45,280 nucleotides of DNA from Paracoccaceae bacterium. GTDB lineage: Bacteria > Pseudomonadota > Alphaproteobacteria > Rhodobacterales > Rhodobacteraceae. The position numbers were made by a program, and so were the translations under genes. Under the pieces are notes generated by a model. That model had not been told where the DNA came from and made no database searches. It worked only from the letters and a program-made list of their open reading frames with translations. Location: contig JABSSD010000091.1 of assembly GCA_013214575.1 (NCBI GenBank), positions 1-45,280 of the forward strand, written 5' to 3'. Shown piece by piece: positions 1 through 45,280 of the stretch (position 1 is its first letter; the number at the start of each line of letters is the position of its first letter).

Positions 1-91
1 AGAGCGTCTGTCAAATTATCATGGCCTTTGCAGGTGGAGTTTGCGGTATTTTTTCGTAAGCTAATGGGGGCATTTGATCAGGAATGGTATC

Positions 92-181
92 ATGAACATC
101 ATACATTTCATCCAAGCCGGTGGAACCATCGACAAGGATTATCTGACCGATGATGATAATCGCGCTTATAATTTTGTGTGA
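92..181 (+). pseudogene. Asparaginase/glutaminase-like N-terminal stub
   Basis: A 29-codon frame begins at an ATG preceded by an AGGAATGG-like ribosome site and ends at TGA 179-181. It contains the segment GGTIDKDY, which matches the N-terminal threonine-nucleophile loop of the asparaginase/glutaminase (amidohydrolase) fold. A full enzyme of this family has more than 150 residues, so only the first strand and the active-site loop survive. No continuation of the family is recognisable downstream in any frame. The stub sits in an AT-richer stretch full of broken genes and is probably the remnant of a gene cut by rearrangement or insertion. The family call rests on one motif; a chance match is possible. 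Confidence 0.45.
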
Positions 182-380
182 TGTTAGGGTTGTTGTTGTT
201 ATATCGCTGCGCGCCAGCGGGGACTGTCCGTGCGAAAGCGCCCGCCTGACCAGTTTTAGTGGGGCGTAGTTAGGTTTCTATGACGCGCCTGCAAAGCAAC
301 AGGTTTCCACCCCTTGCCGCTAACGTGTTTCGGGTTCAACTGGGGTTGTTGTTACAGCGAATGATGAAACAATTGCACAT

Positions 381-584
381 TTGGTAAAAATATCCCGTCA
401 GTACCGATATCTGTCTATATTCAAGGATTTTTCTGGTAAGGCCAACAGGTCGAATAAGCCGATAAAATGGGCGAGACCTGGGGGACGGGTGCAGATGAGA
501 ATAGCAGACGAGGATGTGCTCCAAAAATACCGTGCGCTGATATTGGCAGCGACCGAAGACGGCGTCTTCATCCAGATAAACTGA
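381..584 (+). pseudogene. Unrecognised ORF, probable gene remnant
   Basis: The frame is open from 324 to the TAA/TGA region at 582-584, but the only usable start is a TTG at 381 with no ribosome site. The encoded piece of about 67 residues is charged and contains the segment KWARPGGRVQMRI followed by an amphipathic stretch. I do not recognise a family. The lack of a proper start, the upstream stop at 321-323 and the position between a gene stub and a broken insertion sequence suggest the C-terminal part of a lost gene. It may also be non-coding. Confidence 0.25.
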
Positions 585-620
585 CCACACAGAAATTGCG
601 CTTCGCCGAGAGCTCACACA

Positions 621-838
621 TCAACTCGCGATAAAGTCCGTCGTTGCCGCGCGGGCTGTGTCGCCCGCCAACCGCTTCTTCCCGGCTTCCATGAAGTCCT
701 TTGACCATTTGTAGTAAACGCCTTGAGCAAACCCGTCGCGGCGGCACAGCTCTGCAGAGCTGTGCCGCCGCGCAGCCCGTCCAGGACGATCCTGATCTTC
801 TCGCTAGGGCTTCTACGTGTTCCAGTTGTCTGTCTCAT
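621..838 (-). pseudogene. IS3-family transposase OrfA remnant, frameshifted and truncated
   Basis: Read on the minus strand from the ATG at 838, the product begins MRQTTGTRRSPSEKIRIVL, the typical start of the small helix-turn-helix OrfA of an IS3-family element. After about 24 codons the frame is lost. The rest of OrfA continues in another frame (ELCRRDGFAQGVYYKWSK, then AGKKRLAGDTARAATTD) and stops at 621-623. The frameshift coincides with a perfect 36-base palindrome at 737-772. OrfA normally continues for about 30 more residues and is followed by OrfB with a DDE domain; both are absent, so only the left part of the element remains. Confidence 0.8.
737..772. repeat. Perfect 36-base palindrome at the OrfA frameshift
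   Basis: The two 18-base arms (737-754 and 755-772, centred on CTGCAG) are exact reverse complements; pairing ends where 736 (T) meets 773 (C). One arm corresponds to the normal OrfA codons for ELCRR. The other arm replaces the codons expected between LRG and ELC and leaves the gene one base out of frame. This is the pattern expected when a pre-existing imperfect palindrome is converted to a perfect one by template switching during replication. Confidence 0.9.
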
Positions 839-1046
839 GTCCCACTTGTCTCCTGAATGTGGCTCTTGTGCGATACAGGAGCCGTATCCCGGCACGGCAT
901 TTACGCCGGGAGACGGCGAGGGTCGGATCGTTTCCCTCTTGGTCGTGATGGACCGTGGAGGACTAAGGTCGCCCGCGTCTTTTCTGATGACCTGAACGGA
1001 TACTTGGGCTTGCGACCCGTATGAAAAGACAAGGTGGAAAAGACAT
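839..1046 (+). other. Non-coding leader of the IS110 remnant (candidate left end)
   Basis: No gene is seen in these roughly 200 bases between the IS3 remnant and the IS110-family transposase. The first part probably holds the outer end of the IS3 element. The rest should include the left end of the IS110 element, where IS110-group elements encode a structured bridge RNA. GGTCGC at 967-972 and GCGACC at 1012-1017 can pair around a 39-base loop, and CCCGGC / GCCGGG pair around 888-912. The element boundary itself cannot be fixed by eye. Confidence 0.3.
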
Positions 1047-2019
1047 ATGGATAATACCATCGGCATCGACATTTCCAAAGACACGCTTGATGTTTATCGT
1101 TTGACGGACGGACAACATATGCAGGTTCCCAATGGCAAAAGAGGATATGCAAAACTGTTCAGATGGATTGGAATGCAACCGACACAGCTGATCATATTCG
1201 AGGTGACGGGTGCGTATCACCGCCAGTTGGAGCAGGTGCTTGGCGTCAAATCTATCCCGTTCGTCAAAGTGAACCCAAAGCAGGCCCGCAGATTTGCCCA
1301 GGCCAGCGGAAAATTGGCGAAAACAGATCGTGTTGACTGCGAGGTGCTGGCAAAGATGGGCGCAGCCCTGCAACTGGTGCCAAAGCCTATCAGCGCAGAA
1401 AACCTATATGATATAAGGGAGTTGTTGGCCGCGCGTCGGGCGCTCATCAAAGACCGTACTGCAGCCAAAGCACGCTATGCCACTGCCTCTATTGCGCTTG
1501 CAAGGCGGCTACTCGAAAAGCGCCTGCGCCACATTGAAAGTGATATCTCAAAGATTGATGCCACAATGCTGGAATTGGCACGCTAGGATCAGTACATGAG
1601 CGAACGACTGGACATTCTGTTCAGTATTCCTGGGATTGGATTGATCACAGCGCTCATGATCCTTGTTGATTTACCGGAAATTGGCTCTCTCAATAACAAG
1701 CAGGTTGCCAGCCTTGCAGGACTTGCCCCCCCTCTCACACATGCAAGCATGTGTTGCCGGTCAATGAATGTCGCAAAGCTACGGGAAATGGCAAGGAAAG
1801 GCGCGGATACAGGGTGGGCGTCCAAACTTGCTGAATTCCATCTTCATGCCAGCGTTGGTCGCGATCCGGTTTAATCCGGATGTGAAAGCCAAGCACGATC
1901 CACTTGTCTCCGCAGGGAAAGAGAAAAAGATCGCCATTACAGCGATCATGCGCAAGCTGCTTGTTCTCGCAAATGCTTTACTGCGGGATCAGCGGAAGTG
2001 GACTGAAAAGGGAACTTGA
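1047..2019 (+). pseudogene. IS110-family transposase (DEDD recombinase), broken by a stop and a frameshift
   Basis: The N-terminal half (1047-1586) has the RuvC-like DEDD features of IS110 transposases: IGIDISKDTLDVY at residues 6-18, FEVTGAYH near residue 52 and KTDRVDCEVLA near residue 95. An in-frame TAG at 1584-1586 interrupts it. The same frame resumes at once and reaches the C-terminal Tnp_20 motif IPGIGLITALMIL and LAGLAP. Near 1737-1783 the frame changes, and the conserved tail GKWQGKARIQGG...FNPDVKAKHDPL...AIMRKLLVLANALLRD is read in another frame to TGA at 2017-2019. The second lesion falls where the catalytic serine motif should be. A full-length protein would have about 320 residues. 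The element cannot make active transposase. The 200 bases after it hold no recognisable gene. Confidence 0.88.
1737..1754. repeat. Short hairpin at the IS110 frameshift
   Basis: ACACATGC (1737-1744) and GCATGTGT (1747-1754) form an 8-base-pair stem with a two-base loop, exactly where the transposase reading frame is lost. The distance between the conserved LAP and GKWQG segments is roughly 40 bases longer than I would expect in this family, so the hairpin lies in apparently inserted sequence. Confidence 0.6.
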
Positions 2020-2226
2020 CCAAGACGGATACTCCTCAGTGGTTACGATGAGCCAGAAACACTCTCTTATCAAATACCGCTATTTGGACACATAGGCGCT
2101 GACGTCAGACAGGTCTTGATGGAACTGAGAGCGAGGCCCCCCCGACATTGGAGCTTGTCAGTGCATGGTGGGGTGGCCCGCTGTTATTTTGGAACAGAAT
2201 CTCGCTGGGCGGGTGCCTCGCGGCGG

Positions 2227-3750
2227 TTACATGACGGCACCTATTTGCCAGGGGACGAACTCGAAATCGCCCAACCCCTGCGACTCGGATTTGCTTTGTT
2301 TTCCTGAAGCGACTTCCAAAATGTAATCGAAAATTTCCCGACCGACGGCTTCCACAGTCCTGTTGTCGCTGACAATGGATCCGGCGTTGATGTCGATGTC
2401 TTCCGGCATCCGGACGAACAGGGCAGAGTTTGAGCCGACTTTGACAGTCGGCGCTGGTTTGGAACCAAAGACCGAGCCGAGCCCGGTCGTGAACACCACT
2501 ATGTTGCAGCCCGAGGCGATTTCGCCGGTAATCGAGGCGGGGTCGTAGCCGGGGCTGTCCATGAAAACAAACCCCTTACGGTCGATCACTTCCCCGTATT
2601 TGTAAAAACCGTTGAACGGTGTGGTGCCGCCTTTGGCCACCGCGCCCAGCGATTTTTCCAGAATTGTGGTCAACCCACCGCGCTTGTTGCCCGGGCTTGG
2701 GTTGTTGTCCATCGAGCCGTCGTTGATCTTGGTGTAGTGTTCCCACCAGCTAATCCGGTCGAGCAGATCCTGCGCAGTTTTTTCGTCAGAGGCACGGCAG
2801 GTCAGCAGATGCTGTGCACCGTAAATCTCGGGGGTCTCGGCCAGCACTGCGGTGCCACCTTGGCGCACCAACAGATCCGATGCGTATCCTAGCGCTGGGT
2901 TGGCAGTCACCCCCGACCAGCCATCCGAGCCACCGCATTGCAGCGCCAGCGTCAGCTCTGAGGCTGGTGCCGGGGTGCGTTGGTCGGCGTTAACGACTGG
3001 CAGCATTTCGCGCACCTGGGCAATCCCGGCCTCGACGGTTTGTCGGAGCCCGCCCATGGTCTGAATGTTCATGCTGCGCACTCTGGGCCCCTGTTTCAGC
3101 CCATAAGCCTCAAGCAGGAAATCGATCTGGTTGACCTCACAACCGAGGCCGACAAACAGAACACCGCCCACATTCGGGTTGCGCGCATAGCCCCAGAGCA
3201 CCCGCTGCAGATTGCCAAAGCCCTCACTGTTGGTGGCCATCCCGCAGCCCGTGCCATGAGAGAAGGCCGCAACACCGTCGACATTTTCAAATTTTGCCAG
3301 CTCTGCGTCCGAGATGCCTTGCGCGATCATATGGGCGGCGGTGGCGGAACAATTGACCGAGGTCAGCACAGCGATGAAGTTGCGGGTGCCAACCTTGCCG
3401 TTTGCGCGGTGATAGCCCTGGAAGGTGGCGCGCTGATCTTCGGGCATATAATCGACGGGATTGGCATCAACCCCGATGCGATAGTCCAGATCGACCGCAC
3501 TGAATTCCAGATTGTGGCTGTGTACATGTGATCCGGGTGCAATATCAGCGCTGGCAAAGCCGATGACTTGCCCGTATTTGCGCACCGCGTCACCTTTGGA
3601 GATGGCGCAAGTCGCCAATTTGTGCCCCGAGGGCACCGGGTTTTGGACGGCAATCCCGTCCAGATCCATTCCGGGCGCTAGCGCCTGGGTAGCAATAACC
3701 ACATTATCGGCCTGGTTGAGGCGGACGAAAGAGGGTGAGCTGATCTGCAT
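2227..3750 (-). CDS. UxaA-family sugar-acid dehydratase (altronate/galactarate dehydratase type)
   Basis: The 507-residue product has the architecture of the UxaA/GarD family of iron-dependent hydro-lyases. A SAF-type domain occupies about residues 10-85, followed by the catalytic region with GTRNFIAVLTSVNCSA, FSHGTGCGM, LALQCGGSDGWSG, NPSPGNKRGG and a C-terminal GCNIVVFTTGLGS. These enzymes remove water from a 2,3-dihydroxy acid to give a 2-keto-3-deoxy acid. The length is normal for the family. I chose ATG 3750 because AAGGAAGATC lies directly before it; the longer frame upstream overlaps the thiolase gene. It is the last gene of the nine-gene operon, 17 bases after the thiolase. The substrate cannot be read from the sequence; the lactonase in the operon suggests an aldonate such as L-fuconate. 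Confidence 0.85.
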   Translation of the reverse strand: MQISSPSFVRLNQADNVVIATQALAPGMDLDGIAVQNPVPSGHKLATCAISKGDAVRKYGQVIGFASADIAPGSHVHSHNLEFSAVDLDYRIGVDANPVDYMPEDQRATFQGYHRANGKVGTRNFIAVLTSVNCSATAAHMIAQGISDAELAKFENVDGVAAFSHGTGCGMATNSEGFGNLQRVLWGYARNPNVGGVLFVGLGCEVNQIDFLLEAYGLKQGPRVRSMNIQTMGGLRQTVEAGIAQVREMLPVVNADQRTPAPASELTLALQCGGSDGWSGVTANPALGYASDLLVRQGGTAVLAETPEIYGAQHLLTCRASDEKTAQDLLDRISWWEHYTKINDGSMDNNPSPGNKRGGLTTILEKSLGAVAKGGTTPFNGFYKYGEVIDRKGFVFMDSPGYDPASITGEIASGCNIVVFTTGLGSVFGSKPAPTVKVGSNSALFVRMPEDIDINAGSIVSDNRTVEAVGREIFDYILEVASGKQSKSESQGLGDFEFVPWQIGAVM

Positions 3751-3767
3751 GATCTTCCTTTCAGGTT

Positions 3768-4952
3768 TTAGCTGGCGTTTTCGACGATCATGGCGATGCC
3801 CTGACCGCCACCAATACACATGGTGGCCAGCCCGTACCGGCCATTTTGGCGTTTCAGTTCGTGAACAAGTTTGGTCAAAATAATGGCGCCCGAGGCCCCG
3901 ATCGGATGGCCAAGGGCGATGGCACCACCATTGGGGTTGACCCGGTCCGGGTCGAACCCCAGGTCTTTGCTGACAGCGCAGGCTTGGGCGGCGAAAGCCT
4001 CGTTGGATTCGATCACATCAATCTGATCAAGGCTCAGCCCGGCGCGGGCGATGGCCTGTTTCACTGCCGGCACCGGCCCCAGCCCCATCACCCGGGGTGC
4101 CACCCCACCCAGACCGTAAGACACGATACGCGCCAAGGGCGCGGCGCTGCTGTTACAGATTTTTTCGCCACTGGCCAGAACCAGCGCGGCGGCGCCGTCA
4201 TTGATCCCCGAGGCATTTCCGGCGGTAACGCTGCCGTCTTTCTGAAACACAGGGCGCAGGTTCTCGAAATCCTCGATCTGGGCGTTCATGCGCAAATGCT
4301 CATCAGTATCGAATGTGATTGTTTTTCGACCCTGGCGGATCTCAAGGGGCAGGATTTGTTCCGCGAAATATCCGTTGGTGATCGCTGACGCGGCGCGACG
4401 GTGGGAAGCCAGGGCGGCGGCGTCCTGCTCGGACCGTGAGATGCCGCATTCCTGGGCAATGTTTTCGGCGGTGACGCCCATATGACCGTTGCCAAACGGA
4501 TCGGTCAGAGCCCCTGCTATCATGTCCGTAGCCCGTACGTCACCCATTTTTTGCCCAAACCGGGCGGATGACAGCAAGTGCCCTGCGCGACTCATATTTT
4601 CGGCGCCGCCCGCGACAGACAGGCCCACATGGCCTAGTGCGATACCGTCGGAAGCAGTCACCACGGCCTGAAGACCGCTGCCGCACAGGCGGTTCAGGGT
4701 CAGTGCCGGGGCGGTTTCAGGGATACCTGCAGCAATAGCGGCCACGCGGGATAGATACATATCCTGGGGCTCGGTGTGGATCACGTTTCCAAAGACCGAA
4801 TTTTCAACCTCTCTGGCAGAGAACCCTGACCGTTCAATGGCTTCGGCGGTCACTTTGGCCGCCAGCTCGGTCGGCGCAATACCAGCCAGCGCTCCCCCGA
4901 ATGTACCGATTGCGGTGCGTACTGCGGATAGGATGAAAATGTCTGTCGTCAT
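3768..4952 (-). CDS. Acetyl-CoA acetyltransferase family thiolase
   Basis: The 394-residue protein has all thiolase landmarks. The acyl-accepting cysteine lies in LNRLCGSGLQ (about residue 89), the histidine in GGAIALGHPIGASGA (about 350) and the second cysteine in MCIGGGQG (about 380). It cleaves a 3-ketoacyl-CoA with CoA to acetyl-CoA plus a shortened acyl-CoA, or runs in reverse. The start overlaps the stop of the preceding small gene by four bases (ATGA), implying translational coupling. Its place after the kinase/acyl-CoA-dehydrogenase trio suggests it performs the final carbon-carbon cleavage of the operon's pathway. The chain length of the substrate is unknown. Confidence 0.93.
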   Translation of the reverse strand: MTTDIFILSAVRTAIGTFGGALAGIAPTELAAKVTAEAIERSGFSAREVENSVFGNVIHTEPQDMYLSRVAAIAAGIPETAPALTLNRLCGSGLQAVVTASDGIALGHVGLSVAGGAENMSRAGHLLSSARFGQKMGDVRATDMIAGALTDPFGNGHMGVTAENIAQECGISRSEQDAAALASHRRAASAITNGYFAEQILPLEIRQGRKTITFDTDEHLRMNAQIEDFENLRPVFQKDGSVTAGNASGINDGAAALVLASGEKICNSSAAPLARIVSYGLGGVAPRVMGLGPVPAVKQAIARAGLSLDQIDVIESNEAFAAQACAVSKDLGFDPDRVNPNGGAIALGHPIGASGAIILTKLVHELKRQNGRYGLATMCIGGGQGIAMIVENAS

Positions 4953-5341
4953 GTTGGGATGGCTCCATTTGGCAGGGTATCAGCATGCTTTTCCAAAAAT
5001 TTGGGGTTGCTTTCGGCCAGCCTGGACAGGGTTATCGAGGTTAAGACGTCAAGCATCTGGCAGTGATTGTCTGATCCCGGATCAAAGATTCCTTCTCGAA
5101 TCTTCTGGCACAAAGTCGCGTGCACATCGTCAGGCGTATCGGTGAGCAGAGCGGTAATTTGGCGGACTTCGATTGCTGACATTTCGCTGGAACCGTGAAA
5201 CTGGCGCTGCGCAATGGCCATTGCGTTGGCAATCATCAGCGCCTTGTATTTTAGGTCTTCGGGCAGGATCGGTTGCACTTCACGCAAGAATTCGGCGCGG
5301 GCGATATGCAGCAAGTCGGCTCCGTCAGGCTGATCGCGCAT
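4949..5341 (-). CDS. Small kinase-partner protein (LvaB/DUF6285-like)
   Basis: The 130-residue protein begins MRDQPDGADLLHIARAEF and contains the segment YKALMIANAMAIAQRQF. It looks like the small all-helical proteins (DUF6285 type, as I recall the name) encoded beside APH-like kinases and acyl-CoA dehydrogenases. In the levulinate pathway of Pseudomonas putida the equivalent protein, LvaB, is needed with the kinase LvaA to phosphorylate 4-hydroxyacyl-CoA. Here it overlaps the kinase gene by 17 bases and the thiolase gene by four, so it is almost certainly cotranslated with both. ATG 5341 is preceded by AAGAGGTG. It has no signal peptide and should be cytosolic. The domain name is from memory; the gene-order argument is stronger. 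Confidence 0.7.
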   Translation of the reverse strand: MRDQPDGADLLHIARAEFLREVQPILPEDLKYKALMIANAMAIAQRQFHGSSEMSAIEVRQITALLTDTPDDVHATLCQKIREGIFDPGSDNHCQMLDVLTSITLSRLAESNPKFLEKHADTLPNGAIPT

Positions 5342-6350
5342 GGGGCACCTCTTGGGTCAGAGTCAGAATGTCATGCTCCAGTTCGGGCACAATCTGGCGG
5401 GTTAGGGCCAGTTCCAGAGATGGTTCGGTGCCACTCAGGTGGCGTTCACCCTGCGCCAGCGCGATCACCGCCCATCGCAGGGTGGCCATCACCTGCCAAT
5501 ACCGAAGGTTGGCCAGATCGGGCGATTGGCCACTGACGTCGACATATCCTGTCATGAAATCGCCCAGTGCGCCGATGCCCCCGGCCACGCGCGCATCCGA
5601 GCCAAACCGCCAGCAGCGGGCGGTGAACCAGCCGATGTCCTGCATCGGATCGCCCCAGGCGGCAAATTCCCAGTCCAGAATTCCGGTCAGGATCTCGCCA
5701 TCGACCATATAGTTGCCGGTGCGGTAATCATTGTGGCACAGTACAATTGTCTCGGTCCCAGGAGCGTTAATCTCAAGCCATCTGATACCCCATTCTACCA
5801 CTGGCTGTGGCGCCCTAATCGCGTCCAGCGCTGCACGTAGCGCCCGCACCTCATCCAGCGCTGGGGCAGCGCCCGGCTCGAGCAGGAACCCCAATGCCAC
5901 AACCGGTGGACGGACAGAATGGATGCGGGCCAACTCAGCACCCAGATCCCTTGCCAGAGATGGTGAACCCTGCGGCAACGCCCGCACCAGCCGGTGTCCG
6001 GCAGCGGTGCCCACCAGCCGCCGCATCACAAACAGCGGCCGTTCCATGGCCGTACCGCTGTCAAGAAACCACAGGGGCTCGGGCACTTTGATCCCAGCCT
6101 CCCAGGCGATCTGGAACAGACTAAATTCCTGCGCCCTGGACAGGCTGACATCCAGAACTGAAGCGGAATTAGTGCGTAACACGGTGTTCAGTCGGCCTGC
6201 ATGGCTGCCCCCGGTAAAATCGAGATCAAATAACCAGTTCTGCTGGATGGCGCCGCCTGTCAGCAGTCGGCACTCCAGCACCCGCGCCGATTGCGCGCCG
6301 GTCCGCGCCGCAAGGGCATCGGCGATCTTTTGCTGTGTTGCGATGTCCAT
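5325..6350 (-). CDS. Aminoglycoside-phosphotransferase-like kinase (LvaA/ACAD10-type)
   Basis: The 341-residue protein has the protein-kinase-like APH fold. The catalytic loop HNDYRTGN lies near residues 205-212 and the metal-binding ILDWEFAAWGDP near 222-233. In this subfamily (LvaA, and the kinase domain of animal ACAD10/11) the substrate is a hydroxyacyl-CoA rather than an antibiotic: the 4-hydroxyl group is phosphorylated so that it can leave later. The gene starts two bases after the stop of the acyl-CoA dehydrogenase and overlaps its small partner. That constant trio, not the motif alone, is the reason for not calling it a resistance gene. Phosphorylation of a hydroxyacyl-CoA is inferred. 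Confidence 0.85.
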   Translation of the reverse strand: MDIATQQKIADALAARTGAQSARVLECRLLTGGAIQQNWLFDLDFTGGSHAGRLNTVLRTNSASVLDVSLSRAQEFSLFQIAWEAGIKVPEPLWFLDSGTAMERPLFVMRRLVGTAAGHRLVRALPQGSPSLARDLGAELARIHSVRPPVVALGFLLEPGAAPALDEVRALRAALDAIRAPQPVVEWGIRWLEINAPGTETIVLCHNDYRTGNYMVDGEILTGILDWEFAAWGDPMQDIGWFTARCWRFGSDARVAGGIGALGDFMTGYVDVSGQSPDLANLRYWQVMATLRWAVIALAQGERHLSGTEPSLELALTRQIVPELEHDILTLTQEVPHARSA

Positions 6351-6352
6351 GT

Positions 6353-7561
6353 TCAGGGCCCCCAGGACCAGAAATCGCTGCCTTCACGGTCATAGAACCC
6401 TGACAGGACCATTTTGTGCACTTCGCTAGCCCCATCGACCAGCCGCGCCTGCCGGGCATAGCGATAGATCCATTCCAGAACTGTGTCCTTGGAATAGCCG
6501 CGCGCACCGTTCAGTTGGATCGCTGTATCCACCGCGTTATGCAGCGTATCTGCCACCGCAATTTTGGCCATCGAAACCTCTTTGCGGGCGAAATCGCCCT
6601 GATCGAGCTTCCAGGCGGCGTTCATTACCAAGAGTCGGCCGACCTGGATGTCCATGGCAATCTTTCCCATGGCGTGCTGAATGCTCTCGCGCTCGCCCAG
6701 TAAACTGCCAAACGCCTCGCGGGTCCGGATATACTCTCGCGCTATCTCCATCGAGCGTTTTGACAGGCCCAGCCAGCGCATGCAGTGCGTCAGCCTCGCG
6801 GTACCCAAGCGGATCTGAGTGGCCTTCAGCCCATCGCCAATCTCCATCAGGCGGTTGGAATCGTCGATCTCAAGCCCGTCATATTCGATCTCGCAATGCC
6901 CGCCATGTTCCTCGGGGCCCATGATCGGAATGCGCCGTTCGATGCGCCAGCCGGGTTGATCCGCGTGGTAAAGAAAGGCCGAAAGCCCTTTGCGCGGGTC
7001 GTCCGACGTGCGTGCGATCAATATGAAATGCTTCGCGCCTTCAGCCCCGGTGATGAACCATTTGCGGCCTCTGATGATCCACTTGTCGCCTTTGCGGGTG
7101 GCTTTTGTCATCATCATACCAGACGGGTCCGAACCTGAACCTGGATGCGGTTCGGTCATGACAAAAGCCGACCGAACCTTGCCGTCGATGATCGGTTGCA
7201 GCCAGCGGTCTTTCTGTTCCTCGGTGGCAACCTTGTTCAAAAGGATCATGTTGCCGTCATCCGGGGCCGCCGAATTGAAACAGGCTGGGCCAAAGATTGA
7301 GCGGTTCATTTCCTCATAAAGAGCTGCCATACCCACGACGCTAATCTCCTGGCCACCGCGTGACCTGGGCATCTGGAAGGCCCACAATCCCTGGGCACGG
7401 GCCTGCGTGCGAATCTCGGCCAACAGACCCTCGCGGATGTTTTCATGCGGGTCAAACGACGCGGGATCGCTTTCCAGCGGCAGAACGTGGTGATCGACAA
7501 AAGTGCGGACTCGGGTGCGGTAGTTTTCTATTTGTGGAGAGAGTGTGAAATCCATGCTCAT
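6353..7561 (-). CDS. Acyl-CoA dehydrogenase family protein (ACAD10/11, LvaC-like)
   Basis: The 402-residue flavoprotein has the acyl-CoA dehydrogenase layout: a helical N-terminal domain, a middle barrel with SAFVMTEPHPGSGSDPSG (about 130-148) and a C-terminal helical domain with QLNGARGYSKDTVLEW. The catalytic region reads VDGASEVHKM instead of the usual YEGTxEI of fatty-acid enzymes. That is typical of ACAD10/11-type members. In the levulinate pathway the homologue LvaC acts on the 4-phosphohydroxyacyl-CoA and moves the functional group to position 3. The gene lies two bases upstream of the kinase, fitting this role. ATG 7561 was chosen; an internal ATG two codons later is also possible. 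Ordinary CoA-ester dehydrogenation is the alternative. Confidence 0.85.
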   Translation of the reverse strand: MSMDFTLSPQIENYRTRVRTFVDHHVLPLESDPASFDPHENIREGLLAEIRTQARAQGLWAFQMPRSRGGQEISVVGMAALYEEMNRSIFGPACFNSAAPDDGNMILLNKVATEEQKDRWLQPIIDGKVRSAFVMTEPHPGSGSDPSGMMMTKATRKGDKWIIRGRKWFITGAEGAKHFILIARTSDDPRKGLSAFLYHADQPGWRIERRIPIMGPEEHGGHCEIEYDGLEIDDSNRLMEIGDGLKATQIRLGTARLTHCMRWLGLSKRSMEIAREYIRTREAFGSLLGERESIQHAMGKIAMDIQVGRLLVMNAAWKLDQGDFARKEVSMAKIAVADTLHNAVDTAIQLNGARGYSKDTVLEWIYRYARQARLVDGASEVHKMVLSGFYDREGSDFWSWGP

Positions 7562-7570
7562 TTTCCTGTG

Positions 7571-8329
7571 TTAAAGACCCGACACCAAATGGCCGCCGTC
7601 AATTTCAATTGTTGCCCCGGTCATGAATCGCGACGCCTGTGAGGCCAGCAACAATACCGGTCCGTCCAGTTCGTCCAGTTGACCCAAACGTCGCATCGGC
7701 ACCCGACTGATCAGTGCCTGCCCGGCGTTGCTGGAAAAAAACTCCTGGTTGAGATCAGTCTCAAAATACCCCGGCGCCAGCGCGTTGACGCGGATATTGT
7801 GCCGCGCCCATTCCAGTGCCAGTTGCCGAGTCATCTGTACTACGCCGGCCTTGGATATCGCATATGGTGCAACGCCGCCGGCCACCCGCAGGCCCAGAAT
7901 CGAGGCGATGTTGATGATCGACCCGGCTCTCTCTTTGGCCATCATCCGCCGCGCCGCTTCGCAGGACACCAGCCAAACGCCGCGCAGGTTGGTGTCGATG
8001 GTGGTGTTCCATGTTTCCGGCGTAATCATTTCAGCGCGGCCACTGCCGGTGACACCAGCATTGTTGATCACCACATCCGCGCAGCCGAACCGTGCCTCGG
8101 CAACGTCGAATGCAGCCGCAACGCTGCTGTCCATAGTTACGTCCATCTGCGCGGCGACGGCGCTGATACCGTCCCGATCCAACTCTTTTACCAGCGCGTC
8201 AAGCAGGGGCTGCCGCCGTCCCGTCAGTGTGACCCGTGCGCCCTTTTCGCCGAAAAACCTGGCGAAATGCGCACCCAGCCCGCTGGTTGCACCGGTGATC
8301 AGAACGTGTTTGTTGCCGACGTCAAACAT
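7571..8329 (-). CDS. Short-chain dehydrogenase/reductase
   Basis: The 252-residue product is a classical SDR. The NAD(P)-binding motif is TGATSGLG, followed by NNAGVTGSG, a catalytic serine in INIASILG and YAISK with the catalytic tyrosine and lysine. The C-terminus ends in EIDGGHLVSGL, as usual. The upstream gene ends TGATGATG: the first ATG overlaps the stop, but GGAGG is seven bases before the second ATG (8329), which I prefer. Possible roles are oxidation of a sugar to its lactone, feeding the fuconolactonase-like enzyme next door, or oxidation of a hydroxyacyl-CoA intermediate. The sequence does not decide between these. Confidence 0.88.
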   Translation of the reverse strand: MFDVGNKHVLITGATSGLGAHFARFFGEKGARVTLTGRRQPLLDALVKELDRDGISAVAAQMDVTMDSSVAAAFDVAEARFGCADVVINNAGVTGSGRAEMITPETWNTTIDTNLRGVWLVSCEAARRMMAKERAGSIINIASILGLRVAGGVAPYAISKAGVVQMTRQLALEWARHNIRVNALAPGYFETDLNQEFFSSNAGQALISRVPMRRLGQLDELDGPVLLLASQASRFMTGATIEIDGGHLVSGL

Positions 8330-8331
8330 CA

Positions 8332-9165
8332 TCAAGCCTCCAGACGATAGAATTTGGTGGCGGTTCCGGACCAGATTGCCTGTTGTTCGACCGGGTTGAG
8401 CCCGGTTAGCAGAATTTCGGTGATCGCTACCCATTGTGCGTAAGTTCCGGCAATATTGAGCACCGGCCAGTCCGACCCCCACATCAGCCGGTCAGGGCCG
8501 AAGATATCCAGGAGGTGATCCACATAGGGGCGCAATTGATCGGCATCAGAATCGGGGCCTGCCTCGGTCAGCAGGCCAGACAGTTTGCAATGGACATTGC
8601 TCTGGCTAGCGACGTCGCGCATCTCAGCAGCCCAATCGTCAAATTTCCCGGCGGCGATCTGCGGTTTCATGCCATGATCGATCACCGTGCGCATGTCGGG
8701 GTGGCGGTTGAACAGCTTGCCAAACGTACCAGCGTGGCGGGCAAACCCCAGCGCTTCGAACACCAGATCAAAGTGCTGGATAGCCTCGAACGCCCATGTC
8801 AGATCGTCTCGCAGCACCCAGTTGTCCTGCGGGATTTCCTGCACCATCGGGCGCAAACCCAGAAACTTAGGATGATTGGCAAAACGGGCGATCTGCTCGC
8901 GTTGGTTCGGATCCTCGAAATCGACCCAGCCGATCACCCCGGCGATCCAGTCGGTCGCATCCGCCAACCCCAGAAGGTAATTAGTTTCCGCCAGAGTCCA
9001 GGCAGCCTGAACCAGGATGGTCTTGTCGACCCCCGCCGCCCGGCGCGCCGGATCAAGATGGCGCGGAAGATAATCGCGCGCCCAGGTCGCATGGTCGGCT
9101 CCAATCCAGTGGTAGTCCTGTCGTGAAATGGACCAGCAATGGTGATGTGCGTCGATCTTGTTCAT
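8332..9165 (-). CDS. Amidohydrolase_2 / L-fuconolactonase-like sugar lactone hydrolase
   Basis: The 277-residue protein is a TIM-barrel amidohydrolase of the L-fuconolactonase/L-rhamnono-lactonase group. It starts IDAHHHCW with the HxH metal site at residues 7-9, has VIDHGMKP in the middle and ends with MWGSDWPV, whose aspartate is the catalytic acid/base. Family members open 1,4- or 1,5-lactones of deoxy sugars, or 4-sulfomuconolactone-type lactones. It overlaps the following SDR gene by one base and lies 18 bases after the aldehyde dehydrogenase. Together with a UxaA dehydratase and a sugar ABC transporter it points to a sugar-lactone substrate. The exact lactone is not known. Confidence 0.85.
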   Translation of the reverse strand: MNKIDAHHHCWSISRQDYHWIGADHATWARDYLPRHLDPARRAAGVDKTILVQAAWTLAETNYLLGLADATDWIAGVIGWVDFEDPNQREQIARFANHPKFLGLRPMVQEIPQDNWVLRDDLTWAFEAIQHFDLVFEALGFARHAGTFGKLFNRHPDMRTVIDHGMKPQIAAGKFDDWAAEMRDVASQSNVHCKLSGLLTEAGPDSDADQLRPYVDHLLDIFGPDRLMWGSDWPVLNIAGTYAQWVAITEILLTGLNPVEQQAIWSGTATKFYRLEA

Positions 9166-9183
9166 AAGGTTTACCCGCCCTGA

Positions 9184-10632
9184 TCAGTGCCGCTGCATGT
9201 AGACGACATGGGTGTGCGTGAAATCGTAGATCCCGTGTTTCCCATCGGCGCCGCCAATGCCGGATTGGCGCACTCCGGCATGATGGCCCTGAAACGCTTC
9301 CATGTGTTCCCGGTTCACGTAAGTCTCACCAAAGCTGAGCTTGTCGCAGGCTTTCATCACCGTGTTCAGGTTCGTCGAAAAGATCGACGAGGTCAGGCCA
9401 AGGTCGCTGTCATTGGCCAGCGCGATAGCCTCGTCCAGATCCGCGATGCGGCGCACTGGCAGGACAGGGCCAAAAATCTCGTCGCGCATCACCGACATGT
9501 CATCTGTGCAATTGGCTAGTACTGTCGGCAGATAGTGATGTCCGGTGCCGTCGATCTCGTGGCCACCACAGAGCACTTCGGCGCCAGCGGCCTTTGCCTC
9601 CTCAACCATTCGCGAAACGCCGTCTACCCCGGCGCGGTTCACCATTGGCCCCATATCAAGCGCAACGCCCGCCTCGGCGCTGGCGATTGGGTCGCCAAAC
9701 TGAACCGCCTGCATCCGGTCTGTCAGCCGGTCTAAAAATGCCTCGGCAATACCGTCCTGCACATAAACCCGTTCAGCGCAGTTGCAGACTTGTCCCGTAT
9801 TGATTATCCGCGAGGCGACAACGGACTCGACGGCCACATCCAGATCGGCGTCATCCATAACGATCACTGGCGCGTTGCCGCCAAGTTCAAGATTGACCTT
9901 GGTGATGTTTGTCGCTGCATCGGCCATGATCTGCGCCCCAGTAGAAACCGAGCCAGTAACGCTGATCAGGCCAACGCCCTTGTGTCGCGACAGGGCGCTG
10001 CCAACAGTCGAACCGCGCCCGGCAACTAGCCCAAACACGCCCTTGGGCAGGCTGGTTTCATCTACCAGCCTGGCAAAGAGATAGGCGTTCAGCGGCGTTT
10101 CGCTGCTGGACTTGAACACAATCGTGTTGCCGGTCAGCAAAGCAGGTGCCATCTTCCGGGCGATCAGAAATAGCGGAAAGTTCCATGGCAGGATTCCAGC
10201 TACCACGCCAATCGGCTTACGGAACAGGAATATTTGTTCACCCGGCCGGTCGCTGGTGATTATCTCGCCCTCCAAACGGCGGGCCCATTCGGCGGTGTAT
10301 TCGAAATACTGCCAGGTAGACTCCACTTCACCGCGTGCCAGTTCCAGCGTCTTGCCCTGCTCGCGCGACAGGCAACGGGCAAATAGTTCTGACTGATCCC
10401 GCAGTCTGGCGGCAATCTCGCGCAGGTATTTGGCACGCTCGGGCGCGGTCTTTTCCGCCCAGCTGACCTGTGCCGCTTTGGCTGCCACGACGGCATCTTC
10501 CACATCACCGATCGATCCTTGGGGTACGGTGCCGATCACCTGTTCAGTAGCGGGGTTTTCCACGTCAAGTTGGCTGTCGGCGGTCCGAAATTCGCCGTTC
10601 ACATAGTTTTTTGCAGTCAGAAAATCAGTCAT
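9184..10632 (-). CDS. Aldehyde dehydrogenase, AldA (lactaldehyde dehydrogenase)-like
   Basis: The 482-residue NAD(P)-dependent enzyme has the general-base glutamate in LELGG (residue 249) and the nucleophilic cysteine in GQVCNCAER (residue 283). The tail NREHMEAFQGHHAG...GGADGKHGIYDFTHTHVVYMQ is very like E. coli AldA, which oxidises L-lactaldehyde from fucose/rhamnose breakdown and glycolaldehyde. Length and motifs are complete. It follows the large oxidoreductase by 12 bases. In this operon it could oxidise lactaldehyde released by an aldolase, but no aldolase is encoded nearby, so it may act on a sugar-derived semialdehyde. Aldehyde oxidation is near certain; the substrate is not. Confidence 0.93.
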   Translation of the reverse strand: MTDFLTAKNYVNGEFRTADSQLDVENPATEQVIGTVPQGSIGDVEDAVVAAKAAQVSWAEKTAPERAKYLREIAARLRDQSELFARCLSREQGKTLELARGEVESTWQYFEYTAEWARRLEGEIITSDRPGEQIFLFRKPIGVVAGILPWNFPLFLIARKMAPALLTGNTIVFKSSSETPLNAYLFARLVDETSLPKGVFGLVAGRGSTVGSALSRHKGVGLISVTGSVSTGAQIMADAATNITKVNLELGGNAPVIVMDDADLDVAVESVVASRIINTGQVCNCAERVYVQDGIAEAFLDRLTDRMQAVQFGDPIASAEAGVALDMGPMVNRAGVDGVSRMVEEAKAAGAEVLCGGHEIDGTGHHYLPTVLANCTDDMSVMRDEIFGPVLPVRRIADLDEAIALANDSDLGLTSSIFSTNLNTVMKACDKLSFGETYVNREHMEAFQGHHAGVRQSGIGGADGKHGIYDFTHTHVVYMQRH

Positions 10633-10644
10633 TGGATAGCTTTC

Positions 10645-13600
10645 TCAGGCCGCAGAGCGGTTGTTGGTGGACGCGTCGGCAAAGGCGTGCCGGGCAGCGA
10701 TCAGCGCAGTGTCGTATGTTTCAAACGCCTGCATCTTGACCGGACCAAAGCCGCGAATTTCCTGCGGCAGGGTGGCCAGGGCGATGGCGGCGGTCAGATT
10801 GGCAGCGGTCAGGTTGGAGGCAACTTCGGTCATTAGCACCTCGAACTCTGTCACCATTGCCCGTTCGCGTTTGCGTTCTTCGGTTTTGCCAAAAATGTCG
10901 AACTTGGTTCCACGCAGCACTTTGAGAGGTGCCAGCAATCGCATGGCGGGCAGGATCCAACGACCAAATTCTTGTTTTTCCGGGCGCCCGGTGTCTTTGT
11001 TAATGCGCGACAGCATCGGCGGTGCCAGATGGTATTTCAGCTGATACTCGCCTTCAAAAGTGCGGGCTATCTCAGCGGCAAACGTGCCGTCACAGTGCAG
11101 GCGGGCAACCTCGTATTCATCCTTATAGGCCATCAACCGATAGGCGGTCAGCGCCACGGTCTCGCTAAGAAGACCTGCCGCTCCTGCAAGGCGTGTTTCG
11201 CTGGTCCGGATGCGTTCGACCAAATCGACATAGCGCTTGGCATAGGCGGCATCCTGATAACGGCTCAAGATGGCGGCACGCCTTTGTATCTGTTGATCCA
11301 GGGACGGCGGAACCGGTTCGCTGCGCTGGCCATTAAGACCGGCCTCGGCCGAGACCTTGGCGGGATCAATCGCCTGAACTCGACCCCAGTCAAATGCTGA
11401 TTGGTTCATCGCAACAGCGGTGCCATTCAGGACAATGGCTTTGGATATGGCCTTTGCAGAAAGCGGGATATGGCCAGATTGATAGGCAAAACCGAGCAGA
11501 AACATGTTGGCGGCGATGGTATTGCCCATCAGCGCCGTGGCCAGCGCCGTGGCGTCGATCAGACTGCTGTTTTCGACCCCGGCCTGCGCCTGCAGAGTTT
11601 CCACCAAATTCGCCGTTGGCAGGCGAAAATCGCGGTTGTGTATAAAGGCCCCGGTCATGGTTTCATGCGTATTAGCGATAAAGATGGTATGGCCGTTGCG
11701 CAGGGTCTTGCTGACCGCCGGATCTGCCAACACCAGCGTGTCACAGGCCAGGATCAAATCAGCGCCGCCTGAGGACACCCGGATGGTGGAAATATCCGCC
11801 GGTCTGGCGGCAAATTTGATATGGCTGGCCACGGCGCCACCCTTTTGCGCCAACCCGGCCATGTCGATGATACCGCAACCTTTGCCCTCGAGATGCGCGG
11901 CCATTCCAAGGATCGCGCCAATGGTGACAACGCCGGTGCCGCCAATGCCGGTGATCACCATCGAATATGGCTTGGCCAGATCAGGGGTCTTGACCGGATT
12001 CGGCAGCGTACCTGCGTCGGGAGTCTTGGGTTTTGGCTTTCTCAGCTGGCCGCCCTCAACCGTAACAAAGCTGGGGCAAAAGCCCTTTAGGCAGGAGAAA
12101 TCCTTGTTGCAGGCGGATTGGTCGATCTGGCGCTTGCGGCCGTCCTCGGTCTCTTTCGGCAGGATCGCGACACAGTTGGACTGGATGCTGCAATCACCGC
12201 ATCCTTCGCAAATGTCGGAGTTGATGAACACCCGGCGTGCTGGGTCCGGGATAGACTTGCGCTTGCGGCGACGGCGTAATTCGGCAGCACAGGTCTGTTC
12301 ATAAATCAGCACCGTCACACCGGGGATCTCAGCTAACCGTTTTTGCACCGCGATTAGCTGATCGCGGTGCAGGATTTCGACGCCTGCTGGCGGCTTCAAT
12401 TCGCCAACATGGCGGGCCGGGTCATCCGTGACCAGCACTGTCTTTTTGGCCCCCGCCGCGATCACTTCGCGGGCGATGATGGCCGAGTTCAGATCACCTT
12501 CAAGCTGCTGGCCGCCAGTTAGCGCCACCGCGTCATTGTTAAGGATCTTGAAAGTAATGTTGGTATCGGTCTTGGCCGCAGCCCGTATCGCCATGATGCC
12601 GGAGTGGTTATAGGTGCCATCGCCGACATTCTGGAACATATGCGGGTTGGTCGAGAATTTTGATTCGCCGATCCAGTTGGCGCCCTCTCCTCCCATATGG
12701 GTATAGCCATCGACACCGCGGTTCATGAATTGCGACATCCAGTGGCATCCGATCCCGGCATAGCCACGCTTGCCCTCGGGCAGTTTGGTCGAGGTCGAAT
12801 GCGGGCAGCCGGCACAGAAGTAGGGCGTGCGGCGATCCTGGGTGATGTTCAGCACCGCGTCGCGAACCACGGCGATGCGGGCCATCGCGGTAGACAGGGT
12901 CTGCTCATTGGCCGGACACAATGCAGCCAGCCGCCGGGCCAGAATGTCGGCGATCATCACCGGCTCAAGCGCCCCTTCGGATGGAAACAGAACATTGTCC
13001 TCCTCGTCGTGCTTGCCAACCACAACGGGGCGGGTGGGTTCATTGAACAACACACTGCGCAGCTGATCCTCGATCAGGCCGCGTTTTTCCTCGATGACGA
13101 TGATCTGCTCTAGTCCGGCCGCAAAATCTCGAACGCCGGTAGGCTCCAGCGGCCAGGGCATGGCCACCTTGAATAGCGTTAGCCCGAGCTTTGTTGCGAT
13201 CTGTTCATCAACCCCTAGCTCCGCCAATGCCTGAACCGTGTCGGAATAGGACTTGCCCGTGGTAACAATGCCGATACGGCTGTCGTCAGACTTTGGCAAC
13301 GTGGTCCGGTTCAGCCCGTTTGCGCGGGTATACTCCAGCACCGCGCGGATCTTGTGTTGGTGCAGGCGTGCCTCTTGCTCTTGAGGCGTGTCGACCCGGC
13401 GGATCGATAATCCGCCTTGGGGCATGTTGTCCAGTTCTGGCAAGATGATCGGCACGGCATCGGTGTCAACATTGACAGAAGCGGTGGATTCAACATTATC
13501 CTTGACGCATTTCAGAGCCGTCCAAACGCCCGCAAAGCGCGACAGGGCCCAGCCATGCAGGCCATAATCGAACAATTCCTGAATATTGGCCGGGTTCAGC

Positions 13601-14124
13601 ACCGGTATCATTGCATCAACAAAGGCAAATTCGCTTTGATGCGAAGTGGTCGAGGATTCACAGGTGTGGTCGTCGCCAAACACCGCCAGCACGCCGCCAA
13701 ATGGCGAAGTACCGGATAAGTTGGCGTGGCGAAAAGCATCGCCGGTCCGGTCGACGCCTGGCCCCTTGCCATACCACAGGCCAAAAACTCCGTCATACTT
13801 GCCATCGCCGCGTAGTTCGGCCTGCTGCGTGCCCCAGAGCGCGGTGGCAGCCAGATCCTCGTTCAGACCCGGTTCATAAACCACTCCCGCCGATTCAAGG
13901 ACGTTCTTAGCCAGACCAAATTGCGCATCTACTGCCCCCAGCGGCGAGCCGCGATAACCAGTAACATAACCCGCAGTGTCTTTGCCCCGAGTCTCGTCCA
14001 GCGCCGATTGCGCTAGACATAGCCGGACCAGCACCTGTGTGCCGGTGGCATAAACATTCGCTTTGTCCAGATCATATTTATCCGACAGGCTGACGTCACG
14101 CAGGGTTGTATCCATATGGCTCAT
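10645..14124 (-). CDS. Fused 2-oxoacid (indolepyruvate-type) ferredoxin oxidoreductase
   Basis: The 1159-residue single-chain enzyme resembles the fused indolepyruvate ferredoxin oxidoreductases of Proteobacteria. Order: an N-terminal pyrimidine-binding and transketolase-like region, a thiamine-diphosphate domain with CAGCPHSTST (about 438-447), and a ferredoxin-like segment with ICEGCGDCSIQSNC near 640 and CNKDFSCLKGFC near 675. The gamma domain has VITGIGGTGVVTIG (about 720) and a family-specific C-terminal region completes it. Such enzymes convert a 2-oxoacid plus CoA to acyl-CoA, CO2 and reduced ferredoxin. It is the first gene of the operon, with AGGAG before ATG 14124 and a palindromic site further upstream. 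In this context it could decarboxylate a 2-keto-3-deoxy sugar acid; aromatic 2-oxoacids are the classical alternative. Confidence 0.9.
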   Translation of the reverse strand: MSHMDTTLRDVSLSDKYDLDKANVYATGTQVLVRLCLAQSALDETRGKDTAGYVTGYRGSPLGAVDAQFGLAKNVLESAGVVYEPGLNEDLAATALWGTQQAELRGDGKYDGVFGLWYGKGPGVDRTGDAFRHANLSGTSPFGGVLAVFGDDHTCESSTTSHQSEFAFVDAMIPVLNPANIQELFDYGLHGWALSRFAGVWTALKCVKDNVESTASVNVDTDAVPIILPELDNMPQGGLSIRRVDTPQEQEARLHQHKIRAVLEYTRANGLNRTTLPKSDDSRIGIVTTGKSYSDTVQALAELGVDEQIATKLGLTLFKVAMPWPLEPTGVRDFAAGLEQIIVIEEKRGLIEDQLRSVLFNEPTRPVVVGKHDEEDNVLFPSEGALEPVMIADILARRLAALCPANEQTLSTAMARIAVVRDAVLNITQDRRTPYFCAGCPHSTSTKLPEGKRGYAGIGCHWMSQFMNRGVDGYTHMGGEGANWIGESKFSTNPHMFQNVGDGTYNHSGIMAIRAAAKTDTNITFKILNNDAVALTGGQQLEGDLNSAIIAREVIAAGAKKTVLVTDDPARHVGELKPPAGVEILHRDQLIAVQKRLAEIPGVTVLIYEQTCAAELRRRRKRKSIPDPARRVFINSDICEGCGDCSIQSNCVAILPKETEDGRKRQIDQSACNKDFSCLKGFCPSFVTVEGGQLRKPKPKTPDAGTLPNPVKTPDLAKPYSMVITGIGGTGVVTIGAILGMAAHLEGKGCGIIDMAGLAQKGGAVASHIKFAARPADISTIRVSSGGADLILACDTLVLADPAVSKTLRNGHTIFIANTHETMTGAFIHNRDFRLPTANLVETLQAQAGVENSSLIDATALATALMGNTIAANMFLLGFAYQSGHIPLSAKAISKAIVLNGTAVAMNQSAFDWGRVQAIDPAKVSAEAGLNGQRSEPVPPSLDQQIQRRAAILSRYQDAAYAKRYVDLVERIRTSETRLAGAAGLLSETVALTAYRLMAYKDEYEVARLHCDGTFAAEIARTFEGEYQLKYHLAPPMLSRINKDTGRPEKQEFGRWILPAMRLLAPLKVLRGTKFDIFGKTEERKRERAMVTEFEVLMTEVASNLTAANLTAAIALATLPQEIRGFGPVKMQAFETYDTALIAARHAFADASTNNRSAA

Positions 14125-14151
14125 TCGTATCTCCTGGTGATTTTTTTGGAA

Positions 14152-14163
14152 ATTGTATACGAT
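14152..14163. promoter_or_regulatory. Candidate GntR-type operator upstream of the catabolic operon
   Basis: ATTGTATACGAT is a near-perfect palindrome (five of six pairs) 28 bases before the first gene of the operon. Its core TTGTATAC matches the usual FCD-type GntR half-site layout. A sister site, ATTGTATGCAAT, lies before the transporter. It probably overlaps the operon promoter, in the AT-rich gap between the regulator and the oxidoreductase genes. Binding is inferred from symmetry and recurrence only. Confidence 0.5.
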
Positions 14164-14349
14164 TCTTTTAGAATGGCAAGCATCGCAAGCTCGAAAACTC
14201 AGAATTCAAAAATTCGAACAAAGCGATACATTTTACCTTATAAAAACAATGGGATACGAAAGATATGAAAATGACATGAGAATATACTTGGCAGTTTTCT
14301 GCGGAAGAAATTTCTGAATATGGACTGCCTGTCTACAAAAATTTTTACT

Positions 14350-15036
14350 TCAAGACAGGTTGGTGTTGAGAATTTTTTCGAGACCAAGCTTGAGGACTTC
14401 GATGGAATCCGCCTCGGTAAAAGTGAGATGTTCTATCAGGGTGGCTTTGGCGGCGGCGGCGTCTCGGCGCAGCATTGCGTCGGCAATTGTGGTGTGGTGT
14501 TTGAAGTTGGCCCCGGCTCGTACCGCGTGCTTGACCTCAATCCGCCTGACAAAGCGGATGCGCGCACTGATATTACTCAGCATGTCGACCAGGATAGGAT
14601 TGCCGGATGCCTCTGCGATCATCTCGTGAAAGCGCTCATCATGTCTTGCCATGGTTAGGGAATTGGTCTTGGGCGCTCGTTTTTCGACTCGCTTCCAGAA
14701 CGCGCTGATAGCACGCAGTGCCTGATCGTCGGCGCGCTTGACGGCAAGTTCAACAGCCACCAACTCCAACCCTAAGCGTGTTTCAGCCTGAAAAAACAAC
14801 TCATTAGCAGTTATTGTTCGGCAAAAAAATCCTCGGTTCTTCTGAAAAGTTATCAGTCCCTCTGTGACCAGGCGATTAAGGGCTTCTCGAACAGGTGTGC
14901 GACTTACGTTCATCTTTTCTGCCAGTTGAGACTCTTTGATTGTCTGCCCGGGGACGAAGTCATAATCGATCGCCATCTCGCGGATCTTTGAATAAACTTC
15001 CGCGCCGGAAATGCGCTTTGTGTTCTCTTGCGGCAT
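14350..15036 (-). CDS. GntR-family transcriptional regulator, FCD type
   Basis: The 228-residue protein has an N-terminal winged helix (VYSKIREMAIDYDFVPGQ, then SQLAEKMNVSRTPVREALNRL) and a C-terminal all-helical FCD ligand domain with metal-site histidines in ARHDERFHEMI and HHTTIADA. Two in-frame ATGs compete: ATG 15048 lies inside ATGGAGGAACCAATG, and its GGAGG is the ribosome site for ATG 15036, which I chose. It lies between the divergent transporter and the operon, transcribed with the operon but separated from it by 225 bases. It is the obvious candidate to repress both units until a sugar acid or related metabolite binds. Confidence 0.9.
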   Translation of the reverse strand: MPQENTKRISGAEVYSKIREMAIDYDFVPGQTIKESQLAEKMNVSRTPVREALNRLVTEGLITFQKNRGFFCRTITANELFFQAETRLGLELVAVELAVKRADDQALRAISAFWKRVEKRAPKTNSLTMARHDERFHEMIAEASGNPILVDMLSNISARIRFVRRIEVKHAVRAGANFKHHTTIADAMLRRDAAAAKATLIEHLTFTEADSIEVLKLGLEKILNTNLS

Positions 15037-15485
15037 TGGTTCCTCCATATTTTGCGTCCGTGCGCTCCCCGTTTTCGGGGCGGTTCAGGCTTAGGTTTCG
15101 GTTTCTCCATCTTTAGCATTACCGGTTCAGTGTGGAGACAGTCAATGTACAACATCACATTCTGAAATGCGGCATGCAATTTTGATAAATTCTTCCAAAT
15201 TACATGTGCTACAAATTTGTACTATTGGTATGAGAGCATCTAAAGTGTTGAAATAGAGCGTTAAAATATTCACCTCATAGCGAAAATCCTCCAACATATT
15301 TCATTGAACGTTGTGGATTGATTTTCAAGATATTGTATGCAATTCATAATTTAGATGCTGAGTCTGGATAGATTCGACTGACTTGTCTCAATGAAGAGGA
15401 AATTGGGCGATCGTCGCAAGAACTGGCGTCCGGATAGTAGAAACTAAGATTGCAGACAGGTTGTTCTGCGTAAGGGAGGACTATT
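15037..15485. other. Divergent regulatory region between regulator and transporter
   Basis: These 449 AT-rich bases hold no gene I can support. They should contain the promoters of the GntR gene (leftward) and the ABC transporter (rightward). Besides the operator-like site at 15332-15343 there are looser resemblances to its half-sites around 15145-15153 (TGTACAAC) and 15172-15181 (GCATGCAAT). GGGAGGAC before 15486 is the ribosome site of the binding-protein gene. Confidence 0.6.
15332..15343. promoter_or_regulatory. Candidate GntR-type operator upstream of the sugar transporter
   Basis: ATTGTATGCAAT is palindromic at five of six pairs and matches the site at 14152-14163 in 9 of 12 positions, giving the shared consensus ATTGTATACAAT. 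It lies about 140 bases before the substrate-binding-protein gene. The sharing of one motif by both divergent units suggests that the local GntR regulator controls import and catabolism together. Confidence 0.5.
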
Positions 15486-16475
15486 ATGAAGACTGTTTTG
15501 AAAGGAATCGTTGTTGCTGCAAGCTTGGCGATGACGGGCACGGTTGCATTGGCGGACGGTAAGTTTGCGGTGTCACTTGGCTGGCAGGAAAACGAGTCTG
15601 GCCAGCGCCAGACCGTGGGTTTCGAAGAAGCGTTTCTCGACAAGGGTGTTGACGCCGGTGATGTTCTCTATTCCAACGCCAATTATGATCCCAAGCTGCA
15701 AAGTGAGCAGATTGACGCGTTTATCAAAACCAACCCTAAGGCGCTGTTTGTAACGCCGTCAGATCCGGCGGGCATCACTCAGGCTGTACAACGGGCGATT
15801 GACGCGGGCATTCCGGTATTTGTCGCCGACGCGATTATTGCGGGTGTTCCAGCGGTCACTTCGATCACCTCGAACGACTTTGGTATGGGCGTCTATTCAA
15901 TGCGTTGGCTGATCGACAAAATCGGCGGCAAGGGCAAGATCGCAATGGTTGACTTACCCAATAACGAAGCCTGGGATCTTCGTGGCCAAGGCGCCCGTTA
16001 TGAGCTGAGCCAGCATCCCGAAGTCGAACTGGTGGCCAAGTGGTCTTATGACACAACCGGTGCCGTGTCACCGCGCCAGGCAATCGAAAACATGCTGACC
16101 GCTAACCCTGCGGGCAATCTTGACGGTATCTGGAACGCCTGGGACGGTGCTGCCATGGAAGGCGCGCTGGCCATCAAGGCAGCTGGTCGCGCTGGCGAGA
16201 TCACCACAACTGGTATCGACGGCGGTGAGTATTCCTTTTCGATCATGTCTTCGGGTGACGTGTTTGGCCTGACTATGGCTCAAAGCATCTACTATATGTC
16301 CTACAACAGCGTTCACTATGCGATGGAATATCTCGACGGAAATACCGTACCGCGATTCATCATAGCGCCGGTCTATGCGGTGACCCCAGAAGTTCTGGGC
16401 GAATCCCCGGCAGACGCTTTCAACTATGACATCCCCGGTGTCGCGAAGTCTTACGGTTGGAAGCCCGTTCTCTGA
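15486..16475 (+). CDS. Sugar ABC transporter, periplasmic substrate-binding protein
   Basis: The 329-residue precursor has a Sec signal peptide (MKTVLKGIVVAASLAMTG, cut near VALA-DGK) and then a type I periplasmic binding fold of the ribose/rhamnose/autoinducer-2 class (Peripla_BP_4). Visible segments include SLGWQENESGQRQ, DAFIKTNPKALFVTPSDPAG and TTTGIDGGEYSF. It would capture a sugar or sugar derivative and deliver it to the two permeases encoded downstream. GGGAGGAC precedes the ATG. A strong hairpin with a T run follows the stop, as is common where binding protein must be made in excess. The sugar is unknown; the neighbouring operon suggests a deoxy sugar, aldonate or lactone. Confidence 0.92.
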   Translation: MKTVLKGIVVAASLAMTGTVALADGKFAVSLGWQENESGQRQTVGFEEAFLDKGVDAGDVLYSNANYDPKLQSEQIDAFIKTNPKALFVTPSDPAGITQAVQRAIDAGIPVFVADAIIAGVPAVTSITSNDFGMGVYSMRWLIDKIGGKGKIAMVDLPNNEAWDLRGQGARYELSQHPEVELVAKWSYDTTGAVSPRQAIENMLTANPAGNLDGIWNAWDGAAMEGALAIKAAGRAGEITTTGIDGGEYSFSIMSSGDVFGLTMAQSIYYMSYNSVHYAMEYLDGNTVPRFIIAPVYAVTPEVLGESPADAFNYDIPGVAKSYGWKPVL

Positions 16476-16500
16476 CCAACCTGGCTTGGCCAAACATTAT

Positions 16501-16525
16501 GGGCGGCCTTGCGGCCGCCCTTTTT
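16501..16525 (+). terminator. Hairpin with T run between binding-protein and ATPase genes
   Basis: GGGCGGCC and GGCCGCCC form an 8-base-pair GC-only stem around a TTGC loop, followed at once by TTTTT. The form is that of an intrinsic terminator, yet it lies inside the operon between the first and second genes. It probably stops part of the transcripts and protects the 3' end of the binding-protein message, giving more binding protein than membrane components. Confidence 0.75.
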
Positions 16526-16548
16526 ACGAAAACCATCGGAGACCTGTC

Positions 16549-18063
16549 GTGCAGCATCTGAGCCTGAAAATGTCCAACATCACTAAGAAGTTTCCTGGTG
16601 TCCTGGCCCTGGATAACGCAGATTTCGAGCTGGCCAAGGGCGAAGTTCATGCGCTGCTGGGCATCAACGGTGCCGGAAAATCGACCTTGATTAAAGTTCT
16701 GGCTGGGATCAATTCAATAGACAGCGGCCAGATATGGGTCGATGGCGTCGAGACGGTTATCGATGGGACGCGCAGATCGAAAGAGCTGGGCATTGCCACC
16801 GTCTATCAGGCGCCCGAGATGATTCCGTCATTTTCCGGGTACGAAAATGTCTTTCTGGGCGTCGAATCCAGTAAGCGTGGCCTGTTTCCTTTTATCAACC
16901 GCAAGGCGCTCCGCAAGAAGGCAAACGAAGTCCTCGAAGAGTTTCCGATTGATATCGATCTCGATAAACCGATTTCCGACCTCGCGCCGATCGAGCGCGA
17001 AGGGGTTGCCATCCTACGGGCCTTGGTACTGGAAAATATCTCAATCCTGATTTTGGACGAACCGACTTCGATTCTCAGCCACCGCGAAGCCGAAACCTTG
17101 TTCGAGATGATCGCGGCGATGAAGGGACGGGGCGTTTCTATTATCTATATTACCCATAACCTTGAAGAAGTGTTCATCGTATCTGACCGGTTCACGGTGT
17201 TCCGCAACGGTCGTAATGTAGGAACATATGAGTCCGATCGCAGCAATTATTCCCATAATGATGTGGCTGAACTGATGCTGGGCGACAAGATGACCAGTAT
17301 CTATCCAGACAAATCCGAGACAATTGGCGATCCGCTTTTTTCGATCCGCGAACTGTCGCACGGGACGGATTTCCAGAATGTCTCGATCAAATTTCACGAG
17401 CGCGAAATTGTTGGCGTATTTGGACTGGTGGGCTCGGGCATCGACGAACTGTGCAAGACCATGTTCGGCGATTTGCGGCCCGATGCTGGTCAAATCACGG
17501 TCAAGGGCAAGGATGTCGCCCTTAAGTCCTGCGCCGACGCAATTAACGAGGGCATTTTCTTGGTGCCCGGGGATCGCCACGCCGAGGGCTATATCAGCGA
17601 CGAAAGCGTCGCCTTCAATGTTACGCTGTCGAAGCTGCCCGGTATTTCCAAATTCGGGTTTGTGAACCGCAAGACAGAGAAAAACGCGACGCTGAAGTTA
17701 ATCGACAAGTTGAAGATCGCGCCGGGCGATCCCTATGGCAACATCTCGAAACTGAGCGGAGGCAACCAGCAAAAGGCGGTTATGGCCAAGGGGTTTTACA
17801 CCGAATCCGATATCTATATTTTCCAGGAGCCGACGGTTGGTGTCGACGTAGGGGCCAAGGCCCTGATTTATCGGGCTATCCGGGACCTGTCAGAGACTTG
17901 CGCCACAATGGTGATCTCATCCGATTGTGAAGAGGTCTACGGCATCGCTGACCGGATTGTCGTCATCTTTGAGGGCAAAGTGGTGCTGAATGCCAAGACC
18001 TCGGAAGTGTCGCTGGACGATGCGCTGGTCCATGGCCTGGCCGGAGGGCATGATAATGTCTGA
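16549..18063 (+). CDS. Sugar ABC transporter ATP-binding protein (double NBD, RbsA/MglA type)
   Basis: The 504-residue protein has two tandem nucleotide-binding domains. The first carries a good Walker A (GINGAGKSTLIK) and Walker B (ILILDEPTS), but its signature region reads LAPIERE, unlike LSGGQ. The second has a degenerate Walker A (FGLVGSGIDEL), as usual in this family, and an intact LSGGNQQKAVMAKG. I chose the GTG at 16549, preceded by ATCGGAG, since the longer frame upstream runs through the hairpin and lacks family sequence. ATG 16570 is an alternative. It powers uptake with the two permeases. The weak first signature is probably natural to this subgroup. Confidence 0.9.
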   Translation: MQHLSLKMSNITKKFPGVLALDNADFELAKGEVHALLGINGAGKSTLIKVLAGINSIDSGQIWVDGVETVIDGTRRSKELGIATVYQAPEMIPSFSGYENVFLGVESSKRGLFPFINRKALRKKANEVLEEFPIDIDLDKPISDLAPIEREGVAILRALVLENISILILDEPTSILSHREAETLFEMIAAMKGRGVSIIYITHNLEEVFIVSDRFTVFRNGRNVGTYESDRSNYSHNDVAELMLGDKMTSIYPDKSETIGDPLFSIRELSHGTDFQNVSIKFHEREIVGVFGLVGSGIDELCKTMFGDLRPDAGQITVKGKDVALKSCADAINEGIFLVPGDRHAEGYISDESVAFNVTLSKLPGISKFGFVNRKTEKNATLKLIDKLKIAPGDPYGNISKLSGGNQQKAVMAKGFYTESDIYIFQEPTVGVDVGAKALIYRAIRDLSETCATMVISSDCEEVYGIADRIVVIFEGKVVLNAKTSEVSLDDALVHGLAGGHDNV

Positions 18064-19012
18064 GGTCAATAAATCCCTCGTCGCCTTTCTGACTTTTCTG
18101 GCGGCCATCCTTTTGATGTTCACCTTGCAAAGCGAGTATTTTCTGACCGTTTCCAACTTTCTGCAGGCGTTCAAACACCTATCGATCACCGCTATTGCCG
18201 CGTTAGGGTTGTGTTTTGTCGTGGCGGTCGGCAAGGCAGACATGTCGTTCCACTTCTTCAGCTGTTTTGCCGCCATGGCAATGAGCTATTTCATCAGCAT
18301 TGGGTATGGCCCAGTTTTTTCGGTATTGGCATCGCTTCTGCTGATCGCCAGCCTAGGCCTGCTGAACGGGATTCTGGTCGGTCGTTTCGGCCTGCCGGAC
18401 ATGGTCACCACGATTGGCACCGGTACAGCGGTGTTTGGACTGGCCTATCTATTTAGTGGCGGCAGATACATTTACCGCAATTTCATCGACAGTGGAATCA
18501 TGCAGTTGAATGACGGCAAGCTGTTCGGAACAATCCCAATACCGGTCGTAGTGATGGTGGCACTGTATTTTCTCAGCTGGCTGCTGCTGCACAAATCCAA
18601 ATACGGGCGCAACTTCTATGCAGTCGGCAACAAGCCCCTGGCGGCGCGGTTCTCGGGCATTAAAGTGGCACGCTATCTCGCCATCGCCTTTGTCATCAGC
18701 GCCCTTTTTGCGTCAATCGCCAACATGGTGCAAGTCTCTGCTCAAGGTAAGGGCGAGATCCGCGCGGGGGTGACGCTTTTGATGCCGGCCTGGGCGGCAG
18801 TTTTTGTCGGGATTTCTATTTTCAAAAAACCTACCGTCTACGGTACTTTCATTGGCGCATTCATGATTTCGATCATGCAGAACGGATTCACCCTGTTATC
18901 GGTACCCTTCTACTACATGGATTTTGTGGTGGCACTATCGCTGATCGGATCGATCATTCTGGCCAATTTCGACGTGATCACAACCTGGATAAATAAGAAA
19001 AGGAGGGGCTGA
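18056..19012 (+). CDS. Sugar ABC transporter permease 1 (RbsC-like)
   Basis: The 318-residue membrane protein has about eight to ten hydrophobic segments and the BPD_transp_2 pattern of ribose-type permeases, including SITAIAALGLCFVVAVGKADMS (second helix and loop) and ARFSGIKVARYLAIAFVISA. It overlaps the ATPase gene by eight bases (ATGTCTGA). GGAGGG lies eight bases before ATG 18056; ATG 18050 is too close to it. It should form the translocation pore with the second permease in the inner membrane. Confidence 0.9.
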   Translation: MSEVNKSLVAFLTFLAAILLMFTLQSEYFLTVSNFLQAFKHLSITAIAALGLCFVVAVGKADMSFHFFSCFAAMAMSYFISIGYGPVFSVLASLLLIASLGLLNGILVGRFGLPDMVTTIGTGTAVFGLAYLFSGGRYIYRNFIDSGIMQLNDGKLFGTIPIPVVVMVALYFLSWLLLHKSKYGRNFYAVGNKPLAARFSGIKVARYLAIAFVISALFASIANMVQVSAQGKGEIRAGVTLLMPAWAAVFVGISIFKKPTVYGTFIGAFMISIMQNGFTLLSVPFYYMDFVVALSLIGSIILANFDVITTWINKKRRG

Positions 19013-19015
19013 TCA

Positions 19016-19975
19016 ATGAGAATCAATCTGTTCAAGCGTGATAATGTGCTGGTGTGGGCATTGCTGGTGCTGGTACTGTTCTTTTCGTTCATTTCACCGG
19101 ACTTCCGTAGGCTCGACAACCTTTTCGAAATCCTGCGTTCTTGCAGCCTGATAGCGTTGATGATTTTGGGCGTAACCTGGTTGGTGGCCAGTGGTGAAAT
19201 TGATGTCAGCTTTCCCAATATTGCTGCTTTTGCCAGCATCGTGACTGCCTATTGCATCAAGATCGGGATACCGTGGGGAGCAACGGTGGTGATCGCGCCG
19301 ATTTCCGCAATACCGCTTGGGCTGCTCAGCGCATTTCTGATCAATACTTTTCGCTTTCCAGCTCTGATCGCGACGATTGCTGTCGCGTCGGTTGCAACAT
19401 CTCTGGCCAGCATGGTGAATGGCGGGCAGCCGCTATATCTTGCCCATTCCAGCGATGTGGTGGAGTATTTTGTTTATGGAAAAATCGGAGGGCTTGTACC
19501 GGTTCTATTCCTGTTGGTTCTGGCATTGTTCTTTTTCGCCAAGTGGATTCAGGACAATACAACTGTCGGTCAGCATCTCTATGCGCTTGGCGAAAACCGC
19601 AAGGCCTCGCTCGAGGCGGGGATCAATGAAAAACGTATCATTCTGAGTATTTTTGTTTTGTCCGCACTTCTTGCCGGTATCAGCGGGGTGCTTCTGGCGG
19701 CTTCTTTCAGCTCGGGCCAGCCCAGGATTGGAGGCTCGTTCTTTATTGATGGGCTGACAGCAGTTTTTCTGGGCTCACTGATGGTGAAATTTGGCAAGCC
19801 GAACGTGATGGGGTCACTGATTGGTGCAATCATCATAGCCACGCTCAGTAACGGCATCACAATTCTTGGTATCCCGTTTTACGTAGGGACAATCACAAAA
19901 GGGCTACTGATGGCATTCTGTGTCGGTATCACTATGTTGAATCGCAAAAACAAAGCTCCCCAACTCCCTACTTAG
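19016..19975 (+). CDS. Sugar ABC transporter permease 2 (RbsC-like)
   Basis: The 319-residue membrane protein is a paralogue of the preceding permease. It has the same family layout, with ALMILGVTWLVASGEIDVS near residues 46-64 and LYALGENRKASLEAGI near 190. It begins three bases after the stop of permease 1, with GGAGGGGCTG before the ATG. The pore is therefore probably a heterodimer, as in other transporters with two permease genes such as those for rhamnose. This is the last gene of the transporter operon. Confidence 0.9.
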   Translation: MRINLFKRDNVLVWALLVLVLFFSFISPDFRRLDNLFEILRSCSLIALMILGVTWLVASGEIDVSFPNIAAFASIVTAYCIKIGIPWGATVVIAPISAIPLGLLSAFLINTFRFPALIATIAVASVATSLASMVNGGQPLYLAHSSDVVEYFVYGKIGGLVPVLFLLVLALFFFAKWIQDNTTVGQHLYALGENRKASLEAGINEKRIILSIFVLSALLAGISGVLLAASFSSGQPRIGGSFFIDGLTAVFLGSLMVKFGKPNVMGSLIGAIIIATLSNGITILGIPFYVGTITKGLLMAFCVGITMLNRKNKAPQLPT

Positions 19976-20027
19976 GGGCTGGGACGTGGCTGAAGCCATC
20001 TTTGTAGGCTGGGCATGTGGCGAGATT

Positions 20028-20049
20028 ACGCTCTCAATTATGGGAGCGT
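20028..20049 (+). terminator. Weak hairpin after the transporter operon
   Basis: ACGCTCTC and GGGAGCGT pair (8 base pairs, one G-T) around AATTAT, about 50 bases after the last permease gene. There is no clear T run after it, so termination is only possible. The remaining bases from 19976 to 20261 show no gene. Confidence 0.35.
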
Positions 20050-20261
20050 TCTGCGAACTGCCGGATAGGATACCACCGCGCATTAGCTAACGAGTAGAGG
20101 GGGCCTCAAACCCCGGCCCGGTCATCTGGCGAACCCAATTGCATGAAGTACGCGCCAGGAGCATCAGGCAGGGAGCGACAAAAATTCAACTGAGGGCGAA
20201 ACTATGTTCCATAGTTGCCTTGACCTTAAAATTTCTATGAAATAGGAAGTGAAACTGTAGA

Positions 20262-20335
20262 GCGGGCGTTGTGTAATGGTAAGACCTCAGCCTTCCAAGC
20301 TGATGACACGGGTTCGATTCCCGTCGCCCGCTCCA
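20262..20335 (+). tRNA. tRNA-Gly (anticodon TCC)
   Basis: The 74 bases fold into a full cloverleaf. The acceptor GCGGGCG pairs with CGCCCGC, the D loop contains AATGGTAA and the anticodon stem is CAGCC around CTTCCAA. The T arm is ACGGG-TTCGATT-CCCGT, and CCA is encoded. The anticodon TCC reads GGA/GGG glycine codons. A second copy of the 3' half follows about 90 bases downstream, so the gene has probably served as an integration target. Confidence 0.95.
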
Positions 20336-20428
20336 AATATTCGTTTCCGACATATTACCTGCAAAAGCAGAATGACGTTTCCGGTATCTGGTTGAAATTA
20401 TAACGTAATTCCATCTTTGGGCATTAGA

Positions 20429-20472
20429 CTTCCAAGCTGATGACGCGGGTTCGATTCCCGCCGCCCGCTCCA
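20429..20472 (+). pseudogene. Orphan 3' half of a tRNA-Gly gene (candidate att scar)
   Basis: From the anticodon loop (CTTCCAA) to the encoded CCA this stretch repeats the 3' half of the neighbouring tRNA-Gly; the 5' half is missing. Two bases differ, A to G and T to C, and they form the same outer T-stem pair (A-T in the intact gene, G-C here). Pairing is therefore conserved, which points to a second functional tRNA lineage, not decay in place. Such anticodon-loop-to-CCA duplications are typical att products of tRNA-targeting integrases. Confidence 0.85.
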
Positions 20473-20610
20473 CTGACCTCTCCCAATATATCGCGATCAA
20501 ATCAGGTCACCACAGCTGCGCGCAATAGCCGTGTTTTCAACTTATTTTTAGTGTCTAAGCCGAAAACCCCAAGCACCGCTCCGGTGGGTCTCTGGTCGGC
20601 GGCACAACTC

Positions 20611-20648
20611 AAAAAAAACGGTCTCCACTGGGGAAACCGTTTTTCTGT
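20611..20648 (-). terminator. Bidirectional-looking terminator after tmpB
   Basis: AAAAACGGT (20614-20622) pairs with ACCGTTTTT (20636-20644), with further inner pairing. The A run on one side and T run on the other make it usable in both directions. It lies about 70 bases past the end of the leftward tmpB gene and probably ends that transcript. The rest of 20473-20717 holds no gene I can support. Confidence 0.7.
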
Positions 20649-20717
20649 GTGGTGCAGTGACCAAAGCCATTGGCCGGTTCAGCGCGCGGCGGGGAGCTGC
20701 GGCCAAACCGGTTGGAC

Positions 20718-22532
<1,815 letters not shown>

Positions 22533-22556
22533 ACGCCCTGAGACCCGGAATTGCTA

Positions 22557-23420
22557 ATGTCCAACCTGCAACTTGATAACCTGCCCCTCGAATGGATCCG
22601 CGCTTTTGAAGCGGCCGGCCGGACTGGCAGTTTCACGGCGGCGGCGGCGGAAACCGGATTGACCCAATCTGCGATCAGTCAGCGCATAGGCAATCTGGAG
22701 CGTCAGATCGGCACCGCTTTGTTTCTGCGCCAGGCCCGCGGCGTTATCCTGACAGTGGATGGCGAGACCTGGCTGCCCTATGTCAGCTCAGCGCTGATCA
22801 GCCTGCGCCGCAGTTCCGAGGCATTGTTCGGGGTGCAACGCAAGCACCTGACGATATCCGCAACCGCCAGCGTCATTGAGTTGTGGATCGCCGAGCGGCT
22901 GCAACAGATTCCGGCGCAAGAGCATATCCAGATTTCGTTCAAATCAATGGTGCTGGCCTCTGATGTCACCCAACAGGATGACATTATCAAGGTCAGATAC
23001 GGCGGCGGCGACTGGCCACAACACTATAAGGTGCCGCTGTATAAAGAGGAAATCAGCCCGGTGGCGGCGCCCGGACTTTTGCAGACGGCAAAGCCCTGGC
23101 AAACGCTGCCCCGGTTGAACCTGTCCGGGCCGCGCCCCGGCTGGAAGGACTGGGCGGATCAGACCGGCGACCCGGTGACCCCGGTGCCGATGTTCCGCTT
23201 TGATGCGTCTTCATCTGCCCTGGCAGCAGCGCGGGCGGGGCTAGGAGTGGTGCTGGCCTCATTGCCATTGTGCCAGGAGGATTTGCAGTCCGGGCGGTTG
23301 GTCCGATTGTCCGAGGACAGTCTGACAACGCGCGATACCAACTGGCTACTGGCCTCCAAGGAGAGCCTGTCCCAACGGCAGTGGACGATGCTTTCACAGA
23401 TCCTGACCAGAGTCGGCTGA
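22557..23420 (+). CDS. LysR-family transcriptional regulator
   Basis: The 287-residue protein begins with a typical LysR winged helix (LEWIRAFEAAGRTGSFTAAA, then GLTQSAISQRIGNLERQIG) and continues with a periplasmic-binding-like effector domain, closest in style to GcvA-type regulators. ATG 22557 was preferred over the TTG two codons upstream. It is divergent from tmpA with a 100-base shared gap, so it probably activates or represses the phosphonate genes in response to the phosphonate, betaine or phosphate state. The effector is not evident from sequence. Confidence 0.9.
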   Translation: MSNLQLDNLPLEWIRAFEAAGRTGSFTAAAAETGLTQSAISQRIGNLERQIGTALFLRQARGVILTVDGETWLPYVSSALISLRRSSEALFGVQRKHLTISATASVIELWIAERLQQIPAQEHIQISFKSMVLASDVTQQDDIIKVRYGGGDWPQHYKVPLYKEEISPVAAPGLLQTAKPWQTLPRLNLSGPRPGWKDWADQTGDPVTPVPMFRFDASSSALAAARAGLGVVLASLPLCQEDLQSGRLVRLSEDSLTTRDTNWLLASKESLSQRQWTMLSQILTRVG

Positions 23421-23608
23421 CGCGGGGTTACTGTGCCGCCGCCCGCTGCGCCATCGCCCCCGCCATCACCGGCAGCACCATAACTTGGCAAACTCGCCGC
23501 CAAGCGCGGCACTTGGCCGCTTGACGCGACGCCGTTGCGGGGCCATGAACCTTGGCCATATGCAGCGCGGTATACGCCTGCCGGGACAGACAGATCAAAG
23601 GATCCGAA

Positions 23609-25408
23609 ATGGCGCGATCAAAAGCAGCACCTCACGCAAATGAAGAGCGCGAGAGCTCTAAGAAAATCAGCGTGCTTGGGGCACTCTGGCCATTCATGAA
23701 ACCCTATTGGGTGCAGATGATACTGGCGCTTTTTGCCTTGGTACTAACCGCCAGCCTGTCGCTGACACTGCCTTTGGCGGTGCGCCGGGTGGTGGATAAC
23801 TTCCGGGTCAGTGACAGCGAGTTGCTCAGCCAGTATTTCCTGGCCGCACTGGGGATTGCCGCCCTGCTGGCGGTGGGCACCGGGCTGCGCTATGCGCTGG
23901 TGACCCGGCTCGGCGAACGGGTGGTGGCCGATATCCGCATGGCGGTGTTCAACCGGGTTCTCAGCATGAGCCCCGAGTTTTTTGAGAAGATCATGACCGG
24001 CGAGGTGCTCAGCCGGATCACCACCGACACCACCCTGATCCAGTCGGTGCTGGGATCGTCGGTTTCCATTGCCCTGCGCAATATCCTGCTGTTCATCGGC
24101 GGTCTGGTGCTGATGCTGCTGACCTCGGCCAAGCTGGCAGGTCTGGTGCTGTTGATCGTGCCTTCGGTGATCGTGCCTATCCTGGTGCTGGGTCGCAAGC
24201 TGCGGGTGATCAGCCGCGAGAACCAGGACTGGATCGCGGCCTCCTCTGGCAATGCCAGCGAGGCCCTGTCTGCGGTGCAGACGGTGCAGGCCTTCACCCA
24301 CGAGACCGCCAGCCGGGCACAGTTCGCGGAGCTGACGGAAACCTCCTATGAGGTCTCGCAGCTGCGGATCAGAACCCGCGCCTACCTGACCGTCATCGTG
24401 ATATTCCTGGTGTTTTCCGGCATTGTCGGAGTGCTGTGGATGGGCGCCATCGACGTGCGCGCCGGTGTGATGACCGAAGGCACCCTGATCCAGTTCGTGA
24501 TATATTCAGTTCTGGTGGCCGGCTCGGTTGCGGCGCTGTCCGAAATCTGGAGCGAGCTGCAACGTGCAGCAGGCGCCACCGACCGGCTGATCGAGCTGTT
24601 GAACGCAAAGGATAACGTCACCGATCCAGCCACGCCCAAAACGCTGGCCAGCCCGGTGCGCGGCGAGATCACCTTTGACAATGTGTCGTTCCGCTACCCG
24701 GCCCGCCCCGAAACCTCGGCGCTGAGAGATGTGACGCTGACCGTGTCACCGGGCGAAACCGTGGCCTTTGTTGGTCCTTCGGGGGCCGGCAAGACCACCA
24801 TTATCCAGCTGATCCAGCGCTTCTATGACCCCACCACTGGGGTGGTGAAACTGGACGGGATCGCCCTGCCCGACCTGCAGCGGGACCAGTTCCGTCAGGC
24901 GATCTCGCTGGTGCCACAGGATCCAGTGATCTTTGCCACCTCGGCGCGCGACAATATCCGCTTTGGCCGGCTTGATGCGACAGATGCCGAGGTCGAAGCC
25001 GCCGCCAAGGCCGCCGCCGCCCATGATTTCATCTCTGCCCTGCCCGACGGCTATGACAGTTTTGTCGGCGAACGCGGTGTGATGCTGTCCGGCGGCCAAA
25101 AGCAGCGCATCGCCATCGCCCGCGCCATCCTGCGTGACGCCCCGGTGCTGTTGCTGGACGAAGCAACCTCGGCCTTGGATGCCGAGAGCGAACGTCTGGT
25201 GCAGGCCGCCGTGGACGAGCTCTGTGAGGGACGCACAACACTGATTGTGGCGCACCGTCTGGCAACCGTGAAAAAGGCGGACCGGATTGTGGTTCTTGAG
25301 GACGGCGGCATTGTTGCCACCGGCACCCACGACCAACTGGTTGCCGAAGGCGGGCTCTATGCCCGTCTGGCCCGGTTGCAGTTCACCGAAGGTCTGGCCG
25401 CTGAATAA
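23609..25408 (+). CDS. ABC exporter, MsbA/multidrug half-transporter
   Basis: The 599-residue protein fuses a six-helix ABC type 1 membrane domain (about 30-330) to one ATPase domain. The ATPase has Walker A GPSGAGKTTIIQ (about 394), signature LSGGQKQRIAIARA, Walker B PVLLLDEATSALD and switch histidine IVAHRLAT. It should act as a homodimer exporting a lipid or hydrophobic compound across the inner membrane. I chose ATG 23609, preceded by AAAGGATC; upstream codons in the same frame look non-coding. A strong terminator follows directly. It stands alone, so the substrate is unknown. Confidence 0.92.
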   Translation: MARSKAAPHANEERESSKKISVLGALWPFMKPYWVQMILALFALVLTASLSLTLPLAVRRVVDNFRVSDSELLSQYFLAALGIAALLAVGTGLRYALVTRLGERVVADIRMAVFNRVLSMSPEFFEKIMTGEVLSRITTDTTLIQSVLGSSVSIALRNILLFIGGLVLMLLTSAKLAGLVLLIVPSVIVPILVLGRKLRVISRENQDWIAASSGNASEALSAVQTVQAFTHETASRAQFAELTETSYEVSQLRIRTRAYLTVIVIFLVFSGIVGVLWMGAIDVRAGVMTEGTLIQFVIYSVLVAGSVAALSEIWSELQRAAGATDRLIELLNAKDNVTDPATPKTLASPVRGEITFDNVSFRYPARPETSALRDVTLTVSPGETVAFVGPSGAGKTTIIQLIQRFYDPTTGVVKLDGIALPDLQRDQFRQAISLVPQDPVIFATSARDNIRFGRLDATDAEVEAAAKAAAAHDFISALPDGYDSFVGERGVMLSGGQKQRIAIARAILRDAPVLLLDEATSALDAESERLVQAAVDELCEGRTTLIVAHRLATVKKADRIVVLEDGGIVATGTHDQLVAEGGLYARLARLQFTEGLAAE

Positions 25409-25429
25409 TCCGTGCAAATAAACCCAAAC

Positions 25430-25461
25430 AAAAAGCCCCGGATTAACCTCCGGGGCTTTTT
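25430..25461 (+). terminator. Intrinsic terminator of the ABC exporter gene
   Basis: AAAAAGCCCCGG and CCGGGGCTTTTT form a 12-base-pair stem with an eight-base loop, 21 bases after the stop codon, continued by TG then TTTT. This is a textbook intrinsic terminator. Confidence 0.92.
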
Positions 25462-25573
25462 GTTTTGAAACGAATGACAGGGATAATTTCAACCTGAGCG
25501 ACCATCCCGGACTGGATTTACACCCATTCTCCGGCTAGTTATCAAGAGCATTCTGCCAAATAGGATTCATTTT

Positions 25574-26035
25574 ATGACATTGCACCACGCGCGAATTTAT
25601 TCGGCCCGCTCCCTGCTGCGGTCAACAGCACTGGCTGGATTGGCCGTTTTGGCAGGATGCGCAGGCACGCCCGGACCCTCTGTCCCCTTTCAGCAGGGAC
25701 ACAGTATTGCCGAGGCCAAGGCTGCGATTATAACCTGCTCTCCGCGGGCAAGAAGCGGCGGCAATACCGCAGTGGTCGGTAGCTATTTGGGCTGGATTAT
25801 ATTCGCCGGCATTCTTGGACCGCTTATTGTCTACCCAGCCCAGGACGATATTCGCGACAGCGGCGAGGCCTCGGCGGTGGACCGCTGTCTGGCTGATCTT
25901 GGCTATGCGCGGCGAGAACTGACGCCCGAAGAGGTCCGGGTGCTGAACCTGACCCACGGAGAGCAACGCCGGGTGCTTCTGGATCATCTGGTTGACGGCA
26001 GCTCGCTTGATACCTATGGCGGCGCGGGCGTCTAA
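25574..26035 (+). CDS. Small lipoprotein of unknown function
   Basis: The 153-residue precursor has a lipoprotein signal ending in the lipobox LAGC (cysteine near residue 29), so the mature protein should be anchored to a membrane by lipid. A hydrophobic stretch near residues 73-88 (YLGWIIFAGILGPLIV) may cross or line the membrane. After it comes an acidic helical tail. Two cysteines (near 55 and 105) could form a disulfide. I do not recognise the family. It is monocistronic, between a terminator and the acyl-CoA synthetase gene. Confidence 0.75.
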   Translation: MTLHHARIYSARSLLRSTALAGLAVLAGCAGTPGPSVPFQQGHSIAEAKAAIITCSPRARSGGNTAVVGSYLGWIIFAGILGPLIVYPAQDDIRDSGEASAVDRCLADLGYARRELTPEEVRVLNLTHGEQRRVLLDHLVDGSSLDTYGGAGV

Positions 26036-26233
26036 GCGACCATCACCAACCGATGAGGGGCGACAGGGCTGACAACAGTCTTGGCCTGCTGGTTTGCGGC
26101 AAAGGGCGCAGCGTCATACCACAGTTGCCTTTGGGTGACCCTGCGCTCGCGCTTGCGTCAATGTGATTTTCCTCGCATCTTGGGTCAAAGCACAAAACAG
26201 GCCCACAGCAGATGGGCCCAGCGGAGGGATGAC

Positions 26234-28129
26234 ATGGCGTTTGCCGGGATTGATGATCGCAATGCGATTGAAAATGAAATGCCCTATGACCAGCGGGATT
26301 TGCCCGCAACACTATATGGTCTCCTGTCGCGCACCGCAGCGCGGTTTCCAAACAGCGATGCAATCAGCTATCAGATCCAGTCCGGTGCCACCGACAAGGC
26401 CGAGACCCTCAGCTGGGCCCAGGTAAAGGACAAGACAACCCAGGCCGCCAACCTGTTTCGCGCGCTGGGTATCGGCGAAAAAGATGTGGTGGCCTATGTG
26501 TTGCCCAACTGTAGCGAGACCATATTCGCGCTTCTGGGCGGTGCCGTTGCCGGCATCGTCAACCCGATCAATCCCTTGCTGGAACCGGAACAGATCGCCT
26601 CAATCCTGCGCGAAACCAAGGCCAAGGTTGTGGTCACCCTGAAACCCTTCCCCAAGACCGACGTCGCTCAGAAAGTGGCCGAGGCGGTGCGCCATGCACC
26701 CAATGTGAACACCGTGCTCGAGGTGGATCTCAACCGCTATCTGTCGCCGCCCAAATCTTGGATCGTGCCACTGATCCGGCCCAAGCTGGAGGGCAAGGAA
26801 AAGATCGCCCATGCGGATTACAAAAGCTTCAACAAAGAACTCGACAAACAGCCTACCTCGCTCAACTTTGCCGACAGTGAAGGCGACCGGGTGGCCTGCT
26901 ATTTCCACACCGGCGGCACCACCGGCATGCCCAAGGTGGCGCAACATAAATACTCTGGCATGATCTATAACGGCTGGTTGGGGCATACCCTGCTGTTCAG
27001 CGAAGAAGACAACATCATGTGCCCGCTGCCGCTGTTCCACGTCTTTGCCTGCCACGTGATTTTAATGCCGGCCATCGCCTCGGGGGCGCATGTGGTGTTC
27101 CCCACCCCGCAGGGCTATCGCGGCGAAGGGGTGTTCGACAATTTCTGGAAGCTGATTGAGCGCTGGAAGATCACCTTTATCATCACCGTGCCGACAGCCA
27201 TTTCGGCCAAGATGCAGCGGCCGATTGATGCCGATGTCTCAACCGTGAAAACCGCCTTTTCCGGCTCGGCGCCGTTGCCGATCGAACTGTTCCGCCGCTT
27301 TGAGAAAGCCACAGGCATCTCTATCGTCGAAGGCTACGGCCTGACCGAGGCCACCTGTCTGGTCTCCTGCAACCCTCCCGGCGGCGAGAAAAAGATCGGA
27401 TCAACCGGCATCCCGTTCCCCTACACAGATGTGAAGATCGTCAAGGGCACCGCAGATGGCCCGGTGGAAAGTGCCGAGGATGAGATCGGCGAGATCTGCG
27501 TCTCCAACCCCGGTGTTTACCCAGGCCATACCTATACCGAGGCGGCCAAGAATATTGACCTGTATTATTTCGACAAATACCTGCGCACCGGCGATCTGGG
27601 CCGGATAGACCCGGACGGCTATCTGTGGATCACCGGCCGCGCCAAGGATCTGATCATCCGTGGCGGTCACAACATCGACCCGGCCGAGATCGAAGAGGCG
27701 CTGCTGGGCCACGAGGCGGTGGCCTTTGCCGGTGCCATCGGTCAGCCCGATGCTCATGCGGGCGAGTTGCCCTGCGCCTTTGTGGAACTGGTCGACGGCG
27801 CCTCGGTCACACCTGAAGAACTGATGGCGTTCTGCAAACTGCACGTCCACGAACGCGCCGCCATACCAAAACATATGACCATTCTGGACGAGCTGCCCAA
27901 GACCGCGGTTGGCAAGGTGTTCAAACCGGACCTGCGCCGCAATGCAATTACCCGGGTCTACAACGACGCCCTGCTCAAATCGGGGCTGGCGGCGCGGGTG
28001 GTAAGCGTGATCGACGACAACAAGCGCGGGCTGGTCGCCCAGGTCGAAGCCAATGGTATTTCAGACGACAAAATCGCCCAAGTTCTGGGCGGCTTTACCC
28101 GCCCCTGGGAGGTGATGCCAAGCGACTAA
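26234..28129 (+). CDS. Acyl-CoA synthetase (AMP-binding family)
   Basis: The 631-residue adenylate-forming enzyme has the ATP loop YFHTGGTTGMPKVAQ, the A5 motif EGYGLTEAT and the hinge GDLGRIDPDGYLWITGRAKD with GGHNIDPAEIEE. The C-terminal catalytic lysine lies in KTAVGKVFKPDL. It activates a carboxylic acid to acyl-AMP and then acyl-CoA. I chose ATG 26234, preceded by GGAGGGATG; the longer frame starting 51 codons upstream does not look like protein. It is a single gene ended by a hairpin at 28149-28176. Substrate class (long-chain, aromatic or other) is not decided. Confidence 0.9.
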   Translation: MAFAGIDDRNAIENEMPYDQRDLPATLYGLLSRTAARFPNSDAISYQIQSGATDKAETLSWAQVKDKTTQAANLFRALGIGEKDVVAYVLPNCSETIFALLGGAVAGIVNPINPLLEPEQIASILRETKAKVVVTLKPFPKTDVAQKVAEAVRHAPNVNTVLEVDLNRYLSPPKSWIVPLIRPKLEGKEKIAHADYKSFNKELDKQPTSLNFADSEGDRVACYFHTGGTTGMPKVAQHKYSGMIYNGWLGHTLLFSEEDNIMCPLPLFHVFACHVILMPAIASGAHVVFPTPQGYRGEGVFDNFWKLIERWKITFIITVPTAISAKMQRPIDADVSTVKTAFSGSAPLPIELFRRFEKATGISIVEGYGLTEATCLVSCNPPGGEKKIGSTGIPFPYTDVKIVKGTADGPVESAEDEIGEICVSNPGVYPGHTYTEAAKNIDLYYFDKYLRTGDLGRIDPDGYLWITGRAKDLIIRGGHNIDPAEIEEALLGHEAVAFAGAIGQPDAHAGELPCAFVELVDGASVTPEELMAFCKLHVHERAAIPKHMTILDELPKTAVGKVFKPDLRRNAITRVYNDALLKSGLAARVVSVIDDNKRGLVAQVEANGISDDKIAQVLGGFTRPWEVMPSD

Positions 28130-28148
28130 GGCAACCCGCTATTGGCCC

Positions 28149-28176
28149 GGAAAGCGCCCCGGTGGCGCTTTCTTTG
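28149..28176 (+). terminator. Intrinsic terminator after the acyl-CoA synthetase gene
   Basis: GGAAAGCGCC pairs with GGCGCTTTC around CCCGGT-type loop bases, followed by TTTG and further T-rich sequence, about 20 bases after the stop. It separates this gene from the esterase gene. Confidence 0.75.
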
Positions 28177-28232
28177 TTTGGGATATTGGTCCCTCCTGGT
28201 CTAGTCTGGAGGAGACTCAGCGGGGATCCGGG

Positions 28233-29156
28233 ATGGACTATGAAAGACTGATTGACGCCGAGACCTGGGATTTCATCCGCAAAACCGGCGAAAGCTACGG
28301 CGGCACTGCGGTAGAGCTGAGCCTGGACGAGCAACGCGACATCTATGATGCCATGTGCCGCGATTTCCACGTCGGCCACCCGCCCATGGTCCAGACCGAA
28401 GAGCGCTCGGCAAATGGGGTGCCGCTGCGCCATTACTGGGCCGGCGACCCAACCCGCACGGTGATATTTTTCCACGGCGGCGGCTTTGTCGTCGGCGGGC
28501 TGGACAGCCATGATGACATCTGCGCCGAGATCTGTGCGCAGACCGGCTACCGCGTGGTCTCGGTTGATTATCGGCTGGCGCCCGAGCACCGGCACCCGGC
28601 CAGTTTTGACGACGCCTGGACCGCCACCCAATGGGCGGCAAAACACTATGGCAACAGCCTGATTTTGCTCGGTGTCAGCGCTGGTGGCACCCTGGCAGCG
28701 GCGGTGGCCCATCACGCGCGCGGAAAGCTTAACGGGGTGCTGGGACAGGTGTTGATCTACCCCGGACTGGGCGGCGATATGACCATAGGATCTTATATCG
28801 AGCACGCCCAGGCGCCAATGCTGACACGCGATGAATGTCTGTATTACCAGCAAATCCGCTGCGCCGGGCCGCTGCCAACGGGCGACCCAAGCTTCGCCCC
28901 CTTGCAGGACAGCGATTTCTCAAATCTGCCGCCGACGGTATTGGTCACAGCCGATTGTGATCCGCTGCGCGACGATTCGCGCCACTACCGCGATCACTTG
29001 CAGGCGGCGGGCGGCCAGGTGCATTGGATCAACGAACCCGGATTGGTGCACGGCTATTTGCGCGCCCGCCACTCGGTCGGTCGGGCCCGGAACAGTTTCG
29101 AACGCATTTCGGTCGCCGTCGAAGCCCTGGGCCAGGAAATCTGGCCGTTTGAGTGA
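28233..29156 (+). CDS. Alpha/beta hydrolase, hormone-sensitive-lipase family esterase
   Basis: The 307-residue protein has the HSL-family oxyanion motif FFHGGGFVVGG (about 78-88), the nucleophile elbow GVSAGG (about 150), the aspartate in TADCDPLRDD (about 244) and the histidine in LVHGYLR (about 275), completing the triad. It hydrolyses small carboxylic esters, probably in the cytosol as there is no signal peptide. It is monocistronic between the acyl-CoA synthetase and a convergent gene. The natural ester is unknown. Confidence 0.9.
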   Translation: MDYERLIDAETWDFIRKTGESYGGTAVELSLDEQRDIYDAMCRDFHVGHPPMVQTEERSANGVPLRHYWAGDPTRTVIFFHGGGFVVGGLDSHDDICAEICAQTGYRVVSVDYRLAPEHRHPASFDDAWTATQWAAKHYGNSLILLGVSAGGTLAAAVAHHARGKLNGVLGQVLIYPGLGGDMTIGSYIEHAQAPMLTRDECLYYQQIRCAGPLPTGDPSFAPLQDSDFSNLPPTVLVTADCDPLRDDSRHYRDHLQAAGGQVHWINEPGLVHGYLRARHSVGRARNSFERISVAVEALGQEIWPFE

Positions 29157-29296
29157 CCCCGCACCCACACAACAGATGGTGCGTGCCAGCACACACCCTA
29201 CATATCATCCGGGCAGGCATCAGCTGTCAGGCCCGCCGCTGCCGTCTTCTTCTTGTTAAAAATACCTCGGGGTCCGGGGCAGGGCCCCGCCTGGCG

Positions 29297-29328
29297 GATG
29301 TGCAGGCCCCTGCCGGGGCCTGCACATC
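29297..29328 (-). terminator. Perfect 14-base-pair hairpin at the end of the phosphatase-family gene
   Basis: GATGTGCAGGCCCC and GGGGCCTGCACATC are exact inverted repeats with a TGCC loop, touching the stop codon (29329-29331) of the leftward gene. No long T run follows on either strand; a TTAAAAAT stretch lies some 30 bases further on. It may end both convergent transcripts or stabilise the message. The rest of 29157-29296 holds only GC-rich sequence. Confidence 0.6.
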
Positions 29329-30165
29329 TCACCACAAAAACGGCTCGGCCAGCATGGTGCCTGCAATCGGCGCGCCCATCCGTGACAGGATTGTGGGGGC
29401 AATTTGCAACTGGTCGATGACCATGTCGCTGCTGGGCCCCTGCGCCTCGCCGAAATAGTAAAGCGCCGTTTCCTGCTGCAACGGATCACAGCCGCCGTGA
29501 TGGCCACGTGCATCCTGGCCATGGTCCGCCGTCACCATCACCTCATAGCCCATCTGCCGCCAGCGGGTGATAAAGGGGGCCAGCATCTCGTCCATCACAA
29601 AACAGGCGTGATCCATTTCCTGACAATCGTGATAATAGCGGTGTCCCATGCAATCCAGGGTGACGGTGTGCAACATACCGTAATCCAGGTCCTTGCGCAG
29701 GCAGAGGTTGGTCAGGCTGGCAAACAGATCCACATCCGACGGTGTCATCTGATTGTGGTGATTGTAGCCGGACATCGAGTGAAACCGACCATGGTTGATG
29801 GTCTGGTTGTCCGGCTCATCATATTCGCCGTCCCCCACAGGATCATAAGGATGCCGGTTGAAAAACTCCGACCAGAAACTGTGCGCCACGCCGCCGGTCA
29901 CTCCACCGCCCTTGCGCACCTGGCTAAAGACATCGTCATGGCTTAACCGGAACACATTCGAATTGCCGGTGCAGCCGTGCTGTTGCGGCGACACTCCGGT
30001 GTGCATCGACGCATAGCAACTGGCCGACGTCGAGGGCAGCACAGCGCGGTGTTTCCAGACCCGGGCCTCGCCACTGTCGACCCAGCCCTCCAGATTTCCA
30101 AACAGGCGGCGAAAGTTTCGCCAGGGCACCCCGTCAAGGATGATCAAAAGTATTTTGGTGTTCAT
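29329..30165 (-). CDS. Alkaline-phosphatase-superfamily phosphodiesterase/pyrophosphatase
   Basis: The 278-residue protein fits the type I phosphodiesterase/nucleotide pyrophosphatase group: metal aspartate in IILDGVPW (residue 9), nucleophile region LPSTSASCYASMHTG (about 44-58), TLDCMGHRYYH in the middle and metal motif VTADHGQDARGHHGG near 215-229. It would cleave a phosphate or phosphonate ester. I chose ATG 30165 with GAGGAGCC before it, not the upstream start. No signal peptide is seen, so a cytosolic role is likely. The tmp phosphonate genes are 7 kb away and need not be related. Confidence 0.82.
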   Translation of the reverse strand: MNTKILLIILDGVPWRNFRRLFGNLEGWVDSGEARVWKHRAVLPSTSASCYASMHTGVSPQQHGCTGNSNVFRLSHDDVFSQVRKGGGVTGGVAHSFWSEFFNRHPYDPVGDGEYDEPDNQTINHGRFHSMSGYNHHNQMTPSDVDLFASLTNLCLRKDLDYGMLHTVTLDCMGHRYYHDCQEMDHACFVMDEMLAPFITRWRQMGYEVMVTADHGQDARGHHGGCDPLQQETALYYFGEAQGPSSDMVIDQLQIAPTILSRMGAPIAGTMLAEPFLW

Positions 30166-30671
30166 CGGGGGCTCCTCGCGCCTGGAACCGATTGTCGGTC
30201 CACTTCGCATGACAACAATTTTTTAAATCGCCGACCTTGCACATTTGAGACCTACAGGGCCTGAAAACGACGTAAATCTGGCTCTCAGGTGATAAATATT
30301 GTCACCAATTACGCCGGGGATTGGCTGGCGGTTGGCTGGCAATCTTCCGGCGGCTGTCCGGTGGCTGTCTGGCGCTTGTCCAAGGGGAGGGCGGCGGTTG
30401 TCCAGCCCGCAACTTAGCTGCAGATTTCTGAGCCCGGCGGGCGCCATTTGTGTTTAGGCGGCCGAGTCGCCCTCTGATCCCTGCCGTATAACCCAACAGG
30501 AGACAGGGTTTACGCAGCGAGTGATGGCAAAGGCCAAAGCCGCGCAGAGGTACAAGAATCAGTCCTCTGGCTCCAAACAGGGGTCTGTCCTGGGAATTAA
30601 ACAGCGCAGTTTATTGGCTGCCACCAGAAAGAATCATCTCCGAGCGCAGGCTCTTTGTTTCAAGGCGAGGA
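30166..30671. other. Long intergenic region with an 11-base tandem repeat
   Basis: No convincing gene lies in these 506 bases. Three contiguous 11-base units (GGCGGCTGTCC, GGTGGCTGTCT, GGCGCTTGTCC) occupy 30349-30381, and a fourth (GGCGGTTGTCC) lies at 30393-30403. The right part is AT-poor filler before the matR end. The promoter of the leftward phosphatase gene should be near 30180-30260. Confidence 0.6.
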
Positions 30672-30699
30672 TTACTGGGCGGCGGTTACTGGGCGGCGG
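30672..30699. repeat. Tandem 14-base duplication at the end of matR
   Basis: TTACTGGGCGGCGG occurs twice in direct contact (30672-30685 and 30686-30699). On the minus strand each copy contains the TAA stop; the first encountered ends matR. The duplication therefore adds sequence just after the stop without changing the protein. It looks like recent slippage or a small duplication. Confidence 0.9.
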
Positions 30700-31342
30700 T
30701 CTTCAGGCTCGACATCAGCATATGGAATTTCTCGCCCTGAATGGCGACATGGCCACGCAGGGCCTCGGCGGCCCGGTCCGGATCGCCCTGCTTCAGCGCC
30801 GCGACAATCGCAACATGTTCGGACATCGACTGCGCCATTCGGCCGCGAAATTTCAGCTGATGCCTGCGGAACGGTTTCAGCCGACGGTGCAGCCGCAGCG
30901 CCTCTTGTTCCAGAAACGAATTGCCGGACTGCTGGTAGATGAAATGGTGAAACACCTCGTTCTCACGATAATAGGCATCAATATCGCTGTTCTCGATCGC
31001 CTGCTGGCAGCGGGTATTGGCCGCGGCCAGCACCTCGATCGCAGTATCCGACATCCGCATCGCCGCCAGACGACCACAAACGCCCTCAATCTCGGCCATG
31101 GTTTCAAACATTTCCATCAGCTCCACCGGTCCCGGCTGGCGCACAAACACCCCGCGACGGGGGATCTGTTCCGCCAGCCCCGAGGCCACCAAGCGCTGAA
31201 ACGCCTCGCGCAGCGGTGTGCGCGACACCCCGAAATGGGCCGCCAGTTTGACCTCGTCCAGCCGGTCTCCATCGCCAAATTCACCAGCAAAAACCAGCTC
31301 TTCCAGCTCATCTGCAATCATGTCAGCGCGTCGAATTTCCAT
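30686..31342 (-). CDS. matR: Malonate-responsive GntR regulator MatR (FCD type)
   Basis: The 218-residue protein has an N-terminal GntR helix-turn-helix (KLAAHFGVSRTPLREAFQRL) and a C-terminal FCD domain with the metal-site pattern NEVFHHFIYQ. It is divergent from matPQM-matA-matB, as MatR is in rhizobial malonate loci. I chose ATG 31342, since upstream codons give only a TTG start. A perfect operator palindrome lies at 31384-31401 in the shared promoter region. It should repress the operon until malonate or malonyl-CoA binds. Confidence 0.9.
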   Translation of the reverse strand: MEIRRADMIADELEELVFAGEFGDGDRLDEVKLAAHFGVSRTPLREAFQRLVASGLAEQIPRRGVFVRQPGPVELMEMFETMAEIEGVCGRLAAMRMSDTAIEVLAAANTRCQQAIENSDIDAYYRENEVFHHFIYQQSGNSFLEQEALRLHRRLKPFRRHQLKFRGRMAQSMSEHVAIVAALKQGDPDRAAEALRGHVAIQGEKFHMLMSSLKTAAQ

Positions 31343-31383
31343 ACCAATCAATACCAGACCCAAACTCTGTGCGCAATACGGAT

Positions 31384-31401
31384 ATTCTTGTATACAAGAA
31401 T
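31384..31401. promoter_or_regulatory. MatR operator (perfect 18-base palindrome)
   Basis: ATTCTTGTATACAAGAAT is perfectly symmetric and lies in the 140-base gap between divergent matR and matP. As I recall, Rhizobium MatR binds a site of the form TCTTGTA/TACACGA, and this sequence contains TCTTGTATACAAGA. A possible -35 element TTGACT (31403-31408) begins two bases after the palindrome, so bound protein would block RNA polymerase. Confidence 0.85.
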
Positions 31402-31482
31402 CTTGACTTTGAATTCAATTCGGCAAACACTCGCCAAATTCGCTCAGCTGAAAAAACCACTGGGCACCTAAGGGAGGAATAT

Positions 31483-32469
31483 ATGAAAACGAATTTGCTT
31501 ATGGCAGCTGCAACTGCCGCCCTGCTGGCCCTGTCCGGCACCGCCAGCGCAACCGAACTGCGCCTGTCTCATCAGTGGTCCAACAAAGACATCCGCCATC
31601 AGGTGGCACAGATCGTCGCCGACGAAGTCGCCGCTGCCGACGTTGATCTGGACATCAGGATTTTTGGCTCCAAGTCCCTGTTCAAGCCGCGCGAGCAGTA
31701 TAAACCACTCAGCCGCGGCCAGCTGGACATGTCCGTTCTGCCGCTCAGCTATGCCGGCGGCCAGCAGCCCGCCTATAATCTGACCCTGATGCCGGGTCTG
31801 GTGAAAAACCACGACCACGCCGCCCGCCTGTCGAACTCACCCTTCATGGAGGCGCTCGAGGCCAAGATGGCCGAAGATGACGTGATGGTGCTGGTGCATG
31901 GCTATCTGGCTGGTGGTTTTGTCGGCAAAGACAAGTGCATCACCGGCCCCGAGGATGTGAAGGGCCTGCAGACCCGTGCGGCGGGCAAGTCGTTTGAACA
32001 GATGCTGGCCGGTGCCGGTGCCTCGATTGCCTCGATGGCCTCGTCCGAGATCTACAACGCCATGCAGACCGGCGTGCTCAGCGCTGCCAATACCTCTTCC
32101 TCGTCGTTTGTGTCTTATCGCATCTACGAGCAGGTCAAGTGTTACACCCCGGCCGGCGACATCGCCCTGTGGTTCATGTATCAGCCGCTGCTGATGAACA
32201 AATCCACCTTTGAGGGTCTGACCGCCGATCAACAGGCCGCGCTGCTGGCCGCGTCTGCCAAGGCCGAGGCGTTTTATCTGGCAGAAGCCAAGAAACAGGA
32301 TGCCGCATCGGTCACTGCCTACGAAGAGGCCGGTGTTGAGATCGCCGAAATGACCGCCGAGGATTTTGCCGCATGGCGCGCGATTGCTCAGGAAACCTCG
32401 TATAAGAAATTCGTCGAGGAAGTTCCGGGTGGCCAGGCGCTGCTGGATCTGGCGCTTGCTGTCGAGTGA
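31483..32469 (+). CDS. matP: Malonate TRAP transporter, periplasmic binding protein (DctP family)
   Basis: The 328-residue precursor has a signal peptide (MKTNLLMAAATAALLALSG, cut after TASA) and the DctP fold: ELRLSHQWSNKDIRHQVAQ at the start and the conserved KGLQTRAAGKSFEQML region containing the carboxylate-binding arginine. It captures a dicarboxylate in the periplasm and passes it to matQ/matM. GGGAGGAAT precedes ATG 31483. The malonate assignment comes from matA and matB downstream. Confidence 0.88.
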   Translation: MKTNLLMAAATAALLALSGTASATELRLSHQWSNKDIRHQVAQIVADEVAAADVDLDIRIFGSKSLFKPREQYKPLSRGQLDMSVLPLSYAGGQQPAYNLTLMPGLVKNHDHAARLSNSPFMEALEAKMAEDDVMVLVHGYLAGGFVGKDKCITGPEDVKGLQTRAAGKSFEQMLAGAGASIASMASSEIYNAMQTGVLSAANTSSSSFVSYRIYEQVKCYTPAGDIALWFMYQPLLMNKSTFEGLTADQQAALLAASAKAEAFYLAEAKKQDAASVTAYEEAGVEIAEMTAEDFAAWRAIAQETSYKKFVEEVPGGQALLDLALAVE

Positions 32470-32510
32470 TAAGAACCGGGCGTTGCAGCAGATGCAGCGC
32501 CCAATCCAAT

Positions 32511-32520
32511 CCCCCCCCCC
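32511..32520 (+). repeat. C10 homopolymer between matP and matQ
   Basis: Ten consecutive cytosines lie in the 81-base gap between the binding-protein stop and the matQ ribosome site (AGGAAGACG). It is not in coding sequence, so length changes would act, if at all, on spacing or mRNA structure. Confidence 0.9.
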
Positions 32521-32550
32521 TCAAATATCAGACTATCAAAGGAAGACGTA

Positions 32551-33099
32551 ATGGCTGGCCATAGCTCAGCCGCCGCAGCGCAGGCAGGAAACCACCCATT
32601 CCTGCGCGCCGTGGCTGCTATCTCAACACTTGCCGGATGGCTTTCGGCGACCATGATTGTCGCCGCCGTGGCGATCACCTGCCAAATGATCTTTGTGCGC
32701 TTCGTGCTGAACGGATCCACCATCTGGCAGACCGAAGCGGTGATCTATCTGGTGATCTCAGCCACCCTGATCGGGCTGCCCTATGTGCAGCACCTGCGGG
32801 GCCACGTGAACGTCGATCTGATCCCGCTGATGCTGCCGAAACCGGCGCGTATGGTGCTGGCCATCGTCACCCTGTCGGCGTCGATTGTGATTGTCGCCAT
32901 CATGCTGTGGTACGGCTATGAGTACTGGCATTTTGCCTGGGCCCGCAACTGGCACTCGGACACCATCTGGGGGGTGCGCCTGTGGATCCCCTATCTGTCA
33001 CTGCCGGTTGGCTTTGCCCTGTTTCTGCTGCAACTGATTGCCGATCTGGTCGCCCTCATTGTCAAAGTTGATCAACCCTTTGGTCTGGAGGATCACTGA
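32551..33099 (+). CDS. matQ: Malonate TRAP transporter small membrane subunit (DctQ family)
   Basis: The 182-residue protein has four membrane segments (about 30-52, 64-84, 104-126, 145-168) and the DctQ signature around FVRFVLNGSTIWQTEAVIYL and LPYVQHLRGHVNVDLI. It joins the large subunit in the inner membrane to form the sodium-driven transporter. AGGAAGACG precedes the ATG. Its stop overlaps the matM start by one base (TGATG). Confidence 0.9.
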   Translation: MAGHSSAAAAQAGNHPFLRAVAAISTLAGWLSATMIVAAVAITCQMIFVRFVLNGSTIWQTEAVIYLVISATLIGLPYVQHLRGHVNVDLIPLMLPKPARMVLAIVTLSASIVIVAIMLWYGYEYWHFAWARNWHSDTIWGVRLWIPYLSLPVGFALFLLQLIADLVALIVKVDQPFGLEDH

Positions 33100-34415
33100 T
33101 GGATCCGCTGTATTTAGGCGCCATTGTCGCCATTGCCACCATTCTGGTGCTGTTTTCCGGCGTCTCCGTCGGCCTTGGCCTGCTGATCGTATCCGGCGGC
33201 TTTCTGGTGGTTTTCGACGGTATGCGCTCGCTGGAGCTGATGCCGGAAATCCTGTTCGGCAAGCTCGACAACTTTGCCCTGCTGTCGATCCCGATGTTCA
33301 TCATCATGGGCTCCAGCATCTCGTCAACTCGCGCTGGTGCTGATCTGTACGAGGCGCTGGAGCGCTGGCTGACCCGCATTCCCGGTGGGCTGGTGATATC
33401 CAACCTTGGCGCCTGTGCGCTGTTTGCGGCGATGTCCGGCTCCAGCCCGGCCACCTGCGCCGCCATTGGCAAGATGGGCATCCCCGAGATGCGCAAGCGC
33501 GGCTACCCGGACGGCGTTGCCGCCGGCTCGATTGCCGCTGGCGGCACTCTGGGTATCCTGATCCCGCCCTCGGTCACCATGATTGTCTATGGCATTGCCA
33601 CCGAGACCTCGATTGGCCGCCTGTTCCTGGCGGGTGTCATCCCCGGTTTGCTGCTGGTCGGCCTGTTCATGGCCTGGTCGCTCTATGCCACCTGGAAATC
33701 CGGCGATCCCAACCTGCTGAACGGCCGCAGCTATACGTGGCGCGAACGCTTTGAAGTGCTGCCCCGGGTGCTGCCCTTTCTGGCGATCATTCTGGGCGTG
33801 CTCTATGCCATGTATGGCGGCATCGCCACCCCGTCGGAAACCGCAGCCGTGGGCGCCCTGCTCTGCCTGATCATCGCGGTGGTGATCTACAAGCTGTGGC
33901 ATCCGCGCGATCTCTGGGTGGTGCTGCGCGACAGCACCCGGGAAAGCGTGATGATCCTGTTCATCATCGCCGCTGCAGGGGTGTTTTCCTACATGCTGTC
34001 CAGCCTGTATATCACCCAGTCGATTGCCGAATGGATTGGCACCCTCGAGGTGAACCGCTGGGTGCTGATGGGCGCGGTGAACCTGTTCCTGCTGATCGCC
34101 GGCTTCTTCCTGCCGCCGGTTGCCGTGATCCTGATGGCGGCGCCGATCCTGCTGCCGATCATCATCACAGCGGGTTTTGACCCGATCTGGTTTGCGGTGA
34201 TTTTGACCATCAACATGGAGATCGGCCTGATCTCGCCACCGGTCGGTCTCAACCTCTATGTGATCAGCGGCATTGCCCCTGACATCTCGCTGAAAACTAT
34301 ACTTTTGGGCTCACTGCCCTACGTGGCCTGTATGGTGCTGGCGATTGTGCTGCTCTGCCTGTTCCCTGGTCTTGCGACCTGGTTGCCAGACGCAGTGATG
34401 GGGGCCCGACGATGA
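33099..34415 (+). CDS. matM: Malonate TRAP transporter large membrane subunit (DctM family)
   Basis: The 438-residue protein has about twelve hydrophobic segments and DctM motifs such as MSGSSPATCAAIGKMGIPEM (about 114-133) and GGTLGILIPPSVTMIVYG (about 148-165). The C-terminal part reads EIGLISPPVGLNLYVI. It forms the transport channel that moves malonate with sodium ions. It is translationally coupled to matQ upstream and to the decarboxylase gene downstream (ATGA overlap). Confidence 0.92.
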   Translation: MDPLYLGAIVAIATILVLFSGVSVGLGLLIVSGGFLVVFDGMRSLELMPEILFGKLDNFALLSIPMFIIMGSSISSTRAGADLYEALERWLTRIPGGLVISNLGACALFAAMSGSSPATCAAIGKMGIPEMRKRGYPDGVAAGSIAAGGTLGILIPPSVTMIVYGIATETSIGRLFLAGVIPGLLLVGLFMAWSLYATWKSGDPNLLNGRSYTWRERFEVLPRVLPFLAIILGVLYAMYGGIATPSETAAVGALLCLIIAVVIYKLWHPRDLWVVLRDSTRESVMILFIIAAAGVFSYMLSSLYITQSIAEWIGTLEVNRWVLMGAVNLFLLIAGFFLPPVAVILMAAPILLPIIITAGFDPIWFAVILTINMEIGLISPPVGLNLYVISGIAPDISLKTILLGSLPYVACMVLAIVLLCLFPGLATWLPDAVMGARR

Positions 34416-35665
34416 GCTTTCTTGCGGATCTTCTGAACACGGTGTTTGAGCGCCGCTATCGCGGAGCCTCGGAACCCGACCATCAGGGGCGCTCGATCAA
34501 CGAGCTGTGCAGCGATCTGTTAAGCAGCTCGGGTGAGGTCTCCGGCATGGTCCTCGCCCGGCATATCCTCGACAATTACGCGGCTATGGACGGGGACGGA
34601 AGGCACGCGTTCTTTACCTACTTGACGGATCATCTGGGCATTATCCCTGATGAGGTATCAAGCGCGTTAGAGGCCTATACCGCTGAGCCCAGCAAATCCA
34701 CCTACCAGCACTTCATGGCGGCCTCCGAACCGCGGCGCCAGGAACTGGCGCGCCGGTTGAACCAGGTGCCCGGCGCCACCAAGCAGCTGGTCGAGATGCG
34801 CAAGGACCTGCTGAAACTGACCCGAGACCACCCTCAGCTGGCGGTGGTCGATCTGGATCTGCGGCACCTGTTTGCCTCTTGGTTCAATCGCGGCTTTCTG
34901 GTGCTGCGCCCCATCAGCTGGCAAAGCCCGGCTGATATTCTCGACAAGATCATCGCCTATGAGGCGGTGCATGCCATAGACAGCTGGGACGATCTGCGCC
35001 GTCGCCTGCAACCTGCCGACCGGCGCTGTTTTGGCTTCTTCCACCCGGCGATGCCGGACGATCCGCTGATCTTTGTCGAGGTCGCCCTGACCAAAGGCAT
35101 ACCCGCATCGGTGCAGGGGCTGCTGGCGAATGAGCGCGACAATATCGCGGCACAGGCCGCCGACACCGCAGTGTTCTACTCGATCTCCAACTGTCAGGCC
35201 GGGCTGGCCGGGATCTCGTTCGGCAACTCGCTGATCAAACAGGTGGTTGCCGATCTGTCACGCGAATTGCCCAACCTGAAAACCTTTGTCACCCTGTCGC
35301 CGATTCCCGGTTTGAACCGCTGGCTGGAGGAGACCGGAGCGCCGACCGAAGCCGATGCGAGGGATGCAGAGCAGCAGCGCAAAATTGCCGCCCATTACCT
35401 GTTGACCGCCAAACGTGCCAACGGCACGCCCTATGATCCGGTGGCCCGGTTCCATCTGGGCAATGGCGCCCTGATCCACGCGGTGCACGCCGGCGCCGAC
35501 CTGTCGGAAAACGGTCTCGCACAATCCGGCGGCGCCATGGTGAATTATCTCTATGACCTGCCGCTGATATCGCAGAACCACGAACAATTTGCCTCGGCCC
35601 AGACCGTGGTCGCATCCCCCGAGGTTGCCGCCCTGAGCGCCGCCGCCCAACTGCAAGACACATGA
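34412..35665 (+). CDS. matA: Malonyl-CoA decarboxylase
   Basis: The 417-residue protein matches malonyl-CoA decarboxylase throughout: an N-terminal helical domain and a C-terminal acetyltransferase-like domain with LTKGIPASVQGLL, FYSISNCQAGLAGISFGN (catalytic serine region) and ARFHLGNGALIH (catalytic histidine). It converts malonyl-CoA to acetyl-CoA and CO2. It overlaps matM by four bases and precedes the malonyl-CoA synthetase, so import, activation and decarboxylation are encoded together. No mitochondrial-type leader is present. Confidence 0.95.
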   Translation: MSFLADLLNTVFERRYRGASEPDHQGRSINELCSDLLSSSGEVSGMVLARHILDNYAAMDGDGRHAFFTYLTDHLGIIPDEVSSALEAYTAEPSKSTYQHFMAASEPRRQELARRLNQVPGATKQLVEMRKDLLKLTRDHPQLAVVDLDLRHLFASWFNRGFLVLRPISWQSPADILDKIIAYEAVHAIDSWDDLRRRLQPADRRCFGFFHPAMPDDPLIFVEVALTKGIPASVQGLLANERDNIAAQAADTAVFYSISNCQAGLAGISFGNSLIKQVVADLSRELPNLKTFVTLSPIPGLNRWLEETGAPTEADARDAEQQRKIAAHYLLTAKRANGTPYDPVARFHLGNGALIHAVHAGADLSENGLAQSGGAMVNYLYDLPLISQNHEQFASAQTVVASPEVAALSAAAQLQDT

Positions 35666-35676
35666 GGACCGCTTCG

Positions 35677-37194
35677 ATGACCAACCCTCTCTATGACACT
35701 CTCTTTGGTCGCTACGCCGGCAAAACCACGCCGTTTCTGCATCTGACGGATGGCAGCACCGTGACCCATGACGAGTTCCTGTGCATGGCAGCGCGCTATG
35801 CGCATGTGTTCCGCGATGCCGGGGTCGGGCCGGGTGAGCGGCTGGCGGTTCAGGTTGAGAAGTCACCGCAAGCGCTGGCGATCTATGCCGCCTGCGTGCA
35901 ATCGGGCATCGTGTTCCTGCCGCTCAACACCGCCTATACCGCAACCGAGGTCTCTTATTTTGTGGAAAACAGCGGCGCCAAACTGCTGGTCTGCGACAGC
36001 GCCAATCAGGAGGGTCTTGCGCCCGTCGCGCAAGCCGCCGGGACGCGGCTGGAAACGCTGGATGCCGATGGCAGCGGCTCGCTCACCACCCTGGCGGCAA
36101 CCATGTCCGACAGCTTTTCCACCGTGGCGCGAAGCCTCGATGACCTGGCCGCCTTTCTCTATACTTCGGGCACCACGGGGCGCTCCAAGGGCGCCATGCT
36201 GAGCCAGCAAAACCTGCTGTCCAATGCCGAAACCCTGGTCGATTACTGGCAGTTCACTGATCGCGACGTGTTGCTGCACGCGCTGCCGATCTTTCACACC
36301 CACGGGCTGTTTGTCGCCTCAAACGTCACCCTGCTGGCCGGCGGATCGATGATCTTTCTGCCCCGTTTCAATTGTGATCAGGTGATCGAAAACCTAGGCC
36401 GTGCCACGGTGATGATGGGGGTGCCGACCTTTTACACCCGGTTGCTAGATGACGCCCGGTTCACCGGCGCTCTGACGCAGCACATGCGGCTGTTCATTTC
36501 CGGCAGTGCGCCACTGCTGGCCGATACCCATATCCAGTTCGAGAGCCGCACCACCCATCGCATTCTGGAACGCTATGGCATGACCGAAACCAATATGAAC
36601 ACCTCAAACCCCTACGATGGAGAACGCCGCGCCGGCACGGTTGGCAGGCCATTGCCGGGGGTAGAGCTGAAAATCACCGATGCCGCCACCGGCGACACCC
36701 TGCCAGAGGGTGAGATCGGCCAGATCGAGGTGCGCGGCCCCAACGTCTTTCAAGGCTACTGGCAGATGCCGGAAAAAACCGCCGAAGAGCTGCGCGCCAA
36801 TGGGTTTTTCATCACCGGCGATCTGGGGGTGATTGATGCGCAGGGCTATGTGCAGATTGTCGGTCGCAACAAAGACCTAATCATCTCAGGTGGCTACAAC
36901 ATTTACCCCAAAGAAGTCGAACTGGTTCTGGATGAGCAACCCGGCGTATTGGAAAGCGCGGTGATCGGCGTGCCGCACCCCGACTTTGGCGAAACTGTCG
37001 TTGGATTTCTTGTCGCCAGCGATGGAACCGGGCCGGATCTGGAGGCGATCAGCGCCAAAGTGGGCGACTCGCTGGCCCGTTTCAAGCACCCCAAAAAATT
37101 GATCGTGCTACCAAAACTGCCGCGAAACACCATGGGGAAAGTGCAAAAAAACCTCCTGCGTGAGGAATATAGCCGGTTGTTCGCCGCGCAATAA
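35677..37194 (+). CDS. matB: Malonyl-CoA synthetase
   Basis: The 505-residue adenylate-forming ligase has LYTSGTTGRSKGAM (about 165-178), the motif RYGMTETNMN (about 300), GDLGVIDAQGYVQIVGRNKD with GGYNIYPKEVE (about 385-415), and the catalytic lysine in NTMGKVQKNLL. It makes malonyl-CoA from malonate, ATP and CoA. I prefer ATG 35677 because GAGGA lies at good distance; ATG 35662, which overlaps the matA stop, is the alternative. It is the last gene of the operon, followed by a hairpin. Confidence 0.93.
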   Translation: MTNPLYDTLFGRYAGKTTPFLHLTDGSTVTHDEFLCMAARYAHVFRDAGVGPGERLAVQVEKSPQALAIYAACVQSGIVFLPLNTAYTATEVSYFVENSGAKLLVCDSANQEGLAPVAQAAGTRLETLDADGSGSLTTLAATMSDSFSTVARSLDDLAAFLYTSGTTGRSKGAMLSQQNLLSNAETLVDYWQFTDRDVLLHALPIFHTHGLFVASNVTLLAGGSMIFLPRFNCDQVIENLGRATVMMGVPTFYTRLLDDARFTGALTQHMRLFISGSAPLLADTHIQFESRTTHRILERYGMTETNMNTSNPYDGERRAGTVGRPLPGVELKITDAATGDTLPEGEIGQIEVRGPNVFQGYWQMPEKTAEELRANGFFITGDLGVIDAQGYVQIVGRNKDLIISGGYNIYPKEVELVLDEQPGVLESAVIGVPHPDFGETVVGFLVASDGTGPDLEAISAKVGDSLARFKHPKKLIVLPKLPRNTMGKVQKNLLREEYSRLFAAQ

Positions 37195-37264
37195 CGCGTC
37201 ATAAAAACAACAGTGTTTCGACCGTATTTTCAACCGAACCCTCGGGCGGAATCGGTCGTCATCC

Positions 37265-37297
37265 AGAGCATGCAGGCGTGAACCGCTTGCATGCTCT
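37265..37297 (+). terminator. Hairpin ending the malonate operon
   Basis: AGAGCATGCA (37265-37274) and TGCATGCTCT (37288-37297) are exact inverted repeats, followed by CCTTGTATT. It lies 70 bases after matB and just before the TPP riboswitch, so it should keep the mat and thi transcripts apart. Confidence 0.7.
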
Positions 37298-37322
37298 CCT
37301 TGTATTCACTAAACCACAGCCA

Positions 37323-37408
37323 ATCCGTCGGGGGGCCCTCAGGGGCTGAGAGATGCTTGCATCGACCCGTCGAACCTGATCCGGGCAATACCGGCGTAGG
37401 GAACGGAT
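37323..37408 (+). ncRNA. TPP riboswitch (THI element)
   Basis: All conserved parts are visible. P1 is ATCCGT (37323-37328) with ACGGAT (37403-37408), then come the CTGAGA core at 37346-37351 and GACCCGTCGAACCTGATC. The pyrophosphate arm CCGGGCAATACCGG and GTAGGGAA close the element. Binding of thiamine diphosphate stabilises the fold and lowers thi gene expression. The expression platform runs from 37409 to the thiD start and contains a hairpin over the ribosome site. Confidence 0.95.
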
Positions 37409-37454
37409 CGATGCGTTTATCTGGCGCTCTGACACTCGTTTCCTCTGCTGCCTT

Positions 37455-37475
37455 GCCCTTGTTTTTACGAAGGGC
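37455..37475 (+). promoter_or_regulatory. Hairpin covering the thiD ribosome-binding site
   Basis: GCCCTT (37455-37460) pairs with AAGGGC (37470-37475) around a nine-base U-rich loop. The right arm contains the only good ribosome site (GAAGGG) of thiD, six bases before its ATG. There is no T run after the stem, so the riboswitch probably works on translation initiation by exposing or hiding this arm. Confidence 0.6.
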
Positions 37476-37480
37476 GCAAC

Positions 37481-38287
37481 ATGAAAACGACACCCATTGC
37501 ATTGACAATCGCTGGCTCGGACAGCGGTGGCGGGGCCGGCATTCAGGCCGATCTCAAGGCGTTTTCAGCCAATCAGGTCTATGGTGCCAGCGTCATCACC
37601 GCCGTTACCGCGCAGAACACCTGCACAGTCACCGCCGTGCACGCGATCCCCGCCGATGTGGTGCGGGCGCAAATCGACGCGGTGCTGCTCGACCTGAAAC
37701 CGCAGGTGATCAAACTCGGCATGTTGTTTTCACCAGAGATCATCCGAACCGTCGCCAAGGCGCTGTCCGGCTACGACTGTTTGGTTATTCTGGATCCGGT
37801 GATGATTGCCAAATCCGGCGATGCGCTGCTGCAAGAGGACGCCGTTGAAGCCCTCAAATCCGAGCTGCTGCCGCGCGCCGATTTGCTGACCCCCAACCTG
37901 CCCGAGGCCGCCTGCCTGCTGGGCCGTGATGCGGCGCAGGATCTGACCAGCCAGGAGGATCAGGCCCGCGCGCTGTTGGCGCTTGGCCCCAAAGCCGTGC
38001 TGATGAAGGGCGGTCACAGCATCGGCGCGACCTGCACCGATCTGTTGCTGGCCGGACCCGCAGCGCCGCTGCTGCTGTCCGCGCCCCGCATTGACACCCG
38101 CAACACCCATGGCACCGGCTGCACCTATTCCGCCGCCATAGCGGCGCAGCTGGCACGCGGCCTGCCGCTGCCAGCTGCGGTGACGGCGGCACATGGCTAT
38201 CTGCAACAGGCGATTGCCGCAGCGGATCAGCTGACCATCGGCAGCGGCCATGGGCCGGTGCATCATTTCCACGCGATCTGGAGCTAG
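37481..38287 (+). CDS. thiD: Hydroxymethylpyrimidine/phosphomethylpyrimidine kinase
   Basis: The 268-residue ribokinase-like enzyme has AGSDSGGGAGIQADLKAF near the N-terminus and the anion-hole motif DTRNTHGTGCTYSAAIA near 205-221. It phosphorylates hydroxymethylpyrimidine twice to the diphosphate needed by ThiE. It is the first gene under the TPP riboswitch. The pyrimidine must come from salvage or from thiC elsewhere, because no thiC is in this window. Confidence 0.95.
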   Translation: MKTTPIALTIAGSDSGGGAGIQADLKAFSANQVYGASVITAVTAQNTCTVTAVHAIPADVVRAQIDAVLLDLKPQVIKLGMLFSPEIIRTVAKALSGYDCLVILDPVMIAKSGDALLQEDAVEALKSELLPRADLLTPNLPEAACLLGRDAAQDLTSQEDQARALLALGPKAVLMKGGHSIGATCTDLLLAGPAAPLLLSAPRIDTRNTHGTGCTYSAAIAAQLARGLPLPAAVTAAHGYLQQAIAAADQLTIGSGHGPVHHFHAIWS

Positions 38288-38290
38288 GTC

Positions 38291-39286
38291 ATGGTTGAGA
38301 TCACCATCATCGGCGCTGGCGTTGTCGGGCTCTGTATCGCCCGCGAATTGCGCGACCGAGGCGCCCATGTCCAGCTTTACGACCGCGGTGGCGCCCCCGG
38401 CTCGCATAGCTGCTCGTGGTGGGCCGGCGGTATGCTGGCGCCCTATTGCGAGGCCGAAAGCGCCGCGCCAGAGGTGCTGCGCCTTGGCGGCGATGCGGCC
38501 AGCTGGTGGCAGCATAACACCGGCCTGGTGCAGCAAAAGGGATCATTGGTTCTGTCGCAGCACCGCGATCAGGGCCAGCTGCGCCAGTTTGCTCGCCGCA
38601 CCAGCCATTTTGACCATGTGGACCGCACCCAGATAGCCGAGCTAGAACCGGATCTGGGGGATCGCTTTTCGGCCGGGCTGTTTTTTCCCAGCGAAGCCCA
38701 TATATGCCCCCGCGCGACCCTGACCTCTCTGCATCAGTCGCTCTTGGCCGATGGGGTGGACTTCACCCAGGGTGAACGCGACCCGGCCAACAGTGCCAAA
38801 TCTGGGCTGACCATCGACTGCCGCGGCTATGTCGCGCGGGATGTGCTGAGTGATCTGCGCGGTGTCAAAGGTGAGATGATGATGCTGTCCTGCCCGGATG
38901 TCAGCCTGTCACGCACCCTGCGCCTGCTGCATCCGCGCATCCCGCTATATTTGGTGCCACGCGGCAACGGTATCTTCATGGTCGGCGCCACCATGATCGA
39001 GAGCAGCGCCAGCCGCCATGTCACCGCCCGCTCGCTGCTGGAAATGCTCAGCGCTGCCTATGCCATCTCCCCCGCCTTTGGCGAGGCCGAGGTGCTGGAA
39101 ACCGGCGTCGACACCCGCCCCGCCTTTGCCGACAATCTGCCGCGCATCCAGCGCCACGGCAACCTGATCCAGGTCAATGGATTTTACCGGCACGGCTATC
39201 TCCTGGCCCCGGCCTTTGCCCGCCGGGTTGGCAACATGATCTTTGGCACAAACCAACAAGAGGTACCCCATGAACATTCAGCTTAA
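38291..39286 (+). CDS. thiO: Glycine oxidase ThiO (FAD-dependent)
   Basis: The 331-residue enzyme starts with the FAD-binding motif ITIIGAGVVGLCIARELRD and belongs to the DAO family. In thiamine synthesis it oxidises glycine to the imine used by ThiG for the thiazole ring. It begins three bases after thiD and overlaps thiS by 17 bases. Its place between thiD and thiS makes the ThiO call firm over other DAO enzymes. It implies the aerobic thiazole route, not ThiH. Confidence 0.92.
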   Translation: MVEITIIGAGVVGLCIARELRDRGAHVQLYDRGGAPGSHSCSWWAGGMLAPYCEAESAAPEVLRLGGDAASWWQHNTGLVQQKGSLVLSQHRDQGQLRQFARRTSHFDHVDRTQIAELEPDLGDRFSAGLFFPSEAHICPRATLTSLHQSLLADGVDFTQGERDPANSAKSGLTIDCRGYVARDVLSDLRGVKGEMMMLSCPDVSLSRTLRLLHPRIPLYLVPRGNGIFMVGATMIESSASRHVTARSLLEMLSAAYAISPAFGEAEVLETGVDTRPAFADNLPRIQRHGNLIQVNGFYRHGYLLAPAFARRVGNMIFGTNQQEVPHEHSA

Positions 39287-39467
39287 CGGCAAGCCACAGA
39301 CCACCTCGGCCGCCACCCTGGAACAGCTGCTGGCCGAGTCAGGCTTTGCTGACGCCACCATCGCAACAGCGGTGAATGGCGCCTTTGTGCCGCAGGCCCA
39401 GCGGGCGCGGCATGACCTGCGCGACGGCGACCAGATCGAAGTTCTGGCACCGATGCAGGGAGGCTGA
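39270..39467 (+). CDS. thiS: Sulfur carrier protein ThiS
   Basis: The 65-residue beta-grasp protein begins MNIQLNGKPQTTSAATLEQLL and ends in MQGG, with the C-terminal Gly-Gly that is adenylated by ThiF and turned into a thiocarboxylate. ATG 39270, preceded by AAGAGGTA, was chosen over the longer frame, which runs back into thiO. It gives its sulfur to ThiG, encoded next. Confidence 0.93.
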   Translation: MNIQLNGKPQTTSAATLEQLLAESGFADATIATAVNGAFVPQAQRARHDLRDGDQIEVLAPMQGG

Positions 39468-39470
39468 GCG

Positions 39471-40244
39471 ATGCGTGATTTCTACGGAACAAAGCTGGCC
39501 AATGGCCTGATGCTGGGCACTGCCCAATACCCCTCGCCCGCCATTCTGGCCGAGGCCTTTCAACGCAGTGGCGCCAGCGTCGCCACCGTGTCGCTGCGCC
39601 GGGAGAGTGGTACGGATCGTGCGGGGCAGGATTTCTGGACGCTGATCCGCGATCTTGGGGTGCGGGTATTGCCCAATACCGCCGGCTGCCACAGCGTCAA
39701 AGAAGCCGTCACCACCGCCCATATGGCGCGCGAGGTGTTTGCCACCAAATGGATCAAGCTTGAGGTCATCGGCGAGGCAGACACCCTGCAGCCGGATGTC
39801 TTTGGTCTGGTCGAGGCGGCGCGCATTCTGGTTGAGGACGGGTTTCAGGTGTTCCCCTACACCACCGAGGATCTGGTGGTGGCCGACCGGTTGCTGAATG
39901 CCGGCTGTCAGGTGCTGATGCCCTGGGGGGCGCCGATTGGCTCTGGCATGGGGCTGAACAACCTGTTTGGCCTGCGCGCCCTGCGGGCCCATTTCCCCGA
40001 TACCCCGCTGGTGATTGATGCCGGTCTCGGCCTGCCGTCGCAGGCGGCGCAGGCGATGGAGCTGGGCTTTGACGCGGTGCTGCTGAACACCGCAGTGGCC
40101 AGGGCCGGCGACCCGGCGCAAATGGCCGAGGCCTTTGCCGCCGCGATCCGTGCCGGTCAGCTTGCCGCTCGCGCCGACCCGATGGAGCCCCGCGACATGG
40201 CGGCGCCCTCAACCCCCGTCATCGGCAAGGCGTTTCTGTCATGA
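39471..40244 (+). CDS. thiG: Thiazole synthase ThiG
   Basis: The 257-residue TIM-barrel enzyme has the Schiff-base lysine in [11 protein letters not shown] (about residue 97), [15 protein letters not shown] and the phosphate-site segment [17 protein letters not shown]. It condenses deoxyxylulose phosphate, the glycine imine from ThiO and sulfur from ThiS into the thiazole. The start lies three bases after thiS and the stop overlaps thiE (ATGA). Confidence 0.95.
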
Positions 40245-40837
40245 GGCTGGATCGTTTCTACCCTATTTTCGACGATACCAAGTGGCTACGCCAATTGCTG
40301 CCGCTGGGGATCAAGCTGGTGCAGCTGCGCATCAAGGACGCCGCTCCGGAGGTGCTGCGATCCGAGATCATCGCGGCGCGGGATCTGTGCCGGGCGGCGG
40401 GCTGTACGCTGGTGATCAATGATCACTGGCAGATCGCCCTCGACGAGGGTTGTGACTTTATCCATCTGGGACAGGAAGATCTGGACCTCGCCGACATCCC
40501 TGCTATCCGCAAGGCCGGGATGCGGCTGGGGCTCAGCACCCATGACCGCGCCGAGCTGGACCGCGCTATGGCGCTGGCTCCGGATTATATCGCCCTTGGC
40601 CCGGTCTACCCCACCATCCTGAAGAAAATGAAATGGCACCAACAGGGGCTGGCAAAGCTGACCGAATGGAAATCGCTGATTGGCGACACCCCGCTGATTG
40701 CCATTGGCGGCATGCGTATCGACCGGGCGCCGGGCGCATTTAAAGCCGGCGCCGATGTGGTGGCAGCGGTCACCGACATCACCCTGAACGCAGACCCCGA
40801 CGCACGGGTCAAAAACTGGATCGAGGCGACCAGATGA
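40241..40837 (+). CDS. thiE: Thiamine-phosphate synthase ThiE
   Basis: The 198-residue barrel protein has the ThiE landmarks [59 protein letters not shown] and AIGGM. The sequence quoted is in separate short motifs along the protein, all in family order. It joins hydroxymethylpyrimidine diphosphate and thiazole phosphate to thiamine phosphate. It overlaps thiG and thiF by four bases each, so translation is coupled. Confidence 0.93.
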
Positions 40838-41832
40838 GCCGCTACGGACGCCAGATACTGCTGCCCGAAGTCGGCGCGGCTGGCCAGCACGCGCTCGGCG
40901 CCGCCCATGCGCTGGTGATTGGCGCCGGAGGTCTGGGCAGCCCGGTGCTGCCCTATCTGGCCGCAGCCGGGCTGGGGCGGATCACAATTCTGGACCCCGA
41001 TGTGGTGTCGCTGAGCAATCTGCACCGCCAAGTGCTGTTCCGCCAGGATGATATCGGGCAAAGCAAGGCACAGGTGGCAGCTTTGGCTCTGCGCGGGCTG
41101 AACCCGGACTGTCAGGTCACTCCGATTGCAAAACCCCTGACCCCGGCCAATGTCGCGGATCTGGTGCAAGCCGCTGATATCGTGCTGGATTGCGCCGACA
41201 GTTTTGCCACCAGCTATATCCTGTCCGATGCCTGCCTTGAACTGGGCAAGCCGCTGATCTCAGCCTCGGCGCTGGGGTTTCAGGGCTATGTCGGCGGCTT
41301 TTGCGCCCGGGCCCCGTCGCTGCGGGCGCTGTTTCCCGAGCTGCCCGCCCGGGCGGCATCCTGCGACAGCGCCGGGGTGATGGGCCCGGTGGTCGGCACC
41401 ATAGGGGCGATGCAGGCGCAGATGGCGCTGAACACATTGCTGGGCCTGTCGCCGTCGCCGCTAGGGCAGCTGATTTCCTTTGACCTGCACAGCCTGCGTA
41501 TCGGGGGCTTTCGCTTTGACGGCGCCGCGGAACCCGAGGCACCGCTGCGTTTCATCGCCCCCGAGGCCCTCACCACAAGCGATTTTGTGGTCGATCTGCG
41601 CAGCCCCGAGGAGACTGCCACCCCGGTCACCCCATTGGCCCTTCGCTTGACGCTCGATGAGCTGAAAACATCCCGTCCCAGCCCGGCCACTGGCCAGCGG
41701 GCGGTGCTGGTCTGCCGCTCGGGCCTGCGCGCCTGGCAGGCGGCGCGGGCGCTGCAAAGCTACTGGACCGGCGACATCACCCTCATTGCAATGGGCGATC
41801 CTGCCCAGACTCCGAAAGGCCCCCTCTCATGA
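40834..41832 (+). CDS. thiF: ThiF-type adenylyltransferase with C-terminal rhodanese-like domain
   Basis: The 332-residue protein has the E1-like adenylation domain: GAGGLGSPVLPYLAAAG for nucleotide binding, the arginine-rich SNLHRQVLFRQDDIG and the conserved cysteine region SCDSAGVMGPVVG (about 180). About residues 250-325 form a rhodanese-like tail (VDLRSPEE, then VLVCRSGLRAWQAA with the active-site cysteine). It activates the ThiS C-terminus and may also bring the sulfur. I see no CxxC zinc pairs, which ThiF and MoeB usually have, and the rhodanese part looks short. It overlaps thiE and thiY by four bases. Confidence 0.9.
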   Translation: MSRYGRQILLPEVGAAGQHALGAAHALVIGAGGLGSPVLPYLAAAGLGRITILDPDVVSLSNLHRQVLFRQDDIGQSKAQVAALALRGLNPDCQVTPIAKPLTPANVADLVQAADIVLDCADSFATSYILSDACLELGKPLISASALGFQGYVGGFCARAPSLRALFPELPARAASCDSAGVMGPVVGTIGAMQAQMALNTLLGLSPSPLGQLISFDLHSLRIGGFRFDGAAEPEAPLRFIAPEALTTSDFVVDLRSPEETATPVTPLALRLTLDELKTSRPSPATGQRAVLVCRSGLRAWQAARALQSYWTGDITLIAMGDPAQTPKGPLS

Positions 41833-42779
41833 AACTTCTCTCTCTGACCACCGCGCTGGCATTGGCCGCGTCACCGCTGATGGCGCAGGACAAGATGACC
41901 CTGCTGCTGGACTGGTTCGTCAACCCCGACCACGGCCCGATCATCGTGGCGCAGGAAAAGGGATATTTTGCCGAGCAAGACCTGGAGGTCGAGATCATCG
42001 CCCCGGCGGATCCCTCGGACCCACCCAAGATGGTCGCCGCCGGTCAGGCTGATCTGGCGATCTCATACCAGCCGCAACTGCACCTGCAAATTCACGAAGG
42101 TCTGCCGCTGCAACGGGTTGGCACTCTGGTGGCGACGCCGCTGAACTGCCTGCTGGTGCTGAAGGACGGCCCCATTTCCTCACCCGCAGATCTGCGGGGC
42201 AAAAAGGTCGGGTTCTCGGTTGGCGGTGTCGAAGAGGCGGTGCTGGGGACGATCCTGACCACCTATGATCTGACGCTGGACGATGTGGAGCTGGTCAATG
42301 TGAACTGGTCGCTGTCGCCGTCTCTGATGTCGGGTCAGGTTGACGCGGTGATCGGTGCCTTTCGCAATTTTGAGCTGAACCAGATGGAGATCGAGGGCAT
42401 CGAAGGCCGGTGTTTCTACGTCGAAGAGCATGGATTACCGGCCTATGACGAGCTGATCTATGTGGCCAACAAAGACAGCATGGACCGTGACATGATCGCC
42501 CGTTTTCTGGCCGCCACGGAAAAGGCCACCCAGTATATGGTCAACCACCCGGATGACAGCTGGGAGATCTTCGCAGCCACCTCAACCGAGCTGCAGGACG
42601 AGCTGAACAAGCGCGCATGGGCCGACACCCTGCCCCGTTTCGCGCTGCGCCCCACCGCCATGGACGCCGGCCGATATGCCAAGTTCGAGGCATTTTTACA
42701 CAAGGCCGGTCTGGTGCCCTCGATCAACGACGTGGCGGTGATCACCGTGGATGTGACTGCCGATGTGACCTCAAAGTGA
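41829..42779 (+). CDS. thiY: Thiamine-precursor ABC transporter binding protein ThiY (NMT1/THI5-like)
   Basis: The 316-residue precursor has a signal peptide (MKLLSLTTALALAASPLMA-Q) and the NMT1/THI5-like binding fold: LLLDWFVNPDHGPIIVAQEKG, DPPKMVAAGQADLAISYQP and GVEEAVLG. ThiY binds formylaminopyrimidine from degraded thiamine. The neighbouring tenA, thiZ and thiX complete this salvage system. The gene overlaps thiF upstream and tenA downstream (GTGA). Confidence 0.92.
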   Translation: MKLLSLTTALALAASPLMAQDKMTLLLDWFVNPDHGPIIVAQEKGYFAEQDLEVEIIAPADPSDPPKMVAAGQADLAISYQPQLHLQIHEGLPLQRVGTLVATPLNCLLVLKDGPISSPADLRGKKVGFSVGGVEEAVLGTILTTYDLTLDDVELVNVNWSLSPSLMSGQVDAVIGAFRNFELNQMEIEGIEGRCFYVEEHGLPAYDELIYVANKDSMDRDMIARFLAATEKATQYMVNHPDDSWEIFAATSTELQDELNKRAWADTLPRFALRPTAMDAGRYAKFEAFLHKAGLVPSINDVAVITVDVTADVTSK

Positions 42780-43462
42780 GCGGGCCGAACTATGGTCAGA
42801 CCTTCGCGCATATGCGCGAGGGTTGCCCGGCACAGTGGCAGGCCTATAGCCGCCACGCCTTTGTTCAGGGGCTGGGTGACGGCACCCTGCCGCGCGCCGC
42901 GTTTCTGCACTATCTGGTGCAGGACTATCTGTTCCTGGTGCATTTCTCGCGGGCCTGGTCGCTGGCGGTGGTCAAGTCGGAAACTCTTCAGGAAATGAAG
43001 GTCTGCGCTGCCACGGTGGAGGCGCTGGTCAACCACGAGATGGCACATCATGTGCAGGTCTGCGCCGCCGAGGGGATTTCAGAGCAGCAACTGTTTGACG
43101 CCCGCGAGGAGCTCGAGAACATCGCCTATACCCGCTACGTGCTGGACGCCGGCCTGCAGGGGGATTTTCTGGATCTGATGGCGGCGCTGGCGCCCTGCGT
43201 CTTTGGCTATGGTGAGATTGGGCTGCGGCTGGCGCAGAACAGCGGCGCCGATGCGCCCTATGGCGGTTGGATCCACACCTATGCGGACCCGGGCTATCAG
43301 ACGGTCTGTGTCACCATCGGCACCATGCTGGACGGCGCTGTCGCCCGACGGCTGGGTGATGACCCCACCGGCTCTGCCCGCTGGGCCGCCCTGCAGCATC
43401 GCTTTACCACCGCAACCGATCTGGAAGTGCAGTTCTGGGATATGGGGTTGCGTGGCGCATGA
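42776..43462 (+). CDS. tenA: Aminopyrimidine aminohydrolase TenA
   Basis: The 228-residue helical protein has the TenA pattern: LVQDYLFLVHFSRAW near residue 45, the catalytic cysteine in LAPCVFGYGEIG (about 140) and the C-terminal glutamate in LEVQFWDMG. It converts aminopyrimidine, after deformylation, to hydroxymethylpyrimidine for ThiD. I chose the GTG at 42776, which overlaps the thiY stop; the much longer ATG frame upstream lies inside thiY and lacks family sequence. Confidence 0.92.
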   Translation: MSGPNYGQTFAHMREGCPAQWQAYSRHAFVQGLGDGTLPRAAFLHYLVQDYLFLVHFSRAWSLAVVKSETLQEMKVCAATVEALVNHEMAHHVQVCAAEGISEQQLFDAREELENIAYTRYVLDAGLQGDFLDLMAALAPCVFGYGEIGLRLAQNSGADAPYGGWIHTYADPGYQTVCVTIGTMLDGAVARRLGDDPTGSARWAALQHRFTTATDLEVQFWDMGLRGA

Positions 43463-44205
43463 CAGTGCCACCGGCGATCACCGAGCCCCCGGCGATCACC
43501 CTGCAGGGGTGCTATTCATTGGGCAATGTCCGATTGTTCGGCCCGCTTTCAATGCATCTGCCTGCGGGCCAGTGGAGCTGCCTGCTGGGGCCCTCGGGGG
43601 TGGGGAAATCCACCATCCTGAGGCTGATCCTTGGCCTGTCCACCAGCGGCCAGTTTGAGGGCTCGGTGCAGGCGGATGATGGCCTGCCGCTGCGCGATCG
43701 CATAAGTTACATGGCGCAGTCGGATCTGCTGCTGCCCTGGCTGACAGTGCTGGAAAACACCGTGCTTGGCGCCCGTTTGCGCGGCGAGACCCCGGATCTG
43801 CCCCGCGCCCGGCAATTGCTGACCCGGGTCGGGTTGGAGGCCTATCAGAGCATGACTCCGGCGGCGCTGTCTGGTGGCATGCGGCAGCGGGCGGCTTTGG
43901 CGCGGGCGCTGATCGAGGACCGCCCGGTGGTGCTGCTGGACGAACCCTTTTCGGCGCTGGATGCCGGCACCCGTGCCGATATGCAGGAACTGGCCGCCGA
44001 GGTGCTGCAGGGCAAGACCGTGTTGCTGGTCACCCATGATCCGGCCGAGGCCAGCCGTCTTGGCCATCAGATCCTGCTGCTGTCGCCAGAGGCGGCAACC
44101 GCCTGGACACCGCCGCCGAGCCCGCCGATCCGCGCCCTGCAGGATGCCGCCACCCTGCGCTGTCAGGCGGCGCTGCTGGCGCATCTTAGGGGGCAAGACA
44201 GATGA
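43459..44205 (+). CDS. thiZ: Thiamine-precursor ABC transporter ATPase ThiZ
   Basis: The 248-residue nucleotide-binding protein has Walker A GPSGVGKSTILR (about 50), signature LSGGMRQRAALARA (about 138), Walker B VVLLDEPFSALD and switch histidine VTHDPAEA. It powers import of formylaminopyrimidine with ThiX and ThiY. The start overlaps tenA and the stop overlaps thiX by four bases each. It resembles nitrate/taurine-type ATPases, but the context fixes the role. Confidence 0.92.
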   Translation: MTVPPAITEPPAITLQGCYSLGNVRLFGPLSMHLPAGQWSCLLGPSGVGKSTILRLILGLSTSGQFEGSVQADDGLPLRDRISYMAQSDLLLPWLTVLENTVLGARLRGETPDLPRARQLLTRVGLEAYQSMTPAALSGGMRQRAALARALIEDRPVVLLDEPFSALDAGTRADMQELAAEVLQGKTVLLVTHDPAEASRLGHQILLLSPEAATAWTPPPSPPIRALQDAATLRCQAALLAHLRGQDR

Positions 44206-44969
44206 GAGTTGTATACGGATTGACCGCCTTGCTGCTGGGGCTGCTGGGCTGGCAGATGCTGGTCTGGGGGACCGGGGCGCCGCACTACATCCTGCCCTCA
44301 CCGCTACGCGTCGCAAAAGCGGGCTTTGCCAGTCGCGCCCTGATCCTGGAGCATAGTCTGGTCACCGCCACCGAGGTGGTTCTGGGGCTGCTGATAGGGA
44401 CGTTTTTGGGGGCTTTGACCGCCATTCATCTGGCCAGCTTGCAATGGGCGCAGCGGTTGTTGCTGCCGATCCTTGTGGTCACCCAGGCGGTGCCGGTGTT
44501 TGCGCTGGCGCCAATCCTGACGCTGTGGTTCGGCTATGGCATGGCCTCAAAGATCGTCATGGCGGTGCTGATCATCTATTTCCCGGTCACCTCGGCCTTT
44601 CACGATGGGCTGACGCGGGTGGACAGCGGATTGCTGGATCTGGCCCGCACCATGGGCGCCAGCCGCTGGCAGGTGATGCGCCGTATCCGCATCCCCCATG
44701 CGCTGCCCTCGCTGGCCACCGGGCTGCGACTGGCGGCGGTCTATGCCCCCATCGGCGCCGTCATCGGCGAATGGGTCGGCGCCTCCAAAGGGCTGGGATA
44801 CCTGATGCTGCTGGCCAATGGCCGGGTCAAGATCGACCTGATGTTTGCCAGCCTGATCGCGCTGGCGCTGCTGACGGTGATGCTGCACAAACTGGTTGCT
44901 CTGCTGGCGGATCAGCTGACTTCATATGCCAGCGGCCAGGGCGCGCATCAGGCGCCGCAACACCGGTGA
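44202..44969 (+). CDS. thiX: Thiamine-precursor ABC transporter permease ThiX
   Basis: The 255-residue membrane protein has about six hydrophobic segments and the EAA-loop of BPD_transp_1 permeases (LLDLARTMGASRWQVMRRIRIPHALP, family segment in the second half, named here by its start LLDLARTMGAS). It is the membrane pore of the ThiXYZ importer. It is the last gene of the thi operon, followed by a GC-rich hairpin. Confidence 0.9.
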   Translation: MRVVYGLTALLLGLLGWQMLVWGTGAPHYILPSPLRVAKAGFASRALILEHSLVTATEVVLGLLIGTFLGALTAIHLASLQWAQRLLLPILVVTQAVPVFALAPILTLWFGYGMASKIVMAVLIIYFPVTSAFHDGLTRVDSGLLDLARTMGASRWQVMRRIRIPHALPSLATGLRLAAVYAPIGAVIGEWVGASKGLGYLMLLANGRVKIDLMFASLIALALLTVMLHKLVALLADQLTSYASGQGAHQAPQHR

Positions 44970-44975
44970 TGTCAT

Positions 44976-45003
44976 AGCTCAGGCCCAGACTCCGGCCTGA
45001 GCT
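44976..45003 (+). terminator. GC-rich hairpin after the thi operon
   Basis: AGCTCAGGCC (44976-44985) and GGCCTGAGCT (44994-45003) form a perfect 10-base-pair stem six bases after thiX. There is no T run, so it may act as an mRNA-stabilising 3' end or as a weak terminator. The sequence from 45004 to 45093 holds no recognisable feature. Confidence 0.6.
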
Positions 45004-45093
45004 GGTGCCAAACGCTCTCCCCCCCTCACACAGTGTGTAAATTGCGCCCGAGGTCACAGGGTGGCGCAGGGGTCGGTGATTTATTGGGGAGAA

Positions 45094-45143
45094 TGGTACC
45101 ACCACCCCGGCTTGAACGGGGGACCTCCTGATCCACAATCAAA
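45094..45143 (-). pseudogene. 3' half of a tRNA-His(GTG)-like gene
   Basis: On the minus strand these bases read as an anticodon stem-loop (TTTGA-TTGTGGA-TCAGG, anticodon GTG), variable loop AGGTC, T arm CCCCG-TTCAAGC-CGGGG, acceptor strand TGGTGGT, discriminator A and CCA. Base A73 suits alphaproteobacterial tRNA-His, which lost the usual C73. No D arm or matching acceptor 5' strand follows upstream: the cloverleaf breaks at the anticodon stem, where IS110-type leader sequence begins. It is a truncated or interrupted tRNA gene. Confidence 0.65.
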
Positions 45144-45258
45144 GATGGTGTATCGCGGCGGCTACCATTTCGAATGTGGTATTTGGATTGGGCCCCTTCA
45201 CTTATGATGATGTGATCGGGGTCATCCTGGCCTTGAGCATCAAGGAAGGAATGGCGAT
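45144..45258 (+). other. Candidate left end of an IS110-family element
   Basis: The 115 bases between the tRNA-like break and the transposase start hold no ORF. ATGGT (45145-45149) pairs with ACCAT (45164-45168) around a GC-rich loop. In IS110-group elements this leader encodes the bridge RNA, so a structured RNA is expected here. The exact element end is not identifiable from one copy. Confidence 0.4.
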
Positions 45259-45280
45259 ATGACATATTTTGTAGGTTTAG
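45259..45280 (+). CDS. Start of an IS110-family transposase, cut by the window edge
   Basis: After AAGGAAGGA the frame reads MTYFVGL and runs off the window. This matches the usual start of one IS110 transposase subgroup (M-T-x-F-V-G-L-D-V-S). It differs from the start of the broken transposase at 1047, so it is a separate element. Only seven codons are seen; the call depends on these, the ribosome site and the leader. Confidence 0.6.

Follow-up and report, generated by a model that had tools for sequence, protein, structure and literature searches.

Gene cluster and operon organization

The window, the whole 45,280-nucleotide stretch of DNA that was analysed, contains nine minus-strand genes (2227–14124) opposite a sugar ABC transporter, as assigned with Pfam and NCBIfam profiles. 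In the 5′ to 3′ direction they encode a 2-oxoacid:ferredoxin oxidoreductase (IOR), an AldA-like dehydrogenase, a lactonase, a short-chain dehydrogenase (SDR), an acyl-CoA dehydrogenase (ACAD), an APH-family kinase, a DUF6285 protein, a BktB-like thiolase and a UxaA/GarD-family dehydratase. The features of the locus are as follows.

10645..14124, minus strand: single-chain indolepyruvate-type 2-oxoacid:ferredoxin oxidoreductase (IOR, DUF6537); NCBIfam PRK13030, 1537 bits against a cutoff of 816; Pfam POR, DUF6537
9184..10632, minus strand: AldA-like aldehyde dehydrogenase; NCBIfam PRK10090 (NF007497), 690 bits, above the cutoff of 500; best PDB match Aldehyde dehydrogenase A
8332..9165, minus strand: amidohydrolase_2 sugar lactonase, fuconolactonase-like; NF052480, 215.8 bits against a cutoff of 400
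7571..8332, minus strand: SDR of the LvaD type; 50% to LvaD; groups with lva-module SDRs, branch 96/96
6353..7561, minus strand: LvaC/ACAD10-11-type acyl-CoA dehydrogenase; 45% to LvaC; signature residues; best PDB match ACAD11 (8v3u)
5325..6350, minus strand: predicted LvaA-type 4-hydroxyacyl-CoA kinase (APH family); 51% to LvaA; HNDYRTGN; Pfam APH
4949..5341, minus strand: putative LvaB-like partner (DUF6285); Pfam DUF6285, 62 bits against 28; 41% to annotated LvaB
3768..4952, minus strand: BktB-like beta-ketothiolase; NF006552, 608 against 565 (reached); NF042999, 584 against 725 (missed); catalytic motifs
2227..3750, minus strand: UxaA/GarD-family dehydratase with SAF domain; Pfam GD_AH_C, GD_AH_second, SAF; best PDB match galactarate dehydratase 6u7l
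14350..15048, minus strand: GntR/FCD-family regulator, upstream of the nine genes; Pfam FCD, GntR
15486..16475, plus strand: periplasmic sugar-binding protein; Pfam Peripla_BP_4; PDB sugar-binding relatives, best E 1e-19
16426..18063, plus strand: sugar ABC transporter ATPase; AraG model, 424 bits, below the cutoff of 689; Pfam ABC_tran
17990..19012, plus strand: sugar ABC permease 1; BPD_transp_2
19016..19975, plus strand: sugar ABC permease 2; BPD_transp_2

Throughout the nine-gene block neighbouring genes overlap or are at most 18 bp apart, the spacings calculated from the coordinates being 12, 18, –1, 9, 2, –17, –4 and 17 bp from IOR to dehydratase (the dehydratase reading frame opens at 3819, with the ATG at 3750 as its likely start). 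The frames contain no stop interruptions, and the motifs of the thiolase, the IOR iron-sulphur region, AldA, SDR, lactonase, kinase and ACAD were all found. Profiles, coordinates, intact frames and motifs therefore confirm the gap-free operon facing a sugar ABC transporter that had been described in the initial annotation. From the spacing we infer that the nine genes are cotranscribed. A sequence scan returned 11 promoter-like sites (6.4 expected) and 22 terminator-like sites (15.3 expected), none of which was used. The block is located in a variable region of the genome, adjoining tRNA-Gly, with the transporter genes (15486–19975, plus strand) divergent from it, and is best explained as an accessory operon for the catabolism of a sugar, a sugar lactone or an aldonate.

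A complete lva-type enzyme set

The SDR, ACAD, APH and DUF6285 genes make up a complete lvaDCAB-type set, with 50, 45, 51 and 41% identity, respectively, to an annotated lva operon (116 aa for the DUF6285 protein and annotated LvaB). The kinase fits the HxDxxxxN motif of LvaA (HNDYRTGN). The ACAD has HCMR at residues 259–262, an Arg at –8 of HCMR, and Asp376 in DGASEVH, and thus carries equivalents of the ACAD11 active-site residues R626, H634, R637 and D753; substituting the signature residues disrupts ACAD11 activity (PMC12440821). Of 37 LvaC-type ACAD stretches from kinase-bearing loci with at least 250 aligned residues, all contain the Asp motif and 36 have R-R-HCMR; the signature motifs occurred in none of three unrelated ACADs. 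These identities and the ACAD10/11 signature residues support the earlier proposal of a kinase/partner/ACAD trio, which corresponds to LvaA/LvaB/LvaC. The "small partner" of that proposal is indeed present, but its identity is corrected to DUF6285/LvaB-like.

Since the four genes complete an lvaDCAB-type set, the SDR is most likely LvaD-like and not a fucose dehydrogenase. Its tree position among lva-module SDRs, outside the group of SDRs from fucose-type clusters, did not bear out its initial reading as a sugar dehydrogenase, and assignment as a fucose dehydrogenase was dropped. The published role of LvaD is the reduction of a 4-oxoacyl-CoA, levulinyl-CoA (PMC6692424).

The lvaABCDE pathway for levulinic acid is found in Pseudomonas putida, with a copy on the P. 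aeruginosa plasmid p12939-PER; the window encodes homologues of LvaA–D (41–51%) with their signature residues. In contrast to the lva operon, profile searches of the window operon found no LvaE-type CoA ligase, LvaF/G transport proteins or LvaR sigma54 regulator, and it has instead the IOR, lactonase, UxaA-type dehydratase, AldA, BktB-like thiolase and sugar ABC transporter. Mammalian 4-hydroxyacyl-CoA catabolism by ACAD10/ACAD11 follows the same kinase and ACAD logic, with HCMR, the upstream Arg and the catalytic Asp, whereas the window polypeptides are separate, lie in a sugar-type operon, and would act on a substrate carrying a 3-hydroxyl.

IOR and thiolase

By analogy, the IOR would supply the acyl-CoA, a role held by the CoA ligase in lva operons; one other locus contains SDR, ACAD, CoA ligase, kinase and thiolase genes, with the ligase in place of the IOR. 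EdcC, an IOR-family protein of estradiol degradation in Novosphingobium, is proposed from mutant evidence to make an acyl-CoA from a catabolic 2-oxoacid (PMC7793797). It differs from the window IOR in its steroid substrate, and no kinase module is named in the available text of that report (PMC7793797). Two further IORs in the same genome are 50 and 45% identical to the window IOR; no relatives were found in the PDB at E ≤ 1e-5.

The thiolase predicted in the initial annotation is borne out, and is termed BktB-like because it reaches the cutoff of the NCBIfam subfamily model NF006552 and misses that of the BktB equivalog NF042999.

Sugar-acid enzymes and the L-fucose question

The dehydratase has the family-level Pfam domains but scored 388 against 731 bits with the GarD model TIGR03248, so its identity as a galactarate dehydratase is not established. 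The Aldehyde dehydrogenase A structures matching AldA are presumably from E. coli. The lactonase matched only 4dlf and its co-entries in the PDB at E ≤ 1e-10.

The initial annotation had suggested L-fucose as the substrate, degraded via fuconate and 2-keto-3-deoxyfuconate. The best NCBIfam model for the lactonase is indeed L-fucono-1,5-lactonase, and AldA is similar to lactaldehyde dehydrogenase. However, the lactonase score falls far under the equivalog cutoff, the SDR belongs to the LvaD type, and no enolase-type fuconate dehydratase, nor any of the oxidative L-fucose set (fuconate dehydratase, KDF dehydrogenase, FAH hydrolase), was detected in the operon with Pfam and NCBIfam profiles. Elsewhere in the same genome (C188) there is a conventional cluster with a fuconate dehydratase, which shares 75% identity with an annotated enzyme, and SDR and FAH-hydrolase neighbours; the fetched C188 stretch has no lactonase match, with the contig ending ~1.5 kb past the dehydratase. 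Because the genome holds these relatives of the conventional cluster, L-fucose was demoted to a weak candidate, and the route through 2-keto-3-deoxyfuconate is highly improbable.

At many of the examined loci the SDR/ACAD/APH/DUF6285 genes stand as a module of their own, and kin of AldA, lactonase and UxaA occur in other gene contexts, as would be expected if two functions shared one promoter: the lactonase, dehydratase, AldA and transporter serving a sugar acid, and the IOR, lva-type set and thiolase a separate hydroxy- or oxo-acid. We consider this unlikely, as the module is nested between the lactonase and dehydratase genes with overlaps or tiny gaps, and the Pfam and NCBIfam profiles detected no CoA ligase in the operon that could activate a separate acid.

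Related loci in other genomes

To look for a second nine-gene locus, genome samples were queried with the kinase, dehydratase, IOR and thiolase, and plasmids with the kinase, dehydratase, IOR, lactonase and ACAD. None was seen in the neighbourhoods examined, among the matches listed, and the conserved gene order anticipated in the initial annotation did not appear in any of them. The IOR was missing from all 30 neighbourhoods of close kinases; the kinase, LvaC-type ACAD, DUF6285 protein and BktB-like thiolase were missing from all 40 neighbourhoods of the closest class-sample IORs. In one other genome a UxaA relative is close to a lactonase relative. Dehydratase relatives are present in 171 other genomes of 340; none of the eight dehydratase-relative neighbourhoods inspected contained an IOR or kinase. 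In one genome (G564) a UxaA relative lies ~9 kb from a kinase/ACAD pair, but this was not counted as linkage, because TRAP-transporter genes adjoin the UxaA relative (by eye) and the IOR is on a separate contig without the module. A named-genome scan with the kinase gave one weak match (31%), in a MAG where the other window genes went undetected.

The pairing of an IOR with lva-type genes recurs on plasmid p2 of Cupriavidus pinatubonensis, which shares with the window LvaA-, LvaB-, LvaD- and BktB-type genes, an IOR and a GntR regulator (40% to the window GntR). In the 25 kb examined at the Cupriavidus cluster no match to the lactonase, UxaA or LvaC-type ACAD was found, and the cluster has no sugar genes; it has its own DapA-family gene and a branched-chain-type ABC transporter, whereas the window transporter is of the sugar type. 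The DapA family includes keto-deoxy-acid dehydratases; the Cupriavidus protein passes the DapA model cutoff and no dehydratase model cutoff. Searched at phylum level, the Cupriavidus kinase gave 0 of 349, but all 20 genomes listed belonged to the window's family, and an empty result of this search carries no weight as evidence.

In the trees, the Cupriavidus SDR is the sister of the window SDR (96/88), the window's IOR (quick method) and thiolase are placed apart from their Cupriavidus counterparts, and the kinase tree favours neither arrangement. Common ancestry of the two pairings is backed only by the SDR pair and contradicted by the IOR and thiolase trees, and these two trees suggest that the pairings were assembled separately. 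Azospirillum and Caballeronia plasmid IORs occur in clusters with D-amino-acid dehydrogenase, RidA and racemase genes, and Cupriavidus has such genes nearby, so the window IOR might likewise act on an amino-acid-derived 2-oxoacid, the sugar genes being incidental. This is very unlikely: the window operon has no amino-acid genes, its transporter is of the sugar type, and in the quick tree its IOR does not neighbour those of Caballeronia and Cupriavidus.

Proposed pathway

Judging from the gene content, the operon may plausibly convert a lactone or aldonate, via a 2-keto-3-deoxy acid and a 4-hydroxyacyl-CoA, into a 3-ketoacyl-CoA for thiolysis. The lactonase would open the aldonolactone, and the UxaA-type dehydratase would form the 2-keto-3-deoxy aldonate. 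Its decarboxylation by the IOR would yield a 3,4-dihydroxyacyl-CoA, so that the former C5 hydroxyl would become the 4-hydroxyl, to be phosphorylated by LvaA/LvaB. With a C3 hydroxyl already there, phosphate elimination by the LvaC-type ACAD would give the 3-ketoacyl-CoA (as its enol), which the BktB-like thiolase would split, yielding acetyl- and propionyl-CoA from a 6-deoxyhexonate and two acetyl-CoA from a pentonate. The LvaD-like SDR could interconvert 4-oxo/4-hydroxy (or 3-oxo/3-hydroxy) acyl-CoA. The presence of an LvaD-like SDR points to a 4-oxoacyl-CoA; no such compound arises directly from a 2-keto-3-deoxy acid, and this speaks against the scheme. AldA has no place in it.

LvaD would keep its published role if an enzyme encoded outside the operon dehydrated the 2-keto-3-deoxy acid again, giving a 2,5-dioxo acid for the IOR to convert to a 4-oxoacyl-CoA such as levulinyl-CoA; reduction by LvaD, LvaABC and general beta-oxidation would then lead to a 3-ketoacyl-CoA and thiolysis. 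The sister SDRs and the Cupriavidus DapA-family gene fit such a route, but the DapA-family protein passes no dehydratase model cutoff, and the Pfam and NCBIfam profiles detected in the operon neither another dehydratase nor an enoyl-CoA hydratase nor a classical 3-hydroxyacyl-CoA dehydrogenase; the route is rather improbable.

We return to the direct route through 3,4-dihydroxyacyl-CoA. Of the pathway outlined in the initial annotation it retains the lva trio, the BktB-like thiolase and the IOR–lva pairing, found also in Cupriavidus, but not L-fucose, the sugar-dehydrogenase SDR or the conserved order. It is possible, if somewhat doubtful, that this is a new route, in which the IOR would turn the 2-keto-3-deoxy aldonate directly into the acyl-CoA, saving electrons on ferredoxin, and the levulinate-type kinase and ACAD would eliminate the 4-hydroxyl as phosphate, so that no aldolase, hydratase or 3-hydroxyacyl-CoA dehydrogenase would be needed. 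If so, sugar acids would reach acetyl- and propionyl-CoA by an aldolase-free CoA-thioester route, and the lva/ACAD10-11 phosphate elimination, whose substrates in the literature consulted so far are 4-hydroxy fatty acids and levulinate, would also take in polyhydroxy acids. This would suggest a role in sugar metabolism for LvaA/B/C-type enzymes, and the enzyme set would be useful to make or degrade hydroxyacyl-CoAs from sugars.

The initial annotation knew of no described pathway of this kind. For deoxyribonate in Klebsiella michiganensis, conversion of a sugar acid to a 3-ketoacyl-CoA for thiolase has already been proposed (PMC6365646), with a CoA synthetase and a 3-hydroxyacyl-CoA dehydrogenase where the window has the IOR and kinase/ACAD. 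Given this precedent, only the combination of IOR, lva-type genes and sugar-acid genes looks new.

Operon organization

Family profiles and coordinates confirmed the nine genes of the initial annotation, in the order it gave, and the divergent four-gene sugar ABC transporter that faces them.

2227-14124, - strand: operon, in the order IOR, AldA, lactonase, SDR, ACAD, APH kinase, DUF6285 protein, thiolase, UxaA/GarD-family protein
10645-14124, - strand: indolepyruvate-type 2-oxoacid:ferredoxin oxidoreductase (IOR)
6353-7561, - strand: acyl-CoA dehydrogenase (ACAD)
5325-6350, - strand: APH kinase
14350-15048, - strand: GntR/FCD regulator
15486-19975, + strand: sugar ABC transporter

The intergenic spacings computed from the coordinates are, in order, 12, 18, -1, 9, 2, -17, -4 and 17 bp, and 225 bp separate the operon from the GntR/FCD gene, which precedes it in the same orientation.

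Family-model scores of operon proteins (bits)
Protein; model; score vs cutoff
IOR; PRK13030; 1537 vs 816, above
AldA; PRK10090; 690 vs 500, above
Thiolase; BktB subfamily; 608 vs 565, above
Thiolase; BktB equivalog; 584 vs 725, below
Lactonase; fuconolactonase; 216 vs 400, below
UxaA/GarD-family; galactarate dehydratase; 388 vs 731, below

Family motifs were found in the thiolase (NRLCGSG, NEAFA, GHPIGASG, CIGGGQG), AldA (LELGG, GQVC), SDR (TGATSGLG, YAISK), IOR (CEGCGDC...) and lactonase (DAHHH, GSDWP).

The lva-type module

The lva pathway was reportedly first described by Rand et al. 2017. A Pseudomonas aeruginosa plasmid carries an lva-type operon: a PrpR-type regulator, kinase, lvaB, ACAD, SDR, acyl-CoA synthetase and transport genes. 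The window APH kinase, DUF6285 protein, ACAD and SDR share 51, 41, 45 and 50% identity, respectively, with LvaA, LvaB, LvaC and LvaD of this operon, of which the record names lvaB only, the other labels being assigned by gene order. In ACAD11, R626, H634 and R637 (HCMR region) and the catalytic D753 have been linked to 4-phosphoacyl-CoA activity, and kinase residues D220/N225 were modelled in the same work (PMC12440821). The window ACAD contains the corresponding stretches RLGTARLTHCMR and VDGASEVH, and the kinase contains HNDYRTGN. Among LvaC-type ACAD stretches of the loci scanned (at least 250 aligned residues, E no higher than 1e-20), the first signature was present in 36/37, the exception being locus L088, and the second in 37/37; both were absent from three of three unrelated ACADs (27-30% identical). 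The top solved relative of the window ACAD is ACAD11 (8v3u, the mouse protein according to PMC12440821), narrowly ahead of the putative ACAD 4hr3. The earlier assignment of the kinase, partner and ACAD as a trio of this kind is thus borne out at the level of identities and signature residues.

With groups fixed beforehand, a tree separated the window SDR and 27 module SDRs from 17 others (branch 96/96); the latter include SDRs of fucose-type clusters and those of two kinase loci, L080 and L095, assigned to the non-module group as distant (27-33% identical).

Proposed chemistry and substrate

A 2-keto-3-deoxy aldonate has hydroxyls at C4 and C5. Its oxidative decarboxylation by IOR would give a 3,4-dihydroxyacyl-CoA, whose 4-hydroxyl would be phosphorylated by LvaA/B; elimination of the 4-phosphate beside the 3-hydroxyl would yield the enol of a 3-ketoacyl-CoA, a predicted substrate for the BktB-like thiolase. 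Such a scheme would give a role to the lactonase, dehydratase, IOR, kinase, partner, ACAD and thiolase. The lack of genes for a hydratase or a classical 3-hydroxyacyl-CoA dehydrogenase is consistent with it, but AldA is left unexplained and LvaD is not required. A route through a 4-oxoacyl-CoA would account for LvaD, which is described as reducing levulinyl-CoA (PMC6692424), but a second dehydratase is absent from the operon, and this route is rated less likely than the first. As for the IOR step, the IOR-family EdcC has been proposed, with mutant evidence, to form acyl-CoA from a 2-oxoacid in another catabolic pathway (PMC7793797).

L-fucose, the substrate suggested initially, is unlikely, because a fuconate dehydratase sharing 75% identity with an annotated enzyme is encoded at another place in the same genome, where an SDR (56%) and an FAH hydrolase (65%) of the same pathway adjoin it. 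In favour of fucose, that stretch has no lactonase match, its contig ending ~1.5 kb beyond. Pentonates and other 6-deoxyhexonates remain as candidates. In another genome of the family (locus L118), a UxaA relative (58%) lies near a lactonase relative (52%), which supports the pairing of these two putative activities. Many genomes of the order have UxaA relatives at 62-67% identity, and such relatives also occur beside TRAP and uronate genes on a Thalassococcus plasmid.

The absence of any described pathway with this combination, as initially claimed, held in part. Open-licence PMC full text yielded no paper describing the IOR-lva-sugar-acid combination among the matches listed, no match for three of the five family names together, and no mention of DUF6285. 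However, a sugar-acid route through CoA intermediates to thiolase has already been proposed for deoxyribonate (PMC6365646). The match for dihydroxybutyryl-CoA or similar concerned polyester synthesis; relevant literature among the matches listed was on levulinate or ACAD10/11, the remainder being on heart devices (LVAD). The operon is a new assembly of known parts, in which the lva module may be put to one chemical use that is new.

Distribution of the gene combination

Kinase relatives were found in 3/148 other genomes of the family sample (E<=1e-60) and 30/384 of the class sample (E<=1e-70, up to five candidates scored per genome). Conservation of the nine-gene order, proposed earlier as a check, was not observed in the neighbourhoods examined: IOR was found in none of the 30 class-sample kinase neighbourhoods, all fetched, nor at the three family loci, where SDR, ACAD and kinase are present. 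An LvaC-type ACAD adjoins the kinase in 24 of these 30 neighbourhoods and a DUF6285 match (tblastn) occurs in 17, several neighbourhoods ending at contig edges. IOR itself occurs in 177/385 class genomes, the window's own included (two candidates were scored per genome, so third copies escape); none of the 40 best-scoring IOR neighbourhoods outside the window, several likewise truncated by contig edges, contained the kinase, DUF6285, LvaC-type ACAD or BktB-like thiolase. The thiolase search of 341 order genomes matched 7 others, and three of these seven neighbourhoods, all fetched, hold an LvaC-type ACAD and a distant kinase (25-27%) inside the same 20 kb. One of them (L130) reads SDR, ACAD, AMP-binding CoA ligase, kinase, thiolase, with the ligase and without IOR.

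Among plasmids, 55 records carry a kinase relative, and of nine loci inspected out of the 12 best-ranked, one contains IOR: Cupriavidus pinatubonensis p2. Its cluster comprises DapA-family, LvaA, LvaB, IOR, LvaD and BktB types plus GntR, with identities to the window of 40, 30, 52, 52, 59 and 40% for kinase, DUF6285, IOR, SDR, thiolase and GntR. Because the IORs and thiolases of the two loci are unpaired in their trees, although the SDRs pair (96/88), the combination of IOR, lva-type set and BktB-like thiolase probably has two separate origins. Such recurrence speaks in favour of function, but n is only two. The DapA-family gene (L043:11022-11954) heads the Cupriavidus cluster; should it encode a keto-deoxy-acid dehydratase, the pathway of this cluster could lead to levulinyl-CoA. 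A Massilia putida plasmid locus (ACAD, SDR, kinase, DUF6285, thiolase, then CoA ligase, hydratase and dehydrogenase genes) looks like an lva-type set inside a larger acid-degradation locus.

Genomic setting

The window IOR is missing from all seven other genomes of the genus, which have 45-50% identical paralogs only, and the ACAD has no match in them at E<=1e-60. One of these, G288 (contig C1, locus L190), matches the window at 94% DNA identity from 20219, 43 bp 5' of tRNA-Gly (20262-20335), rightwards to 25224, and at 99% over 1-140, ~13.5 kb further on. Because these flanks match while the sequence between differs, the ~20 kb with the operon, transporter and an IS110-type transposase ORF is, by this alignment, at a variable site. 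The ~13.5 kb of G288 sequence at the same place (vs window 140-20219) includes an ABC-transporter ATPase match. The break falls on the 5' side of the tRNA rather than at the 3' end. The transposase ORF (1047-1586) is about half the family-model length. The last 47 bp of tRNA-Gly, at its 3' end (20289-20335), seem from cross matches to be repeated at 20426-20472, 137 bp downstream, at ~94% identity; the repeat may be a scar of an attachment site or what is left of a tandem tRNA. GC content is 0.51-0.52 over the transporter (13500-21000) vs 0.57-0.59 at 1.5-13.5 kb and 0.58-0.65 beyond 22.5 kb, hinting at separate origins.

TmpB and TmpA homologs (20718-22456; 2-trimethylaminoethylphosphonate degradation) score above NCBIfam cutoffs and are divergent from a LysR-type regulator. 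A malonyl-CoA synthase-like gene (35662-37194) lies near a TRAP transporter large permease gene (33099-34415), both within 33099-37194.
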